From contig OY986966.1 in the NCBI GenBank assembly GCA_963920575.1, forward strand, positions 12,750,048 through 12,814,047: a stretch of 64,000 bases of DNA, in the 5' to 3' direction. Positions 1 to 64,000 of the stretch are shown here, piece by piece (the stretch's first letter is position 1; each line of letters opens with the position of its first letter). Both the position numbers and the translations under genes were made by a program. The DNA is from Narthecium ossifragum (taxonomy: Eukaryota > Streptophyta > Magnoliopsida > Dioscoreales > Nartheciaceae). The notes below the pieces were generated by a model. It was given only the letters and a program-made list of their open reading frames with translations, did no database searches and was not told the DNA's origin.

Positions 1-190
1 CATCTATTAGAAACACTCCTACATGCCCTTGAGTTTTCAAACTACGCGTCTTAATACCAAAGCCCAGACACCGTCTGTGGCAATTGACGGAAACCACTCA
101 CGTGTCTCGCACGTGAGCACTTTGATACCCTGTAGTTTCAGAGAGTGGTAATTTACTACCCTCTAGTTTTGAAAATGTAATTTAGTATCC
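1..190 (+). repeat. Left inverted-repeat arm of the TIR element
   Basis: Imperfect inverted partner of about 375-577. Shared blocks include CCACTCACGTG, CTTTGATACC, TACCCTCTAGTTT and ACCAAAGCCCAGAC. It probably extends to the left of the window. Confidence 0.75.
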
Positions 191-219
191 TACCTTTTAT
201 ATGACGACGCGTTACAAGG

Positions 220-365
220 CCTAACCCCAGACAGTGTATCAACCCAGCTACCTCACGTGTCGACCGCGACGATCTCCTCCTCGTCCTCCAGCAGACGCTC
301 CTCATAACCGAGGTCGCCAAGGTAGCAAAAGGCCCGGCCATCCTAGTCATCATGTCCGGCGGACC
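220..365 (+). pseudogene. Captured fragment of a plant beta-D-xylosidase-like GH3 gene
   Basis: From 262 the frame reads DRDDLLL, then QQTLLI, then TEVAKVAKGPAILVIMSGG, then P. This matches the GH3 C-terminal region of plant BXL/beta-xylosidase proteins, whose usual pattern is DR..LLLPG.QQ.LI..VA.A..GPV.LVLMSGGP. The PG expected after LLL is altered (LLLVLQQ), and upstream of 262 similarity is lost or frame-shifted. Only about 35 codons are recognisable, with no start, stop or catalytic residues. It lies in the centre of an inverted repeat, so I read it as a transduplicated exon piece, not a gene. The family call is from memory of the motif and needs a protein search. Confidence 0.55.
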
Positions 366-374
366 CAGGGTATC

Positions 375-577
375 AAAGGGTACTGAATTAAATTTTCTAA
401 ACTAGAGGGTAGCCAATTGCCACTCCATTAAACTACATGGTATCAAAGTTCAAAAACCCCAAACCAATCTCTCACGTGAGTGGATTTCTCCAAGTGCCAC
501 AAACGGCGTCTGGGCTTTGGTACTAAGATGCACGGTTTGTGAACTTCAAGGTATCTGGGAGTGTTTTCAATAGATGG
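375..577 (-). repeat. Right inverted-repeat arm of the TIR element
   Basis: Reverse-complement partner of bases 1-190. The similarity reaches at least the TAGATGG at 571-577. Related 'ggtatc/gtacc' sequence continues to about 700, so the real right end may lie further out. Confidence 0.75.
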
Positions 578-1129
578 AGGTACTGGACTGCGGTTCACCA
601 AACGTACAGAGTACCAAAATGCAATTTTCCTGCAATAAAACGTATCTTTTTGGTATCCTAACATTTTGAAAATGTGCACAATTGTACCAAAACTTCAACG
701 TCATTACATGTGCTAACAACAAAACTAGTTTTGACTTCTATTGACGAATAATTTTTTTAACACATGGCAGAGGAGAGAGAACTAGGGAGAGAATAGGGAA
801 CGAGAGAGAGAGAGAGAGAGAGGAAGGTGAACGACGATCATCCATGATTCGGTGTCACCGGAGGATCGTCGAGAAGATGTTGTAGGGCCTCAAAAAAGTG
901 TTCATGTAGTCGGAGTGGCGGCGCAGGTGCTTGGATGCCGATATCGTGGTTGGAGGAGAGAAAGGGCGCTCGAGGGAGAGCTCCGACATGGCTATCGGCA
1001 TGAGATGAGAGAGAGAGCCCACAGAGGCACTTGTCTTTAGCCCACACTTCTCTTCTCACTCTCCTCTCTCCTATATATCATCTCTAGATCTCTACCTCAC
1101 TCCCAAACATGGCCGCCCCCATTAGAGGT
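578..1129. other. Flank between the TIR element and the Z 3' LTR; no gene recognised
   Basis: The left part (578-720) resembles TIR-type repeat sequence. It is followed by a GA microsatellite and GC-richer DNA. On the minus strand about 830-1060 reads as a proline/histidine-rich open frame without a family match. A TATATAT stretch sits near 1071. This is the external flank of the minus-strand Z LTR that ends at 1130. No primer site follows the LTR here, which agrees with 1130 being the outer edge of a 3' LTR. Confidence 0.5.
802..822. repeat. (GA)n microsatellite
   Basis: Uninterrupted GA dinucleotide run inside a wider purine-rich tract (770-830). Confidence 0.95.
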
Positions 1130-2120
1130 TGATACAACAAGCCTTCTCGTAGGCTCACGTACCGGGTCTTTTGTCAGGTCTCAATCCTAGCTTAGGCGCT
1201 TCCTTAGCCTTATCTATGGCTCGGTCGAGAGATACCTTAGTATTTTAGGAGAAGAAGTACCCTAGGTATTTGACGAGAAAGGGACTAAATCGTGGATGAG
1301 AGAGACTAATCGAGAAGTGAGGATGTCGTGGCGCTTCTCAAGTCCCAAGGGAGTGGTTGACGGCAGAGGTGGATGGCGACGGCGGGGCGGCAGTGGTCGG
1401 CTGGTGGAGATAGTGGCGGAGGTGGATGGATGGTGATGACGGCGCGGCGGTGGTCGGCTGGTGGAGAGAGAAAGCTGGTGGTAGAGGGGAGGATTGAAGT
1501 GGGGGGGTGGGTCTTTAGGTGGCAGCTATATTATCTCTACTACTATGATATACTGCTAACTACTCTTTTTATAATTCATCGAAAGCATAACAAAATACAA
1601 AGTTATGGAGGATATAGAGGTCTCATATAGTCCTATTTCTACACCAATTCCTACTCAAATATTCCCTTGCTTAATGAACAAGTAATAGGATTCCTGTACT
1701 ATGACTCAAACTATACTCAAACTCCCTCAATTAATGAGGCTATAACCCATTAGGACTCTAATGATGAGTGCATGAACGTGTACACTGAACAACCTTGTCA
1801 CCAGTCCAATTGTTTTTACACTAAACAACCTTCACAAAGCTTGTTGAAAAATGCAGGAAATAGAAGTCAAAAGGAGCAAAGAAGATGAAAAGATTGCATA
1901 GGTCAACTTCAAAGATTAAATTGTACCTTCTCAGGAAGAACCAGATGATGTTTCATATATGATTGGAAAGCTCTAGAAGTTTAGTTTCTAGAGAATTTTA
2001 TGGTTTGTGATTCCAAGTTTCCAAAAAGAAGTTATAGTATTTTTAATACCAATGACGCAGTGCTGAAAAAAAAGCTGAAATTTTAGAATTAAAAGAATGA
2101 TCTTCCTTGCATTAAAAGAT

Positions 2121-2401
2121 CTTAAAAGATCGATCTTCTGTGCGCTAGAGATGACAGAGAGCAATGTTTGAAAATATCGATCTTATTCCTATAGAAGATC
2201 GATCTTTTCTAAAATCGAAGTGATTTTTGAGACAGGAAGATCTATCGTCTCCCTATAGAAGATTGATCTCTTATGAAGCTGAAGCAAACATAGAGTATGT
2301 TTTCAAAAGATCGATCTTCTCCTTAAAAAAAATTGATCTTCCTCGGGCGCTGCGAATTGTACGGGATGAAAAGATCGATCTTCATCCCTAAAAGATCGAT
2401 A
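2121..2401 (+). repeat. Array of AAGATCGATCTT palindromes in the A1 U3
   Basis: Perfect or near-perfect copies of the self-complementary word AAGATCGATCTT lie near 2126, 2194, 2307, 2370 and 2391. Decayed copies lie near 2175, 2226, 2258 and 2331. Spacing is irregular at 20-65 bases and spacers are unrelated. The array ends about 65 bases before the TATA box. Confidence 0.85.
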
Positions 2402-2466
2402 TTTTGTTTGAGGTAAGAGAAAAATAAAGCACCCAGCTTTAATCTGAGTTTGAGAAGCTTTAGAGG

Positions 2467-2476
2467 TTATAAATAG
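2467..2476 (+). promoter_or_regulatory. TATA box of LTR A1
   Basis: TTATAAATAG downstream of the palindrome array and upstream of a CAA-rich leader, the position expected of an LTR promoter. Confidence 0.7.
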
Positions 2477-3531
2477 GGGATTTAGGGTTATCAAAGAGAA
2501 AAACAACTAGTTTTGTTTTGGTTTTTCATCTTTATTTATTTATTTTGAACACTTTGGTTGTATTCATGATGAACATGAGTGGCTAGTTTCTTTGCTAAGG
2601 AACTGATGTAGCCTAACTAAATCATTCTATGTCATTAAATCAATTTATTTCTTAATCAATTTATATTCTTTGTTTCATTCATTATTACAACTGAGATCTT
2701 GATACATTTATCTGAACAATAGAAGTATTATAAATTGTTTTATGTGAGATTAGGCGAGGGTTCATCCTTAATCTTGCACAATCTAGGAATGCTTGAGTTT
2801 ATGTCGAAGTCGGGTTTAAGCTTAGACAATTTTTGGTTCATGATTGTTCTTCAGAAGTCAATGGATTCTCGATTGACACTTAGCTATGGGTTTATTAGGT
2901 AGGGTTAGTTTAGGGTACGTGGTGACACCGCAGCCGAACGAATCATCATACTGGAAGAACGAACCCTTGGAATTAAATTTAGATTTTGCGGATTCAGTGC
3001 ATAGAACGAACCCTTGAAATTAAATTGAGATTTTACGTCATTGTTAGATATTTTACTTGAGCAATTCTTGCTTTTACTTCACTTTCTTACTTTCTTTACT
3101 TTCTGTCTTCTTTAGAGTTTTACCCTAATATTATCTACAAATCTCTGTGGGTACGATACTTGTCTTGCTGCTATATTGATTTCCCCGATTCGTATACTTA
3201 TGAGATATTTAATTTATTCATCATCTAACAACTTTCTTAACAAAATAATCAACTCATAATAACTAGGACTCAAATAGAAAACTCAACCAAGAATCAAACT
3301 CTTAATTAACTCTACTAAGACTAGAAAACTAACTCAAACTAGGATAACTCAAACTAAGGAAAGGATATCCTTAGTGGCCGGCCCTTGCTTGGGACCGACT
3401 CCATGGCCGAGTCCTACTAGGAGGCGGGACCGGTCCTGCGTGGAACCTGCCTGGATCCACCTGGTGCATGGGTCCTGCCCCATGGTTGGGCGTGGGTTCG
3501 ACTAGCCCAGGTTGAGCTTGGTTCCCAACCA

Positions 3532-3550
3532 TTTAATCCCCTCCCACTTT
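3532..3550 (-). other. Polypurine tract of element Z
   Basis: On the minus strand AAAGTGGGAGGGGATTAAA lies immediately before the LTR start. In Ty3/gypsy elements this site primes plus-strand DNA synthesis. Confidence 0.8.
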
Positions 3551-3559
3551 GAAAAGTGC

Positions 3560-3842
3560 CTTGTCCTCGAGACCGAAGTCAGGATAACGATCTAAGAAGT
3601 CAGTGAACACCTCTCATGTTGCTTCGCTGGACTACGACGCTTCCAATGTACTAGAACTTCTTCTACTTGACGAGGACGTTACCGATGGTCGATGATAGCC
3701 TGGGGATATACCTTGGGCTGATCTTCTGAGGGGTCTGGAATCTCGGTGGCGACGGGTACCTCAACTCCAATGTGCTTCTGCAGAAGTGATACATGGAAGA
3801 CTGGGTGCACTTTGGGATCTGAGGGAAGACAGAGGTGGTAGG
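3560..3842 (-). pseudogene. Z polyprotein C-terminus (integrase C-terminal and chromodomain-like region)
   Basis: On the minus strand it reads LCLPSDPKVHPVFHVSLLQK, then VEVPVATEIPDPSEDQP, then VEEVLVHWK, and after a frameshift TDFLDRYPDFGLEDKALF just before the polypurine tract. HPVFHVSLL and the 'VLVHWKG..P..ATWE' pattern are known marks of the plant chromovirus integrase tail, which helps target insertion to chromatin. A stop follows IIDHR and the frame changes near 3600, so it is broken. It continues upstream at 5253 on the far side of solo LTR B1. Confidence 0.8.
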
Positions 3843-5247
3843 TGATCGCTTACAAACGCGTCGTTAAAAACGTTACAAACTCAATCAAGAATAAAATTTA
3901 TAAACCCTTATTTCGAATACTAGACTATGAGGTAGAATAGTGATGAAATACGGGATCGAACCACAGGGAAAACTTTGAATACGAAGGAGAAATCAGAATT
4001 AAATCTCGGAACCCTAAATCTAAAGCGAAAAGGATTGATTTGGGATTTTGGAAACTGATTAATTAAAACTAGTGAAGAAGGCGATGTAAAAAGATTGAAA
4101 TATATTAATGAGAGAAAACCTAGGTATTACTCAATCCACTTTAGGTTCACTTATTGTATTCTCTAGTTATCCTCTTGTTTTCTTATCTAGACATTATAGA
4201 TTCACAGCTTCTTAAGCTTACATGAATCCCTAAAAGGAGGAGAGTGTTTTCCAAAGACATATTTTATCTTCGATTCGCGTAGATTGTCTTCGGAGTAACC
4301 TTAGCATAAGCTATCTTCACTAAGCATAAAATATCTCATCGGTTATTCACAAACCACATAAAAACCATCCTATATATCTCTACCATCAATCACCGAAATC
4401 ATATAGAACTGAAAATACGTCAAGGAACTCTGTTCCCTCAACTCTTTTATCATTAAAACCAAATCTATAAGATCATGTTCAGAAAAAGAATACAAGATTC
4501 AACTAGAAAAATACAAGGAAGATCTACTAAAGTTTCATGAGATCCCTAAGTATAGAATTAGCTACTCATCTTTGTGATGGAAGCCTTAGATTCGATCAAG
4601 AATGATTGGGATCCACGTTGTAGCTCCATCTTCTCCATAGAATCCTCCAAACCCTAGTTCTCTCCTTTCTTTCAATGGGGACCTCCAATTTTCGGCCAGC
4701 AAACACCTTCTTATAGGTGTATTCCCGGAATTAGGGTTTTGGGTTGAGTTGGACCTCTAGTGCAACTCGGAATTCCTGGTTTAATTCTGACAGCCTCTTC
4801 CGGTCGTGACTGGGTCGAACCCGTCCGGAATTTGGAAATATGCTCAACATTAAAACTGCTATTTGGACTTATTTGGAATATTTGGTGAATATTCTCCTGA
4901 GCGTCGATGGACAAGTTTCCCAGCATCTGTTTATCTTCATCTTCTTGAAAACGGCTATTAATTTGTCTAGAATCTCCCAAAGTGTCCAACATGAAAGTTG
5001 TTCATCTTGAAGTCTTCTATACGTCCTCCAAATTTCAGGAGTTTAGGATTTATCTGGAGAATTTGGTGAATTCTTTTCAAACTGCCAGCGGAGCAACGTA
5101 ATTTCCACATATTAGTCTTTTTCTGTATTTTCTAACTTGAATCTTCATTAAACCTGAAACCAATTAACAAACTATAAAATACAAACATTCTCGGGCTAAC
5201 AAATGTAAATTAAGGGTTTTTAAGTATGAATATTCAGTGACTCATCA
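3843..5247 (-). mobile_element. Solo LTR B1 (Athila-like family B)
   Basis: On the plus strand it starts TGATCGCTTACAAACGCGTC and ends GTGACTCATCA. GTAGG flanks both sides (3838-3842 and 5248-5252). It interrupts the Z integrase C-terminal frame. Similar LTRs bound B3 (15191 and 25849). Confidence 0.93.
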
Positions 5248-5252
5248 GTAGG

Positions 5253-6600
5253 CGACAACTCCTATGCGCTCTAGTACCTCATATGGCCCATAGAACTTTG
5301 CTGCAAGCTTCTGTGATTTGTTCTTGGCCACAGACTTATGTTGATAGAGCTCTAGCAAGACCATCTCGCCCATCTGGAACTCGATGTTGCGATGTCCTCG
5401 ATTGTTTGCTTCATCCTGTTCTGGACGGCTGGTAATCGTGACTTGAAATCTACTACCACTTGATCCCGTTCAACTAGGAAGTGGTCTACAGTTGCTAATC
5501 TGGCAGTTCAGGGTATGTAGGAAAGGAGGGTTGGTAGAGGTCACCCATACACCACTTCGTAGGGTGTCCTCTGGATGTTGGTGTGCCAACTAGTGTTGTA
5601 ATTGTACTCCGCCCAGGTCAACCATTGACCCCACTATGAAGGTCGATCACCTGAAAAACATCGTAAGTACATCTCAAGGGATCGATTTACTACCTCGGTC
5701 AGTCCATCAGTCTAGGGGTGATATGTTGCGGAGAATCTGAACTTGACTCCCTGGAGTATGAAGATCTCCGGCCAGAAGTTGCCGGTGAAGGTAGGATCTT
5801 GATCACAGACTACGCTAGTCAGCATGCCATGGTGTTTGAACATAGTGTCGAAGAAGACTCGAGCCACTGAGTACGCCGTGTAGGGATTTCGTAGAAGAGC
5901 AAAGTGTGCATACTTGGACAATCTGTCGACGACTACTAGAATCCATGTGGCCTTTACAAGAGGGAAGTCCGTGATGAAGTCCATAAAAACATCAGTCCAA
6001 ACCACCTGTAGAATCGGTAGGGGCTAGAGTAGGCTAGCTGGCTTCAATATCTCAGCCTTGTGTCGCTGACATGTGTCGTATTGACGGATGAAGTCCTTGA
6101 TCCACGCTTGAGCTCCTTTCAAGTAGAAGGTCGTTCACAGACGGTGCCACATCTTGCCGAAGCCTTCATGTGTGCTGAGTGTATGGTCGCCAAGATCTCA
6201 GGGATGACTAGGGATTTCTTCCTTAAGAAGATGCGATTTTTGTGGAAAATGACTCCGTTGTGAATAGTCTAAGGTCTGTTAATTCCTCCATTCTGGATGT
6301 CATTTGCAAGCTTCTGTGTATCCGGATTGGTTCTGACATCCTCCTGAATTGGTTCAAGGCACTATGGTACCGAATTGGAGATGACGGCTACAGAGAGTGG
6401 AGTCACATCCCAATAGAGAGGAACCGAGCTGGACTTGGGTTGGCCGCAAGGAGGGTCAACAAAGTTGGACGGCAAGGGATCAAGGGGTGGTGTGTACAGT
6501 GCCCCTTCTTTGGATTCGACAACTGGTACAGCTATGGGTATTTGGCAAGTCATCATACTGAGTGCTGGCTCTCCATGTTCCACTAGGTTTTAGGTCTCCT
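5253..6600 (-). pseudogene. Z integrase, with the end of the RNase H linker
   Basis: The best-kept part (6005-5712) reads VFMDFITDFPLV, then ILVVVDRLSKYAHF, then VVCDQDPTFTGNFWPE, then FSATYHP. The first aspartate (MDF) and second aspartate (CDQD) of the DDE centre are present; the glutamate region after HPQTD lies past a stop. Upstream (about 6260-6010) the zinc-binding portion can be followed across frameshifts. 6580-6362 is the segment joining RNase H to integrase. Downstream, 5700-5253 reaches the 'NRMKQTIEDIA' region. Integrase would insert the DNA copy. Many stops and frame changes make it nonfunctional. Confidence 0.82.
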
Positions 6601-6611
6601 CTCCATGTTCC
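6569..6611. repeat. Short direct repeat at the Z internal deletion
   Basis: CTCTCCATGTTCC occurs at 6569-6581 and again at 6599-6611, 30 bases apart. It lies where gag should be followed by protease and reverse transcriptase but the RNase H/integrase linker follows instead. Confidence 0.8.
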
Positions 6612-6619
6612 CTAGTGTA

Positions 6620-8046
6620 TGATGAGTCACTAAATATTCATAATTAAACCCCTTAAATTACCTTTGTTAGGCCTAGAGTAGTTGTATTTAAGAGTTTGTT
6701 AGTTGATTTCAGGTTTAATCATGCTTTGAGAAGAAATGTAAGAAATTCGGCTAAAATGACTAAATAAACTTCTTCGTCGACCGTCAGTAATATATTCGCC
6801 AAATATTTTACAAAGGTTCAAATATTCTTAAACTTTGAGATATTGTAGAAAACTCATATATCTACAATTTTCATGTTGGACACTTGATGAGATTCGAGAC
6901 AGATTAATACCAGTTTCGAAGACTATGAAGATATACAGCTGCTGGAAAACTGGTCCGTCGATGTTCAAGAGAATATTCGCTAAATATTCCAGATAAGTCC
7001 AAATAATGTCAAATCTTAGGGATAGGAGATAAGACTTCCTCATCTACATCTTTCATGTGGAGCAAATTTCCAAATTCCGGACGGGTTTAACTCAGTCACG
7101 ACCAGAAGAGGCTGTCAGAGTTAAACCAGGAAATCCGAGTTGCATTAGAGGTCCAACTCAACCCAAAACCCTAATTTCGGGAATACACCTATAAGAAGGT
7201 GTTGGTTGGCCGAATTTCTCATCTTTTTGATAATCTTTGGAGGAGGAAGAAGAAGACGGAGATGATGTGGATGGTGACAGTTTCCTATTCCAACCCGATG
7301 GATTTCATCCAAAAGATGAGTTGCTAATTATTGTACTTAGGATTATTCATGAAACCCTAGTGTAATTTTGGTTTTTCTTTAGTTGGATTCTTGTAAACTT
7401 TTCGATACATGATCTCATGAATATGGTTTTATCGTTAATAGAGTTGAAGGAACAGAGTTCCCTTGACGTATTTTCAGTCCTACATGGTTTCTGTGATTGA
7501 TTGTAGAGATTTATGAGATGGTTTTCATGAAGTTATTGGTTTGCCTTTGAGATAAGCTGTGCTACGCGAAGATAGGTTGTGCCACGGTCATTAGGAGTAG
7601 TATAATTTAATGTAATCATAGGACCAAAGACAATCTATGCTAAGCATAGATAGGCTATGTCGTGAGAAACATAAATCTTATTTTAGGGATTCATGTGAGC
7701 TTGTAGCCATATGATCCATAATGTTGAGAGAAGAGAACAAGAGGATAACTAGAGAAGATTGAAGGCGAAACTAGGGCGGATTGAGTAATTCCTAAGTCAC
7801 TTATCCATTGATTCAAATTGGTCAACCTTTTATTTCTTTTCTTCATTAGTCTAATCTATTCTATCTTTGATTCTTTTCCTTAGTTTTAGGGTTTCGAGAA
7901 TTGATTTCAGTTTCCAACGTTTTCCCTGTGGATCAACTCCCGACATCACCGCTATTCTACCTAGTAGTGTAGTGATTGAATAAGGATTATAAATTTATAT
8001 TTGATTGAGTTTGCAACGTTTTAACGACAACATTTGCGAGCAATCA
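6620..8046 (+). mobile_element. Solo LTR B2 (Athila-like family B)
   Basis: It starts TGATGAGTCACTAAATATTC and ends GCGAGCAATCA, with GTGTA duplications at 6615-6619 and 8047-8051. It has no internal sequence. The LTR is in the opposite orientation to the Z element it interrupts. Confidence 0.93.
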
Positions 8047-8051
8047 GTGTA

Positions 8052-8180
8052 TAGGGCTCGTCACACTGGAAACGTTGTCATTGTGCTCTTCGTTGTTGCA
8101 GTTCAGCTAGGGATATCTGTCTTCGCTGAGGTTGGACTACAATCTGAGTCTGACTATGAGTCCTATTCGGAATAGGATTT
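8052..8180 (-). pseudogene. Z gag C-terminus with zinc knuckle (part 1)
   Basis: The minus strand reads RRQISLAELQQRRAQ, a stop, and then a CCHC-type knuckle ending FQCDEPYT, where the knuckle is cut by solo LTR B2. In chromovirus gag this knuckle, usually C.RCDE.Y.PGH.C, binds RNA during packaging. The frame continues upstream across the 8181-29888 insertion at 29894. Confidence 0.75.
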
Positions 8181-9217
8181 TGATGAATAAATTTTATATC
8201 TCGCAAGTATACGAATCGGTGTCATCAGTATAGCTGCAAGACGAGTATCGTACCCACAGAGATTTGTAAAGATTATTAGAGAAAAAGGCTAAAGAACAAA
8301 GAAGAAAGAAAATAAGGAAGGTAAAGTAAAAAATAAGAAGTACCAAAAATAGAAGATCTAATAACAAAATAAGAGAACGATGGAAATTTGATGGATTAAG
8401 ACTAAGGTTCCGATTTCACCATAACATCCTCATTCTATGCATTGAATCAACAAAATCTCAGTTTAATTCCAAGGGTTCGTCCTTCCGGTATGATGATCCG
8501 TTCGGCCGTGGTCTTCAGCAAGTACCCTCACTTAACTCTTGATAATGAACCGATAGCAAAGTGTCAATTAAAAATCCATTAAACTCTGAAGAACAATTAT
8601 GAACCAAGAATTGTCTTAGCTTGAGCCCGGCTTCGACATAAACTCATGCATTCATAGATCCTGCAAGATTAGGAAATGAACCCTCACCCAATCTCATATA
8701 AAATAATCTATAATACTTATATTTGTCAAATATAAGTATTTAAGATCTCAATTATAATAATGAAAGAAACAAGGAATATAAACTAATTTAATAAACATGA
8801 TTCAATAACATAGAATGACTCTGTTAGGCTACATCGGTACCTCAGAAAAGAAACTAGCCACTCATGTTCATCATGAAAACAACACAAGTGTTCAAGGAAA
8901 AATATAGAAAGAAAGACGAAGAAAACAAAACCCTAACGCAGCTTTCTCTCCTCCAGATGCTCCAGAAAAGTCCTCCTAGAAATCCTCAAAAACCTTCCTT
9001 TTGATAACCCTAAGTATCTTATTTATAGGCTTCAAAAGTCTTGAAATCGGTTAGGTCCGCACCCGTTATACGCTCGCGGTCGATCCGACGGTCAATTTGA
9101 CGGTCGACCATCAACTGTACAACTTTATTTGGAAAAGCAGCGGTCAACCTTCGCATCGACCTTGAGAAGCCTTTTTCTTGACAGAGGCTCATGGTCGATC
9201 TCGTGGATGATGCCATC
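8181..9217 (-). repeat. 3' LTR of element A, missing its U3 start
   Basis: It matches the 5' LTR at 28880-29888 through R/U5 and into U3. It keeps TATAAATA (minus strand, 9029-9022) and a GGTCGACC array (9075-9205), but stops at 9217, where an oppositely oriented LTR begins. The normal U3 beginning is absent. Confidence 0.8.
9075..9205 (-). repeat. GGTCGACC-type palindrome array, element A 3' LTR
   Basis: Copies of GGTCGA(C/T)C lie near 9078, 9103, 9130 and 9193. GCATCGACC with the spacer GAGAAGCCTTTTTCTTGACA lies at 9151-9183. On the minus strand the array is just upstream of the TATA box at 9029-9022. Confidence 0.8.
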
Positions 9218-9510
9218 TGAACAGTCTTATAACCATATCAATTGCTAGATTGTCATACTTAATCAATCTCTTTAGTGCTATTTTTATATTTATATGTTGC
9301 TTCACATAGTTATTTGGAAAATGCAGGAAATTGGAGCTAAAAGAAGCTGAAAAGAGTACATGGGTGAACTTGGAAGATTAAACTATACCTTCTCATGAAG
9401 AAATAGATGATGTTCCATAAATGATTGGAAAACTATTGATGTCTACTTTCTGGATAATTTTACGGTTCATGATTCTGAGTTTCATAAAGGAAGTTACAGT
9501 ATTTTTAGTA

Positions 9511-9745
9511 CTAATGGTCGACCATCGCATCATCCGCGAGATCGACCGTCGTGCTCACTATACTCACGGTCGACCATCGCATCATTCATGAGATCGATCG
9601 TGAGCCTCTGTCAAGAAAAAGACTTCTCAGGGTCGATGCGAGGATTGACCGCCACTTTTCCAAATAATGTTGTACAGTTGACGGTCAACCGTCGCATCGA
9701 CTGTGAGATCGACCGCGAGCGTATAACGGGTTTAAACCTTACCCG
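9511..9745 (+). repeat. GGTCGACC-type palindrome array, A-prime LTR
   Basis: Copies of GGTCGACC, GATCGACC and GGTCAACC near 9514, 9540, 9568, 9593, 9632 and 9684-9716, with the spacer GAGCCTCTGTCAAGAAAAAG between two of them. It ends about 45 bases before the TATA box at 9767. Confidence 0.8.
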
Positions 9746-9766
9746 AGTTTCTTAACTTTTGGAGCC

Positions 9767-9774
9767 TATAAATA
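9767..9774 (+). promoter_or_regulatory. TATA box of the A-prime LTR
   Basis: CCTATAAATAGG follows the palindrome array and precedes a GTTTTTGG-rich leader. Confidence 0.7.
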
Positions 9775-10622
9775 GGAAACTTAGGGCTAGTCAAGAGAGG
9801 TTTTTGGACGTTTTTGGTCTTTTTCTGACCTTTTCTAGAGGAGGAAGGAGACCAATCCACCATCCACGGACGAGTAATCTTTGGGCATGGCAGATGGATG
9901 ACTGAGCAAGCACGAGGGTTTTTCTTCTACATCATTGGTTCATGTTTTAATTTTTAATGTTTAAACTCTATATATGTATTGGATCTTCATAGATGCTTTT
10001 GTGGTTGAATATTATTATTAATCCAGTCATACTACTTTTTATGATATTTTGATCCCATAGTTCTCTCTCTTCATTCTCCTACCTAGTCTCGTGAAATTTT
10101 TGCTATACATTATCCGTAGTGACAACTGATATTGTGTATTCTTAGGGATATAGTAAGACAAGGTTAGGGCTTTGTCCCGTGAGACTTTTGCTGCGTGTTG
10201 CCTGTAGTGACAGCCGATATCGTGTATTCTTAGGTTCTGATACGACGGAGTTAGGGTTTCAACGAGAAGAACCAAACATAGAAAGAGATATTTATATTTT
10301 ATCAGATTCATAATTCCATATCTTCCAGTTGAGGTGATTGGGATGTCAATCCCTCGACTGAGTTTTGCATGAACCATTGATAAGAGAAGAGCCCAAGTCC
10401 GAGTGAAGGATTCTTGAACCCTAGCCTCATTGAAATTCTGATTTCTTTCATTAACTTTATTTTACCATTAAATCTTCGATCTAACTTTCTTAACTTTTAC
10501 GCTCTTGATTGTTTTCGATACATAGTTACCTGTGTTTCTGGATCCTTTCTACTTGTTTCTCTGTGGGATCGACCTCTCTTATGTTGTACTGCATCGCGAC
10601 CGCTGTGCGAGACACATTTGAG

Positions 10623-11230
10623 CGACATCACTGACCAATCATCCAACCCTCGCACTTTAACTAAAACATGCTCTTTCTTTTTCTTTATTTTTATAGCTAT
10701 CAGTAGTTCTACCTTTTTACGCGAGCTCCCCACTTCCCGAGCCAAGAACCCCCTGTTACTCAGTAGATCACTTGAACTACAATATTTTTTTTCTCTTTGT
10801 TTTAGCTATCAGTGGTTCTACCTTTTTACGCAAGCTCCTCGTTTCCTGAGGCAAGAACACCCGGTTACTCAGTAGATCACTTGAACTACAACATTTTAGG
10901 CACAACTTGATCAAGCTCCAGATTTTTTTTTCTGCATGCAATACTCAATATACTAGCTAAAGTTGAAACCATGGTCCAGATTAACAATAGCATGCTCATT
11001 CCTCTAGTGAGTATAATTGCCACTTGCACATAAGGTGTTCGTGTGTGAACCACATGATGTTCTACCTTCAGGTTATCACACATGCCATCAATGTATAGGT
11101 CAATCCATGTGAAAGCAACATGTATAATAAGCATAAAAATTTCAGCTCATGTACAATTTTTAATAACATGCTCATTTCAACACTATTAAATCAACTATTT
11201 TGTGAATAAGGTCATGAATGTCTACACCCC
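10623..11230 (-). other. Athila 3' noncoding tail of element A
   Basis: On the minus strand this matches the tail at 44900-45420: same order, and the same paired 'agtaaccggg ... cgcgtaaaa' units (minus, at 10880-10804 and 10772-10695). It holds no long frame. The final polypurine tract is lost where the inverted LTR at 10622 joins. Confidence 0.75.
10695..10880 (-). repeat. Tandem pair of conserved tail units, element A
   Basis: Two copies of about 77 bases (10695-10772 and 10804-10880) share AGCTATCAGT(A/G)GTTCTACC, TTTTTACGC and GGTTACTCAGTAGATCAC. Read on the minus strand each is AGTAACCGGG ... GCGTAAAAAGGTAGAACC. Confidence 0.85.
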
Positions 11231-11237
11231 CCAACTT
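11225..11237 (-). other. Internal polypurine-tract-like site, element A
   Basis: On the minus strand AAGTTGGGGGGTG follows GAGGACAACGTTGAGTTC. It lies at the end of the coding region rather than next to the LTR. Confidence 0.6.
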
Positions 11238-11528
11238 GAACTCAACGTTGTCCTCAACGTGTGCATCCTAAGCAATAACATATGTAGGAGGTGGATATCC
11301 AAAATAATTCCATGTAAAGGAGATACAAGATCGTTTAAATAAGAAAGAGACTACCTGATAGAGTAAGCGAACATCTACTCAAGGATCATCAGGGTGGTTG
11401 AAAACCTAAAAGAAAAATAAAAGAGAAAACATAAAATTGAAAACTAAAACTTAAAAACAGGTTACCTTGGTGGGTTGCCTCCCACCCCGCATTTTATTTA
11501 ACATCTAGGCAAGACGTACTGCAAAGCC

Positions 11529-11975
11529 TTAAGGTTCAATAAAATTCACTGCATCCACAAATCCTGATTGTTCTTCCAAATACAGCTTCAAACGGTGTCC
11601 ATTGACTTTGATTTTTCTCCCATTCCTTTCATTCTCAATTTTAACAGGACCATGAAGAGATACTTGTGTCACTTTGAAAGGACCCGTCCATCTTGACCTT
11701 AATTCACCAGGAAAGAATTTCAGTCGTGAGTTATAAAGAAAAGCTTTCATACTTGGTGTGAACACCTTCCATTGTATTGCTTTTTCATGATAGAGCTTCG
11801 TCCTTTTCTTGTTGATTTTAGCTTTTTCATACGTTTCATTCCACAGCTCATCCAATTTGTTCAATTGCATCTTCCTCCTATCCCCAGCTTCTCTCATATC
11901 AAAAATCAGCTGCGTTATCACCCAATAGGTCCTATACTCCAATTCCACCGGTAGGTGGCATGCTTTGCCAAACAC
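11529..11975 (-). pseudogene. Element A integrase C-terminal domain
   Basis: A 148-residue open segment contains [14 protein letters not shown], the DRRKMQLNKLDELWNETYE helix, and ELRSRWTGPFKVTQV, a standard Athila integrase end. [12 protein letters not shown] follows the catalytic core in this family, and the 'RSRW.GPF' strand belongs to the C-terminal SH3-like fold. It links upstream to the core at 12129-12725 through a segment with stops. Its own frame is intact, but the polyprotein is not. Confidence 0.85.
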
Positions 11976-12128
11976 AATTCAGAAAGGGCTCATACCAATA
12001 TGAATCTTATATGCAGTGCGATATGCCCAAAGAACATTATTGAATGTCGCCGTCCAATCCATCCTTGTAGTGCCTACAACTCGCTCCAAGATCATCTTAA
12101 TTTGCCTATTGCTCACCTCAACTTGTCC

Positions 12129-12725
12129 CTATGTTTGAGGGTGGTACGGAGTCGCAACCCGATGGGTGATGTTGTATTTCCTCAACAATGACTCAAACGC
12201 TTTATTGCAACAGTGTGTTCCCCCATCACTTATAATCACCCAAGGTGTTTCAAACCTTGTAAAAATCATATCCTTCAAGAAACTCACCACGGTCTTGCTA
12301 TCATTGTTCATAGCTGCAATGGCTTCAATCCACTTAGATACGTAATCCACAACAACAAGAATATAAGTGTACCCAGATGATGGAGGAAACGGTCCCATGA
12401 AGTCTATGCCCAAAACATCGAATAATTCCACCACTAGATTTGTAAGAGGCATCTCATTACTTTTGCTTATGTTCCCTGATTTTTGACATCTGTCACACTT
12501 AGCAATAAAATTAAACGCATCTTTGAATATGGTAGGCAAGAAGAAACCAGATTGAAGAACTTTAAAAGCAGTTTTCTTACCTCCAAAATGTCCTCCACAA
12601 AATAATTCATGACTAAATTTCAATATATCATCATACTCAGATTCTGGAACTCGCCTTATTATTTGATCTAGACAGTGCTTAAATAAATAAGGGTCATCCC
12701 AAAAGTAATATCTAACTATAGACAA
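12129..12725 (-). pseudogene. Element A integrase zinc-binding and catalytic core
   Basis: The 198-residue frame has the HHCC zinc domain (H39, H46, C77, C80 of HELFCGGH and CDRC). The catalytic aspartates lie in GIDFMGPF (D108) and ISDGGTH (about D166). The frame stops with TAG directly after HPQT. The catalytic glutamate of the GQVE that follows is present but beyond the stop. Integrase would join the cDNA to host DNA in the nucleus. Apart from this stop the core is well kept, so the copy is not very old. It follows RNase H, as expected for Ty3/gypsy. Confidence 0.88.
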
Positions 12726-12906
12726 AATTCTTTTCTTTTCCTATGAACTTAAATCAACACACATAACATTACAAGCTAAATAGTTAACAATATCCACACA
12801 GCAGGGCTCTTTATCATTCACAGAAAAAAGTCATTCATGCATCGGGAAAACATTCTTGAATCGGCTATACATTCTTAGGGCCGGCCATGTACTCCAATCG
12901 TGACAA

Positions 12907-13525
12907 CTAATCTGCCACTACATTGTCGCTCCCTTTCTTGTGCCTTATTTCCAAATCAAATTCTTCCAGCAGCAGGATCCACCTGATTAACCTTGGCTTG
13001 GTATTCTTTTTGGTTAGTAGATATTTTAATGCTGCATGATCTGAATAAATAATAACTTTAGATCCAATAAAAAAAGAGCGAAATTTCTCCAATGCAAAAA
13101 CAACAGCAAGTAATTCTTTCTCAATGGTTGAATAATTGATTTGAGCATCATTGAGGGTACGACTGGCATAATAAATAGCATGACAAACCTTATTCACCTA
13201 TAACATAATCAGAAGCATCACACATTATTTCAAAGGTCAACGATGAATCAAGAGCCATAATAAAAGGTGCAGTAATCAATTTCTCTTTCAAGGCATTGAA
13301 AGCATCAAGACAAGCTTTACTAAACTTAAACTCAGCATCCTTGGCTAATAAATCACACAGAGGTCGTGCAATTTTAGAAAAATCTCTAATGAATCTGCGA
13401 TAAAACCCTGCATGGCCCAAACAACTTCGCACACCTTTCACAGAAGTAGGGGGCGGTAATTTCTCAATCAAATCTATTTTTGCTTTATCAACTTCGATAC
13501 CTTTACTAGAAATAGCATGTCCCAA
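12907..13525 (-). pseudogene. Element A RT connection and RNase H
   Basis: Two overlapping segments. 13525-13190 reads GHAISSKGIEVDKAKIDLIE, then [20 protein letters not shown] (RT thumb and connection), and ends VIGE, where a frameshift occurs. 13197-12907 is RNase [43 protein letters not shown] and NVVAD, keeping the acidic residues E (EKE), D (SDHA) and D (VVAD). RNase H removes the RNA strand during reverse transcription. The frame break at 13190-13197 separates the two halves. Confidence 0.87.
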
Positions 13526-13608
13526 AATAATACCTTACCTTAACATGAAGTGACTCTTCTCCCAACTCAATGTCAAATTTGTCTCTTCACATCTCTTAAG
13601 CACCAAGG

Positions 13609-14023
13609 TTAAATGTGCAAGGTAATTATCAAAAGAAAATCATCCATGAATGTTCCAAATGGATAGTTGAATGTCATCTTTTCTTGGTCCTCTGGGGTGA
13701 TAGAAATTTGATTATAACCTAAAAATCCATCAAGAAAATAATCAAATGAGTGACCAGCTAAGCGTTCAAGCATTTGATCAATAAAAGGTAAGGAAAAGTG
13801 ATCCTTTTTAGTAGCTGTATTAAGCTTGCGATAATCGATGCAGATACGCCATCCAGTAGTCATCCTTGTAGGTATAAAGCCCATTGTTCTCATTCTCCAC
13901 AACTATTATCCCTGATTTTTTTGGCACCACGTGAACTGGACTTCCCCATTTGCTATTAGAGATAGGATATATAACACCAACATCAAGTAGCTTTAGAACC
14001 TCTACCCGAATGACTTCTTTCAT
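13609..14023 (-). pseudogene. Element A reverse transcriptase fingers/palm, internally deleted
   Basis: 14023-13820 gives VLKLLDVGVIYPISNSKWGS and VVPKKSG. 13902-13609 gives RICIDYRKLNTATKKDHFSL and GYNQISITPEDQEKMTF. The sequence then jumps from PFGTF straight to MDDFLL, losing the roughly 35 residues that normally carry 'AYRRMPFGL.NAP.TFQ'. The catalytic FMDD motif survives but the enzyme could not fold normally. RT copies the element RNA into DNA. Frameshifts also occur between the two segments. Confidence 0.87.
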
Positions 14024-14170
14024 GTTTAGATTAAGACGACGCTGGACGTCCTTTATAGGTTAGGCGTCATCTTCCAACATAATGTGATGCATGCATATAG
14101 TGGGATTCATTCCTTTAATATCTGCAATTGTCCAGCCTATTGTAGTTTTATGCTCCCTAAGAACTCTGAA

Positions 14171-14485
14171 TTATTTTTCCTCTTCCACTGGAGTAATGTC
14201 AGAAGCAATAATCATATGAAGGGTTTCATTCTCGCCAAGATATGCATATTTCAGATTAGAAGGAAGAGGTTTTGACTCAAGCTTTTGTCGGGAAACTATT
14301 GACGAAACCATTTTAGAATAAGAGTTGTTTAGCATGTCTAACCGAGATCCATCAGGGGTATATAGCTGTAATGCCTCATGGGCTACTATAATCTCCTCGT
14401 AACTCTGGAACTCATCCTTTTCCATCGTTAATGCAGCTTCCAATGTAGTCTTAACTTGCTCCTGCATGAAATTAGAAAATACCAA
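14171..14485 (-). pseudogene. Element A protease-RT linker
   Basis: An open segment with LEAALTMEKDEFQSYEEI and then ESKPLPSNLKYAYLGENETL. In Athila-like polyproteins the 'LKPLP..LKYA(F/Y)LG' block sits directly before reverse transcriptase, as here. No enzymatic motif is seen. Confidence 0.75.
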
Positions 14486-14579
14486 TGAATCTAAAACATC
14501 TATTGAGAAACAATCAAAGAATTTGAAAAATAGGACTTAGATTCAAATACTTTAAATTCAACAGTTTCACCTAAAACTG

Positions 14580-15190
14580 TCATGCTAAGCTACCATCTTG
14601 CACATTAATCATAGTCTTGGTTGTGGCCATAAATGGACGTCCCAACAAAATAGGTAAATTTCTATCACTCAAAGGTGCATCATCCATATCCAATATCACA
14701 AAATCAGCATGAATAATTAACTTATCAACTTGTCCTAAAATGTCTTCTACAATGCCTAATGGATACTTAATTGATCAATCTACAAGTTGTACAGACATCC
14801 TAGTAGGTTTTAATTCACCCACACCTAACTGAAGGAAAAGAGAATAAGGCATCAAATTAACACTGGCTCCTAAATCAAGCATTATCTCCCCTATTTTTCT
14901 ATCACCAACAGTAATACTAATGTTAAAACTCCCAGAATTCTTAAGCTTGGGTGGAAGCTTCCTTTGTAGTACTGCGCTTACCGTCTCTGAAACCATCACC
15001 TTTTCATGAGGATCATATTTATGCTTATAAGTACTTAGTTCCTTGAAGAACATTGGAAAGGTTGGCATGTTCGTGATCACATCACGTAATTGTCAGTTCA
15101 CATTAACCTTAAGATAGAATATCATAAATTTCAGAATATGACTTATCAATTTTGGCTTTCTTCAAGTGGCCTGAAAAAGGAACTGGTTTC
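14580..15190 (-). pseudogene. Element A protease region
   Basis: 15080-14775 contains the aspartic protease motif LDLGASVNLMPYSLF. It continues in broken frame to LPILLGRPFMATTKTMINVQ (about 14670-14600), the second protease motif (LLGRPF). Upstream, 15188-15100 reads PVPFSGHLKKAKIDKSYSEI, the gag end, cut at 15190 by the B3 insertion. The protease would release gag and pol proteins from the polyprotein. There are stops near 15095 and 14778. Confidence 0.85.
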
Positions 15191-16623
15191 TGATCGCTTG
15201 CAAACGCGTCGTTAAATCAGATGCAAACTCAATCAAAAATAGAATTTATAAACCTTTATTCAAAATACTAAACTATGGGGTAGAATAGTGATGAAATACG
15301 GGATCGAATCATAGGGAAAACTTTGATTATAGAGGAGAAACTAGAATTTAATCTCAAGACTCTATACCTAAAGCGAAAAGGATTGATTTGGGTTTTAGAA
15401 ACTTATTAATTAAAACTAATTAAGAAAGCGATGTAAAAAGATCGAAATATATTAATGAGAGAAAACCTAGGGATTACTCAATCCACTTTAGTTTCACTTC
15501 CAGTACTCTCTAGTTATCCTCTTGTTTTCTTAACCAGACATTATAGATTCATAGCTTCTTAAGCTTAAATGAAACCCTAAAATAAGGTGAGTGTTTTCCA
15601 AAGGCATATTTGATCTTCGATTAACATAGATTGTCTTCGAGGTAACCTTAGCACAATCTATCATCACTAAATATAAAATACCTCATTGGTTATTCACAAA
15701 CCACACGAAAACTATCCTATAGATCTCTACCATCAATCAACGAAATCATGTAGGCCAAAATATACGTCAAGGAACTTTGTTCCCTCAACTCTATTAGCAA
15801 TAAATCCATATCTATCAGATTATGTTCAGAAAGAAATACAAGTATCAAACTAGAATAATACAGAAAAGCAACACTAAAGCTTCATGAGAAGCCAAGTACA
15901 AAATTTAGCTACTCATCTTAGAGATGGAAGCCATAGATTCGATGAAGAACGATTGGGATCCACGATGCAGCTCCATCTTCTTTAGAAACCCTAATCTTAT
16001 ATTTTCTCTCAATGGGGGCCTGCAATTTTCTGCCAGCAAACACCCTCTTATAGGTGTACTCCCGGAATTAGGGATATGGCTAAGTTGGACTCCTACTACA
16101 ACTCGGATTCCCTGGATTAATTCCTAGCAGTCTATTCTGGTAGCAAATGGGTCCAATCAAGCCGGAATAGGAAATTACGTCCAACACAAAGGATGTAGAG
16201 TATGAAGTCTTCTGTTCGATCCCGAAGATTTAATAATATTCGGACTTATCTGGAATATTTGACAAATATTCTCCTGAACATCGACGGACTAGTTTCCCAG
16301 CATCTGTTTATCTTCATAGTCTCCAAAATTGGTATTCATCTGTCATCAATCTCACAAAGTGTCGAACAGGAAAGTTGTTTGTCTTGATGTCTTGTAGAAT
16401 TCCTCAAAAGTTCAGGAATTTAGGACTTATCTGGAGATTTTGATGAATTCTTTTCAAACTGACAGCGAATCGACGTAATTTCAACATATTAGCCTTTTTC
16501 AGTATTTTCTAACTTGAATCTTCATTAAATCTGAAATCAACTAACAAACTATCAAATACAAAGACTCTCGGGCTAACAGAGGTAAATTAAGGGGTTTAAG
16601 TATGAATATTTAGTGACTCATCA
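15191..16623 (-). repeat. 3' LTR of B3
   Basis: Starts TGATCGCTTGCAAACGCG on the plus strand and ends TAGTGACTCATCA. The internal region with its purine tract (CACCCCCCAACTTAC) begins right after it. Confidence 0.92.
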
Positions 16624-18270
16624 CACCCCCCAACTTACAGTTTGCTAGTCCTCGAGCAAAGAAAATATAAAAAGAAAGCAATAAATCTAAGTAGCCACTT
16701 TCGTACGTGTCACGATTGCACTTAGCCTGTGCAACAAGCCTTAAAACTCCTAGGTTACCCCAATGGAGGAGTTATAGTCTCTTGAAGGTTTTCAGGGATG
16801 ACACCTATAAACATCTATACAATCCCTTGAATATGCCATTAGAAATCAATTGTAATGTTCATCAACTCTAATGCATGAAATAGAAATAATATCCATGAAT
16901 AAATCTTTCAAGTCATAACACATAAAAATATAGTAAATTAAAACATGTCATAACATATTTCAAATACTTCAACATATTTAATCACGATTAAAAATAACTT
17001 TAACATTCCTGTGTGTAAATGGGGTTCCACATGATTCAGAGTATCAATTATATCTAAACACGTCAACTAATCAAGATCACAATCCTATTCAAGCACATAT
17101 TTTCCACTTATCACATAACAATTTATGCTTTGATTCATTTTTCTTTTCCTTTCTTCTTCTTTTTTTTTGTGCAGGAATTTTAACTGTTTTACGCGAACAA
17201 CACACCTTGTTAGGCTTTTTTTCGATTACTAAGTATGAAACCCTTATTGCTTTTTAGGAATTTCAACTGTTTTACGCGAACACCACGCTGGTTTGGCACA
17301 CTGCCCGGTTACTAAGTTGAAAATATATTTTTTTTTATATTCAGATAATTGCATGTATTCATGTATTTTCTGTGACATGATATAAAACTATAAATCTATC
17401 ATAATATCATGTTTAGAATCTAATCTCAACTCTTAAACATGTGAAAGTGAACATGTGCATTAGGATATATCAAGTCATCCTTAAATCATGGTAAAAGTGT
17501 TAAAGTATAGAAATGATGTCATGCATAGCAAAAATTTACTATCCCTTATACGACATACAAGTCACAAAATAATTCATAAGATAAATTTCTAAAACAAGCA
17601 TCTTTGTCAAATCATATCATAATTTCATTCTTTTGACATAATTCAATGGATGTATAATATTTGATTTTCTGAAAATAATACGCATTAAATTCCTAGAATC
17701 TACGCCCCAACTTAAATGTAATTGTCCCCAATTACAGTGAGTCATAAAATAAAGCAAAAAATAAAAGATAGAGATCACCATAATATCGCACCATATGTAG
17801 TTATCTCAAGCATTGTAATCACCACACCGCCCACAAGAGAAATACATCACCATTGAATAAATTCATGTCTCTAGAATATATTAAAAGAATACAGCCATAT
17901 AAATCACCATAAAACAGTAGAGACATATATAAAGACTTAAGAATAACCCCCTGATCGATCTATATAAGATTTGCATAATTCGCCCGTTAATGATTTCCAA
18001 AGGAACACCTGCCATAACAATACCTTTCCAAAAGATCAAATAGAATAGAATGGACAATATAGCAATAATAGCAAAAAGGTATAAAGGAAATATTTGGCAG
18101 AAGATCCTTGTATTAATTGAACATAAAACTTTGATAATCAGTCATCTACATGAGGCAAAGTATAAAATATAATCCAAAAGGAAAAATTAAAAAAATTAAA
18201 AAAAATTCACTACACTAGCATCTCTATAGTAAAGCATCTCACCACGATAAAAGAAAACTTAGAAAAAAAA
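16624..18270 (-). other. B3 3' noncoding tail with two polypurine tracts
   Basis: It holds no long frame and is AT-rich. The minus strand has GTAAGTTGGGGGGTG next to the LTR (16638-16624). It has a second, partly decayed AAGTTGGGGCG near 17703-17713, after GGGGACAATTACATTT. The conserved paired units lie between them (17171-17318). The layout matches the B5 tail at 51540-52818. Confidence 0.75.
17171..17318 (-). repeat. Tandem pair of conserved tail units, B3
   Basis: Copies at about 17171-17233 and 17256-17318 share AGGAATTT(T/C)AACTG, TTTTACGCGAACA and GGTTACTAAGT. On the minus strand they read AGTAACCGGG ... TTCGCGTAAAACAGTTGAAA. The same pair occurs at 52134-52279. Confidence 0.85.
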
Positions 18271-18990
18271 TCATCCACTAAAATAGTCCTCAAGAAACAA
18301 AATCATCAAAACGCCCCATTCATCATCCATCTCGTCCTCGCTGTCTTGTTCCTCAGAATCATAGTCACTAGGCAACGGGATCAGTGGACGGTCAGGGTCA
18401 TCCGATGCATATGGTGACTCAGGAGGCATCAGAAGAGCCGGATCAATGAGGGAACGTGGAGGCACTACGAGTGTTGAACCACCGGGACTCTAGAAAGATA
18501 CCGAGGGATCCTCAAGGTCTGGAGCATGCTGAATGTCATATACGATGCGGGAAAATAAATCCGTCGGAGGTAACGGCCCGTAGAACTCAACACCAGTGGG
18601 ATAGGCCTCAGAGGAATCAACAGGTGCAGCGGATTCAGAAATTACTCTAGGTGGAAAGCATAAGACCATTTGTGGCGATGGTGGGTCGGGGAATTGGTAG
18701 TGCACATCGAGTCATCATATGAGGAGAACCACGACGCCTGCGACGGTGGTGATCCAGGTGCCAATTCAGACATCGGGGAGTGGGGAAGACTATCATCAGA
18801 AGAGTATGAGGATTGGCTCGATCGAGACATATCGAAGTTTAATGATCTGGCTAAGCCTGTTGAGGTCGCGATGGATGTCTGTGAAGAATTAAGCGAAAAC
18901 TTGTCGCAGGGCACAGTAGAGGAACAGAGTGAAGCTTGGGTGGAAACGGCAAAGCACACCAGTGGCGGAAGAGAAAATGCCAATGAGAGT
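18271..18990 (-). pseudogene. Unrecognised acidic, Ser/Pro-rich frame 3' of B3 integrase
   Basis: Successive minus-strand segments (18983-18642, 18705-18490, 18465-18271) can be followed through one frameshift near 18690 and one stop near 18490. The product would be about 200 residues: a serine-rich start (MSRSSQSSYSSDDSLPHS), a proline-rich middle (PLPPTDLFSRIVYDIQHAPD) and a strongly acidic end (SDYDSEEQDSEDEMDDEW). There is no signal peptide or membrane segment of the kind expected of an envelope protein. It lies where other gypsy elements carry an env-like or additional frame. I do not recognise a family. The opposite strand also has open frames here, so the coding strand is an inference from composition and element orientation. 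Confidence 0.45.
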
Positions 18991-19157
18991 AAAGGATGAG
19001 ACCATAAAGGTGGAAGAGGAATGGAGTGAGGAAGGTAGTGGCTTGGGTGCTGGAAAAGGTGATCGACGATGGTTGGAAGGGAAGCAGACGAAGCCGCAGA
19101 TGATGTTATCGGCGTGCAAGAAGTGGTATGATAGCTATGAATTAGGTATGAAAGCGA

Positions 19158-19168
19158 CGGCTATAAAT
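19158..19168 (+). promoter_or_regulatory. TATA-like sequence beside the B3 internal array
   Basis: CTATAAATAGAGG on the plus strand, opposite to the element's own direction. CTATTTATAG is nearly self-complementary, so the direction is ambiguous. Confidence 0.3.
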
Positions 19169-19261
19169 AGAGGATGAACTTAAATTTGAGTTAAAGTAGG
19201 AAGACTAGTCGGATTAGATTGAAATCTGATTGGAGATCCGATCGAGCAGAAAAATATTATT

Positions 19262-19545
19262 ATTGGCGGTTGATCCGACGGTCAACCGTGAGAGTGGGTG
19301 ATCTTGGGACACTAAGGCGATGGTCGACCATGTGATGACAAACTAAGCCTACGGTCAATGCGACTGTCGATCGGCCATGAATGATAAGATTTGGTTGAGG
19401 AGGCGACGGTCGATCGTGGCATCGACCCTGAGAAGCCTTTTTCGTGACAGAGGCTCACCGACAATGCAACGGTCGATCGTGAGCTGCGTGATTTAGTAGA
19501 GGCGGTGACGGGTGATTCAGCGATTGATGGGACGGTCGACCGTGG
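19262..19545 (-). repeat. GGTCGACC-type palindrome array inside B3, after integrase
   Basis: Copies of GGTCAACC, GGTCGACC, GGTCGATC and CATCGACC near 19275, 19322, 19365, 19409, 19421, 19471 and 19534. They include the spacer GAGAAGCCTTTTTCGTGACA at 19430-19449. This spacer is nearly identical to that in the A LTR at 9151-9183, though B3 is a different family and this is internal sequence, not LTR. Confidence 0.85.
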
Positions 19546-19743
19546 TTCAAAAAAATTCAATTTTTCAAGATATGATGATTATTATTGGAAAATAAGAGAA
19601 AAATATTTAAAAAACAAAAAAAATCTGAGAAAAATCCTAAAAATTAAAGAAAAATCTTAAAGGCTAAGGAAAACAAATTAAAACTGGGTTGCCTACCTGG
19701 AAGTGCGTAAGTTTACGTCTTTCGCTTGACGAGCCTAAAAAGG

Positions 19744-20995
19744 TCAGTTATAGCTTGGGTCCATCAATTCGACGGACTCAATAACATCGCCGTGAGGAAT
19801 GTCCTCCACATAGTGTTTTAATCTATAACAATTAACAGTAAATATTTCGTTTGTGTGCAGATGACGAATTTCTATAGCGCCATTTGGAAATACTCTATTT
19901 ATAATAAAAGGGCATGACCATCTAGAGCGTAATTTACCAAGGGAAAAGACGCAATTTAGCATTGAAAAGCCAAACTTTCTGCCCGATATCAAAAGTCCTC
20001 TGTGAAATATGTTTATCATGGAAGGCCTTTGTTTTATCTTTATAAATTTTGGAATTCAAATATGCCTCATTGCGAATTTCTTCAAATTCACATAAACTAA
20101 GTTTCCTATGTGATGTGATGGCTGGTATCAGTATTGAGCTTTTTAATAGCTCATATAGCTCGATGTTCTAATTCTACGGGCAAATGACAAGGTTTACCAA
20201 ACACTAATCGATATGGGGACATACCAATAGGTGTTTTATAAGCCGTCCTGTAAGCCCACAGTGCATGATCTAACTTTGTGGCTCAATCTTTGCGATCAAT
20301 GCGAACAATTTTCTCTAATATGTGTTTTATTTCCCTATTAGAAAGCTCTACCTGACCACTGGTCTGAGGGTGATAGGGAGTGGCTACTTTATGTGTAATA
20401 GAATACTTTCTAAGGAGGGAAGCAAAATGTTGATTATTAAAATGAGAACCACAATCGCTAATAATCGCACGAGGACAACCAAATCTAGAGAAGATATTAC
20501 TTTATGATCATTTGACTTGGTTGCTATGGGTTCTACCCATTTAGAAACATAGTCAACAACTACAATGATATATTGAAAACCAAAGGAAGGTGGAAAGGGA
20601 CCCATGAAATCAATACCCCAAATATCAAAGATATCGGCAACTAAAATCGGAGTTTGAGGCATCTCATTCCTACAAGAGATATTTCTAGTTTTTTGACATC
20701 GAATACAGGATTGGCAAAAATTATGAGAATCCTTAAAAATTCAAGGCCAATAAAATCCACTTTGTAGAACTTTTGCTGTGGTTTTCTTCCCTGAGAAATG
20801 ACCACCACATGCATGTGTATGACAAAAAGTGAGAATATCATGAACTTCAGACTCGGGCATACACCTACGGACAACTTGGTCAGAACAATGCTTAAAGAAC
20901 TCAGGGTCCTCCCGAATATAATATTTAATCTGAGAAAAGAATCTGTCTTTGGTATTTTTAGAACAAGAGTCAGGAAGCTTGCCGGAAACAAGAAA
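19744..20995 (-). pseudogene. B3 integrase
   Basis: The minus strand reads in several frames. A zinc-domain portion with CDSRFCQ-like remnants lies in 20991-20641. The core [20 protein letters not shown] with VDYVSKWVEPIA is at 20662-20520; a frame change follows inside the region where the second aspartate should be. Then comes a decayed stretch, and finally [20 protein letters not shown] and VNCYRLKHYVED (20019-19744), the C-terminal domain. The order and spacing match the integrase of element A. Frameshifts near 20510 and 20645 make it nonfunctional. Confidence 0.83.
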
Positions 20996-21019
20996 ATTAA
21001 CTATATGTGCATACGAGGG

Positions 21020-21345
21020 CTATGAAAGTCGAGTCACTTGAAAGAGATGCTCGCCGGGAAAAGAAATATTAACATGAGTGTTATGAAGAATATGTTCCAA
21101 AGGAAGGTGAGACATGTAATCAGCAACTACATTTTCTGAACCTTTCTTATCCTTAATCTCTAGATCAAATTCTTGTGAAAGCAAGATCCATCGAATCAGT
21201 CTAGGTTTGGCATCCTTTTTAGCTAAAAGATATCGCAGAGCGGCATGATCAGTATAGATAAGGATTTTGGAACCTAGGAGGTAGGGACGGGATTTTTCTG
21301 AAGCAAAGATTACTGCTAATATTTCCTTCTCAGTAGTCATATAAT
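21020..21345 (-). pseudogene. B3 RNase H
   Basis: A 106-residue open segment has [60 protein letters not shown] and [11 protein letters not shown]. The catalytic acids E (TEKE), D (YTDHA) and D (VVAD) are in place. It would degrade RNA in RNA:DNA hybrids during reverse transcription. It is joined to RT upstream through a region with frame changes (21345-21637). Confidence 0.88.
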
Positions 21346-21389
21346 TTAATTAAGATTCACAGAAGATCTTACTGCCATAATAAATCACA

Positions 21390-22187
21390 TGTGGAATTTT
21401 ATTTACTCGCTGTCATAACACAGCTCCTATGGCAGAATTAGAGACATCACATATTTGTTCGAAAGGTAAGGAATAATCAAGAGTATGAACAATAGGTGCG
21501 GTAGACAGTAAATTATGAATGGTATCAAACATGCATTATCAAAGACAAAAGGGACATCCTTGGCTAGCAATTCATACAAGGGTCGTAAAATTTTAGAAAA
21601 ATCTTTGATGAATCGGCGATAGAATCCAGCATGACTTCAGAAAGAACGAATCTGACTCACAGAAGTCGGTAGAGGTAGATTAGAAATTAATTCAACTTTG
21701 GCCCTATCAACCTCTATACCACGTTTTGAAACAATGTGACCTAACATGATTCCTTCTTGAAGCATGAAGTGACTCTTTTCCCAACTAAGAACAAGATTGG
21801 TTTCAATGCATCGATCAAGAACTTTAGAAAGATTTTCTAAACAGGATTCGAAAGAATTTTCAAACACAGAAAAATCATCCATAAAGACTTCAAGAAATTT
21901 ATCAATCATATATCAGAGAAGATGGCTGTCATACACATTTGAAAAGTAGTTGGTGCATTACCAAGACCAAAAGGCATCATGCGATAAGCGAAAGTACCAA
22001 AAGGACATGTGAATGTAGTCTTCTCTTGATCTTGAGGATCGACTGTAACTTGATTATATCCTGAATATCCATCTAGAAAACAAGAATAACCATGACCAGA
22101 AAGTATTTTCAAGATATGATCAATAAAATGTAAGGGAAAATGATCTTTCCTAGTCAAGACATTAAGTTTCCTATAATCAATGCACAC
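21390..22187 (-). pseudogene. B3 reverse transcriptase palm and thumb
   Basis: 22187-21906 reads CIDYRKLNVLTRKDHFPLHF, GYNQVTVDPQDQEKTTF and FAYRMMPFGLGNAPTTFQMC. 21909-21637 reads FLEVFMDDFSVF (the catalytic FMDD) and then GHIVSKRGIEVDRAKVELIS. Motifs A to D are all present, unlike element A, where this part is deleted. The two segments overlap by a few bases in different frames, so one frameshift separates fingers/palm from the catalytic motif. The thumb region beyond 21637 is recognisable but broken. Confidence 0.9.
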
Positions 22188-22218
22188 ACGCCATTCCTAT
22201 AGTCTGGCGCATCGGGAT

Positions 22219-23508
22219 CTACTCACCGATCTCATTTTGTACAACTGTTAAGCCTGACTTCTTAGGAACTACTTGTGTACGGCTGACCCACTGGCTATCA
22301 AAGATTGGGTATATAATTCGTGCATCTGGAAGTTTTACCACCTCTTTCTTAACTTCCTCTTTCATGTTAGGGTTAAGGCGACACTGCATCTCCCGATCTG
22401 TTTTAGATTCATCTTCAAGATGAATCCTATGCATGCAAATTGAAGGGTCGATGCCTTTCAGATCGGCCACTGACCATCCTATGGGTTTTCTATGGAGTTT
22501 CAAAACCTCTAAAAGTTGACTCTCCGGATTGCTCGAAAGAGAAGAAGAGAAGATAACGGGAAGAGAGGAATCTGATCCTAGGAAAACATATTTTAGCATT
22601 TTAGGCAGTGGTTTTAATTCTAAATTAGGTGGTGTTTCCAGTGAAGAAGGTGCAGGTGTAGAAGAGAGTGGTGGAAGGGGTTCAACCATCCAAGAAATAG
22701 TTTCAATCTTCACCGTGTCCTGACCGATTGATCGTTCTTCTGACTGATCGGTCAGTAAATCTGATTGGTGTGTGTCAATGTCATCTTTCGATTGTGCAAT
22801 TTCTAAATCAACATCATTATCATTATCAGAGTCATAATCGTGCAAAATATCAGAAAATTCATCAGAAATCATGGCATGCAATCTATCATCAATACATTCA
22901 GTCAAAATATCAACATTATAAGATTCATCATCCTGCTCAGGCAAACATACATTTTTAAAAATATTCAATTTAACATGCATATGTCCAAACGAAACATCCA
23001 TAACACCAGTTCGACAGTTTATGCATGCATTTGCTATGGCCAAAAAGGGACGTCCTAAAATAATAGGTACGGTCTTTTTGTAGTGGGCAGCAGGTTCCAT
23101 ATCCAAGACAACAAAGTCGACAAGAAAGAAGAAATTATCCACTTTAACTAAAACATCCTCTAAAATACCTCTCGGTGTTTTAATGGATCTATCAGCTAAT
23201 TGCAAAATTACCAGCATCTCCTTAAGTTCTCCCATCTCAAATTCCTTGTAAAAGTAGTAGGGTATAAGGTTCACACTGGCACCTAAGTCAAGCAGGGCAC
23301 CATCTATATGATAGTCTCCTATACAACAAGGTATGGTAGGAATATCTGAATCTTTTAGTTTGGGAGGTGTATCATGTTTCAAAATTGAACTAACATGCTC
23401 AGTGAAAAAAATCTTTTTCGACACTTTGGATTTAGCCTGGCGTTTATGGGTACACAGATCCTTAAGAAACTTGGCATAAGAAGGAATTTGTCTAAGGGCA
23501 TCAAGCAA
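22219..23508 (-). pseudogene. B3 protease, linker and start of RT
   Basis: At 429 residues this is the longest clean frame of B3. It starts in the gag-protease junction (LDALRQIPSYAKFLKDLCTH). The retroviral-type aspartic protease follows: ALLDLGASVNLIPYYFYKEF, about residues 70-90, and PIILGRPFLAIANACINCRT, about residues 150-170. Then comes a long acidic linker (DYDSDNDNDVDLEIAQSKDD). The RT entry follows (ELKPLPKMLKYVFLGS, VVKLPDARIIYPIFDSQW, VVPKKSGLTVVQNE). The protease active-site triad DLG is intact. The frame ends at QNEIGE just before the RT palm. Confidence 0.9.
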
Positions 23509-23699
23509 AGCTATGTCGATATTAACTTGCTTAAAGGTTTCAAAGATTTCTTCGGCAGTTTTTCAGGATTTTATGGTTGAAGCCTTTAGGGCTGCATGAA
23601 AAGGAACTTTAGAAAGATATTTAGCTGGATCAGGCTCTCTAGAATCAGATGGGCCAGTATCAGGTGAAAAATAAGAATCATCTTGGGATGGATGATTGA

Positions 23700-25400
23700 T
23701 CATCGGATCGGTGTTTGATCGTCCAGAATGACTGGTTCACCTATTTGATTATCTACTATTTTGCCACTACTAAGGGTCACAACGGCTTTGGCACTCTCAA
23801 AGTTTTGGCTTTCTACATAGTGCTGGCCTCTCGGGTTGGTGACAGATTGACTTGTCAAATGCCCATCCTTTCTTTTAGCCATATTATTAGATAATTGCAC
23901 AACTTGTTTATCTAATTGTGATACGGACTGAATCGTTAAATATAAGTTGTTTTTCAACAAGGAGACATCACCTTTGAAGGTCACCATTTCTTCCTTCATA
24001 GATTGCATGTCCCTTTTGGTATCACCGCTCATCTCCAAAAGCGTACTCATGATAGAATTCAAAGTGGTTTAATTAGATTGTTCAGCAGGAGAAGGCTGAG
24101 GTGTATTCTGCAGATAATTTGGAGGGTACCCAGGATTTGGATTTGCAAAAGGTTTGGGTGGGTACTTGAAAGTAGAAGTATTCGATGTATTGTTTTGTCC
24201 TTGAAAGTTACTTAATTGTTGTGGCTTTCAATTAAAATTAGGATGATTCCGCCAACCTGGATTGTAGGTATTAGAATAAGGATTGTTATGAGGTTTGGAA
24301 AAACCATAAATTGCATTAGCTTGTTCCTGAACAAAGTCAATGAAATTGGGAGCCAAGTGACAATCAGTGATATGATGATCAGAGCTAAGATAAAGGGCAC
24401 ATGTTTCGGAAGAAGTGTGAGGCAATTGTTGAGTAAGAGTTTGACATGTTTTTAACTGATTTAAATCTTTAGTTAGGAGGGCTACTTGTGCGGAGAGACT
24501 TTGGAATTCAAAAATTTCATGAATTCCTCGAGAATTACGAACAGTGTTGGACCAACTCCTAGAAACTGAGGCATTGTGTTGTGAATTTTCAGCAAGGTTG
24601 TCATACATTTTTCAAAGAGCAGTCCATGGTTTACTGAGGACAACACCCCCGCAACAGGCTTCGACTATTATCTTATAACGATCATTAAGACCATTATTAA
24701 ATGAATGGGCTAACTGCCACTCAGGTACCTCATGATGGGGACACTCTCTAAGAAGATCCTTAAATCTTTCCCAAGCTTCATGAAACATCTCATGTTCATT
24801 TTGCTTAAACGAAATAATCATGGTTCGATAATTTTGAAATTTAATGATAGGGAAATATTTTTTAACGAAAGCATCCTGAAGTTGATCCGATGTTGAAATC
24901 GAATTTGGAGCTAAGGTTTGGAGCCAATGTTTAGCCTTGTCATTCAAAGAAAAAGGGAAAAGCTTGAGTCTAAAGGAATCATCATTAAAATGGTGAAGTT
25001 TGAACATGGAAAGGACTTAGCTTGCAATGTGTCCATAGGGATCCTCATTCTCACGCCTATAGAAAGAAGGTAAGGTTGTAATCCAGTTAAGCTTAATCTC
25101 ATAATGTGTAGGATTGATGGTAGGTGGGTAGATACAAGAAGCATAGGTATAAGGTCCAAGTAGGAAGTGATTCCTAATTGGGACTTCTCTATTATTGTTA
25201 TCATTTCCCCTCCCACCCATATTAGCATTAGCGTCAATGACATGTTTCTCATTTTCAGCCATTAAAGATTGCAAGTTACTTATGGCGTCCCAGTAATTAC
25301 GTAAAGATTTCTGTCCTAAGGTTCTAGTTGCTTGAAGTGTGGCCTCTATTTCTAGATCCAAAGGTTCCAACGGATTATTTTGGGATCGTCTGCTTTGCAA
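23700..25400 (-). pseudogene. B3 gag
   Basis: Four minus-strand segments form one gag. 25400-25017 (RRSQNNPLEPLDLEIEATLQ) is the N-terminus. 25007-24612 holds the capsid-like retrotransposon gag domain (RLKLFPFSLNDKAKHWLQTL, EAWERFKDLLRECPHHEVPE). 24608-24228 is the nucleocapsid part with NPYSNTYNPGWRNHPNF. 24062-23700 is a coiled-coil-like stretch. The zinc knuckle reads CALYLSSDHHITDC: the second cysteine of CX2C has become tyrosine, so the knuckle is damaged. Gag would package the element RNA. Stops and frame changes separate the segments. Confidence 0.85.
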
Positions 25401-25513
25401 GCAAAGATCGCACTAAAAAGAGAAAAAATATATAGAATATTCGGAGGAGAGGTGAAAATCCGGAAAACAAAAATTGAAACAAAAAGTTTTGAAGCAAGAA
25501 AACTAACCTGACT

Positions 25514-25660
25514 ATGCTCACGGTCGATCGTTGCATCGACCCCGAGAAGCTTTTTCCGTGCCAGAGCCTCACGGTCCACCCGGCGGTCGATGTCACGGTC
25601 GACCGTGGCAATCGTAGAGGACGACGGTCGATCCGGCGGTCGATGTGGCGGTCGATAGTC
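25514..25660 (-). repeat. GGTCGACC-type palindrome array in the B3 leader
   Basis: ACGGTCGATCG, CATCGACC, ACGGTCGACCGT (25597-25608), ACGGTCGATCC and GGCGGTCGAT recur every 20-40 bases between the primer site and gag. It again contains a GAGAAGCTTTTTCCGTGCCA spacer (25542-25561). Confidence 0.85.
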
Positions 25661-25826
25661 CGTATACTTCAAGGTAAAATCGTTCCAATGGCGCAAAAAT
25701 TCCAGAAAATTGTCAGAAAAATTCTAAAAAATGTAAAATAAAGTAATTAAAAATAAAAATCTAACGACACTCAGAAAAAGAGTTAGGAGAAAATTAAATC
25801 GATACTTCATTGAAAATAAGAAGAAG

Positions 25827-25844
25827 TCCCTGGCAACGGCGCCA
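25827..25844 (-). other. Primer-binding site of B3 (tRNA-Asp type)
   Basis: The minus strand TGGCGCCGTTGCCAGGGA differs at one base from the Athila consensus TGGCGCCGTTGCCGGGGA, which is known to pair with tRNA-Asp. It lies four bases inside the 5' LTR edge at 25849. Confidence 0.9.
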
Positions 25845-25848
25845 AAAT

Positions 25849-27279
25849 TGATCGCTTGCAAATGCGTCGTTAAATCAGATGCAAACTAACTTAAAAAATG
25901 AATTTATAAACCCTTATTCAAAATACTAAACTATGGGGTAGAATAGTGATGAAATAGGGATCGAATCACACGAAAAACTTTGATTACGAAGGAGAAGCTA
26001 GAATTAAATTTCGGAACTCTAAACCTAAAGCGAAAAGGATTGATTTGGGTTTTAGAAACTTATTAATTAACACTAATCAAGAAAGCGATGTAAAAATATC
26101 GAAATATATTAATGAGAGAAAACCTAGGGATTACTCAATCCACTTTAGTTTCACTTACAGTACTCTCTAATTATCCTCTTGTTTTCTTAACCAGACATTA
26201 TAGATTCATAGCTTCTTAAGCTTAAATGAATCCTTAAAATAAGGTGAGTGTTTTCCAAAGGCATATTTTTTCTTCGATTAGCATAGATTTTCTTCGAGGT
26301 AATCTTAGCACAATCTATCGTCACTAAGCATAAAATATCTCATCGGTTATTCACAAACCACATGAAAACTATCCTATCGATCTCTACCATCAATCACCGA
26401 AATCAGGTAGGCCAAAATATACGTCAAGGAACTTTGTTCCCTCAACTCTATTAGAAATAAATCCATATCTATAAGATTATGTCCAGAAATAAATACAAGT
26501 ATCAAACTAGAAAAATACAGAAAAGCTACACTAAAACTTCATGAGAACCCTAGTACAAAATTTAGCTACTCATCTTAGAGATGGAAGCCATAGATTCGAT
26601 GAAGAACGATTGGGATCCACGCTGCAGCTCCATCTTCTTTAGAAACCCTAATCTTCTATTTTCTCTCTATGGAGGCCTTCAATTTTCGGCCAGCAAACAC
26701 CCTCTTATAGATGTACTCCCGGAATTAAGGCTATGGCTAAGTTGGACTCCTACTACAACTCGGATTCCCTGGATTAATTCCTAGCAGTCTATTCCGGTAG
26801 CAAATGGGTCCAATCAAGTCAGAATAGGAAATTACGTCCAACACAAACGATGTAGATTAGGAAGTCTTCTGTTCGATCCCAAAGATTTAATAATATTCGG
26901 ACTTATCTGGAATATTTGGCGAATATTCTCCTGAACATCGATGGACTAGTTTCCCAGCATCTGTTTATCTTCATAGTCTTCAAAACTGATATTAATCTGT
27001 CAGAAATCTCGTAAAGTGTCCAATATGAACGTTATTCGTCTTGATGTCTTATAGAAGTTCTCTAACTTCCAGAAATTTAGCATTTGTCTAGAGATTTTGG
27101 CGAATTCGTTTCAAACTGATAGCGAAGCTATGTAATTTCAACATATTACCTTTTTCAGTATTTTATAACTTAAATCTTCATTAAACCTGAAATCAACTAA
27201 CAAACTATCAAATACCAACACTCTCGGGCTAACGAAGGTAAATTAAGGGGTTTAAGTTTGAATATTTAGTGACTCATCA
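25849..27279 (-). repeat. 5' LTR of B3
   Basis: Plus-strand start TGATCGCTTGCAAATGCG and end TAGTGACTCATCA. It runs parallel to 15191-16623 over its whole length. Confidence 0.92.
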
Positions 27280-27289
27280 ATGGCACATA

Positions 27290-28800
27290 TGGTGTAGGAG
27301 TAGTGTTGTGATGAACCTCAAGATCTAAAACTGCTCTTTTTTCATACTCAGAAACAGATGTGGCCTTGGGTGGCCTTTCCGAGAGCTCCTCCCTCTCGAC
27401 TTCCTCAATTTTATCATTACACACTCATCAGTAACTTCAGTATTAATCTTATTCTTAATTATCTTACCTGTACGAAGAACTGTAACTGCTATCGCTTGCT
27501 TAGGTTGGCTTGGAAATTTGCCTGGAACATGGGCTCGTACAACATCTGTAAGCTGTCCTACTTGAACTTCAAACTTTCAAATGGATGCTGTCGCATTCTT
27601 CAATGCTTCTTCATGTTGAACAATTGTCGAATCCTGTCGTTCCATCTTTGAGTCTATTTTTTGCATAAAAGCTAATATAGTCGCTTCCAAAGACGACTTA
27701 ACAGGTGGGTTAGACTGATTAGCAGAAGGCATACTAGCATTAGCAGTATTTTTCCATGAAAAATTCAGATGCTCCCTCCAACCAGGATCGTAAATATTTG
27801 CATAAAGGTCAAATCTAGGTCTCAGGTTATAAGCATTCATCAAATTAGCTTGTTCTTGCACATATTCAGGAAATTCACTACCAAAAGGACATGAATCAAA
27901 CCTATGACCAACAATATTGCAAATTGAACAAAGCTCAACTGGTTTTGCTTGTATGGACATCATCACGTCTATCTTTTTATTGAGAGCTGCAATCTGCCTT
28001 GCCATGTCATCATTCTAGTCTATGCTCATAGATGCCCCTCTCCTTATTCCTCGTGTCCCTCTGCTGTGAGTTGGATCCCAGCATCTCATAAATTTCATAT
28101 GCCTCTAGTGGTGTCTTTTTGAACATCGCTCCACCTGCAGCATTATCTGCTATAGTCTGACAAAAAAGATTTAGTCCATCATAAAAATATTGCATATGAT
28201 TTTCTACAAAGTCATTATGATGGGAACATTGCATCAAAAGCATTTTAAATCTATCCCATGCTTCATGGAATGGTTCTCCATCAGCTTGCTAAAAATTTGG
28301 AATTTACATCCTCAAGTTGGTAGTCATGAGATGAGAATAAAATTTGCTGACAGACTTGTTATAAATTGAATCCCAATCAGTGAGTTATCCAGGAGGCAAT
28401 GACATCAGCTATCTCTTAGCTTTATCTTTTAGGGTATAAGCAAAACATCGCATTCTCAATGATCTTCAGTAATGCCACCTAGAGGAAAAGTCTGAATAGC
28501 AGCATAATAATCTTTCAGAAACGTTAGTGCATCTTCAGAACTTAAACCATGAAATTCAGGAAGCATAGAAAATTATAGATTTTTAAGTTCATAATTCCTA
28601 GCCTTTGCAGGTAACGCGATGCATGAAGGTGAGGTAGAAATAGTAGGCCTCATGTACTCCTCCAGAGGACGTGCATTGTTATTAAGCTCCATTTTCTCTT
28701 GTTCCTCCTCTTGAACTCCTAGATTTGATGTGGACATGCTATCTTTGTTAGATCTCTTCTTACTCTCAATTTGATCTACTTTATTGTTCAATGGGAACAA
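27290..28800 (-). pseudogene. Element A gag
   Basis: 28800-28573 gives the N-terminal block PLEEYMRPTISTSPSCIALP, then AKARNYELKN. 28243-28010 gives FYDGLNLFCQTIADNAAGGA of the capsid region. 28005-27577 holds a zinc knuckle CSICNIVGHRFDSC (C26, C29, H34, C39), followed by NIYDPGWREHLNFSW. The region to 27290 leads into the 'TPYVP' end of gag, which continues at 15190 across B3. Frame changes and stops lie between segments (for example near 28570 and 28290). The order agrees with the A-prime gag at 49355-51290. Confidence 0.83.
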
Positions 28801-28854
28801 CTTTTCCTTTCATGATCGGTGACCTTGCATTCACTACTAGTAAACTCTAATCAA

Positions 28855-28880
28855 ATCTCCGACAAAGGTGCCAAAAACTT
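28855..28880 (-). other. Degenerate primer-binding site of element A
   Basis: On the minus strand TTTTTGGCACCTTTGTCGG lies directly after the 5' LTR, a decayed version of TTGGCGCCGTTGCCGGGG. Confidence 0.55.
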
Positions 28881-29888
28881 AATGAATAAATTTTATATCT
28901 CGCAAGTATATGAATCGGTGTGGTCAGTATAGCAGCAAGACGAGTATCGTACCCACAGAGATTTGTAAACATAATTAGAGTAAAATGCTAAAGAATAGAG
29001 AAGAAAGAAAATAAGGAAGGTAAATTAAGAAATAAGAAGTACTGAAAATAGAATCCATTAAGAAATAAGAAGTACTGAAACAAAATCTCTGTTTAATTCC
29101 AAGGGTTCGTTCTTCATGTATGATGATCCGTTTGACCGCGGTCTTCACCAAGTACCCTCAATTAACTCTTGCTAATTAACCGATAGCTAAGTGTCAATTA
29201 AGAATCCATTAAGCTCTGAAGAACAATTATGAACCAAGAATTGTCTTAGCTTGAACCCGGCTTTGACATAAACTGATACATTCATAGATCCTGCAAGATT
29301 AGGGAATGAACCCTCGCCCAATCTCTCACATAAAACAATCTATAATACTTATATTGGCAAGATATATGTATTTAAGATCTCAGTTATAATAATGAATGAA
29401 ACAAGGAATGTAAACTGATTAAATAAACATAATTCAATAACATAGAATGACTATGTTAAGCTACATCGGTACCTTACAAAAGAGACTAGCCACTCATATT
29501 CATCATGAAGACAACACAAGTGTTCAAGGAAAAATAAAGAAAGAAAGACGAATAAAAAAAATACTAAAAATATTGTAACGTCCTATAGGAAACTTGGAAT
29601 CACGAACCGTAAAATTCTACAGAAACTAGACTTTAAGAGCTTTCTAATCATATATGGAACACCATCTAGTTCGTCATGAGCAGGTACAGTTTAATCTTCC
29701 CAGTTGACCCATGTAATCTTCTCAGCTTCTTTGCTCCTTTTAATTCTAATTTCCTGCATTTTTCAATCAATCTTTGTGAAGCAACATATAAGTGTAAAAA
29801 TAGTACTAAAGAGATTGTTTAAGTCTGAAGCATTTAACAATTAAGATGGTTATAAGACTATTCAGAGTGCACTTTCATGCACTCATCA
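28880..29888 (-). repeat. 5' LTR of element A, promoter array deleted
   Basis: It pairs with 8181-9217 and with solo LTR A1. Around 29570-29590 the sequence jumps from the leader side (AGACGAATAAAAAAAATACT) directly to the segment that precedes the palindrome array in other copies. The array and TATA box are absent. Confidence 0.82.
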
Positions 29889-29893
29889 GATTT

Positions 29894-30310
29894 GGAATCC
29901 TAGTCCCAGTAGGATTGGGAGTCTTAGCAGTACTCATAAATCAGTTCAAGGGCGCGGTATAGTCGACAGGGGAAGGTCGACTCGGTGGGGATGTTGCCCT
30001 TGTTGTGGCGTGCCGGATTGCATGCTGCTTTGCCTCATAGGTTTTGGTGAAACTGATTGCTTCTGCTATAGTTGCTGGTCTGGCGAGTTGAACGTCGTAT
30101 CTGATCGCCGACTTTAGTCCACTGATGAACAGACTCAGTGCAATGTCTCTAGCAAGGTGTGGGACACGACCTAGGCCAAGTTCAAACTGAATATGGTAGT
30201 CATGAACTGATTTGTCCTGTTAAATCATAGTCAGTTCACCGATAGGGTCTTCGTAGGTCGTTGGTCCATAGCGCAGATACAAGGCATGTTGGAAGGTATA
30301 CCATGTTGCG
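29894..30310 (-). pseudogene. Z gag, capsid region (part 2)
   Basis: The minus strand reads ATWYTFQHALYLRYGPTTYE, then YHIQFELGLGRVPHLARDIA, then LSLFISGLKSAIRYDVQLAR, then ATIAEAISFTKTYEAKQHA, a typical retrotransposon gag (capsid) domain. Beyond 29945 a Thr/Pro-rich stretch leads to the zinc knuckle at 8180-8052, on the other side of element A. At 30310 it is fused to LTR sequence, so the gag start is lost. A stop occurs after 'GELTMI'. Confidence 0.8.
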
Positions 30311-30312
30311 CA

Positions 30313-30570
30313 CTCATAATAACTATGACTCAAATAGGAAACTCAACTAAGAATCAAACTCTTAAATAACTCCACTAAGAGTAGGAAACTAACTCCAACT
30401 AGGTTAACTAACCAAATCATCTAGGAAAGGATCTCCTTATTGGTCGGCCCTTGCTTGGGACTGAGTCCATGTCCGAGTCCTACCATGAGGTGGGACTTGT
30501 CCTGCGTGGAACCCACCTAGATCCATCTATTGCGTAGGTCCCGCCCCATGGTTGGACATGGGTTTGATAG
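30313..30570 (-). repeat. Z 5' LTR fragment, minus orientation
   Basis: Matches 3229-3510 (Z 3' LTR) in the same strand direction. It is joined to gag at 30312 and to an oppositely oriented LTR at 30570. The LTR terminus is missing. Confidence 0.8.
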
Positions 30571-31557
30571 AAGGTCGAACCCATTCGAGCCAGACCGATC
30601 GGACCCACGCCCAAGGGGCAGGCCCACGACCAAAGAAGGGCCGGATCCTAGTAAGGTAGAACCGGTTTCCTCTCTCCTAGGTGGACTAGAACTATTTAGC
30701 TCCTAACCAGAGAATTATCGACAGTTTCCTACCGTGAGTCTTTTATACTTATTTGGGTCCTAGTTGGTTATTGGCTTTCCCAGATAGCAATAAGTTGTTA
30801 GGAGTTAGTTATGAGTCCTATTTCAGTTAGTGTCCTGGTTTTCATAGACTTAATTAAGAGTTTGATTCTTATTTGAGTTTCCTATTTGAGTTCTAGTTAT
30901 TGTGAGTTATTTTCTTAGGGAAGTTGTTAGAGTCCTAGTGAGTTATAGCCTCATTAATTGAGGTAGTTTGAGTAGAGTTTGAGTCATAGTAGGAGAATTC
31001 TATTACTTTCTCATTAAGCAAGTGGATATTTGAGTAGGAATTGAAGTGGAACTAGGACTATATGAGGCCTCGATAGAAGGACCTCCATACGTTTGTATTT
31101 TCTTATGCTTTTGATAAATTATAAGAGAGTAATTAGTAGTATATCATAGGAGGAGAGATAATATAGCTGCCACCTAACCCCCCCCCCCCCACTTCCACCT
31201 CCTTCCCTCTACCATTGGCTTTCTCTCTCTACTAGCCGACCACCACCGTGCCTCCGTCGCCATCCACCTTCGCCACTCTCTCAACCAGTCGACCACCGCC
31301 ACCCCGCCGTTGCCATCCACCTCTGCTGTCGACCACTCCCTTGAGACTTGAGGAGCCCTACGGCATCCTCACTTCTCGATTAGTCTCTCTCCTCCACGGT
31401 TTAGTCCCTTCCTCGTCGAATACTTAGAGTACTTCTCCTAAAACCCTGAAGGTATGTCTCGACCTAGTCATATATAAAGCTAAGGAAGCGCCTAAGCTAC
31501 GACTGAGATCCGACAAGAGACCCGGTACGAGAGCCTACGAGAAGGCTTGTTATATCA
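30571..31557 (+). repeat. Z2 5' LTR, plus orientation
   Basis: 30860-31557 is the reverse complement of the Z LTR pieces (30313-30370 and 1130-1760). It ends TTATATCA, followed by ACT and a perfect primer site. Its first about 35 bases, by comparison with the start at 3531, are missing. A poly-C run sits at 31179-31191. Confidence 0.85.
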
Positions 31558-31560
31558 ACT

Positions 31561-31573
31561 TGGTATCAGAGCC
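31561..31573 (+). other. Primer-binding site of Z2 (initiator Met tRNA)
   Basis: TGGTATCAGAGCC three bases after the LTR is the known complement of the 3' end of plant tRNA-iMet. Confidence 0.93.
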
Positions 31574-32215
31574 GGTTCTCCATTGACTGTGCAGATCAGA
31601 ACCTTCTGAAACATCATCATCATGTACGGAGCACCTTGGAATATGTACGACAGATCTGGGATGAGAGTGGAGCAGCCTTACAACGCCATTCAACGGCGAG
31701 CGTGACTTCACAACCCTGCCAAGTGGCGCTAGCAATTTAGTTCTACTCCTACTTATCCTCTAACCGCGGGAGAACCTGTCCCAACGAGTGCTGCTTGGAT
31801 CCAGAGTATGACCCGAACTGTGGAACAGTCCACACCGATGAACTCTTACTAGTGTTCGAGTATGACATAGACTCCAAATCCTGCAGGGACTAGGATCACA
31901 ACTCCTACTCCAGCTAAGAATCCTAGTCAAAATCAGATTGCAGCTAGGACTCGTTCAGAAATTCTTGATGAGATCCAGACTTTGACTCAGACTCCAAGGT
32001 AGACTCCTACTCTAGCCGTAACTCAGATTACAGAACCTAAACTCGAGCCAACTCGGATAAGGACTCCGTACGCGACTCAATATCCGACTCCGACCGCGAT
32101 TTCGCATACGACTCCGATCGCGACTCCAATTGCAACTCCAACTACGACTTCGGCTACAACTCAGATTACGACTCTGATTGTAATCCGAGTTCGATTCTGA
32201 CTGGGATGCTAGCAA
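31574..32215 (+). pseudogene. Z2 leader and low-complexity gag start
   Basis: From 31730 the DNA is a decayed repeat of ACTCC(T/A)AC. From about 32030 to 32180 it reads TP-A/T-A units (TPTAISHTTPIATPIATPTT). It carries stops (for example the TAG at about 32000). The Z gag also has a Thr/Pro-rich stretch before its zinc knuckle (29945-29889 and 8180-8110), so this is probably the same region. No capsid domain is seen between the primer site and this stretch, which suggests an internal deletion. Confidence 0.5.
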
Positions 32216-32219
32216 TGCG

Positions 32220-32637
32220 TAAAGAAGAAGAAAGAGAAGAAGGATATTTTGGGAAAGTACTGCAGGAGATGTTCAAGGTATCAAAGAGCTTCTCCTCGAG
32301 CAAGATTTTTGCACAACCACCTAGGCCAGCCAAGACCAAATTCAACAAGCTATCCCGAGATGACGTTGAACAAAAGAGCAAAAGAGATTTGTGCTGCTAG
32401 TGTGATGAAAGATTCAGGCCTAATCATTAGTGCCAGCAGGTCAAAGATGAAGAGCAAGAACCAACCGATCCTCAGCTCGAACAGGAGCGACTATCGCCAC
32501 ATCCAGCTCGACCACCTCTGCCAAATCCCGGTGAACCCCTCTTCTAAGCTTCCCTTGTTTTTCCCTATTTTCCAGGATTTTTTCGGAATTTTCTCTCCAA
32601 CTTGGAATCAGCTTATCCTTGGCTCACCCACAGCTCA
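32220..32637 (+). pseudogene. Z2 gag end with broken zinc knuckle
   Basis: One frame reads KTKFNKLSRDDVEQKSKRDL, then C-C-stop-CDERFRPNH-stop-C. This is the CX2C...H....C knuckle of chromovirus gag with two stops inside it, followed by EEQEPTDPQLEQERLSP. The LSR-E/D-VEQK-R-GLC lead-in is typical. The frame decays before 32637, where solo LTR H is inserted. Confidence 0.65.
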
Positions 32638-34926
32638 TGTAAGGGCCTAAGTGTTAAATAACCAGGCTTTTGTGTAAAATACTAGACTTTCCCGTAATAA
32701 AGTGGTTTTGTAGGGGGTTTTCTGCAAAATTCCCACCTAACCCCACCACTTCTCTTATTCTCTCCCGATCTTTCCTCTCTCTTCATCCTCACTCTCCAGC
32801 GACCAGAGAGAGAGAGAGATGTTCTAGAGAGATCTAGAGAGAAGGGGGAGGAAGAGATCGAGAGGGTGGAGGAGGAGATCGCTGGCGCCGGAGCTAAAGA
32901 GGGCGAGATCGGCAGCGAGGAAGAGAGATCGGCGCTGGAGAAGAAGAGAAGAAGGGAGGAAGAAGCCGGGAGAAAGAGAAGTGGAGATCGCCGGGAAAAG
33001 TGTAGATCCGGTGAGCCTCCCGCCGGATTTCTTCTCCTATTTGGCTTGGGTGAGCTTCTACCTTCTCTCTCCTTCGATTCCATGTTTTTTTGGTGGGTTT
33101 TTCCGGCAGGTTTGGGTCTTTTGTGGGTTTCTCCGGCGATGGGTCGTCAGAGACGACGTCGGAGTTGACGCCGCTCCTCTTCCCAGCGACTGCAGCGTTG
33201 GGAAGAGGCTGGCAGTGAACCCCGACGCCATCCTCTCTCTGTCCCCGGAGTTTCCCAAGTTGGAAAACTCTGTTTTCCTCCCTCCCGGCCATGGTTTCCG
33301 GCGTGATTTCCGGCCGGTCATTCCCTGGTCGTGGTTGCGCAACCTTCTTGGGAATCTTGTGCTAGGGACAGCGTGTAGCTTCCCTTTCCCCTCTGGTGGT
33401 TTTTCCCTGGTGCTTGAGCACCCTGTTTGGAGATCCGACGGAGCTCCGACGTGAGCTCCGGTGATCCTTGGGGAGGAAGGATGTGCGCTGTGCACGGCGT
33501 CTGCTTGGTGCGCTGGGCAACACCCTATGCGCAGCCTTTCGACGCCCGTTTTCGTCATTTTTGGTCTTCCTAGCTCTACCTGACCGCTTTCGGTGTTCTT
33601 GTGCTTTAGGCGATCGGGTGAGCGGCCGTGAGGGGTTGGAGCAGGGCGTGGACCCTCGGACTTAAGGAGCGCATCGGCTGTTCTTTTGAAGTAGGAGTCA
33701 CCTCCTACTATGAATTGTACAATTTTTTGTTATATGTTGTGTTTCTTATGATGATATGTGATCTGTGTGACTGGTGATGTATATATGTGAATATGTGATG
33801 CTATATATGCCATGAAAATGTTATGATGTGTTGGGCTAGTTGAGCCCTGTACTTGCTAAATCATGCTATGGAATGTTATGTTAGGCTTTTCCTATATTGT
33901 ATGCATATATGAGAACTTATGAACTATTATATTTGTTTATTATTGTGTATCTGATTATGCATACATGCTAAGAATGTCAGGCTCTCTTAGGACAGGGATT
34001 GTGGTTGGGTCTAGTCAGGTCCTGTAGCTAGACTGGTCAGAGTCTAGGGGATATGTCGACGAGTTGACGGATGGATTTTGATCTCCGTATGTCGATCAAG
34101 GACTTTGACTTGACTCGAGGTTTGATGTGATTTGATGATCAGATTTGAGGATGTGTTGGACCTATACTAGCATACTGAGGCCTGTATAGAGTCTAGAGGG
34201 GTCTGGGTGAGCGTTGGCGGCCGGACGCGGTGCTGTGCATGTAAGACTGCCCAGACTAGCCAGACCATACTAGGATCAGTAAACTAGGATAGGTAGATGT
34301 TGTCCTATACTAGTATACTGGTGCCAGGTATAGAGTCTATAGGGGTATGGGCTAGCGTTGGCGGCCGGACGCGGTGCTGTGCATGTAAGACTTACCCATA
34401 CTAGCCAGACCAAACTTGGGCAGTATAATAGGATAGGTAGGTGTACACCAGTGTCGTAGAGTGAGTCAGGTGACTCCTACTGGGCTTTCGAGCTCATGTG
34501 TGCTTGGGTTTTTGTTGTGCAGGAGGTAGGCCCGAGGCCAGTACACCCTTTGGAGGTGGTGAGCAGTGACGAGGCGTCATTTTTTTGTATTTATTGTTGA
34601 GAGTTTGTTTTGTACTCTATCTTAACTCTCAATTTGTGTTTTTGACGCCTGTATATGTGTTGAAAAATCTAGAGAATTGTATATTGTTATCTTGTGGCTC
34701 AAACATGTATTTGATGACTGAAACCCTGTGTACAAGAACGATAGAATATGTGAATGAATGAAACTATGTTAAGTGTTGTACACTATGTTGAATTATTATA
34801 GGATGTGTAAATTTCGTATTTATTGACAGGTTGTAATAGTGATCTCACGTGCCCGTGCCCAAGGGTCATGCCCAAATTTTTGAGAAGTTTGGGTTATTTT
34901 ATATTAATTTGGGGCGGGGCGTGACA
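32638..34926 (+). mobile_element. Solo LTR H (chromovirus-type ends)
   Basis: It starts TGTAAGGGCCTAAGTG and ends GGGGCGGGGCGTGACA. It is flanked by GCTCA (32633-32637) and ACTCA (34927-34931), which agree at four of five bases. The 2.3-kb length and the GGCGTGACA end fit Tekay/Del-like LTRs. It contains a purine-rich leader with GAGAGA runs (32800-32980), a GC-rich middle (33000-33680), and a tandem duplication (34161-34445). Open frames in the GC-rich part occur on both strands and look like LTR sequence, not genes. Confidence 0.85.
34161..34445 (+). repeat. 143-bp tandem duplication in LTR H
   Basis: CCTATACTAG starts at 34161 and again at 34304. Both units carry GCGTTGGCGGCCGGACGCGG and TGCTGTGCATGTAAGACT, then GATAGGTAG. 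Confidence 0.9.
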
Positions 34927-34931
34927 ACTCA

Positions 34932-35892
34932 CCATCGGCTTACCACCCTCACCTGTTCCCGGCTCATCTTCGAGCCATCCACTCTTCATCCCATCTCATC
35001 CATGGCTCCAAACGGCTCGACCATGAGCTGCCACAATTCCTCCACTGTCAAGCGCCGCCCTGATGTCCATTCACCACCATACCACTTCCGATCATTCTCC
35101 ACCTCGATGACGTACCAAATCCCATCCTCGACCGTCCCAAACACCCTCTCCTTCGGCTCCGGCGACAAACCTCAAGAGGACAACCGCCGAGCTCCGCCCG
35201 ATGCCGTTGTTTCCCACTCCCTCTAGCCTCTGCAAGACTTCCAGAAGAACCAGGGGGCATCCTCGAAGCCTCCTTGGCCACCCCCAACCAGGATCAAGGC
35301 TCGGATCATCGGAATCCAACTACGGCGAACCACACCATTTCAACTTCCTTCAATCAACTACTTCCATGTCCATTCTAGAATCATAGTTCATAGTGAAGAT
35401 GCCTTGACTTCCTAGAATCGTTTTCCCTTGAGCTCGAGTACCATTGAGCACTCCTTCACCGACGATCACCTTTGATGAACTTCACCGCGCCGCCACCTTC
35501 AGATTCGATGTATCAGATGCCCAATCCAACGATCAGATCATATGGATTGAGGCCCCAGGGCCTTGCAAAGCTTCCTGTGCGATTACCACACTCCGTCGAC
35601 CTCGTTTCGCCATTGATCTAGCTCCGACAACTTTTTCGTCGACCAATCAAGACTACAACTTGATCTAGCTGTCCGATCAGCTCCATCTCCGATCCAGTGC
35701 TTCCGATATTTGATCTAAACCTGATCAAGGAACCTCATGCGATCAAGACTGTCTAGATCATGTCCAAGTAATCACAACATCTTCTCAGCCGGTGATCGCT
35801 CATCCGAAGGTTGATCAGAGCCCTCGAAGGAGCTACCCTCCTTACTCAGATGCCATCTTCAATTTGATCAGATTTGACCATAGCGGTAACCA
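34932..35892. other. Unrecognised GC-richer sequence, possible gene remnant
   Basis: It follows the H insertion and has no LTR or polyprotein motif. The most protein-like part is on the minus strand at 35168-34986, 60 residues with VFGTVEDGIWYVIEVENDRK followed by a WYGGEW-LTVEELW-MVEPFGAMD pattern. It has the look of a real domain, but I cannot name a family. Downstream (35440-35890) are CGATCAGATC-rich sequences without clear coding signal. Confidence 0.35.
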
Positions 35893-36069
35893 CTGTTAGT
35901 CCTAGTATTGTTTTCATGATGTCAAATTGTGTATCATGATAAGACATTGTTTTTATATTAACATCCCTTAATTTAGAAAGCATTAAAATTATATTTAAGA
36001 TGTTTTTGTACTCACGGTCGATGCAGCGGTCGATGTATGGATCGACCGTGGAGATTGGCGGTTGATGCA
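35893..36069 (+). repeat. LTR-like sequence F, left part, with GGTCGACC-type words
   Basis: TGTTAGTCCTAGTATTG is a plausible terminus. It is followed by ACGGTCGATG, GCGGTCGATG and GGATCGACCGTGG (36014-36050). It is split by solo LTR B4 and resumes at 39665 with the duplicated ATGCA. The family is unknown. Confidence 0.4.
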
Positions 36070-36837
36070 TGATCGCTCGCAAATGCGTCGTTAAATCAGA
36101 TGCAAAACGCAATTTAGAATTTATAATCCTTCAATCAATACTACTCTACAAACGTAGAACAGTGGTGAGATCCGGAGTCGAACCACAGAGAAAGATTGTT
36201 TAACAAGAGAAGAAATCAAATTAAATCGCTAAACTCAAGTCCTAAGGCGAAGGAAAGGAGTTTCAATGGTTTTGTTATCTAAGGAATTAAACTACTGAAA
36301 AAGCAATGAAAAGGTTGGGATAAATCAATGAGAGAAAATCTAAGAATTACTCAATCCACTCTAATTTCACCTCATGTATTCTCTAGTATCCTCTTGTTCT
36401 CTAATCTAGACATATGGAATCACGGCTTCTTAAGCTCGCATGAATCCCTAAAAGAACGCTCATGTTATCTTACGGCATAGTCTATCTTCGCTTAGCATAA
36501 ACTGTCTTCGGACTTAACCTGAGTACAATCTATCTTTGCTTAGCATAAACTATCTCAAAGGCATACACAAAAGTGACATTAAAATCATCTTACGAATCTC
36601 TACCATCAAGCACAACAATCAAGTATGTGAGGACCCGTCCCTCCCCTCCTGTGGCTCGCTGTGGACCGCAAGGGCAATTTGGTAAATTGCACCTTGTCGG
36701 CTAGTTCCACACTCGCGCTTGTACACACACTGACCATGTTTGTGGTAATGTTTGCTTAGAATGGTTAGTGGAACCCGGGATCGAAAGATCCGGACTTAGG
36801 CTTGAATTCTCGCCTAAGTTTAGCTTTCAGCACAAAA

Positions 36838-36945
36838 AGGATCGATCCTCTCTGGCTAAGAGATCGATCCTCTTGTGCCAGAAAGTCAAGTGAGATCGTC
36901 ATGAGGTGATCGATCCTTCCTTGGGTAAGGATCGATCCTTCATAG
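36838..36945 (+). repeat. GGATCGATCC palindrome array upstream of the C1 TATA box
   Basis: AGGATCGATCCT, AGATCGATCCT, GTGATCGATCCT and AGGATCGATCCT occur near 36838, 36864, 36907 and 36929. Confidence 0.85.
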
Positions 36946-36960
36946 GTCGGTTCGTTTGCC

Positions 36961-36967
36961 TATAAAG
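36961..36967 (+). promoter_or_regulatory. TATA box of LTR C1
   Basis: TATAAAG about 20 bases after the last upstream palindrome. Confidence 0.65.
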
Positions 36968-37307
36968 CAGACGAACCTTCTTCCTTGAAATCCTTTTGAA
37001 AATCCGGCGATTTGAGCTCGGATCTTAGGATTTTCGAAGGCGTTGAGGACGATCCAAGGCCTAGGTGCTTGGATCTAAGCTGCGTTTGCTCCGGTAGGGA
37101 TCCTACCGACATCTCTCTTCGGGGTTTTGAGTTTTCCGGTTTGATTTGTGATTTATTGCTTAGATCTGTGTATATAGTTGTTGGTTTTCTGTGTTTTTGC
37201 CGGTTTTAGACTCGTGGGGTTCTGATCTATCAGATCCCACAGTTTCATGAAGTTTGGATGAGTTTTCCGGCGGTATTCCTCGTCGGGAGTACGCCGGAGA
37301 ACCCATC

Positions 37308-37535
37308 GGGATCGATCCTCTTTGAGGAAGGATCGATCCCCTTTGGTGAGTCATACCCAGCCCGTGCGGGATCGATCCTCCTGGAGGGAGAGATCGATCC
37401 TTTGGTGGCTGGGGGACGACGGGTCTCTGGTTACAAGAGGATCGATCCTCTTGATGAGCAGGATCGATCTCTTTGGTTCACAGAGACGTGTTTTCCCTAA
37501 GTCCTGAAGGGATCGATCCTCTTGATGAGAAGGAT
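37308..37535 (+). repeat. GGATCGATCC palindrome array downstream of the C1 TATA box
   Basis: At least eight copies of (A/G)GGATCGATCC, including GGGATCGATCCT and AGGATCGATCCCC, alternate with CTCTTTG-AGGA or CTTGATGAG spacers. Neighbouring copies are 18 to about 60 bases apart. This region would be in the transcript leader. Confidence 0.88.
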
Positions 37536-39669
37536 CGATCCTTTAGTGGCTGAAGGGTGTTTTAAGTGGGTTTTGCCCGCGGGGCTTTGTATGACAGTTT
37601 TTCCTTACTGTCTTGATATCTTGTACATATGATTAAGCATGTTAGCCCTATAATAGGGCAGTGGTGAACCGGGAGAGTGATGACTCCCGGGATGTTTAGA
37701 ATAAACGGGCGGGTAGCCTTACAGCTTTCCATAGCCTTGCATGCCGGCGTGCGCCGAGGGCCTTATCTGCTATATCTGTAAGCTGTTGTTTGCGGGGCTG
37801 TTTCCCGGTGCAGGTGTTGCGGTGAGCTGATGGCAGCTGGTGGTGCCCATACCTTCTTTGATATTTCATCACATCCTGTTGCATGCTTACCTATTTTATT
37901 CTGCGCATGTTCATAGCATGCATTGTGTTGTGCACTAGTTGCATCTGTTTAGGGCGTTGCCGATCCGGGGCTTTCGGGTAGCCCGGATTTATCTCTTAGG
38001 ACCGTTGCGGGTAGCTTGGTCCAGGACTCAATATGTAGTATTCAGTCTCTTCGATGATAGGGTTAGTTGGACATGAATACTGTTGTGCTTGATGTTTAGA
38101 GGTCGTGTCGGCCTTGAGCCAAGTCGTGGTGTAGCCGGTACCCAATCCTTCTAGAACTCTTGGGTGGCAGGTGTGACTACCCAGCGGTGCTACCCGCCGA
38201 CAGTGCCCAGGATCCTGTCGTGAGTTGGCAGTGCCGTTTCCTGTCTGACTGAGTGTGACCCAGTGTGTGACCAGTTCGCTGGAAGACCACAACTGGGGCA
38301 CTCAGGGGTATCCGGTGGGGTTATGGGACCCCTCTGATACACCTAGGCTTTGCTTGGGGACGACACTGTTGTGTTCCCTTCCTTTGTGAGTGTCGTAGTG
38401 TAGTGTCCCTGCTGAGCTTAGTGCTCACTCCAACCCGGGCTGCGTTTTGCAGGTGCTGGCGCTAGCTCTTCTTCGGTCGCCCCTACCGGGCAGGTGTTCG
38501 GTGATGTGGCGGCGTCTGGCGGAGCTTGAGGAGCTGTGATCTGTCCGCGTACACCTTGGTTAGATAGTCTCCTACGGGAGCGATTTTGTATAACATTCCC
38601 TGTTTGAGGATTTGTACTATATTCCAGCTTTGTGTGTTGAGCTTTATAACTGTTGTATAATACAGGATGATTATGCTTATTAGGGTAACCACTACGATTA
38701 GAGGGAAACCTCGCCAAATTTCCGCAGTAGGTTTAGTTCCGGTTCGCGTCGCCCGGCCCGGTTGGGCCTACGCGGGTCGGGGCGCGACAAAGTAGGTCTG
38801 AATATACGTCGAGGAACTCTGTTCCCTCAACTCTTCATAAAATAAAATCATATTCATAGGATCATGTCTTTGAAAAGATAACAAGAATCAAACTAGAAAA
38901 TACAAAGAGGCTACACTAAAGCTTCATGAGATCCATAAGTATAGAGTTTAGCTACTCATCTTTTGGATGAGATCCATGTATTCGATGAAGGAGGTTAGGG
39001 ATCCACACCGCATCTCCGTCTTCTTCTCCAATCTGAATTCCTCTATTTCTCTCTATGGAGCCTCCTGGTTTTCCAGCCACAAAGCCCTTTTTATATCTTA
39101 ATTCCCGGATTAGGGTTTCAAGGTTTAGTTAGACCTCAAGTGCAACTCGGATTCCTTGTTCAACCCTGACAGCTTCTTCCAATCGCGATTGCGCTCAACG
39201 CGTCCAGAATTTGAGAATGAGTCCAACACAAAAGATGTAGATTTGGAAGTCTTCTGTCATTTCCCGAAGAGTTTGCAATATTTGGAGTTAACTAGAATAT
39301 TTGGCGAATATTCTCCCGAGCGTCGACGGACCAGTCTTCCAGCAGCTAAATATCTTCATCTTCTTCAAAACTGCTATCAATCCATCAGGAATCTATGAAA
39401 GTATCCAACATGAAAGTTGTACATCTTGATGTCTACTAGCTGTCACTCAAATTTCAGAATATTGGGAGAAAAGCATAATTTCTGGTGAATATTGTGCTAA
39501 CAGTCAACAGAGCAGTGTATTTCAGCATATTAACCGAATATCTTGCATTTCTTCTCAAAGCATGATTAAACCTGAAATCAACTAACAAGCTATCAAATAC
39601 AAACACTCTAAGCCTAACAAAGGTAAATTAAGGGGTTTAATTATGAATATTTAGTGACTCATCAATGCA

Positions 39670-40503
39670 CGGATCAGCTGCGGGTACTGTTCGTGAGAAA
39701 TAGACCGACGGTCAATGTGACGGTCGATGGACCGATCGATCATGGCCTATGTGATTATACGAGTCGATCCGACTCGACCAACTGGACCCGCGCCCAAAAG
39801 AGGACCCCAACTGGACCCGTGACCGATCGATCATGGCCTATCATGGCCTCTTTCCTATTTTGACTTCGATTTCCCTAGTTCAAACTAGAGTATTTAATTA
39901 GAATTTATTATTAGTCTTTTATATTTAATTAAGTCATAGTTGATATCTGCTTGTTAGGAAGTTATTGTTAGAAGTTTAGTTTTAGTATGGAAGCCTTATT
40001 ACTTGCTAATTAAGTAAGGGGGTTTTCTAGTTGGATTAGGACTTAGTCAAGGCCTCTATTAAACGACCTCAATAGCAAGGTATGATGTATGGATGATGAA
40101 TGAAGTATTGAGTAGATGAATAAAGCAAAGAGTAGTTTAGGAGTAGCTTTTCATAATTTTCATGGGTTGAACCTGCATTAGGGATTAGGAAGGCTTAATC
40201 CTCTAGCTAGGATTATTCTAAGCTGAGATCTCTTCCCCAAGAGTTGTCTTCAACCGACGTTCACCAATCCACCTTCTTCTCCGCTGGTCACCTTCTCCGT
40301 AGTCGGCACCGCCTCCGCCACTACTTGTATTCCCCTCAACCCTCGGCCTCGTCACTTTCTCTCACCACCATGTCATCACTCTCTCTCCTCATCACCTACC
40401 ACCTCAGCATCATCTTCGTCCTCTCTTCCGCATACCCGATCCTTAGCCTCCCACCGGCCATCCTTCCCCTCTACCTCTTCGGCCACCCCTCTACCATTGA
40501 AGA
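39670..40503 (+). repeat. F/Z-like LTR remainder
   Basis: It begins with further GGTCGA(T/C) words (39706-39840). It then resembles the Z2 LTR: GACCCGCGCCCAAAAG near 39785, 'tattacttgctaattaagtaag' near 40000, and an AAGGCCTCTATTAAACGACC segment matching 31066-31085 of Z2. It ends in a CT-rich stretch (40210-40503), as Z LTRs do. C2 joins at 40504. No gene is recognised. Confidence 0.5.
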
Positions 40504-41011
40504 TGTCGCGCCCCGACCCGCGAAGGCCCAACCGGGCTGGGCGACGCGAACCAGAAACTAACTACATGCGGAATAGTTTTGGCGAGGGGTTCCTTCTAGT
40601 TTATTGGTTTCCCTAAACATTTCATAAGGACCCTTATTTAACAATAATTCCAAACCTCAACAATAAAACAAACATATATTCAAATCCTCAAAAGGGTTTA
40701 CATTCATATACATCACACTCCCGTAGGAGACTAACTATAACAAAAGAGGTAGATGACGATCACCACTCCTCAAGCACCGCCAGACGCCGCCTCTCCACTA
40801 AACACCTGCCCGGTAGGGTCCACTGAAGAAGAGCTAACGTCTGCACCTGCAAAACGCAGTACGAGTAGGAGTGAGCGAGCACTAAACTCAGTAAAGTTCT
40901 TGACTACGACACATAGAAAGGAGGACACACAACAGTGTCGCCCCCAAGCAAGGCCTAAGTGTGCTACGGGGTCCCATAACCCCACCGGTGTCTCTAGGTA
41001 TCCAACCATGT
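40504..41011 (-). repeat. C-type LTR fragment C2
   Basis: Starts TGTCGCGCCCCGACCCGCG and follows the C-family order (CATTTCATAAGGACCC, CACCTGCAAAACGCAG, CCATAACCCCACCGGTGTC). It stops at CCAACCATGT, where C3 begins. Confidence 0.8.
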
Positions 41012-41302
41012 TGTCGCGCCCCGACCCGTGAAGGTCCAACCTGGTCGGGCGACGCGAACCGGAACTTAACTAAATGTGGAATAATTTTGGCGAGGGGTTC
41101 CCTCTTCCTTATTGGTTTCCCTAAACATTTCATAAGGACCCTTATTTAATAATAATTCCAAACCTAAACAATAAAACAAAGATATATTCAAATCCTCAAA
41201 AGGGTTTACATTCATATACATCACACTCTCGTAAGAGACTAACTATAACAAAAACGGTAGACGACAATCACCGCTCCTCAAGCACCGCCAGACGCCACCG
41301 CA
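41012..41302 (-). repeat. C-type LTR fragment C3, left part
   Basis: Starts TGTCGCGCCCCGACCCGTG. It is interrupted by B5 at 41303 and resumes at 54200. Confidence 0.8.
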
Positions 41303-41738
41303 TGATAAGTAACTAATTATTTCTAATTAAACCCCTTAAATTACATTTGTTAGACTGAGAGTAGGTGTATTTGATATCCTACTGTTTGAATTCAGGTTTA
41401 AGTAGGATTTGAAAAGAAATACAAGAAATTTGGCCAAAAATTAGTAAATTCTACAAAAAGACTTCTTCGTCGACTGTTAGGAAAAAAATCACCAGAAAAT
41501 TTACAAAACTCCGAATATTCTTAAATTCTTGAAGATGAAAGATGACTTCAAGCGATAAAACTTTCATGTTGAAGACTTGGTAAGATTCTCTATAGATTGG
41601 CGCCAGTATTGAAGCAAAGTTGGATCTATGAAAGCTGAAATTTGATAAATGCTGAAATTAATTAATGACATGGCAGTGAAGATCCAGTCAAACCGACTGG
41701 AGCGATGGATCAGATTTGAGTCCGATCGGTCGCTCCGA

Positions 41739-41746
41739 TGACGTCA
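41739..41746. promoter_or_regulatory. TGACGTCA palindrome upstream of the B5 TATA box
   Basis: TGACGTCA is the classic binding core of plant bZIP (TGA/CRE type) factors. It lies about 75 bases before the TATA box and is kept in the 3' LTR at 53254-53261. Confidence 0.5.
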
Positions 41747-41819
41747 TCAACACGGAATTTAAGGAAATTAGAGTTGAAGTTCAATTATAACTCCTAATTC
41801 CGGGATTAAGGGTTTCTAT

Positions 41820-41827
41820 TATATAAA
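41820..41827 (+). promoter_or_regulatory. TATA box of the B5 5' LTR
   Basis: TATATAAA before GGGGTTGTTCC. In the 3' LTR the equivalent site has changed to TTAGATAAA. Confidence 0.6.
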
Positions 41828-42686
41828 GGGGTTGTTCCAGCCGAGTTTCTCATCTTTTTGACAATCTTTGGAGGAGGAAGAAGAAGACGGTGAGGATGCG
41901 GATGGTGACAACATCTTATTCCAACCCGATGGGTTTCATCCAAAAGATGAGTTGCTAATTATTGTACTTAGGATTATTCATGAAACCCTAGTGTGGTTTT
42001 GGTTTTTCTTTAGTTTGATTCTTGTAAACTTCTCGATGCATGATCTCATAAATACGGTTTTATTGTTAATAGAGTTGAAGAAACAGAGTTCCCTTAACGT
42101 ACTTTTAGTCCTACATGATTTTTGTGATTGATTGTAGAGATTTATGAGATGGTTTTCATGAAGTTATTGATTTGCCTTTGAGATAAGCTATGCTACGCGA
42201 AGATAGGATATGCCACGGTCATTAGGAGTAGAATAATTTAAGGTAATCGTAGAACCAAAGACAATCTATGCCAAGCAAAGATAGGTTATGCCGTCGGGAA
42301 CATTAACTTTATTTTAGGGATTCATGTGAGCTTGTAGCCATATGATCCATAATGTTGAGAGAAGAGAACAAGATGATAACTAGAGAAGACTAATAATGAA
42401 ACTAAGGCGGATTGAGTATTTCTTATGTCACTTATCCATTGATTCAAATTGATCAACCTTTTATTTCTTTTCTTTATTAGTTTAGATAACTTTATTCTAT
42501 CTTTGATTCTTTTCCTTAGTTTTAGGGTTTGAGAATTAATTTCCGTTTCCAACGTTTTCCATGTGGATCGACTCCCGACTTCACCGCTATCCTACCTAGT
42601 AGTGTAGTGATTGAATTAGGATTATAAATTTAATATTTGATTGAGTTAGCAACGTTTTAACGACACGTTCGCGAGCGATCAGTTTT

Positions 42687-42704
42687 TGACGCCGTTGCCG
42701 GGGA
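42687..42704 (+). other. Primer-binding site of B5 (tRNA-Asp type)
   Basis: TGACGCCGTTGCCGGGGA, one base off the Athila site, five bases after the LTR. A T-rich leader without a frame follows to 42875. Confidence 0.88.
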
Positions 42705-42875
42705 GTTTGACGGTTAACTAATTGATTTTTTGTTAACTTGTTTTCTTTGCTTAGTTAGGTTTTTATCTTTCTTATTTTTTCCTTTCTTTATTTTAGACTT
42801 TTTCGGAATTTTCAGACAATTTGTTGGAATGTTTGCAGCATTGGAATGGATTTTTCTTGAAGGAAGGATCTAACC

Positions 42876-43991
42876 TGTCACGCCCCGACCCAGAAAACCC
42901 ATTCAGATCAAGGCGTGAGCCACCTAAACCTGTTTACATCATCAATAGGTGCACAAATAGATAACTTCTATGAATTTAAACCATCCAGTCCTCCAGTTCA
43001 TAAAAATTTGGCAGAATCCCCTTATAATTATAACACAAGAAACCTGTACATTTTATAATTTTTACAACTTCAGTATCATTACATTAAAGAATGTTACAAC
43101 ATCTCTCAAATACAACTGAATTAATACCCATACCATTATGTTCTTTGATATATCAGATTATACATCAATTAGTACATCATTGATTAAAACTGTAAGTTAA
43201 CTGTAGAAGAACTCCTCGAAGCTCCAAGTCCTCGATCACCTCGAAATATCACGTCATCTTCCAGAAGAACACCTGAAAGAAGGAACTGCATCGACCTACA
43301 TCGCCGATGCAGCCCAGGTAGGGTGAGCAACAATTTTTAGTAGGGTTCTACACTACATCGCCCAGAAAGGAAGGGAAACTGCAACTGTGTTGTTCTCTGC
43401 CTAAGCCTAAGATATGTCAAGGGCCCCATGACCCCGTCAATTCCTGAGGGCTCCTGTCCAAGTCCCACCCTCACCCAAGAACAAATGAGAGGAAACAAAG
43501 ACTGCGGGCTCCTGTCCAGGTACCACCCTACCCAGTCGTACCATCTCTCGCGGGGACACACATGTCAAGGACATCGACAACCATCCTTAGCGCTTGGCCT
43601 CGAAGATCCGACATGACCTCTACACCTCAATAACAATATAATATTCCAGTCCGACTACCTAATAATCCTCGAATGACATCGAACATAATCATTGATGACA
43701 ATCACGCCCTAATCATCGACTACGAAAACCCCGGTCCTAGGACTAGATCCGGGCTACCCGAAAACCCCGGATAGATGATCGAATCCATCGCCTACCACCT
43801 AGCCTGAATTCTTCTAATGCAAGCAAATGCATGCAATGCTCACGCGCACAGAAATACAGAAATATAAGCATGCAACAATATGACATCACAACATATAGGG
43901 CTAGGCATAGCCTACAGCTTGCCAAAGGGTAAACATAGCAGGGGGTCTAAAGCAGTTACAGATCTTTCTACCACAACAACGGCAACACAGG
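42876..43991 (-). repeat. D-type LTR fragment D1
   Basis: Starts TGTCACGCCCCGACCCAG after TAACC. On the minus strand this is the GGGGCGTGACA end of a Tekay/Del-like LTR. It is cut at 43991 by the A-prime LTR; its other half is not seen. Open frames inside are short and on both strands. Confidence 0.7.
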
Positions 43992-44596
43992 TGATGAGTG
44001 CATGAAAGTGCACTCTGAACATGACTAAGAGCAGCTTATTTGCTTAATTTTCATGATTAGTATAGTCGATTTCGTCCGTATATGTTGCTTCACAAAGTTA
44101 TTTGTATTATGCAGGAAATTGAAGCAAAGATGGGTCTTTAACGCCAAAAACTATACCTTCTCATGAAGAACCAGATGATGTGCCATATATGGTTGGAAAG
44201 CTCTTGCCGTCACGCTAAAAAATTCTCACGGTCGACCGTGGCATCGACCGTCAGCCTCTGTCAAAGAAAACACTTCGCAGGGTCGATGCGAAGATCGACC
44301 GTGAGCGAAAACAAGAAAGTTGAAATAAAAGATCGATCTTCTTTACTAGGAAGATCGATCCTTTGTGGGCGTTGACAACAACTGATGAAAGAGATCGATC
44401 TCTTCCTTGAAAAAGATCGATCGGAACCTGGGCGATTTGGAAGGAACCCAGTCTACGGATAAAGAAGATCGATCCTTTCTTTAGGGAGATCGATTTTAGT
44501 CGGGGCGAACAAGGTTACGGAAATTGAGAAAAGAAAGAAGATTGATCTTTATCCTTAAGAAGATCCATCCCTTGTCGGACGACCTGAATATGGGAG
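43992..44596 (+). repeat. A-prime LTR copy 1, truncated
   Basis: Starts TGATGAGTGCATGAAAGTGC and follows the copy at 45728, with one internal deletion near 44205. It breaks off at GACCTGAATATGGG (about 44596) before the TATA box. Element tail sequence follows. Confidence 0.82.
44228..44580 (+). repeat. Mixed palindrome array, A-prime LTR copy 1
   Basis: ACGGTCGACCGT at 44229-44240 and GATCGACCGT near 44294 are followed by AAGATCGATCTT, AAGATCGATCC, AGAGATCGATCTCT, AAAGATCGATCGG and further copies. Both word types occur in one LTR. Confidence 0.88.
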
Positions 44597-45727
44597 ATTT
44601 GCAATTTTATGTTTTTAGGATGCTTGGACTTCCGTCTTCCTTGATGTAGATTTCGGCCACCATGAGGAGCCTTGAGGAGATAATTGATATTTTATCAGGT
44701 GGCCTCGCTCCTATTTCGATTTCCTATTCTTAGTTATGTTATATATGAAAATTCAGCCAACACCCTTCTGCTTATTTACATGATTAGCACACATTGAGGA
44801 TAATGTGAATTTCAGGTTGGGGGGTGTAGGCATGCATGACCTTATGCGTGCTACCTTATTGAGTTTAATAGTGTTGAATTGGTTATGTTACTAGAAATTG
44901 TACATGAGCTGAATTATTTTATGCTTATTATGCATGTTGCTTGCATATGGATTGACCAATACATTGACCACATGCGTGATAACATGAAAGTATAATATCA
45001 TGTGATCCACACACGAACACTTTATGTGCAGTGGTAATTATACTCACCAGAGGAATGAGCATGCTATTGTCAATCGAGACCATGATTTCAACATTAGCTA
45101 GTGTTGAGTATTGCATGCAGAGAAAAAAAAGAAGAAAAGGTTCTGGAGCTTGATAAAGCTGTGCCTAAACAACTATTAAGTAATCTACTGAGTAACCGGG
45201 TGTTCTTGCCTCAGGAAGCGGGGAGCTTGCGTAAAAATGTAGAACCACTTATAGCTATAAAAAAAAAACTATTCAGTGTTTTGCTAAGTAACCGGGTCTC
45301 TGCACCTCAAGAAGCGGAGAGTGCTCGCGTAAAAAGGCAAAGTGTCTGATAGTTGAAAAAAAAGAGGAAAGAAAGAGCATGATGTACTTAAAGTGCGAGG
45401 GTTGGATGATTGGTCATGAAGATAGTAGTGTGTTCGGACTAATGGTGGGTAGAAGTTGCTTCCGTACGTAACATTTATTTGTCACGTCACATGTGTTCTT
45501 TTGGATGGTGATTAGCATGTTTGATGTGTAGAAGTTGATTTCATATGTTGGTAGTATGTGTATGAGTATAAGAAGTTTTCATGTTCTGTACTGTGTAACA
45601 CACTATTGACTTGATAAGGCAGAATTTTTATCATTCATGTCTACATCCTTGAACCGTTAGTGTGCTAAATTATATTTTATGCGTTTTGAATTGCTAGAGA
45701 CTAGCAATAAGCTGGTTGGGGGGTGTG
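44597..45727 (+). other. A-prime 3' noncoding tail with two polypurine tracts
   Basis: It carries CACATTGAGGATAATGTGAA, then the first purine tract GGTTGGGGGGTG at 44816-44827, the conserved paired units (45188-45354), and a second GGTTGGGGGGTG directly before the LTR at 45728. No long frame is present. This is the usual end of an Athila-type element. Everything from the LTR middle to this tail has been deleted. Confidence 0.8.
45188..45354 (+). repeat. Tandem pair of conserved tail units, A-prime
   Basis: AGTAACCGGGT at 45191 and 45287. Each is followed about 45 bases on by GCGTAAAAA or CGCGTAAAAA, with GAAGCGG(G/A)GAG between. Confidence 0.88.
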
Positions 45728-46743
45728 ATGAGTGCATGAAAGTGCACTCTGAACATGACTAAGAACAGCTTATTTACTTAGTTTTCATGATTAGTATGGT
45801 CGATTTCATCCGTATATGTTGCTTCACAAAGTTATTTATATTATGCAGGAAATTGATGTGCTGTCGCAGGCACTCAAAAATAAAATCAATACTCTTCAAA
45901 ACAAATGTAGTAGTGCGAGTACGAGTCGATCCCACGAAGAGTGTTCAGTCTAGTTTTGTGCTTAGTGAACAAAGATAGGGGGGTTTTTAAACGTGAGGAA
46001 AAACAATAAAGAAATAATCTAAATAAAAGAAACAAGTTGAATCAAGAGAACAAACCTTGGTCTGAGTCAACATCCACCATCGGAATCCAACAACTGATCA
46101 TAGATGCAAGTATCAATCAATTCATACCATGAATATTCACCGTCCGAATTAAATTCGAATCTCTCCTCGATCATAGTTAATTAGAAACAAGCGATCTAAT
46201 CAACCCTAACTACTAGACAACCTAAGACAAGCGCTGTAGATTTAATCTAGTAGCAGCATTAAGAATAGGGAGATCGATGAAGTTAAACAACACAAGCACA
46301 AGCGGTTGTATTTAATCTAGTTGAATATTCTTCCTAAGATCTAACAAGATCTGATCAGCAGTAAATTATTAGATCCTAGTTGCTTCGCAGATTAGAGGGA
46401 TCAAACAATTCCGGATTTGATATCCAACCGAGCAGTAGATCGCCATGAATAATAAACTAGTAGCGCTCCTAGCAATTAGACAAGACAATCATGAAGATAA
46501 ACACAGAAGAACATTCAATACTCATCTATAAACTGAACAATAAAAATAAATTAGATCTCACAGTCTCATTGATTCCGAGGTTTCAGTCTCCTCGACCAAG
46601 GATCAAGATTTAGCCACGCAGGGCCATCGAGAACAATCCTCAAAAGATTCTCATAAAGAAAATAAAACCTAGAAAAAATATAAAGGAGGAGAAAGAGCAG
46701 CCAAAAGTGTCCAAGAATCCCCCCTCAAACCCTAGAAAGAGTC

Positions 46744-46753
46744 CTATTTATAG
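46744..46753 (-). promoter_or_regulatory. TATA box of LTR E
   Basis: The minus strand GGCTATAAATAGGAC lies about 60 bases past the palindrome array. Confidence 0.65.
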
Positions 46754-46811
46754 CCTCAAGTGTATCCACCCTCGGATTAGATCACAATCGTTGATTTTCT
46801 TTACTGGGAAA

Positions 46812-47165
46812 AGTCCGATCGATCGGACCTTGGATGCTGGATCGATCGGCCTCATTAAACTCTTCAACTTGTAGTCACGCCCGAGTCCGATCGATGGATG
46901 GATCGATTGAACTTTGCTCCTTTAGAAAGCATACGTTCTGTCAACTTTAATTCCCAAGTCCGATCGATCGAACTTTAAGTGCTGGATCGATCGGATGCAT
47001 AAAAATCCACATTCTCTGGGTATTTTTGAGTCCGATAGATCCAACTCTAGGAGTCGGATCGATCTAGCTCAATAGGAGGGATGGTTCGATCGATCGAACC
47101 ATATTCAGCCAAAAACTACATGTTCTGTCACGGTTTTGCCAGGTCCGATCGATCGGACCTTCGCT
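46812..47165 (-). repeat. TCCGATCGATCGGA palindrome array, LTR E
   Basis: Perfect TCCGATCGATCGGA occurs at 46814-46827 and about 47145-47158. Variants GGATCGATCGG, TCCGATCGATCGAAC and TTCGATCGATCGAAC lie near 46840, 46963, 46985 and 47087, 20-60 bases apart. Confidence 0.88.
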
Positions 47166-47778
47166 CGGACTTCCAGCTTATTTTCCTTTCTGCCATTCAG
47201 ACTGCGCATCGGTACTGAAATTGCCGTAACTTCCTCTAGGAAACTCAGAATCACGAACCGTAAAATTCTCCAGAATCTAGACTTCAAGAGCTTTCCAACC
47301 ATGTATGGCACATCCTCTGGTTCTTCATGAGCAGGTACAGATAAATCTTTAAAGTTGATCCATGCACTCTTTTCAGCTTCTTTTCGACTTAAGGACTTCA
47401 ATTGCATCCTAAATCAAAATATAAGAATAATGAGTGTATTTAGGAACTAAATAAGCACAGGAGACTAAGTATTAAGGGATAAAAATATAACATTATGCAT
47501 TCTCATCAGAAATTGAAGCAAAGATGGGTCTTTAACGCCAAAAATTATACATTCTCATGAAGAACCAGATGATGTGCCATATATGATTGGAAAGCTCTTG
47601 AAGTCTAGTTTCGGGAGAATTTTACGGTTCGTGATTTGGATCCTCATAGAGGAAGTTACAGTGTTTTTAGTGCCAGTGCGCAGTGCAGAATGACAGAAGA
47701 AATATGCAGGAAATAATAGATCTATCTTCCTTACATAAAAGATCGATCTCTTATGCATGAATAGATGAAAAAGACCCA

Positions 47779-48175
47779 CGGTCGACCGTCGCCTCGACCG
47801 TCACGCTCAAAAATCCTCACGGTCGACCGTAGCATCAACCGTCAGCCTCTGTCAAAGAAAACACTTCGTAGGGTGGTTGCGAAGATCGACCGTGAGCGAA
47901 AACAAGAAAGTTGGAATAAAAGATCGATCTTCTTTACTAGGAAGATCGATCCTTTGTGAGCGTTGACAACAACTGATGAAAGAGATCGATCTCTTCCTTG
48001 AAAAAGATCGATCGGAACCTGGGCGATCTGGAAGGAACCCAGTGTACAGATAAAGAAGATAGATTCTTTTCTTAGGGAGATTGATCTTAGTCAGGGCGAA
48101 CAAGGTTACAGAAATTGAGAAAAAAAAGAAGATCGATCTTTATCCCAAAGAAGATCGATCCCTTGTCAGACGACC
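47779..48175 (+). repeat. Mixed palindrome array, A-prime LTR copy 2
   Basis: ACGGTCGACCGT occurs at 47779-47790 and 47820-47831, then the TCAGCCTCTGTCAAAGAAAA spacer. AAGATCGATCTT, AAGATCGATCC, GAGATCGATCTC, AAAGATCGATCGG and AAGATCGATC(T/C) copies continue to 48175. It ends about 60 bases before the TATA box. Confidence 0.88.
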
Positions 48176-48235
48176 TGAATATGAGCCATCAGATTTAATC
48201 CAACGGCCGAAATAAAAGCTAGGGTTTCATGTCCT

Positions 48236-48243
48236 TATATAAA
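48236..48243 (+). promoter_or_regulatory. TATA box of A-prime LTR copy 2
   Basis: TATATAAA before GGGGAGTTCTTGG, after the array. Confidence 0.65.
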
Positions 48244-49107
48244 GGGGAGTTCTTGGACGTTTTTGGGAGGCTTTTTCTGGACGTTTTCTAAGGGAAGAAG
48301 ATGAAGGAATCTCCATCCATGGCCGAGTAATCTGCGGGCATGGCGGACGGATGATCTTGCGAGGACTAGGGCTTCTTCTCCAACAATAGTTCATAGTTTT
48401 AATCTTTATTGTTAAATTCTTTTCTATGTATTGGATCTTCAAAGATTATTTTCAGATTATAGATTTCTATGTGGATGATTAATATTATGACTCCAGTCAT
48501 GCTTCTTTAATGATCTTATAATCCCATAGTTTTCTCTATTGTTTACCTACTTTATCTCATGAAATCTTTGCTATGCATTGCCGATTGTGAGAGTTGGTAT
48601 TGTGTATTCGTAGAGATCTGGTTAGATAGAGTTAGGGCTTTGTTCCGATGAACTTTTGCTATATATTGCCTGTAGTGACAGCCGGTATCATATATTCTTA
48701 AGTTTTTGTTGGATGAAGTTAGAACTATAAAAAGGAAGAACTAATCGTAGGAAGAGACATTTATATATATTGTTAGATTTATAGTTCCATATCTTTCGGT
48801 TAAGGTGATTGGAATGTGAATCCCTTGACTGAGTATCATATGAACCATTGAGAAGAGAAGAACCTAAATCCGAGTGAAGTGATTCCTGAAGCCCAGCCTT
48901 ATCAAAATCCTGATATCTTTTGTTAACCTTACATTATAATTAAATCCTTTGATCTAATTTAGTTAATTCTTAAGTTCTCGTTTGTCTACAATTCATTGTT
49001 ATTTGTGTTTTGGACGTTTTCTGCTTGTCTCTCTGTGGGTTCGACCTCTCTTATGCTGTCAGGCACCGCGACCGCTGTGCGTGACACATTTGAGCGACAT
49101 AAAAAAT

Positions 49108-49125
49108 TGGCGCCGTTGCCGGGGA
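49108..49125 (+). other. Primer-binding site of the A-prime block (tRNA-Asp type)
   Basis: TGGCGCCGTTGCCGGGGA, an exact match to the Athila consensus, seven bases past the LTR end. Confidence 0.93.
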
Positions 49126-49354
49126 GACGGTTTAGAAAAGCGCCAGAATCAGATTACAATGATTGTCGACACCAAAAGCGAAAACCTCGTTCATTTTCTT
49201 TAGTCTTTACTTCTTTATTTCGGCTTTGATTTTTCTTCTCTATTAGGATTGTTTTCTTTTATTCGGTTTTAGTTAGTAAGCTTAGTTTCAATTATTATTT
49301 TTGCTTATTTTCTTTAGTTGGTTTGCATCTTTTGGATTGCGTGTTTGTTGGTGT

Positions 49355-51290
49355 ATGCCTCGGTATAGAGACGAAATAGGCAGATTTGCTAAACGTCCCT
49401 AGGGTGATTCTGAAACTTCTGATAGTGAGACATGTATTGCTGATCTCTTTGACGCACAGTCACAAACTTCACATCATATTTTCATTATGGCTGAGCACGA
49501 GGAAGAACAACCTCCTAGGAGTTTGCAAGAATATTTGCATCCCACATGCACTGCTACACCTTCATGCATCATGTTTCCACCTAATGTAGCACATGTTGAC
49601 TTTAAACCTGACATGATTCAGTTGCTTCCTACCTTTCATGGGATGGAAAATGAAAATCCATATGTGCATATTAGGGAGTTTGAGGAAGTAGTAGCGACCT
49701 TCCATAGCCAACCAGGTGCACTAGATATGATCCGACTTAAGTTTTTTCCCTTCTCATTGAAGGATAGAGCGAAGAGTTGGTTATATTCCTTGAGGCCACG
49801 ATCTATAGGATCTTCGGCTGAAATGACACAGATATTTTTCAACAAGTATTTCCCACAACACAAAACTAATGCACTTAAGAGACAGATTTCGACCTTCACA
49901 CAGAAGGATAGTGAAACTTTGTATCATGCGTGGGAATGATTTAAAGACATGTTGAATTTATGTCCTCATCATGGATATGAAAGTTGGCGTCTTGTTAGTT
50001 ATTTCTATGATGGTTTAACTGTTAGAGAACGTCAATTTGTTGAGATGATGTGCAATGGTGAATTTTTGCAAAAAGATCCTGATGCAGCAATTGAATACTT
50101 GACTGAGCTTGCTGAGAAAGCACATACATGGACTGGACCGAGTGCAACAGAAAGTACAAATAGGGCAAGACCACCACCGCAGAAACCAGGTGGAGGTATT
50201 TATCAGCTGCGGGAGGAGAATGCACTTAAGGCTAAAGTGGAGAGTCTAACAAGGGAGCTGGAGCTATTAAAGACCAAAGATATGATGGCAGCCCGGACCT
50301 CTTCATTTAATGAACCTACAAGGCCGGCTGGGCCGTGTGCGATATGTCAGGGCGTGGACCACCAGATTGACGGTTGTTCTACTTATGTTGAGATGAGAGG
50401 TGTGTATGACAAGCATTGCAACGCTGTAGGCGGATTCAGGAGGCCGTACACCCCTTACTCGGAAACGTATAATCCAGGATGGCGAGAGCATTCGAACTTC
50501 TGCTGGAAGTCGAATGCTCCACAAAGCAACGAGCATCATCAACCGCCACCTAATAAGGCTTTTTCTAACCCTCCTTATAATACATCTGGTTTTCCTAGGC
50601 CTACATTTAATGACAGTTTACAGGAATTGAAATCCATGATTGTGCAGGAATCCAAGGAAAGAAAGGAGGATGTTGAAGAGATCAAGAGCCAGATCACAAA
50701 GCTGATCAACTCTTTGAGCGTGCATGAACGAGGGAAGTTCCCAGCTCAACCTCAACAAACGCAGGTATCTACTGCTGAGCAAAATAATGTGAAGGAGATG
50801 AACGCCATAACTAAAAGAAGTGGGAAAACAACAAAAAGTCCTTCACAAGAGCCCACAGAACCTCCTATTGTTGTTGAAGAAGAGGACCAGATTAAGGAGA
50901 ACCATGTAGAGGCCGATCATCCAGATGGCCCTACGCCAGGTGACTTTAAGGTACGTGTCCCTTTTCCTCAGGCATTGAAATCCACTAAATTTACTATGGA
51001 GCCCAACAGCGAGATTTTGGAGCATCTTCGGCAGGTTAAGGTAAACCTTCCTCTTTTGCACGTTATTAAGCAGATTCCTACATATGCTAAAGTGATTAAA
51101 GATTTATGCACTATGAAGAGACGACATCATGTAAAGAAAACTGCATTTTTAACAGAGCAGGTTAGTGCACTGTTTCAGCATAGGATTCCTCCTAAATATA
51201 AGGATCCTGGCTGTCCTACTGTGTCTTGTTTCATTGGAGAGCATGAAGTAGGACAAGCTTTATTAGATCTTGGTGCAAGTGTTAATTTCC
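49355..51290 (+). pseudogene. A-prime gag and protease start, nearly intact frame
   Basis: One frame from ATG at 49355 (MPRYRDEIGRFAKRP) is broken only by TAG at 49400-49402 and TGA at 49937-49939. It has the conserved SLQEYLHPTCTATPSCIMFP, the capsid domain (IRLKFFPFSLKDRAKSWLYS), YFYDGLTVRERQFVEMMCNG, and a leucine-rich coiled coil (LKAKVESLTRELELLKTK). The zinc knuckle is CAICQGVDHQIDGC, followed by TYNPGWREHSNFCW, a gag-protease linker with HVIKQIPTYAKVIKDLC, and finally ALLDLGASVN of the protease, where the element is cut. Gag would form the particle and bind RNA. The TGA replaces a codon where the family has arginine (WE-R-FKD), a likely CGA to TGA change. Confidence 0.9.
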
Positions 51291-51540
51291 TTAGGGAGAT
51301 CGATCTACAATGCTACTGTCATCTCCTTTCCAATTTCATTAGATCTTGGACAAGCTTTATCTTGATCTACAATGCTACTGTCATCTCCTTTCCAATTTCC
51401 TGTGCATTAGCTGTTTTCTGTGATGAATGTTTGTACAGATTAATATATCATGAAAATACAAAGTTGACTCTGCTGAAATTTTCTATGATTCTAATACCTT
51501 TTTGGACTTTTATTAGTTATATTTGATCTTTTTGGAAAGG
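51291..51540 (+). other. Breakpoint with scrambled filler between A-prime protease and B5 tail
   Basis: Directly after GASVN, the 36 bases at 51302-51337 are repeated at 51364-51399. ATTAGATCTTGG and GACAAGCTTTAT from about 51254-51275 recur in swapped order at 51338-51360. Afterwards the sequence belongs to the B5 tail. This looks like template-switching filler at a repair junction. Confidence 0.75.
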
Positions 51541-52818
51541 TATATATTTTTGTGACATGGTATGGTGGGAAAGGAAGTATTTATTCAATTATGGCGGTGC
51601 CTAAACTTAAATTGGAAGAGAGAGAATTCTATTTTTGGGGCGTTCATTATGGTTATGTCTACCCTTTACTTCTTTATTTATTTTTATGAATTAGTGTAAT
51701 TGGAGACAATTACATTTAAGTTGGGGGGGTAGCATTCATAAATTTGATGCTCATATTTTTTTTCTGGTAACCAAATATTATACATCCCTTGAATTACGTC
51801 AAAAGAATGAAATTATGATATGATTTGACAAAGGTGCATGTTTTAGAAATTTACCTTATAAATTATTCTGAGACTTGTATGCCATATAAGAGATAGTAAT
51901 GTTTTTGTTATGCATGATATTATTTCTATACTTTAAGACTTTTACCATGATTTAAGGATAACTTGACATATCCTAATGCACATGTTCACTTTCACATATT
52001 AAGGGGTTGATATTAGATTCCAAGCATGATACTAGGATAGATTTACAATTTTATGTCATGACACGAAAAATTCATGAACACATGTAATTATCTGAGTATG
52101 CGAAAAAAAAGAAAAAAAAATGGATTTTCAACTTAGTAACCGTGCAGTGTGCCTAACCAGCGTGGTGTTCATGTAAAACAGTTGAAATTCCTAAAAAGCA
52201 ATAAGGGTTTCATACTGAGTAACCGGGCAAGGTGCCTAACAAGGTGTGTTGTTCGCGTAAAACAGTTGAAATTCCTGCAGAAAAAGAAGGAAGGAAAAGA
52301 AAAATGAATAAAAACAGAGATTGTCATGTGATAAGTGGAAAATATGTGTTGAATAGGATTTTGATCTTGCATAGTTGAAGTGTTTAGATATGATTGATAC
52401 TCTGAAGTACATGGAACCCATTCACACACAGGAGTGTTAAAGTTATTTTTAATCATGATTAAATATGTTGAAGTGTTAGAAATATATTATGACATGTTTT
52501 GATTTACTATGTTTTTATGTGACTTTGAGTTGAAGGGTATATTTATGAATATTATTTCTATTTCATGCATTAGAGTTGATGAGTATTATGATTGATTTCT
52601 GATGATATATTCAAGGGAATGTATAGATGTTTGTGGGTGGCATCCCTGAAAACCCTCAGGAGACTATAACTCCTCCATTGGGGTAACTCAGGGGTTTAAA
52701 GCCTTGTTGCACATGCTAAGTGCAATCGTGAGACCTATGAAAGTGGCTAGTTAGATTTATTGCTTTCTTTTTTATCTTTTCTTTGCTCGAGAACTAGCAA
52801 AGTGTAAGTTGGGGGGTG
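51541..52818 (+). other. B5 3' noncoding tail with two polypurine tracts
   Basis: GACAATTACATTTAAGTTGG followed by GGGGGG near 51719-51729 is the first tract. GTAAGTTGGGGGGTG at 52804-52818 touches the LTR. Between them lie the paired conserved units (52134-52279) and AT-rich DNA with no frame. The order matches the B3 tail. Confidence 0.8.
52134..52279 (+). repeat. Tandem pair of conserved tail units, B5
   Basis: AGTAACCGTGCAGTGTGCCT at 52135 and AGTAACCGGGCAAGGTGCCT at 52218 each lead to (A/G)TGTTC(A/G)(T/C)GTAAAACAG and TTGAAATTCCT. Confidence 0.88.
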
Positions 52819-54199
52819 TGATAAGTCACTAATTATTTCTAATTAAACCCCTTAAATTATATTTGTTACACTGAGAGTAGGTCTATTTGATATCATGTTG
52901 TTTGATTTCAGGTTTAAGTAGGATCTGAGAAGAAATACAAGAAATTTGACCACAAATCAGTAAATTCTGCAAAAATACAGCTTCGTCGACTGTTTTGAAA
53001 TAAATCACCAGAACTTTTACAAAACTCCGAATATTCTTAAATTCTGGGAGATGAAAGACGACTTCAAGAGGTACAACTTTCTTGTTGAAGACTTTGTAAC
53101 ATTCTCTATAGATTGGAGCATTATTTGAAGCAAAGTTGGATCTAGGAAAGCTGAAATTTGATAAATGCTGAACTTAATTAATGCCGTGGCAGTGAAGATC
53201 CAGTCAAACCGACTAGAGCGATGAATCGTATTTGAGTCCGATCGGTCGCTCCGATGACGTCATCAACAGGGAATTTAAGGAAATTAGATTTTAAGTTCAA
53301 TTATAACTCCTAATTCCGGGATTAAGGGTTTCTATTAGATAAAGGGGTTATTCCAGCCGAGTTTCTCATCTTTTTGACAATCTTTGGAAGAGGAAGAAGA
53401 AGACGGTGAGGATGCGGATGGTGACAGCTTCTTATTCCAACCCGATGGCTTTCATCCAAAAGATGAGTTGCTAATTATTATACTTAGGATTATTCATGAA
53501 ACCCTAGTGTAGTTTTGGTTTTTCTTTAGTTTGATTCTTGTAAACTTCTCGATGCATGATCTCATAAATACGGTTTTATTGTTAATAGAGTTGAAGGAAC
53601 AAAGTTCTTTTGACGTACTTTTAGTTCTACATGATTTATGTGATTGATTGTAGAGATTTATGAGATGGTTTTCATGAAGTTATTGGTTTGCCTTTGAGAT
53701 AAGCTATGCTACGCGAAGATAGGATGTGCCACGGTCATTAGGAGTAGAATAATTTAAGGTAATCGTATGACCAAGGACAATCTATACCAAGCAAAGATAG
53801 GTTATGCCAACGGGAACATTAACTTTCTTTTAGGTATTCATGTGAGCTAGTAGCGATATGATCCATAATGTTGAGAGAAGGGAACAAGATGATAACTAGA
53901 GAAGACTAATAATGAAAATAGGGTGGATTGAGTAATTCCTAAGTCACTTATCCATTGATTCAAAGTGATCAACCTTTTATTTCTTTTCTTTATTAGTTTA
54001 GATAACTCTATTCTATCTTTGATTCTTTTTCTTAGTTTTAGGTTTTCGAGAATTGATTTCCGTTTCCAACGTTTTCCCTGTGGATCGACTCCCGACTTCA
54101 CCGCTATCCTTTCTAATAGTGTATTGATTGAATAAGGATTAAAAATTTTAATATTTGATTGAGTTTGCAATGTTTTAACGACACATTTGGGACCGATCA
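52819..54199 (+). repeat. 3' LTR of B5
   Basis: Starts TGATAAGTCACTAATT after the polypurine tract and ends GACCGATCA. It parallels 41303-42681. Confidence 0.9.
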
Positions 54200-54313
54200 C
54201 CGCGCCACCAAATACCTGCCCGGTAGGGGCCACTGAAGAAGAGCTAATGCCTGCACCTGCAAAACGCAACCCGGGTAGGAGTGAGCACTAAGCTCAGTAG
54301 GCTTCAAGCATGT
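54200..54313 (-). repeat. C-type LTR fragment C3, right part
   Basis: Continues C3 from 41302 (GCCACCAAATACCTGCCC, CTGCACCTGCAAAACGCAAC) and loses C-family similarity after CTCAGTAGG. The last bases CTTCAAGCATGT adjoin C4. Confidence 0.75.
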
Positions 54314-56342
54314 TGTCGCGTCCCGACCCGTGAAGGTCCAACCGGGCCGGGCGACACGAACCGGAACCTAACTAAATGCAGAATAATTTTGACGAGGGGT
54401 TCCCTCTAGCTTATTGGTTTCCCTAAACATTTCATAAGCACCCTTATTTAACGATAATTCCAAACATCAACAATAAAACAAAGATATATTCAAATCCTCA
54501 AAAGGGTTTACATTCATATACATCATACTACCGTATGAGACTAACTATAACAAAAAAGGTAGACGACGATCACCGCTCCTCAAGCAACGTTGACGCCGCC
54601 GCGCCACCAAACACCTGCCAAGTAGGGGCCACTGAAGAAGACCTAACACTTGCACCTGCAAAACACAGCCCGGGTAGGAGTGAGCATCAAGATCAGTAGG
54701 GTTCTACACTACGACACACAGAAAGGAGGAAACACAACAGTGTCGCCCTGAAGTAAGACTTAGGTGTGCTACAGGATCCCATAACCCCACCGGTGTCTAC
54801 AGGTGTCCAACCATGGTTACCCTAATGAACTGGGCCCGTCCCGAAAACACCTAGTACAGCAGGAGGAAGACACTGCTATGCAGGACAAGTCTCTGCCGGA
54901 TAGGCACACCCTCTGCTCAAGGATGAAACGACGACACCAGTTGCACCCTCAGCACCTAGCCCGAGGCCGACACGACCTCTAAAATCATCGATCATCATGT
55001 ATTTAAGTCATATACGCCTATCATCGATATCGACTGAATATTACAATCCAACTTGGACCACGCTACCCACCACAGTCCTAGAGCTAAATCCAAGCTACCC
55101 GAAAAGCCTCGGATTGGTGATCAACCCATCGTCCACGCCCTATCATTATGCATCTAATGCACAATTAAAAATGCATATTAAAATATGATAAAATAACAAA
55201 TATGTCCAACTGGACTGCTGCAGCGATACCAACGATCGCTACCAGCCAATCCGCAGCGGATCCCAGCATTACGATGGTATCACGACCATCAACCACGAAC
55301 CCCTGCAATGGGAAGCAACACCGAAAACACAAATGAACATATAATATTATTTCATCATCAAGATCCCCTAATTAGAGACTAAGCGACCTCGTCGATCCGA
55401 CATCCAAACGACGTCGGATTCAAGATTCAACTTAGAAAAATACAGGTAAACATGCTGGGATCAACATATCCATAACCAGGAAACATCTGACAGCTCGATT
55501 ACCGGGAAAACGCTAACCAAAACCATTAACTTCACTAATTAGCTCTAAATGCTGCAACGCAGCCCATCCGTAGGAAATTCTTAGAAATTTATAGAAAACT
55601 TATAAAATTATGAAACTTGTTGGACCTGATAGTAGACCCAAAGATCTAGAACTCTCATGTTCATCATAAATCAAGATTATGCATGTACAATGCAGAAAAC
55701 CCACCGTAAGCCGATTGTTCTTCAAGAACAGCAAAACCGGAAAATCCGTGTTCAAGCATGCTAAAATCCTACTAAAACCACAATCAAAGCATATGAAACT
55801 AAAACCAGTAATCAAGCTAACGTAGATACACAAAATAACACCAAGAACACCCAGATCCACCGGCTAGATTAAGAGAAAACCCATTTTAAACCCAAGTAGG
55901 AAGAAAGCTACCGAACTCAGCAACCTCGGCTGAATCCCCACTATTCGAGCACTAAACCGGCTTCAAACCAAGACAGGATTGATCGGTCCCAGGACCGATC
56001 GGTCAGACTGGGCCAGGTTAAGTCAGTTCGCGTCCTTATCCAGACACGTCGGCCGCGTGACAAATGACACAGGTCCGATCGGTCGCTTCCAGGAGCGACT
56101 GATCGCAGACGCCAACTGTCAAAAAAACAAGCTTCTGCGCTCCCGAGCTTGGATCTTTCGATCCGAAGCCCGCCTAGGGTTTCTATCAAACACATAAATC
56201 AAATAAAAGGGGTTGTGTCTGTACCACGTGGGTGTGAAACAAACCGACAAGACACAATTTACCAAATTGCCCTTGCGGTCCACAACGAGCCACGGGCCCG
56301 ACCTAGACAGTCGACCCATGAGTAGAGGGACATGTCCTCACA
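54314..56342 (-). repeat. Complete C-type LTR C4 (3' LTR of a Tekay/Del-like element)
   Basis: On the minus strand it starts TGTGAGGACATGTCCCTC at 56342 and ends GGGACGCGACA at 54314. It follows a polypurine/terminal segment and a polyprotein end (56833-56354), so it is a 3' LTR. The pentamer before it (CATGT) also precedes C3 at 41007-41011. Palindrome words CCGATCGGTC lie at 55975-56110. Confidence 0.85.
55975..56110 (-). repeat. GACCGATCGGTC-type words in LTR C4
   Basis: GATTGATCGGTCC, GGACCGATCGGTCAG, GGTCCGATCGGTCGC and GAGCGACTGATCGC lie in two pairs. Confidence 0.75.
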
Positions 56343-56353
56343 TCCTAATACCG

Positions 56354-56833
56354 TTAAAAGAAATCTCGTCCCGAGATTCGATAATGGTAGGGTTCAGAAA
56401 CAACAAACCAGCTACTACAGTAGAAGACAGGACAAAGGCTACCTTGAGAAGGAAACAAGTGCGGATACTCCTGCAGCATGCGCGCCTCGCGCTCCCAGGT
56501 CATCTCCTCGATGCCTCTGTGCCTCCACAGTACCTTGACTAAGGGAATCATCTTGCCCCACAAGACATGATCCCTCCGGTCAAGTACCTGAATTGGCTGC
56601 TCAACGAACGTCGCGTATGTCTCATGCTCGATGTCATTCACTCTGATGACATGAGATGGGTCTGGGTTATACTTCCTCAGCATCGACACATGAAAAGTTG
56701 GATGCACAGCTGACATGTGCTGAGGAAGATCCAGGCAGTAAGCTACCTCACCAATCCTCTCTAGGATCTCGAACTGCCAGACGAACCTCGGCGCCAACTG
56801 ATGTCGCGCAAATTTGTCACGCACAGCGGTCAC
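56354..56833 (-). pseudogene. Tekay/Del-like polyprotein C-terminus (integrase tail and chromodomain-like)
   Basis: An open 159-residue segment has QLAPRFVWQFEILERIGEVA, YCLDLPQHMSAVHPTFHVSM, LRKYNPDPSHVIRV, EQPIQVLDRRDHVLWGKMIP, LVKVLWRHRGIEEMTWERE and ARMLQEYPHLF. This is the standard end of Tekay/Del chromovirus pol, where the last part is a chromodomain-like fold that binds chromatin. The start is cut by LTR D2 at 56836, and the frame is otherwise clean to its end. Between it and C4 lies ATCTCGGGACGAGATTTC, the usual purine-rich junction. RT and the integrase core are not in the window. Confidence 0.87.
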
Positions 56834-56835
56834 GG

Positions 56836-57078
56836 TGTCACACCCCGACCCAGAAAACCCATCTAGGACGGGGCGTGAGGGTTCCTATCACTATTCATCA
56901 TCAACCGGCGCGATACAAAGCGGAAAAGATACATAATTTAAACAATTGTATTCCAGAGGCTAAACAGATTCAATCATAATATATATATATCATCAAGTAG
57001 TACAATGCCTAAGTTCCAATATACAGATTTATACAAAATCCCAAAGGTTCTCCAAAATGTTTACATCATATACACATA
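56836..57078 (-). repeat. D-type LTR fragment D2
   Basis: Starts TGTCACACCCCGACCCAG after CACGG and shares its beginning with D1. It is interrupted at 57078 by the Helitron-like terminus. The rest of the LTR is not found before the gap. Confidence 0.7.
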
Positions 57079-57106
57079 CTAGTGTTTACCCGTGCCCCTG
57101 GCACGG
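57079..57106 (-). other. Helitron-like 3' hairpin and CTAG terminus
   Basis: CCGTGCC (57090-57096) pairs with GGCACGG (57100-57106) around a three-base loop. CTAG is at 57079-57082, with A before it on the plus strand. Confidence 0.65.
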
Positions 57107-57188
57107 TTGGGCATGGTTCTCTCTCATACATCCCCGACCGCTTCCTATTAATACTAATATATTTGAAGAATATCGTCGTGAATGATGC

Positions 57189-57205
57189 CCGTGCCCCTGG
57201 CACGG
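57189..57205. repeat. Second copy of the hairpin
   Basis: CCGTGCCCCTGGCACGG recurs exactly 99 bases further in, but without a CTAG beside it. It may be an older or decayed terminus. Confidence 0.6.
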
Positions 57206-58986
57206 TTTAAATTTATTTATGTTTTCTTAGTCATGTGACCGAGCACGGGCATCCATCAATGATGCTCCCCATAAGTACATTTATATGTTTAGGTTACCAA
57301 TGACACGCCAACAAAGAAGATACATGGTAAAACAAATAACAGTGGCAGACTCAATGGAGCTCGTGGAATAAAAGTTCAATACACCCACATATCAAAGCAA
57401 TTTATGGATGATATCTCTCTGCTCATTCCTGGGCACGGATTTTATTTGTCAAAGTTTTCATTTTTATAGTTCTTTTTCTTGATCATAAGAATTTTTTTTT
57501 TGTTGATTTTGATAGTTGAGATTATTTTGCGATAATGGCCCGCATGTTCTAATAATAGATGATATGATTAGATTTACTTTCGTTTGGACTTAAACAATGG
57601 ATTCCTATTTATTAACTTCCTTTAGAATTAAAAGGCTTAAATGCAATGTCCACGTGTAGTAGATAAATCGGTTATTTTCACAGTTCATTTTTTAAGTAAA
57701 TGAATAGCCATGACCCTTGGATCAAAATTCTATTAATATAACTGACATTTGAATTCTGATGACAAAAATAAAATGTTGCAATATGTATACTTTCTCTCTC
57801 TATATTCTACAAACAAAAAAGCATTCGCAAAACAAAGTAAAGTAAAGGATTAAACACCCAACCCGATTCCCAAGCTCTGTATACATATCCATATGCCAAT
57901 GATCCTTCAACAACAGAACACTTAAATATTGATCAAAAGAAATCATTGAAGCGCCGGAATTCTCCGATAAACATAGTGAAGATACCATCCAAAACCCAAC
58001 CAAATAAAATAACAAATTAAAACCCAACCATGCGAGGTAGGATCTTCGGTTCGAGTCTCTTTTCACAGTTGCAAGAGTATTTGCCCACATCAAGGCAGGG
58101 TCGGAGGTTCAATTTTAAAAAAAAGAACAGCTCCACAACAACAGTTTACTTCACCAGACCGATTAAACTATTTGGCAGCTTACATGGTAGGAAAATATCA
58201 AAACATGCATGCCCAAATATTAAACGGATCTTTGCACAAGTTGATCAACTTCGTTTTACACCAAATGCCAGAGAACTTATACACCGTGAACTTCTTTACA
58301 ACGATTATAAAAAAAAAAAACTAAACTCGATTTCAGTCCCTTGACAAAGTGTTGCTCGAAGAAGACCTCTTCCCAACATATGTCTGCATACATCAGAAGA
58401 TTAACAAAATACGTCCTAGAATAAACCAATAACACAGGCCTACGAACACTTCAGCGTACAAAAGCTCTTAATAAATACATGGACAACTGGGTAAGATGGA
58501 CACTCAACAGATGTGCCCGGATATGCATACATGGACACACATACATGCAAAAGATGCAGATCCACACAGGCATGCATATGCATAATCCAATGGGCAAGAG
58601 TAAAGTGTGCAAATCTACACATACATGTTATTATGTTTACCCTGTCTTTCGGTTTTGTTATCACCAGATAGCACTAAGAACTAAATTGTTTTTTCTGACG
58701 TGCATAGAAAGAAACAGATGCGCGCCTTTGCAAATTAAGAATTATCAAGATAATGATGGAAGTCCACCGGTGACAGTGGCTAGAGAGGGCTCTAAGGACC
58801 AACACAGAGTATCATGTGATAAAGGATAATTGCATTAAAGGGTATCATTGCCAAGCGCATGCAAGAAAATGATTGCTGAATATATTTCAAGATTGGAGCC
58901 AATTTGGCTGATGTATGAAAGGCTGGGGAAGATAAGATTATACTGAGCCCAAAGCAGATACTAACGCTTTGAATCTTGAATATATT

Positions 58987-59146
58987 TCAAGATTTGAATT
59001 TTATCATATGCAGAATCTGACGCTTCATTGTCAAGCCGAAAAGAACAATCCAATAGAACAGGAGTATAGGGCAAAAGACTGGAACATCAAAGACAGGGAA
59101 GAACGTAATGGCGAAAGCAACACATATAGCTTTAGTGATAGAGTAC
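58987..59146 (-). pseudogene. RER1: RER1 exon fragment
   Basis: After a good acceptor (TTGTTTGCAG) the minus strand reads [20 protein letters not shown], then [20 protein letters not shown], then [12 protein letters not shown] and a stop. This is the conserved third/fourth membrane segment of RER1, the Golgi receptor that returns escaped ER membrane proteins. Plant RER1 has YSITKAFCVAF...FFSVFDVPVFWPILLFYW...LTMKRQI.HMIKYKY. The reading stops after MIKFKS where the protein should continue for about ten or more residues, and no upstream exon is seen. Substitutions such as W to C in VFCP suggest loss of constraint. I take it as a captured single exon. Confidence 0.8.
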
Positions 59147-59469
59147 CTGCAAACAAACAGAAAGTAAATACATATAACAGTATCCTTTGTTTTGTATTCA
59201 AGAAGATATGGATGCTCATAAAATCAATCAATCTAGGTGGACTTAAGATGTTCGCACCATAGTAGAAACATTCTGAACGTAGATGCACCCATACACGATG
59301 AATTGTAATCATAGTCAACAAATCTCTTGGCAAACAAAATTAAAATCCCAGAAAAAAAGGATGAAGAGAATTTTCACTCTGTGATGGAGTTGATTGTTCC
59401 GATTGCTCGACGATCCATCGCTGCTGAAGTCCTTGTTGCCACTCCCACTATTACTACCACCATAGCTAT

Positions 59470-59730
59470 AGTGTTCCATCAACGACACGAACAGTCGACA
59501 GCCTGCCATTGGCTTTCCGACCGCCACCTCCATAGGACTACAACAGAAACTCCTTTGCCGACGGGTTCAATTTGGACAACAGCTACGCCAACTCCTGCAT
59601 CTACACCGCAGCCCCTTCTCCACCTCCTCGATTGCCGCTGCGGCCGTTGAGGAACCCATCTCCACTGACTACCTCAGATGAAGGTGAGATCTCTCCATGA
59701 TCTGTATGAAGAGCGTCAAGATCTCCAGCA
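59470..59730 (-). pseudogene. CID-type (PAM2 motif) RNA-binding protein fragment
   Basis: In one minus-strand frame: SGDGFLNGRSGNRGGGEGAA, V, stop, MQELA, stop, LLSKLNPSAKEFLL, stop, SYGGGGRKANGRLS. SKLNP-A-EF is the PAM2 motif, which binds the MLLE domain of poly(A)-binding protein. The preceding M.EL.(E)LL is characteristic of plant CID proteins such as CID8-CID13, where the motif lies near the N-terminus ahead of RNA-recognition motifs. Three in-frame stops, and no RNA-recognition motif before the intron-like region, show a dead fragment. GC-rich sequence upstream (59730-59873) may be its 5' leader. Confidence 0.6.
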
Positions 59731-59873
59731 ACCCTTATCGTCGACCTCCGGCTAGCGCTAGGTCTGGAGGGAGAGGGAGACGGCGTTGCACGAAAGCTCT
59801 GGAACAGGGTCGGGGGAGTGGAAGAAGGGGAGGCCGGAGGCTCGAGGGAAGAGGACTTGGCCGACTCCGGAGG

Positions 59874-60073
59874 NNNNNNNNNNNNNNNNNNNNNNNNNNN
59901 NNNNNNNNNNNNNNNNNNNNNNNNNNNNNNNNNNNNNNNNNNNNNNNNNNNNNNNNNNNNNNNNNNNNNNNNNNNNNNNNNNNNNNNNNNNNNNNNNNNN
60001 NNNNNNNNNNNNNNNNNNNNNNNNNNNNNNNNNNNNNNNNNNNNNNNNNNNNNNNNNNNNNNNNNNNNNNNNN
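59874..60073. other. Assembly gap (200 N)
   Basis: Exactly 200 undetermined bases, probably a placeholder of arbitrary size. It separates the Helitron-like segment from the C5 LTR. Confidence 0.98.
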
Positions 60074-61350
60074 ATGAAAATCCTTTGGAAACCTCATCAA
60101 ATCCCCCCCCACATGCTTCCCAACATGTTTAGATACTAATCCCCCATCAAAACCATCCAAGAAATACCTGAAAACCAAGTTCAAAGGGTCACGAACGATG
60201 TCACGGTCGATCCGGGGATCGACCGTGAGGTCACGGACGATGCCACGGTCGATCGCCGGATCGACCGTGAAACCCATGCGAAGAAAACCCAGGGCGACGG
60301 TCAATCAACCCATCAACCCTGAGAAGCCCAAAACCAAACAGCGACTGACGGTCGATGCGACGGTCGACCGTCAGGTAAATGGCGAAAAGGAGAAGATCCC
60401 ACGATCGATCGATCCATCGACCGTGGGAGTCCAAAATCCCGACAGAGGCCGACGGTCGATGCGACGGTCGATCCGACGGTCGACCGTCAGGCCCAGAAAG
60501 GGTAAAACAACACTTGACGGTCGATGCACCGATCGACCGTCGAGCCTTGGCACAGTTCATCAGAATAGTGCCGGAAACCCATTTCTTTGGATTTCAAGTA
60601 TAAAATCACGTTGGAATAAGATGAAATCTTGCAAGCAAGTATATTTAGCAAAGGGGAAGCTAATGGAGTGAAGAAATCCAGTTTTCGACGGTTAAATATC
60701 TTATCTAGGTCCAAATGGACAAAAACCGATAAAACAGCGATAATACGGAAACCAACCGTTCAAATACTGAAATCTCAACGTAGGAATACAGGAAATGAGT
60801 TACACTACACATACAAAGAGTTACAAACCATTCTAACTTGTATTCCTACAGCGAAAGTGCAATAATCCTATCCTAGGAGAACCCGATCCAAGGATCGAGG
60901 TAGAAACACCTACCTAAGCAAGTAGGGTAGCTCCTCCACGCGTGCCACCAGCCGAGCCGCCAAGATCCAAGCTCCGAAAGCCGAAGTCTCCAACCCTAGC
61001 TCAGCCGAAGGAGAGAGAGAGGAGAAAACGACAGGAGAAGAAGAGAAGGAAAGAGAAGAAAGAGACAGGCCTTATATAGAAATTCCAAATCTATCTCAGC
61101 CGTCCAAATCGATCTTTCCCGATCGAGCTCCGATCCTCCGATCGGACACACCCTAGGGATTCTAATCAAACACATGCATCAATCAAAGTCAGTGTGTGGA
61201 ACGCGTGTGTGAAACCGACCACCAGAGGGCATATTTACCAAAATGCCCCCGGGGTCCAAAACCGCCACACGATCGCCCGATCGCGCCCGACGCGGAACCA
61301 AACCAACAAAAAACCGGCTCTCGACCCACGTGGTCGAGTCAGGTCTGAGG
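60074..61350 (-). repeat. C-type LTR C5, partial
   Basis: The minus strand runs from GAGCCCGTCCCTCAGACC at the right to the gap at the left, parallel to C6 in the opposite direction. The LTR start TGTGAGG is replaced by A-prime sequence through a shared GGGC. TATATAA on the minus strand is at 61078-61072. ATCGATC and CGATCGGA words lie at 61109-61150, and a large array at 60203-60545. Confidence 0.8.
60203..60545 (-). repeat. GGTCGACC-type palindrome array, LTR C5
   Basis: ACGGTCGATCCGGGGATCGA, ACGGTCGATCGCCGGATCGA, ACGGTCGACCGTCAGG (twice), CGATCGATCGATCCATCGAC and ACGGTCGATGCACCGATCGA recur every 20-45 bases. Many arms pair with the next copy (GGTCGATnn...GATCGACC). Confidence 0.9.
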
Positions 61351-61498
61351 GACGGGCTCTTCTTTTACCAACGGTTCATTCAATACTCAGTTAAGGGATT
61401 CACATCCCAATCACCTTAACCGGAAGATAAGGAATTATGAATCTAACAAAATATATAATTGTCTCTTCCTATGATTGATTCTTTCTTATTATAGTTCT
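61351..61498 (-). repeat. A-prime LTR sliver between C5 and C6
   Basis: On the minus strand this matches 48727-48880 (ATATATT, TTAAGGTGATTGG-ATGTGA, TCCCTTAACTGAGT, GAACC.TTG). The left junction is inside GGGCTCTT, common to both parents. Confidence 0.75.
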
Positions 61499-61784
61499 TG
61501 TGAGGGCCCGTCCCTCTGACATGGCTTGACCATGTGGGTCGAGGGCTGTTTTCCTGTTGGTTTGATTTCGCGTCGGGTACGATCGGGCGATCGTATGGTG
61601 GTTTTTAGCCCTAGGAGCATTTTGGTAAATATGCCCCCTGGTGGTCAGTTTCACACCCACGTTACACACACAGCCTTGGATTGATGTTGTGATTGATTAG
61701 AACCTTAAGGGTGCTTTCGATCGAAAGATCGGAGCTCGATCGGGAAAGATCGAATTGGACGGCTGAGATCGGCCCTGATCTCTG

Positions 61785-61790
61785 TATATA
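61785..61790 (+). promoter_or_regulatory. TATA box of LTR C6
   Basis: TGTATATAGCC after TCGATCGA-type words at 61716-61760. It mirrors the site in C5. Confidence 0.55.
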
Positions 61791-62324
61791 GCCTGTCCCT
61801 TTCTCTCTCTTTTCTTCTCCCTGTCGTTGTCTCCTTCTCTCTCTCTTTCTCTCTCCAACTGGCTGAGCTAGGGCTTGGAGGCACGAATTTTGAGGAGCGG
61901 ATCTTGGCAGCTAAAATCGTTGGGCGCGTGGAGGAGCTGCCCTACTTGATCAAGTAGGTGTTTCTACCTCGATCTTGTGATCGGGTTCTCCTAGGATAGG
62001 TTTATAGTGTTTTCGATGTAGGAATACATGATAGAATGTTGTGTAGTTAAATACATGAATGTTATAGCATGTGTATAGTAGTTGTACTTCTTGGTTTTCA
62101 TATTTTATCGGATGATTCTCGTATTATCGTCGTTTTGTCGGTTTTTGGCCATTAAGACCTAGATTTGATATTTAACCATCAAAATCGTGTTTAATTCATA
62201 CCATTAGCTTCTCCATCATCTATTACGCATGCTTGCAAAGTTTCATTAATTTCCAACAAGCTTTGATCATTCAAATCCAAGAAATTGGATTTCCGGCACT
62301 GTTCTGAAGAACTGTGCATAAGGC

Positions 62325-62615
62325 CCGACGGTCGATCGGCGGATCGACCGTCAATCGTTGATACGCTTCTTTCTGGCCTGAGGGTCGACTCGACGGTCGA
62401 CCGTCAGGCTCTGTCGCGTTTTTGGTCTCCCACGGTCGATGCATCGATAGATCGCGGGGCTCCCTCTCTTTTCCTTTCCGCCTTACGGTCGACCGTCGCA
62501 TCGTCCGTGAGGCTTTGTCTCGTTTTGGGCCTCCCAGGGTCGATGTGCCGATCGACCGTGGCCCTTATGCTTTTCCCTTGTTTGGCCCCACGGTCGACTG
62601 TTAGATCGACCGTGG
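62325..62615 (+). repeat. GGTCGACC-type palindrome array, LTR C6
   Basis: ACGGTCGATCGGCGGATCGA, ACGGTCGACCGTCAGG, ACGGTCGATGCATCGATAGA, ACGGTCGACCGTCGCATCG and GGGTCGATGTGCCGATCGAC lie between spacers of GGCT(C/T)TGTC(G/T)CGTTTTGG type. Confidence 0.9.
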
Positions 62616-63336
62616 GCTACTGAGCTGTGTTTTCTAGTTTTCTTTGATTGGTTTTCATTCATGATAGATATGCAATCATGTTAGGAAGCATACACTTTGT
62701 TTTCGCGGGATTTCTATCGAGATTGGGAATTGAATCGGGAATTTACCCTCTTGACGAATTTACGGTCTTTACTCGCATTTAAATACTTGGTTGATAGTAG
62801 TTTAAATGCTTATCGTTTTCCCTAACCGTTAGCTAACTATGAGTGTTAGGTAACGAGGTATTGTGGAACCTTAGCCCATTGCCGGCGAGTACCGAGGGCT
62901 ATTGTATAACTGTTGAACCTATAACTGATGTTGTGGCATATAGAGACATCTAGGATAGATGTTTGCATACATGCACTGTATGCATTAGAGGCATGTCAGG
63001 TAAGGCGGGCGATGGGTTGATCGCCGATCGGAGGCACTCGGGTAGCTCGGATCTAGCCCTAGGACCGCGGTTGGGTAGTCAGGATTAGGGCATGATTGTA
63101 TAATTGGAATCTCATGTTATTGAGGATTTGAGGTAGTGGACTGTGATCATTGCTTTGAGGTTTAGAGGTCGTGTTGTCTTCCCAAGGCTAAACTCTAAGG
63201 ATGGATGTCGATGCGTTCCCGACATGGGTCCCCAAGGCATGGGAATCCTGCTTGGGTAGGGGTGATCCTGCATGTTACTGTTTCGTGGCCTCCTGGTGAC
63301 TTGTTCAGGAGAGAGGTTTCATGGCAGGAGCCCTTG

Positions 63337-64000
63337 TGTCACGCCCCGACCAGCGAAAGCCGAACCGGGCCGGGCGACGCGAACCGGAACCTAACAAAAC
63401 GCGGAAAAAAAGCTGACGAGGGTTCCCTCTAACCTATTGGCACCTGCAAAACGCAGCCCGGGTAGGAGTGAGCATAAAGCTCAGTAGGGTTCTACACTAC
63501 GTCACACAGAAGGAAGAGGAAACGCAACAGTGTCGCCCTCAAGCCAGACTCGAGTGTGCTGCAAGGGTCCCATAACCCTTCACCGGTGTCTCTAGGCATA
63601 TCCAACCATAGTCACCCCAACGGACTGGGCCCATCCTAGATACACCTAGTGTCGCAGGGTTCCAGCTGCGGTCACCCAAAATGGACTGGACCCACACTGG
63701 TCGCCACTGCTGGCAGGAACAGACACTGCCTGACCCGGACTAACCCCCTCAGCCCCCCAAAGAACAAGACCCGACACCGGTTGCACCCTCAACACCTGGC
63801 TCGAGGCCGACACGACCTCTAATCATCATCAAGCAACAGGTGTACCAGTCCTCTAGGCCTATCATCGAAACGACTGGACACCACAATTCGAGCCGGGTCC
63901 AAACTACCCAACCTCGGTCCTAGGGCTAAGTCTGAGCTTTCAGCCTCGGGACGGCGACTCACAGATCACCCACGCCCTAACCATGCAACAAATGCACAAA
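63337..64000 (-). repeat. C-type LTR C7, runs off the window
   Basis: Starts TGTCACGCCCCGACCAGCG and follows the C order (ACCTGCAAAACGCAGCCCGG, CCACACTGG, CACGACCTCTAATCATC). The adjacent CCTTG (63332-63336) would be its target-site duplication, but the other side is outside the window. Confidence 0.82.

Follow-up and report, generated by a model that had tools for sequence, protein, structure and literature searches.

The closest described counterparts of the arrays reported here are the repeated motifs of Sireviruses, which belong to Ty1/copia. According to PMC2829016 (Bousios et al. 2010), these motifs are palindromic, with 8–32 copies per element, 3–14 of them in the 3′ LTR and mostly upstream of the TATA box; each element has its own palindrome, linked to CpG islands in most, extra copies occur upstream of env, and the motif is called Sirevirus-specific relative to the other Ty1/copia elements compared. 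For maize Sireviruses (Bousios et al. 2016), PMC10760457 and PMC5311732 describe clusters of palindromes that lie in the regulatory part of the LTR and evolve rapidly.

The window, i.e. the whole 64-kb stretch of DNA analysed, carries a variant of this layout, so far described mainly in Sireviruses, in Ty3/gypsy elements of two lineages, not in Ty1/copia. The first-pass annotation had known of no named element of this kind, but the Sirevirus motifs are very close: the Vitis motif CGGTCGACCG of PMC2829016 equals the core of ACGGTCGACCGT from the window, the Tnd-1 motif ACAATCGATTGT has a TCGA core, and repeated palindromes lie in the LTR before the TATA box as they do here, where extra copies follow pol. 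Copies are fewer here (4–8 TCGA before the TATA box) than the at least eight given there per Sirevirus, and the CGG-CCG signature of Sireviruses is present in ACGGTCGACCGT but not in AAGATCGATCTT, AGGATCGATCCT or GATCGATC arms. Neither a 22-bp paired geometry nor the replacement of arms next to a U3 flank that is itself conserved is described for Sireviruses in the consulted parts of PMC2829016. The arrays extend a Sirevirus feature to Ty3/gypsy, and a copia element of grape has the very same palindrome core. Exact array words matched 100 papers, of which the 30 listed appear, judging by titles and abstracts, to be chance hits to primers or DNA oligonucleotides.

Abundance and placement of the arrays

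The palindrome arrays are a real feature of this genome. Perfect palindromes around a TCGA core number 35, 27 and 13 in the window at minimum lengths of 10, 12 and 14 nt, versus 4.7, 1.7 and 0.27 expected under a second-order Markov model (15 simulations), and complete matching of the four flanking pairs is seen at 8.5% of the 318 TCGA sites versus 0.5% in simulated sequence; TCGA ranks first among 16 four-base cores, the runner-up being ACGT with 2% (2/98 sites). TCGA density is 28.7/kb in 13 array stretches (3,664 bp) versus 3.5/kb in the remaining window, a contrast that is partly circular because the stretches were drawn by eye around array words. Genome-wide (379 Mb), just two 12-mers, ACGGTCGACCGT and AAGATCGATCTT, yield 24,850 exact copies (12,621 and 12,229), while their reversed controls yield 10 and 33. 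In 200 kb, TCGA forms 17 clusters, and other cores 0–3, except TTAA, TATA and ATAT with 6–12. Equal word density outside LTRs, named in the annotation as evidence against its own proposal, was not observed: in 24 stretches totaling 240 kb, 14 of 19 TCGA clusters lie no more than 400 bp from a match to array-free LTR probes, which mark 15.6% of that sequence.

The LTR labels of the annotation carry no coordinates, and we matched them to loci through arm sequence:

1762–3223, plus: A1 solo LTR, Athila/Tat-like (self-BLAST flanks, end sequences)
1859–2067, plus: conserved U3 domain of A1 (78–83% identity)
2126–2401, plus: A1 array, AAGATCGATCTT arms; TATAAATA at 2,468
9078–9200, minus: array of GGTCGACC type in a cut-off minus LTR (about 8,181–9,207); TATA box (minus) at 9,021–9,027
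9514–9712, plus: array of GGTCGACC type in a plus LTR (about 9,208–10,630); TATAAATA at 9,767
19320–19543, minus: internal array after pol of a minus-strand element, not in an LTR
25520–25656, minus: internal leader array between PBS (25,827–25,844, minus) and gag, not in an LTR
36838–36940, plus: C1 U3 array, GGATCGATCC pairs 22 bp apart; LTR start 36,626, TATAAAG at 36,961
37309–37543, plus: second C1 array, downstream of the TATA box
44227–44495, plus: C5 mixed array, ACGGTCGACCGT units and then GATCGATC pairs; the LTR ends before a TATA box
45854–47508, minus: E, an LTR nested inside the C6 LTR (end sequences; 5-bp target duplication GAAAT)
46813–47160, minus: E array, TCCGATCGATCGGA and variants; TATA box (minus) at 46,747–46,753
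47740–48160, plus: C6 mixed array, ACGGTCGACCGT and AAGATCGATCTT; TATATAAA at 48,237, PBS at 49,108–49,125
49403–49936, plus: gag ORF after the C6 LTR and PBS (Retrotrans_gag, 4e-10)
about 55930–56100, minus: start of the C4 chromovirus-type LTR, CCGATCGG palindromes, GATC core
56357–56884, minus: integrase C-terminal ORF directly upstream of the C4 LTR (SH3_Tf2-1, Pfam 1.2e-19)
60182–60545, minus: array of an F-type LTR
62324–62618, plus: F array, ACGGTCGACCGT; LTR start 61,499

A1 is flanked by a 5-bp target duplication, TCTAA (1757–1761 and 3224–3228), and its unoccupied target is present at 30,927–30,931 (minus). Further copies of its U3 domain lie at 9,300–9,516, 29,562–29,800 (minus), 47,196–47,403 (minus) and 47,542–47,744, and the ten pairs formed by A1, the 9.2-kb LTR, the 28.9-kb LTR, E and C6 are 78–83% identical over 130–321 bp. 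An LTR of the same family as the arrayed ones, at 28,879–29,888 (minus), has no array.

Each family was said to prefer its own arms, and arms in the window do vary from LTR to LTR: AAGATCGATCTT arms occur in A1, GGTCGACC arms at 9.1, 9.5 and 19.3 kb, GGATCGATCC arms in C1, TCCGATCGATCGGA in E (two exact), and exact ACGGTCGACCGT at 19.5, 25.6, 44.2, 47.8, 60.4–60.5 and 62.4–62.5 kb. Arrays of 4–10 TCGA words had been ascribed to all named LTRs, from which C4 must be removed, as it contains a single TCGA and two perfect palindromes of at least 8 bases, GACCGATCGGTC and CCGATCGG, both with a GATC core. Nor are all arrays in LTRs: those after pol (19,320–19,543) and in the leader (25,520–25,656) belong to a minus-strand element flanked by LTRs at 15,191–16,623 and 25,849–27,279, which may not be one insertion, because they lack a matching target duplication. 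L011, too, has arrays downstream of pol (4,796–4,891 and 5,505–5,530), ahead of an unclassified ORF. In most cases an array lies between the conserved U3 domain and a TATA box. The placement of array ends 20–90 bp before the TATA box holds for A1, the 8.2-kb and 9.2-kb LTRs, E, C6 and C1 (about 24–77 bp); the C5 LTR breaks off ahead of its TATA box, and arrays are also found downstream of a TATA box (C1 second array, L022, and F, about 540–830 bp past a TATA-like word) or inside the element.

Spacing, arm covariation and arm replacement

Spacing is quantised, with steps of about 22 bp where the units are GATCGATC and of 12 bp where they are GGTCGACC. Of the 111 intervals between GATCGATC-class neighbours in 29 arrays, 55 measure 21–23 bp, and the GGTCGA class has 12 bp at 23 of its 65 intervals, tests on these arrays being partly circular because they were picked by eye for these words; 14 new LTRs gave 72 intervals, including ten of 12 bp, ten of 24 bp and nine of 22–23 bp. 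In the window, the 21 pairs spaced by 12 bp exceed the maximum of 9 in 2,000 random placements, which excludes chance, and the 16 pairs at 21–23 bp are within the chance range (mean 8.1, maximum 18; 2,000 placements). The arms covary at flank 3 (54/100 matches versus 32.6 expected, 0/2,000 permutations), and do so again in the 14 new LTRs (28/69 versus 16.3, 0/2,000); covariation is clear at this flank alone, with 23–1,156 of 2,000 permutations at the seven others. For 12-bp pairs, flank 5 beyond the core matches in 14 of 21 cases versus 8.7 expected (27/2,000).

The 14 new LTRs were collected by the U3 domain alone, from 39 listed places outside the window's own. All 14 have 4–8 TCGA between the U3 domain and the TATA box, which lies 54–88 bp past the last TCGA; each contains at least one near-palindrome, six have at least three and the other eight just one or two. 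Arms of one array have an identity of 0.59 versus 0.33 for those of different arrays (0/2,000), and L033 and L036, with U3 domains 92% identical, nevertheless bear AAGATCGATCTT and GGTCGACC arms, respectively. Descent of the arms from one recent LTR is therefore rejected. Of the annotation's alternative that all arrays derive from one such LTR, what stands is that U3 flanks are homologous within a lineage; the arms were not inherited in this way. Promoter blocks between array and TATA box are likewise related within each lineage. Common descent is retained where the U3 flanks are concerned and, with less certainty, in the case of a cassette with CTCTGTC, which matched three contigs in IMG/VR, with no array in the three stretches examined; a spacer-bearing cassette seems to be shared across both lineages.

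Arms also change stepwise; one example leads from AAG..CTT to ATG..CAT, and L037 and L039 hold intermediate forms. These steps, and the likeness of arms within arrays, are what would be expected if reverse transcriptase or repair perfected and multiplied quasi-palindromes as a by-product of mutation with no function, an explanation that we regard as very improbable, given that it accounts neither for 17 TCGA clusters per 200 kb versus 0–3 for most cores, nor for the constant place and spacing, nor for TCGA runs in 14/14 U3-selected LTRs.

Candidate functions of the arrays

We consider it rather probable that the arrays serve two Ty3/gypsy lineages as an upstream enhancer that varies, with dyads bound by a dimeric host factor. 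Each unit would be a DNA dyad located between the conserved U3 domain and the TATA box. Units of the GATCGATC class form pairs at a distance of about two helical turns, and those of the GGTCGACC class are half-sites at 12-bp intervals. A dimeric host transcription factor, or a set of paralogous ones, probably occupies them in a cooperative manner and drives transcription. The array may be renewed as a unit through conversion, unequal exchange or cassette swapping, and such turnover would leave arms alike within an LTR and different between close LTRs. Among the shared functions suggested in the first-pass annotation, binding of a dimeric factor fits best with the pre-TATA place, the spacing, the covarying arms and the lack of a significant G-U bias. 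If the arrays are enhancers, they would be very abundant regulatory words of the genome and could rewire nearby genes; since the promoter is fixed and separate from the array, which changes fast next to a flank that aligns well, co-evolution of mobile-element enhancers with host factors is open to direct testing.

The arrays might instead act in the transcript as RNA hairpins, in packaging, in dimerisation or as dsRNA feeding host siRNA, which we judge unlikely. Fold z-scores relative to shuffles average −2.96 in 71 array-centred 150-nt windows versus −0.32 in 1,199 elsewhere, and fall below −3 in 28 of the 71 (39%) versus 2.8%, although good folding is to be expected of palindromes in any row. 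In 12-bp pairs the outer arms continue into long stems, e.g. TCACGGTCGAT/ATCGACCGTGA, with the covariation at flank 5, and PMC10760457 places small-RNA hotspots on the palindrome clusters of maize Sireviruses, whereas the arms here carry no signal of sense-RNA pairing. In 43 arrays, sense-strand arm mismatches comprise 48 G.T and 66 A.C (p 0.11), leaning if anything to A.C, and it is because they show no significant G-U bias that DNA dyads are favoured over hairpins, which, moreover, require neither fixed 22- or 12-bp spacing nor a position before the TATA box. Sense-strand counts of deaminated cores differ, at 18 for TTGA and 6 for TCAA, an asymmetry that counts on the hairpin side and is not predicted by dyad DNA.

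The central CpGs, said to be kept, are enriched (observed/expected 1.36 in arrays versus 0.71 in the rest) but decay as fast as flank CpGs: between related LTRs, the conserved fraction is 0.693 in array and 0.691 in flank, and that changed to TG/CA 0.162 and 0.169. Protection of array CpGs from methylation is not supported, and the argument from CpG retention to silencing resistance falls because array and flank decay alike. VANDAL elements are DNA transposons with their own VANC protein. In the Arabidopsis elements, according to PMC5735166, VANC targets are short non-coding tandem repeat motifs that vary and diverge together between related elements, a pattern like that seen here. A protein encoded by element or host could bind the arrays and remove or block methylation, in the way that VANC acts on VANDAL elements, and the high CpG ratio would agree; we hold this to be distinctly unlikely in view of the CpG decay, and the word “palindrome” is absent from the VANC paper (PMC5735166). 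A single element-coded binding protein is unlikely because both lineages carry arrays.

To return to the dimeric host factor, we tentatively raise, as a possibility on the doubtful side, that one host family of TCGA-centred dyad factors, or a co-evolving set of them, is exploited by three deep branches of plant retrotransposons alike, namely copia Sireviruses, gypsy Athila/Tat elements and gypsy chromoviruses. The arms would then change jointly, as keys do, next to an unchanging promoter, in a lock-and-key arms race or through niche separation between families, and cassettes would cross lineages.

Host lineages and coding neighbours

Two lineages of Ty3/gypsy carry the arrays, one Athila/Tat-like and one chromovirus-like, and to these the several different families of the first-pass annotation are reduced. 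The neighbouring coding sequences resemble those of Ty3/gypsy (Retrotrans_gag, Integrase_H2C2 + rve, SH3_Tf2-1, RT_RNaseH). The PBS TGGCGCCGTTGCCGGGGA, with up to three mismatches, is found at three places versus 0.01 expected, and a PBS of tRNA-Asp type is a trait of the Athila/Tat (OTA) lineage of Ty3/gypsy. Homologues of gag occur in many named plants, the best-scoring named one (Olea) being 54% identical. The PBS type and the related gag/pol are consistent with an Athila/Tat assignment, a name given by likeness and not from an RT tree. A PDB search with one ORF gave no match, and the Pfam Chromo domain, which chromoviruses of Del/Tekay type have at the integrase C-terminus, gave no match beside the chromovirus-type LTRs. 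SH3_Tf2-1 adjoins the chromovirus-type LTR both in the window (56,357–56,884) and in L027, and the tail looks like that of Del/Tekay.

Abundance of TCGA palindromes and their host LTRs

Arrays of TCGA-core palindromic words in LTRs are real, abundant and structured. In the window, TCGA-core palindromes exceed the Markov expectation 7-fold at 10 nt, 16-fold at 12 nt and 49-fold at 14 nt, and in 20 stretches of 10 kb, taken at preset places on contigs C1-C4, 42 palindromes of at least 12 nt were found versus 3.6 expected. Clusters, defined as at least three near-palindromes, numbered 17 for TCGA in those stretches, 6-12 for TTAA, TATA and ATAT, and 0-3 for every other core; in four extra stretches TCGA formed two clusters and eight other cores none. 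Two 12-mer array words have 12,621 and 12,229 exact copies in the 379.4-Mb genome (the window is 12,750,048-12,814,047 of contig C4), while the reversed words have 10 and 33. Homologues of the gag sequences mark the genome as that of a plant. Array-free LTR probes, which mark 15.6% of the 240 kb, have matches no more than 400 bp from 14 of the 19 TCGA clusters; the others are listed here.

TCGA clusters beyond probe matches (L numbers, stretches fetched elsewhere in the genome; local coordinates)
L011, 3,843-4,208: LTR by its own PBS and TATA box
L016, 3,918: with Athila/Tat-like promoter block
L020, 9,871: with Athila/Tat-like promoter block
L024, 9,159: with Athila/Tat-like promoter block
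L011, 4,796: after the apparent integrase end, read by eye

In L011, palindrome pairs at 4,796-4,891 and 5,505-5,530 follow the presumed pol end and surround the start of an unassigned ORF (5,480-6,133 between stop codons), and TATTTATA lies at ~5,092; the pairs and TATTTATA could possibly form an internal promoter.

Self-BLAST and end sequences reveal nested Ty3/gypsy elements in the window. One family, with 1.4-kb LTRs at 15,191-16,623 and 25,849-27,279 (92% identical), encloses pol and gag on the minus strand, and the two LTRs showed no matching target duplication. A second, beginning with TGATG, bears arrays A1, 9.5 (named by position in kb), C5, C6 and E, and shares its downstream part with a truncated LTR carrying the 9.1-kb array. 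The third begins with TGTGAGG (LTRs C1, C4 and F) and is called chromovirus-like because it adjoins an integrase with SH3_Tf2-1, both in the window and in L027; its tail, as we take it, resembles Del/Tekay. The remaining families have related gag and pol and a PBS of the tRNA-Asp type.

Promoter architecture and arm turnover

An array followed by a TATA box was present in 12 of 12 Athila/Tat-like LTRs displayed. A block like CAGATCTAATCCGAG ahead of TATAAATAG stands out in E, L011, L024, both L012 LTRs and the L016 LTR at 3.9 kb, while the others have a looser version; the last TCGA lies 66 bp from the TATA box in L011, L012 (2,763-2,922), L024 and E, and 68 bp in A1. Three of five chromovirus-like LTRs displayed (C1, L016 and L027) have a different common block, GTCGGTTC..TTTG.CTATAAA, which was not seen in the other two, L021 and L022. 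In L022, the array before the presumed TATA box is decayed, one of its units being intact, and a second array with other arms (TTGGATCGATCCAA) and 13 near-palindromes lies past it.

A genome query with the 177 bp of U3 domain ending where the array starts (e.g. window 9,340-9,516) gave 2,347 first-look candidates; the 40 scored were 86-100% identical, indicating strong conservation. From the 39 scored places excluding the window's own, 14 LTRs were fetched, each of which has 4-8 TCGA ahead of a TATA box. By our own reading, their arms (the sequence flanking the core) are of the GGTCGACC type in nine, ATGATCGATCAT in two, CCGATCGATCGG in one and AGGATCGATCCT-like in one, the last LTR being mixed (AAGATCGATCTT with one GGTCGACC unit). 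Near-palindromes, here counted only if three of four flanking pairs match, number at least three in six of the 14 and one or two in eight; the GGTCGACC type is built mainly from half-sites at 12- or 24-bp spacing (10/72 intervals each in the 14 LTRs). Since arm identity is higher inside one array (0.59) than across arrays (0.33), and arms differ even beside 92% identical U3 domains (L033 versus L036), the whole array is evidently exchanged or converted together, always in the same position.

The 7-mer CTCTGTC/GACAGAG falls inside arrays at eight of its 10 window places. The longer TCGACCGTCAG(C/G)CTCTGTC is exact in C5 and F; in the same register, the 9.5-kb LTR, C6 and a minus-strand F-type LTR have it with one or two changes. 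C5 and F align at 73% over 79 bp (E 1.6e-10), but palindromes inflate scores of this sort, so that transfer of the cassette between lineages is likely, not proven. On the sense strand, the spacer reads CTCTGTC in GGTCGACC-type LTRs (9.5-kb LTR, C5, C6 and six of nine newly fetched) and GACAGAG in GATCGATC-type LTRs (A1, L012 and L037), as if the cassette had been inverted.

CpG retention and the nature of the units

CpG observed/expected is 1.36 in arrays versus 0.71 in the rest. Across 12 aligned stretch pairs (4 array, 8 flank), which differ in age and align uncertainly within arrays, CpG was conserved in 0.693 of 179 array cases versus 0.691 of 356 flank cases and had become TG/CA in 0.162 versus 0.169. 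Because control GpC was less conserved in arrays (0.514 versus 0.669), CpG is kept there relative to local between-family drift, which fits selection acting on active copies better than it fits protection of inserted ones.

Array windows fold well, which is to be expected of palindromes in general. Had base pairing been maintained in the sense RNA, imperfect arm pairs ought to include more G.U than A.C; the counts were 37 and 46 in 29 arrays (p 0.38), 48 and 66 in 43 arrays (p 0.11), 49 and 36 in outer arms of 22-bp pairs (p 0.19), and 11 and 17 in those of 12-bp pairs (p 0.34), with no significant G.U excess in any set. RNA pairing of the arms is therefore the less likely explanation, even though it is favored by deaminated cores on the sense strand of the 43 arrays (18 TTGA versus 6 TCAA; two-sided binomial ~0.02, own arithmetic) and by covariation of 12-bp pairs beyond the core (flank 5; 27 of 2,000 permutations as high). 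The units are more likely, though not certainly, DNA dyads, and the arrays most likely represent a U3 enhancer of paired dyads. Gypsy LTRs can act as enhancers, since barley STARR-seq has 1,946 LTR/Gypsy enhancers (PMC12016029).

Ty1/copia Sireviruses carry palindromic repeated motifs (RMs), mostly upstream of the TATA box, in 13 elements, with CGGTCGACCG in Vitis and ACAATCGATTGT in Tnd-1, according to PMC2829016. In maize Sireviruses, small RNAs accumulate on the palindrome clusters (PMC10760457), and PMC5311732 agrees on this. Palindrome arrays in gypsy LTRs were not found among the titles and abstract openings of the literature searched, which is weak evidence of absence given that most subscription journals lay outside it. 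The arrays are a gypsy counterpart of RMs, with features that we did not find described; an analogy is offered by VANC, the anti-silencing system of VANDAL elements (PMC5735166).

Other features of the window

An array-free LTR and three Rfam matches are located as follows.

Additional window features
28,879-29,888, minus strand: array-free LTR of an array-bearing family; U3 block ends at 29,562, downstream block starts at 29,566
24,727-24,833, plus strand: snoR71 match, antisense to a gag or gag-like ORF
28,212-28,318, plus strand: snoR71 match
49,871-49,977, minus strand: snoR71 match, antisense to a gag or gag-like ORF

A decayed PBS-like word stands beside this minus-strand LTR. Because the matches at 49,871-49,977 and 24,727-24,833 are antisense to gag or gag-like ORFs, the snoR71 family may in fact be detecting gag of retrotransposons. 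A 200-base assembly gap (59,874-60,073) lies ~110 bp from an F-type array on the minus strand, and a 144-bp unit is duplicated in tandem at 34,161-34,444.
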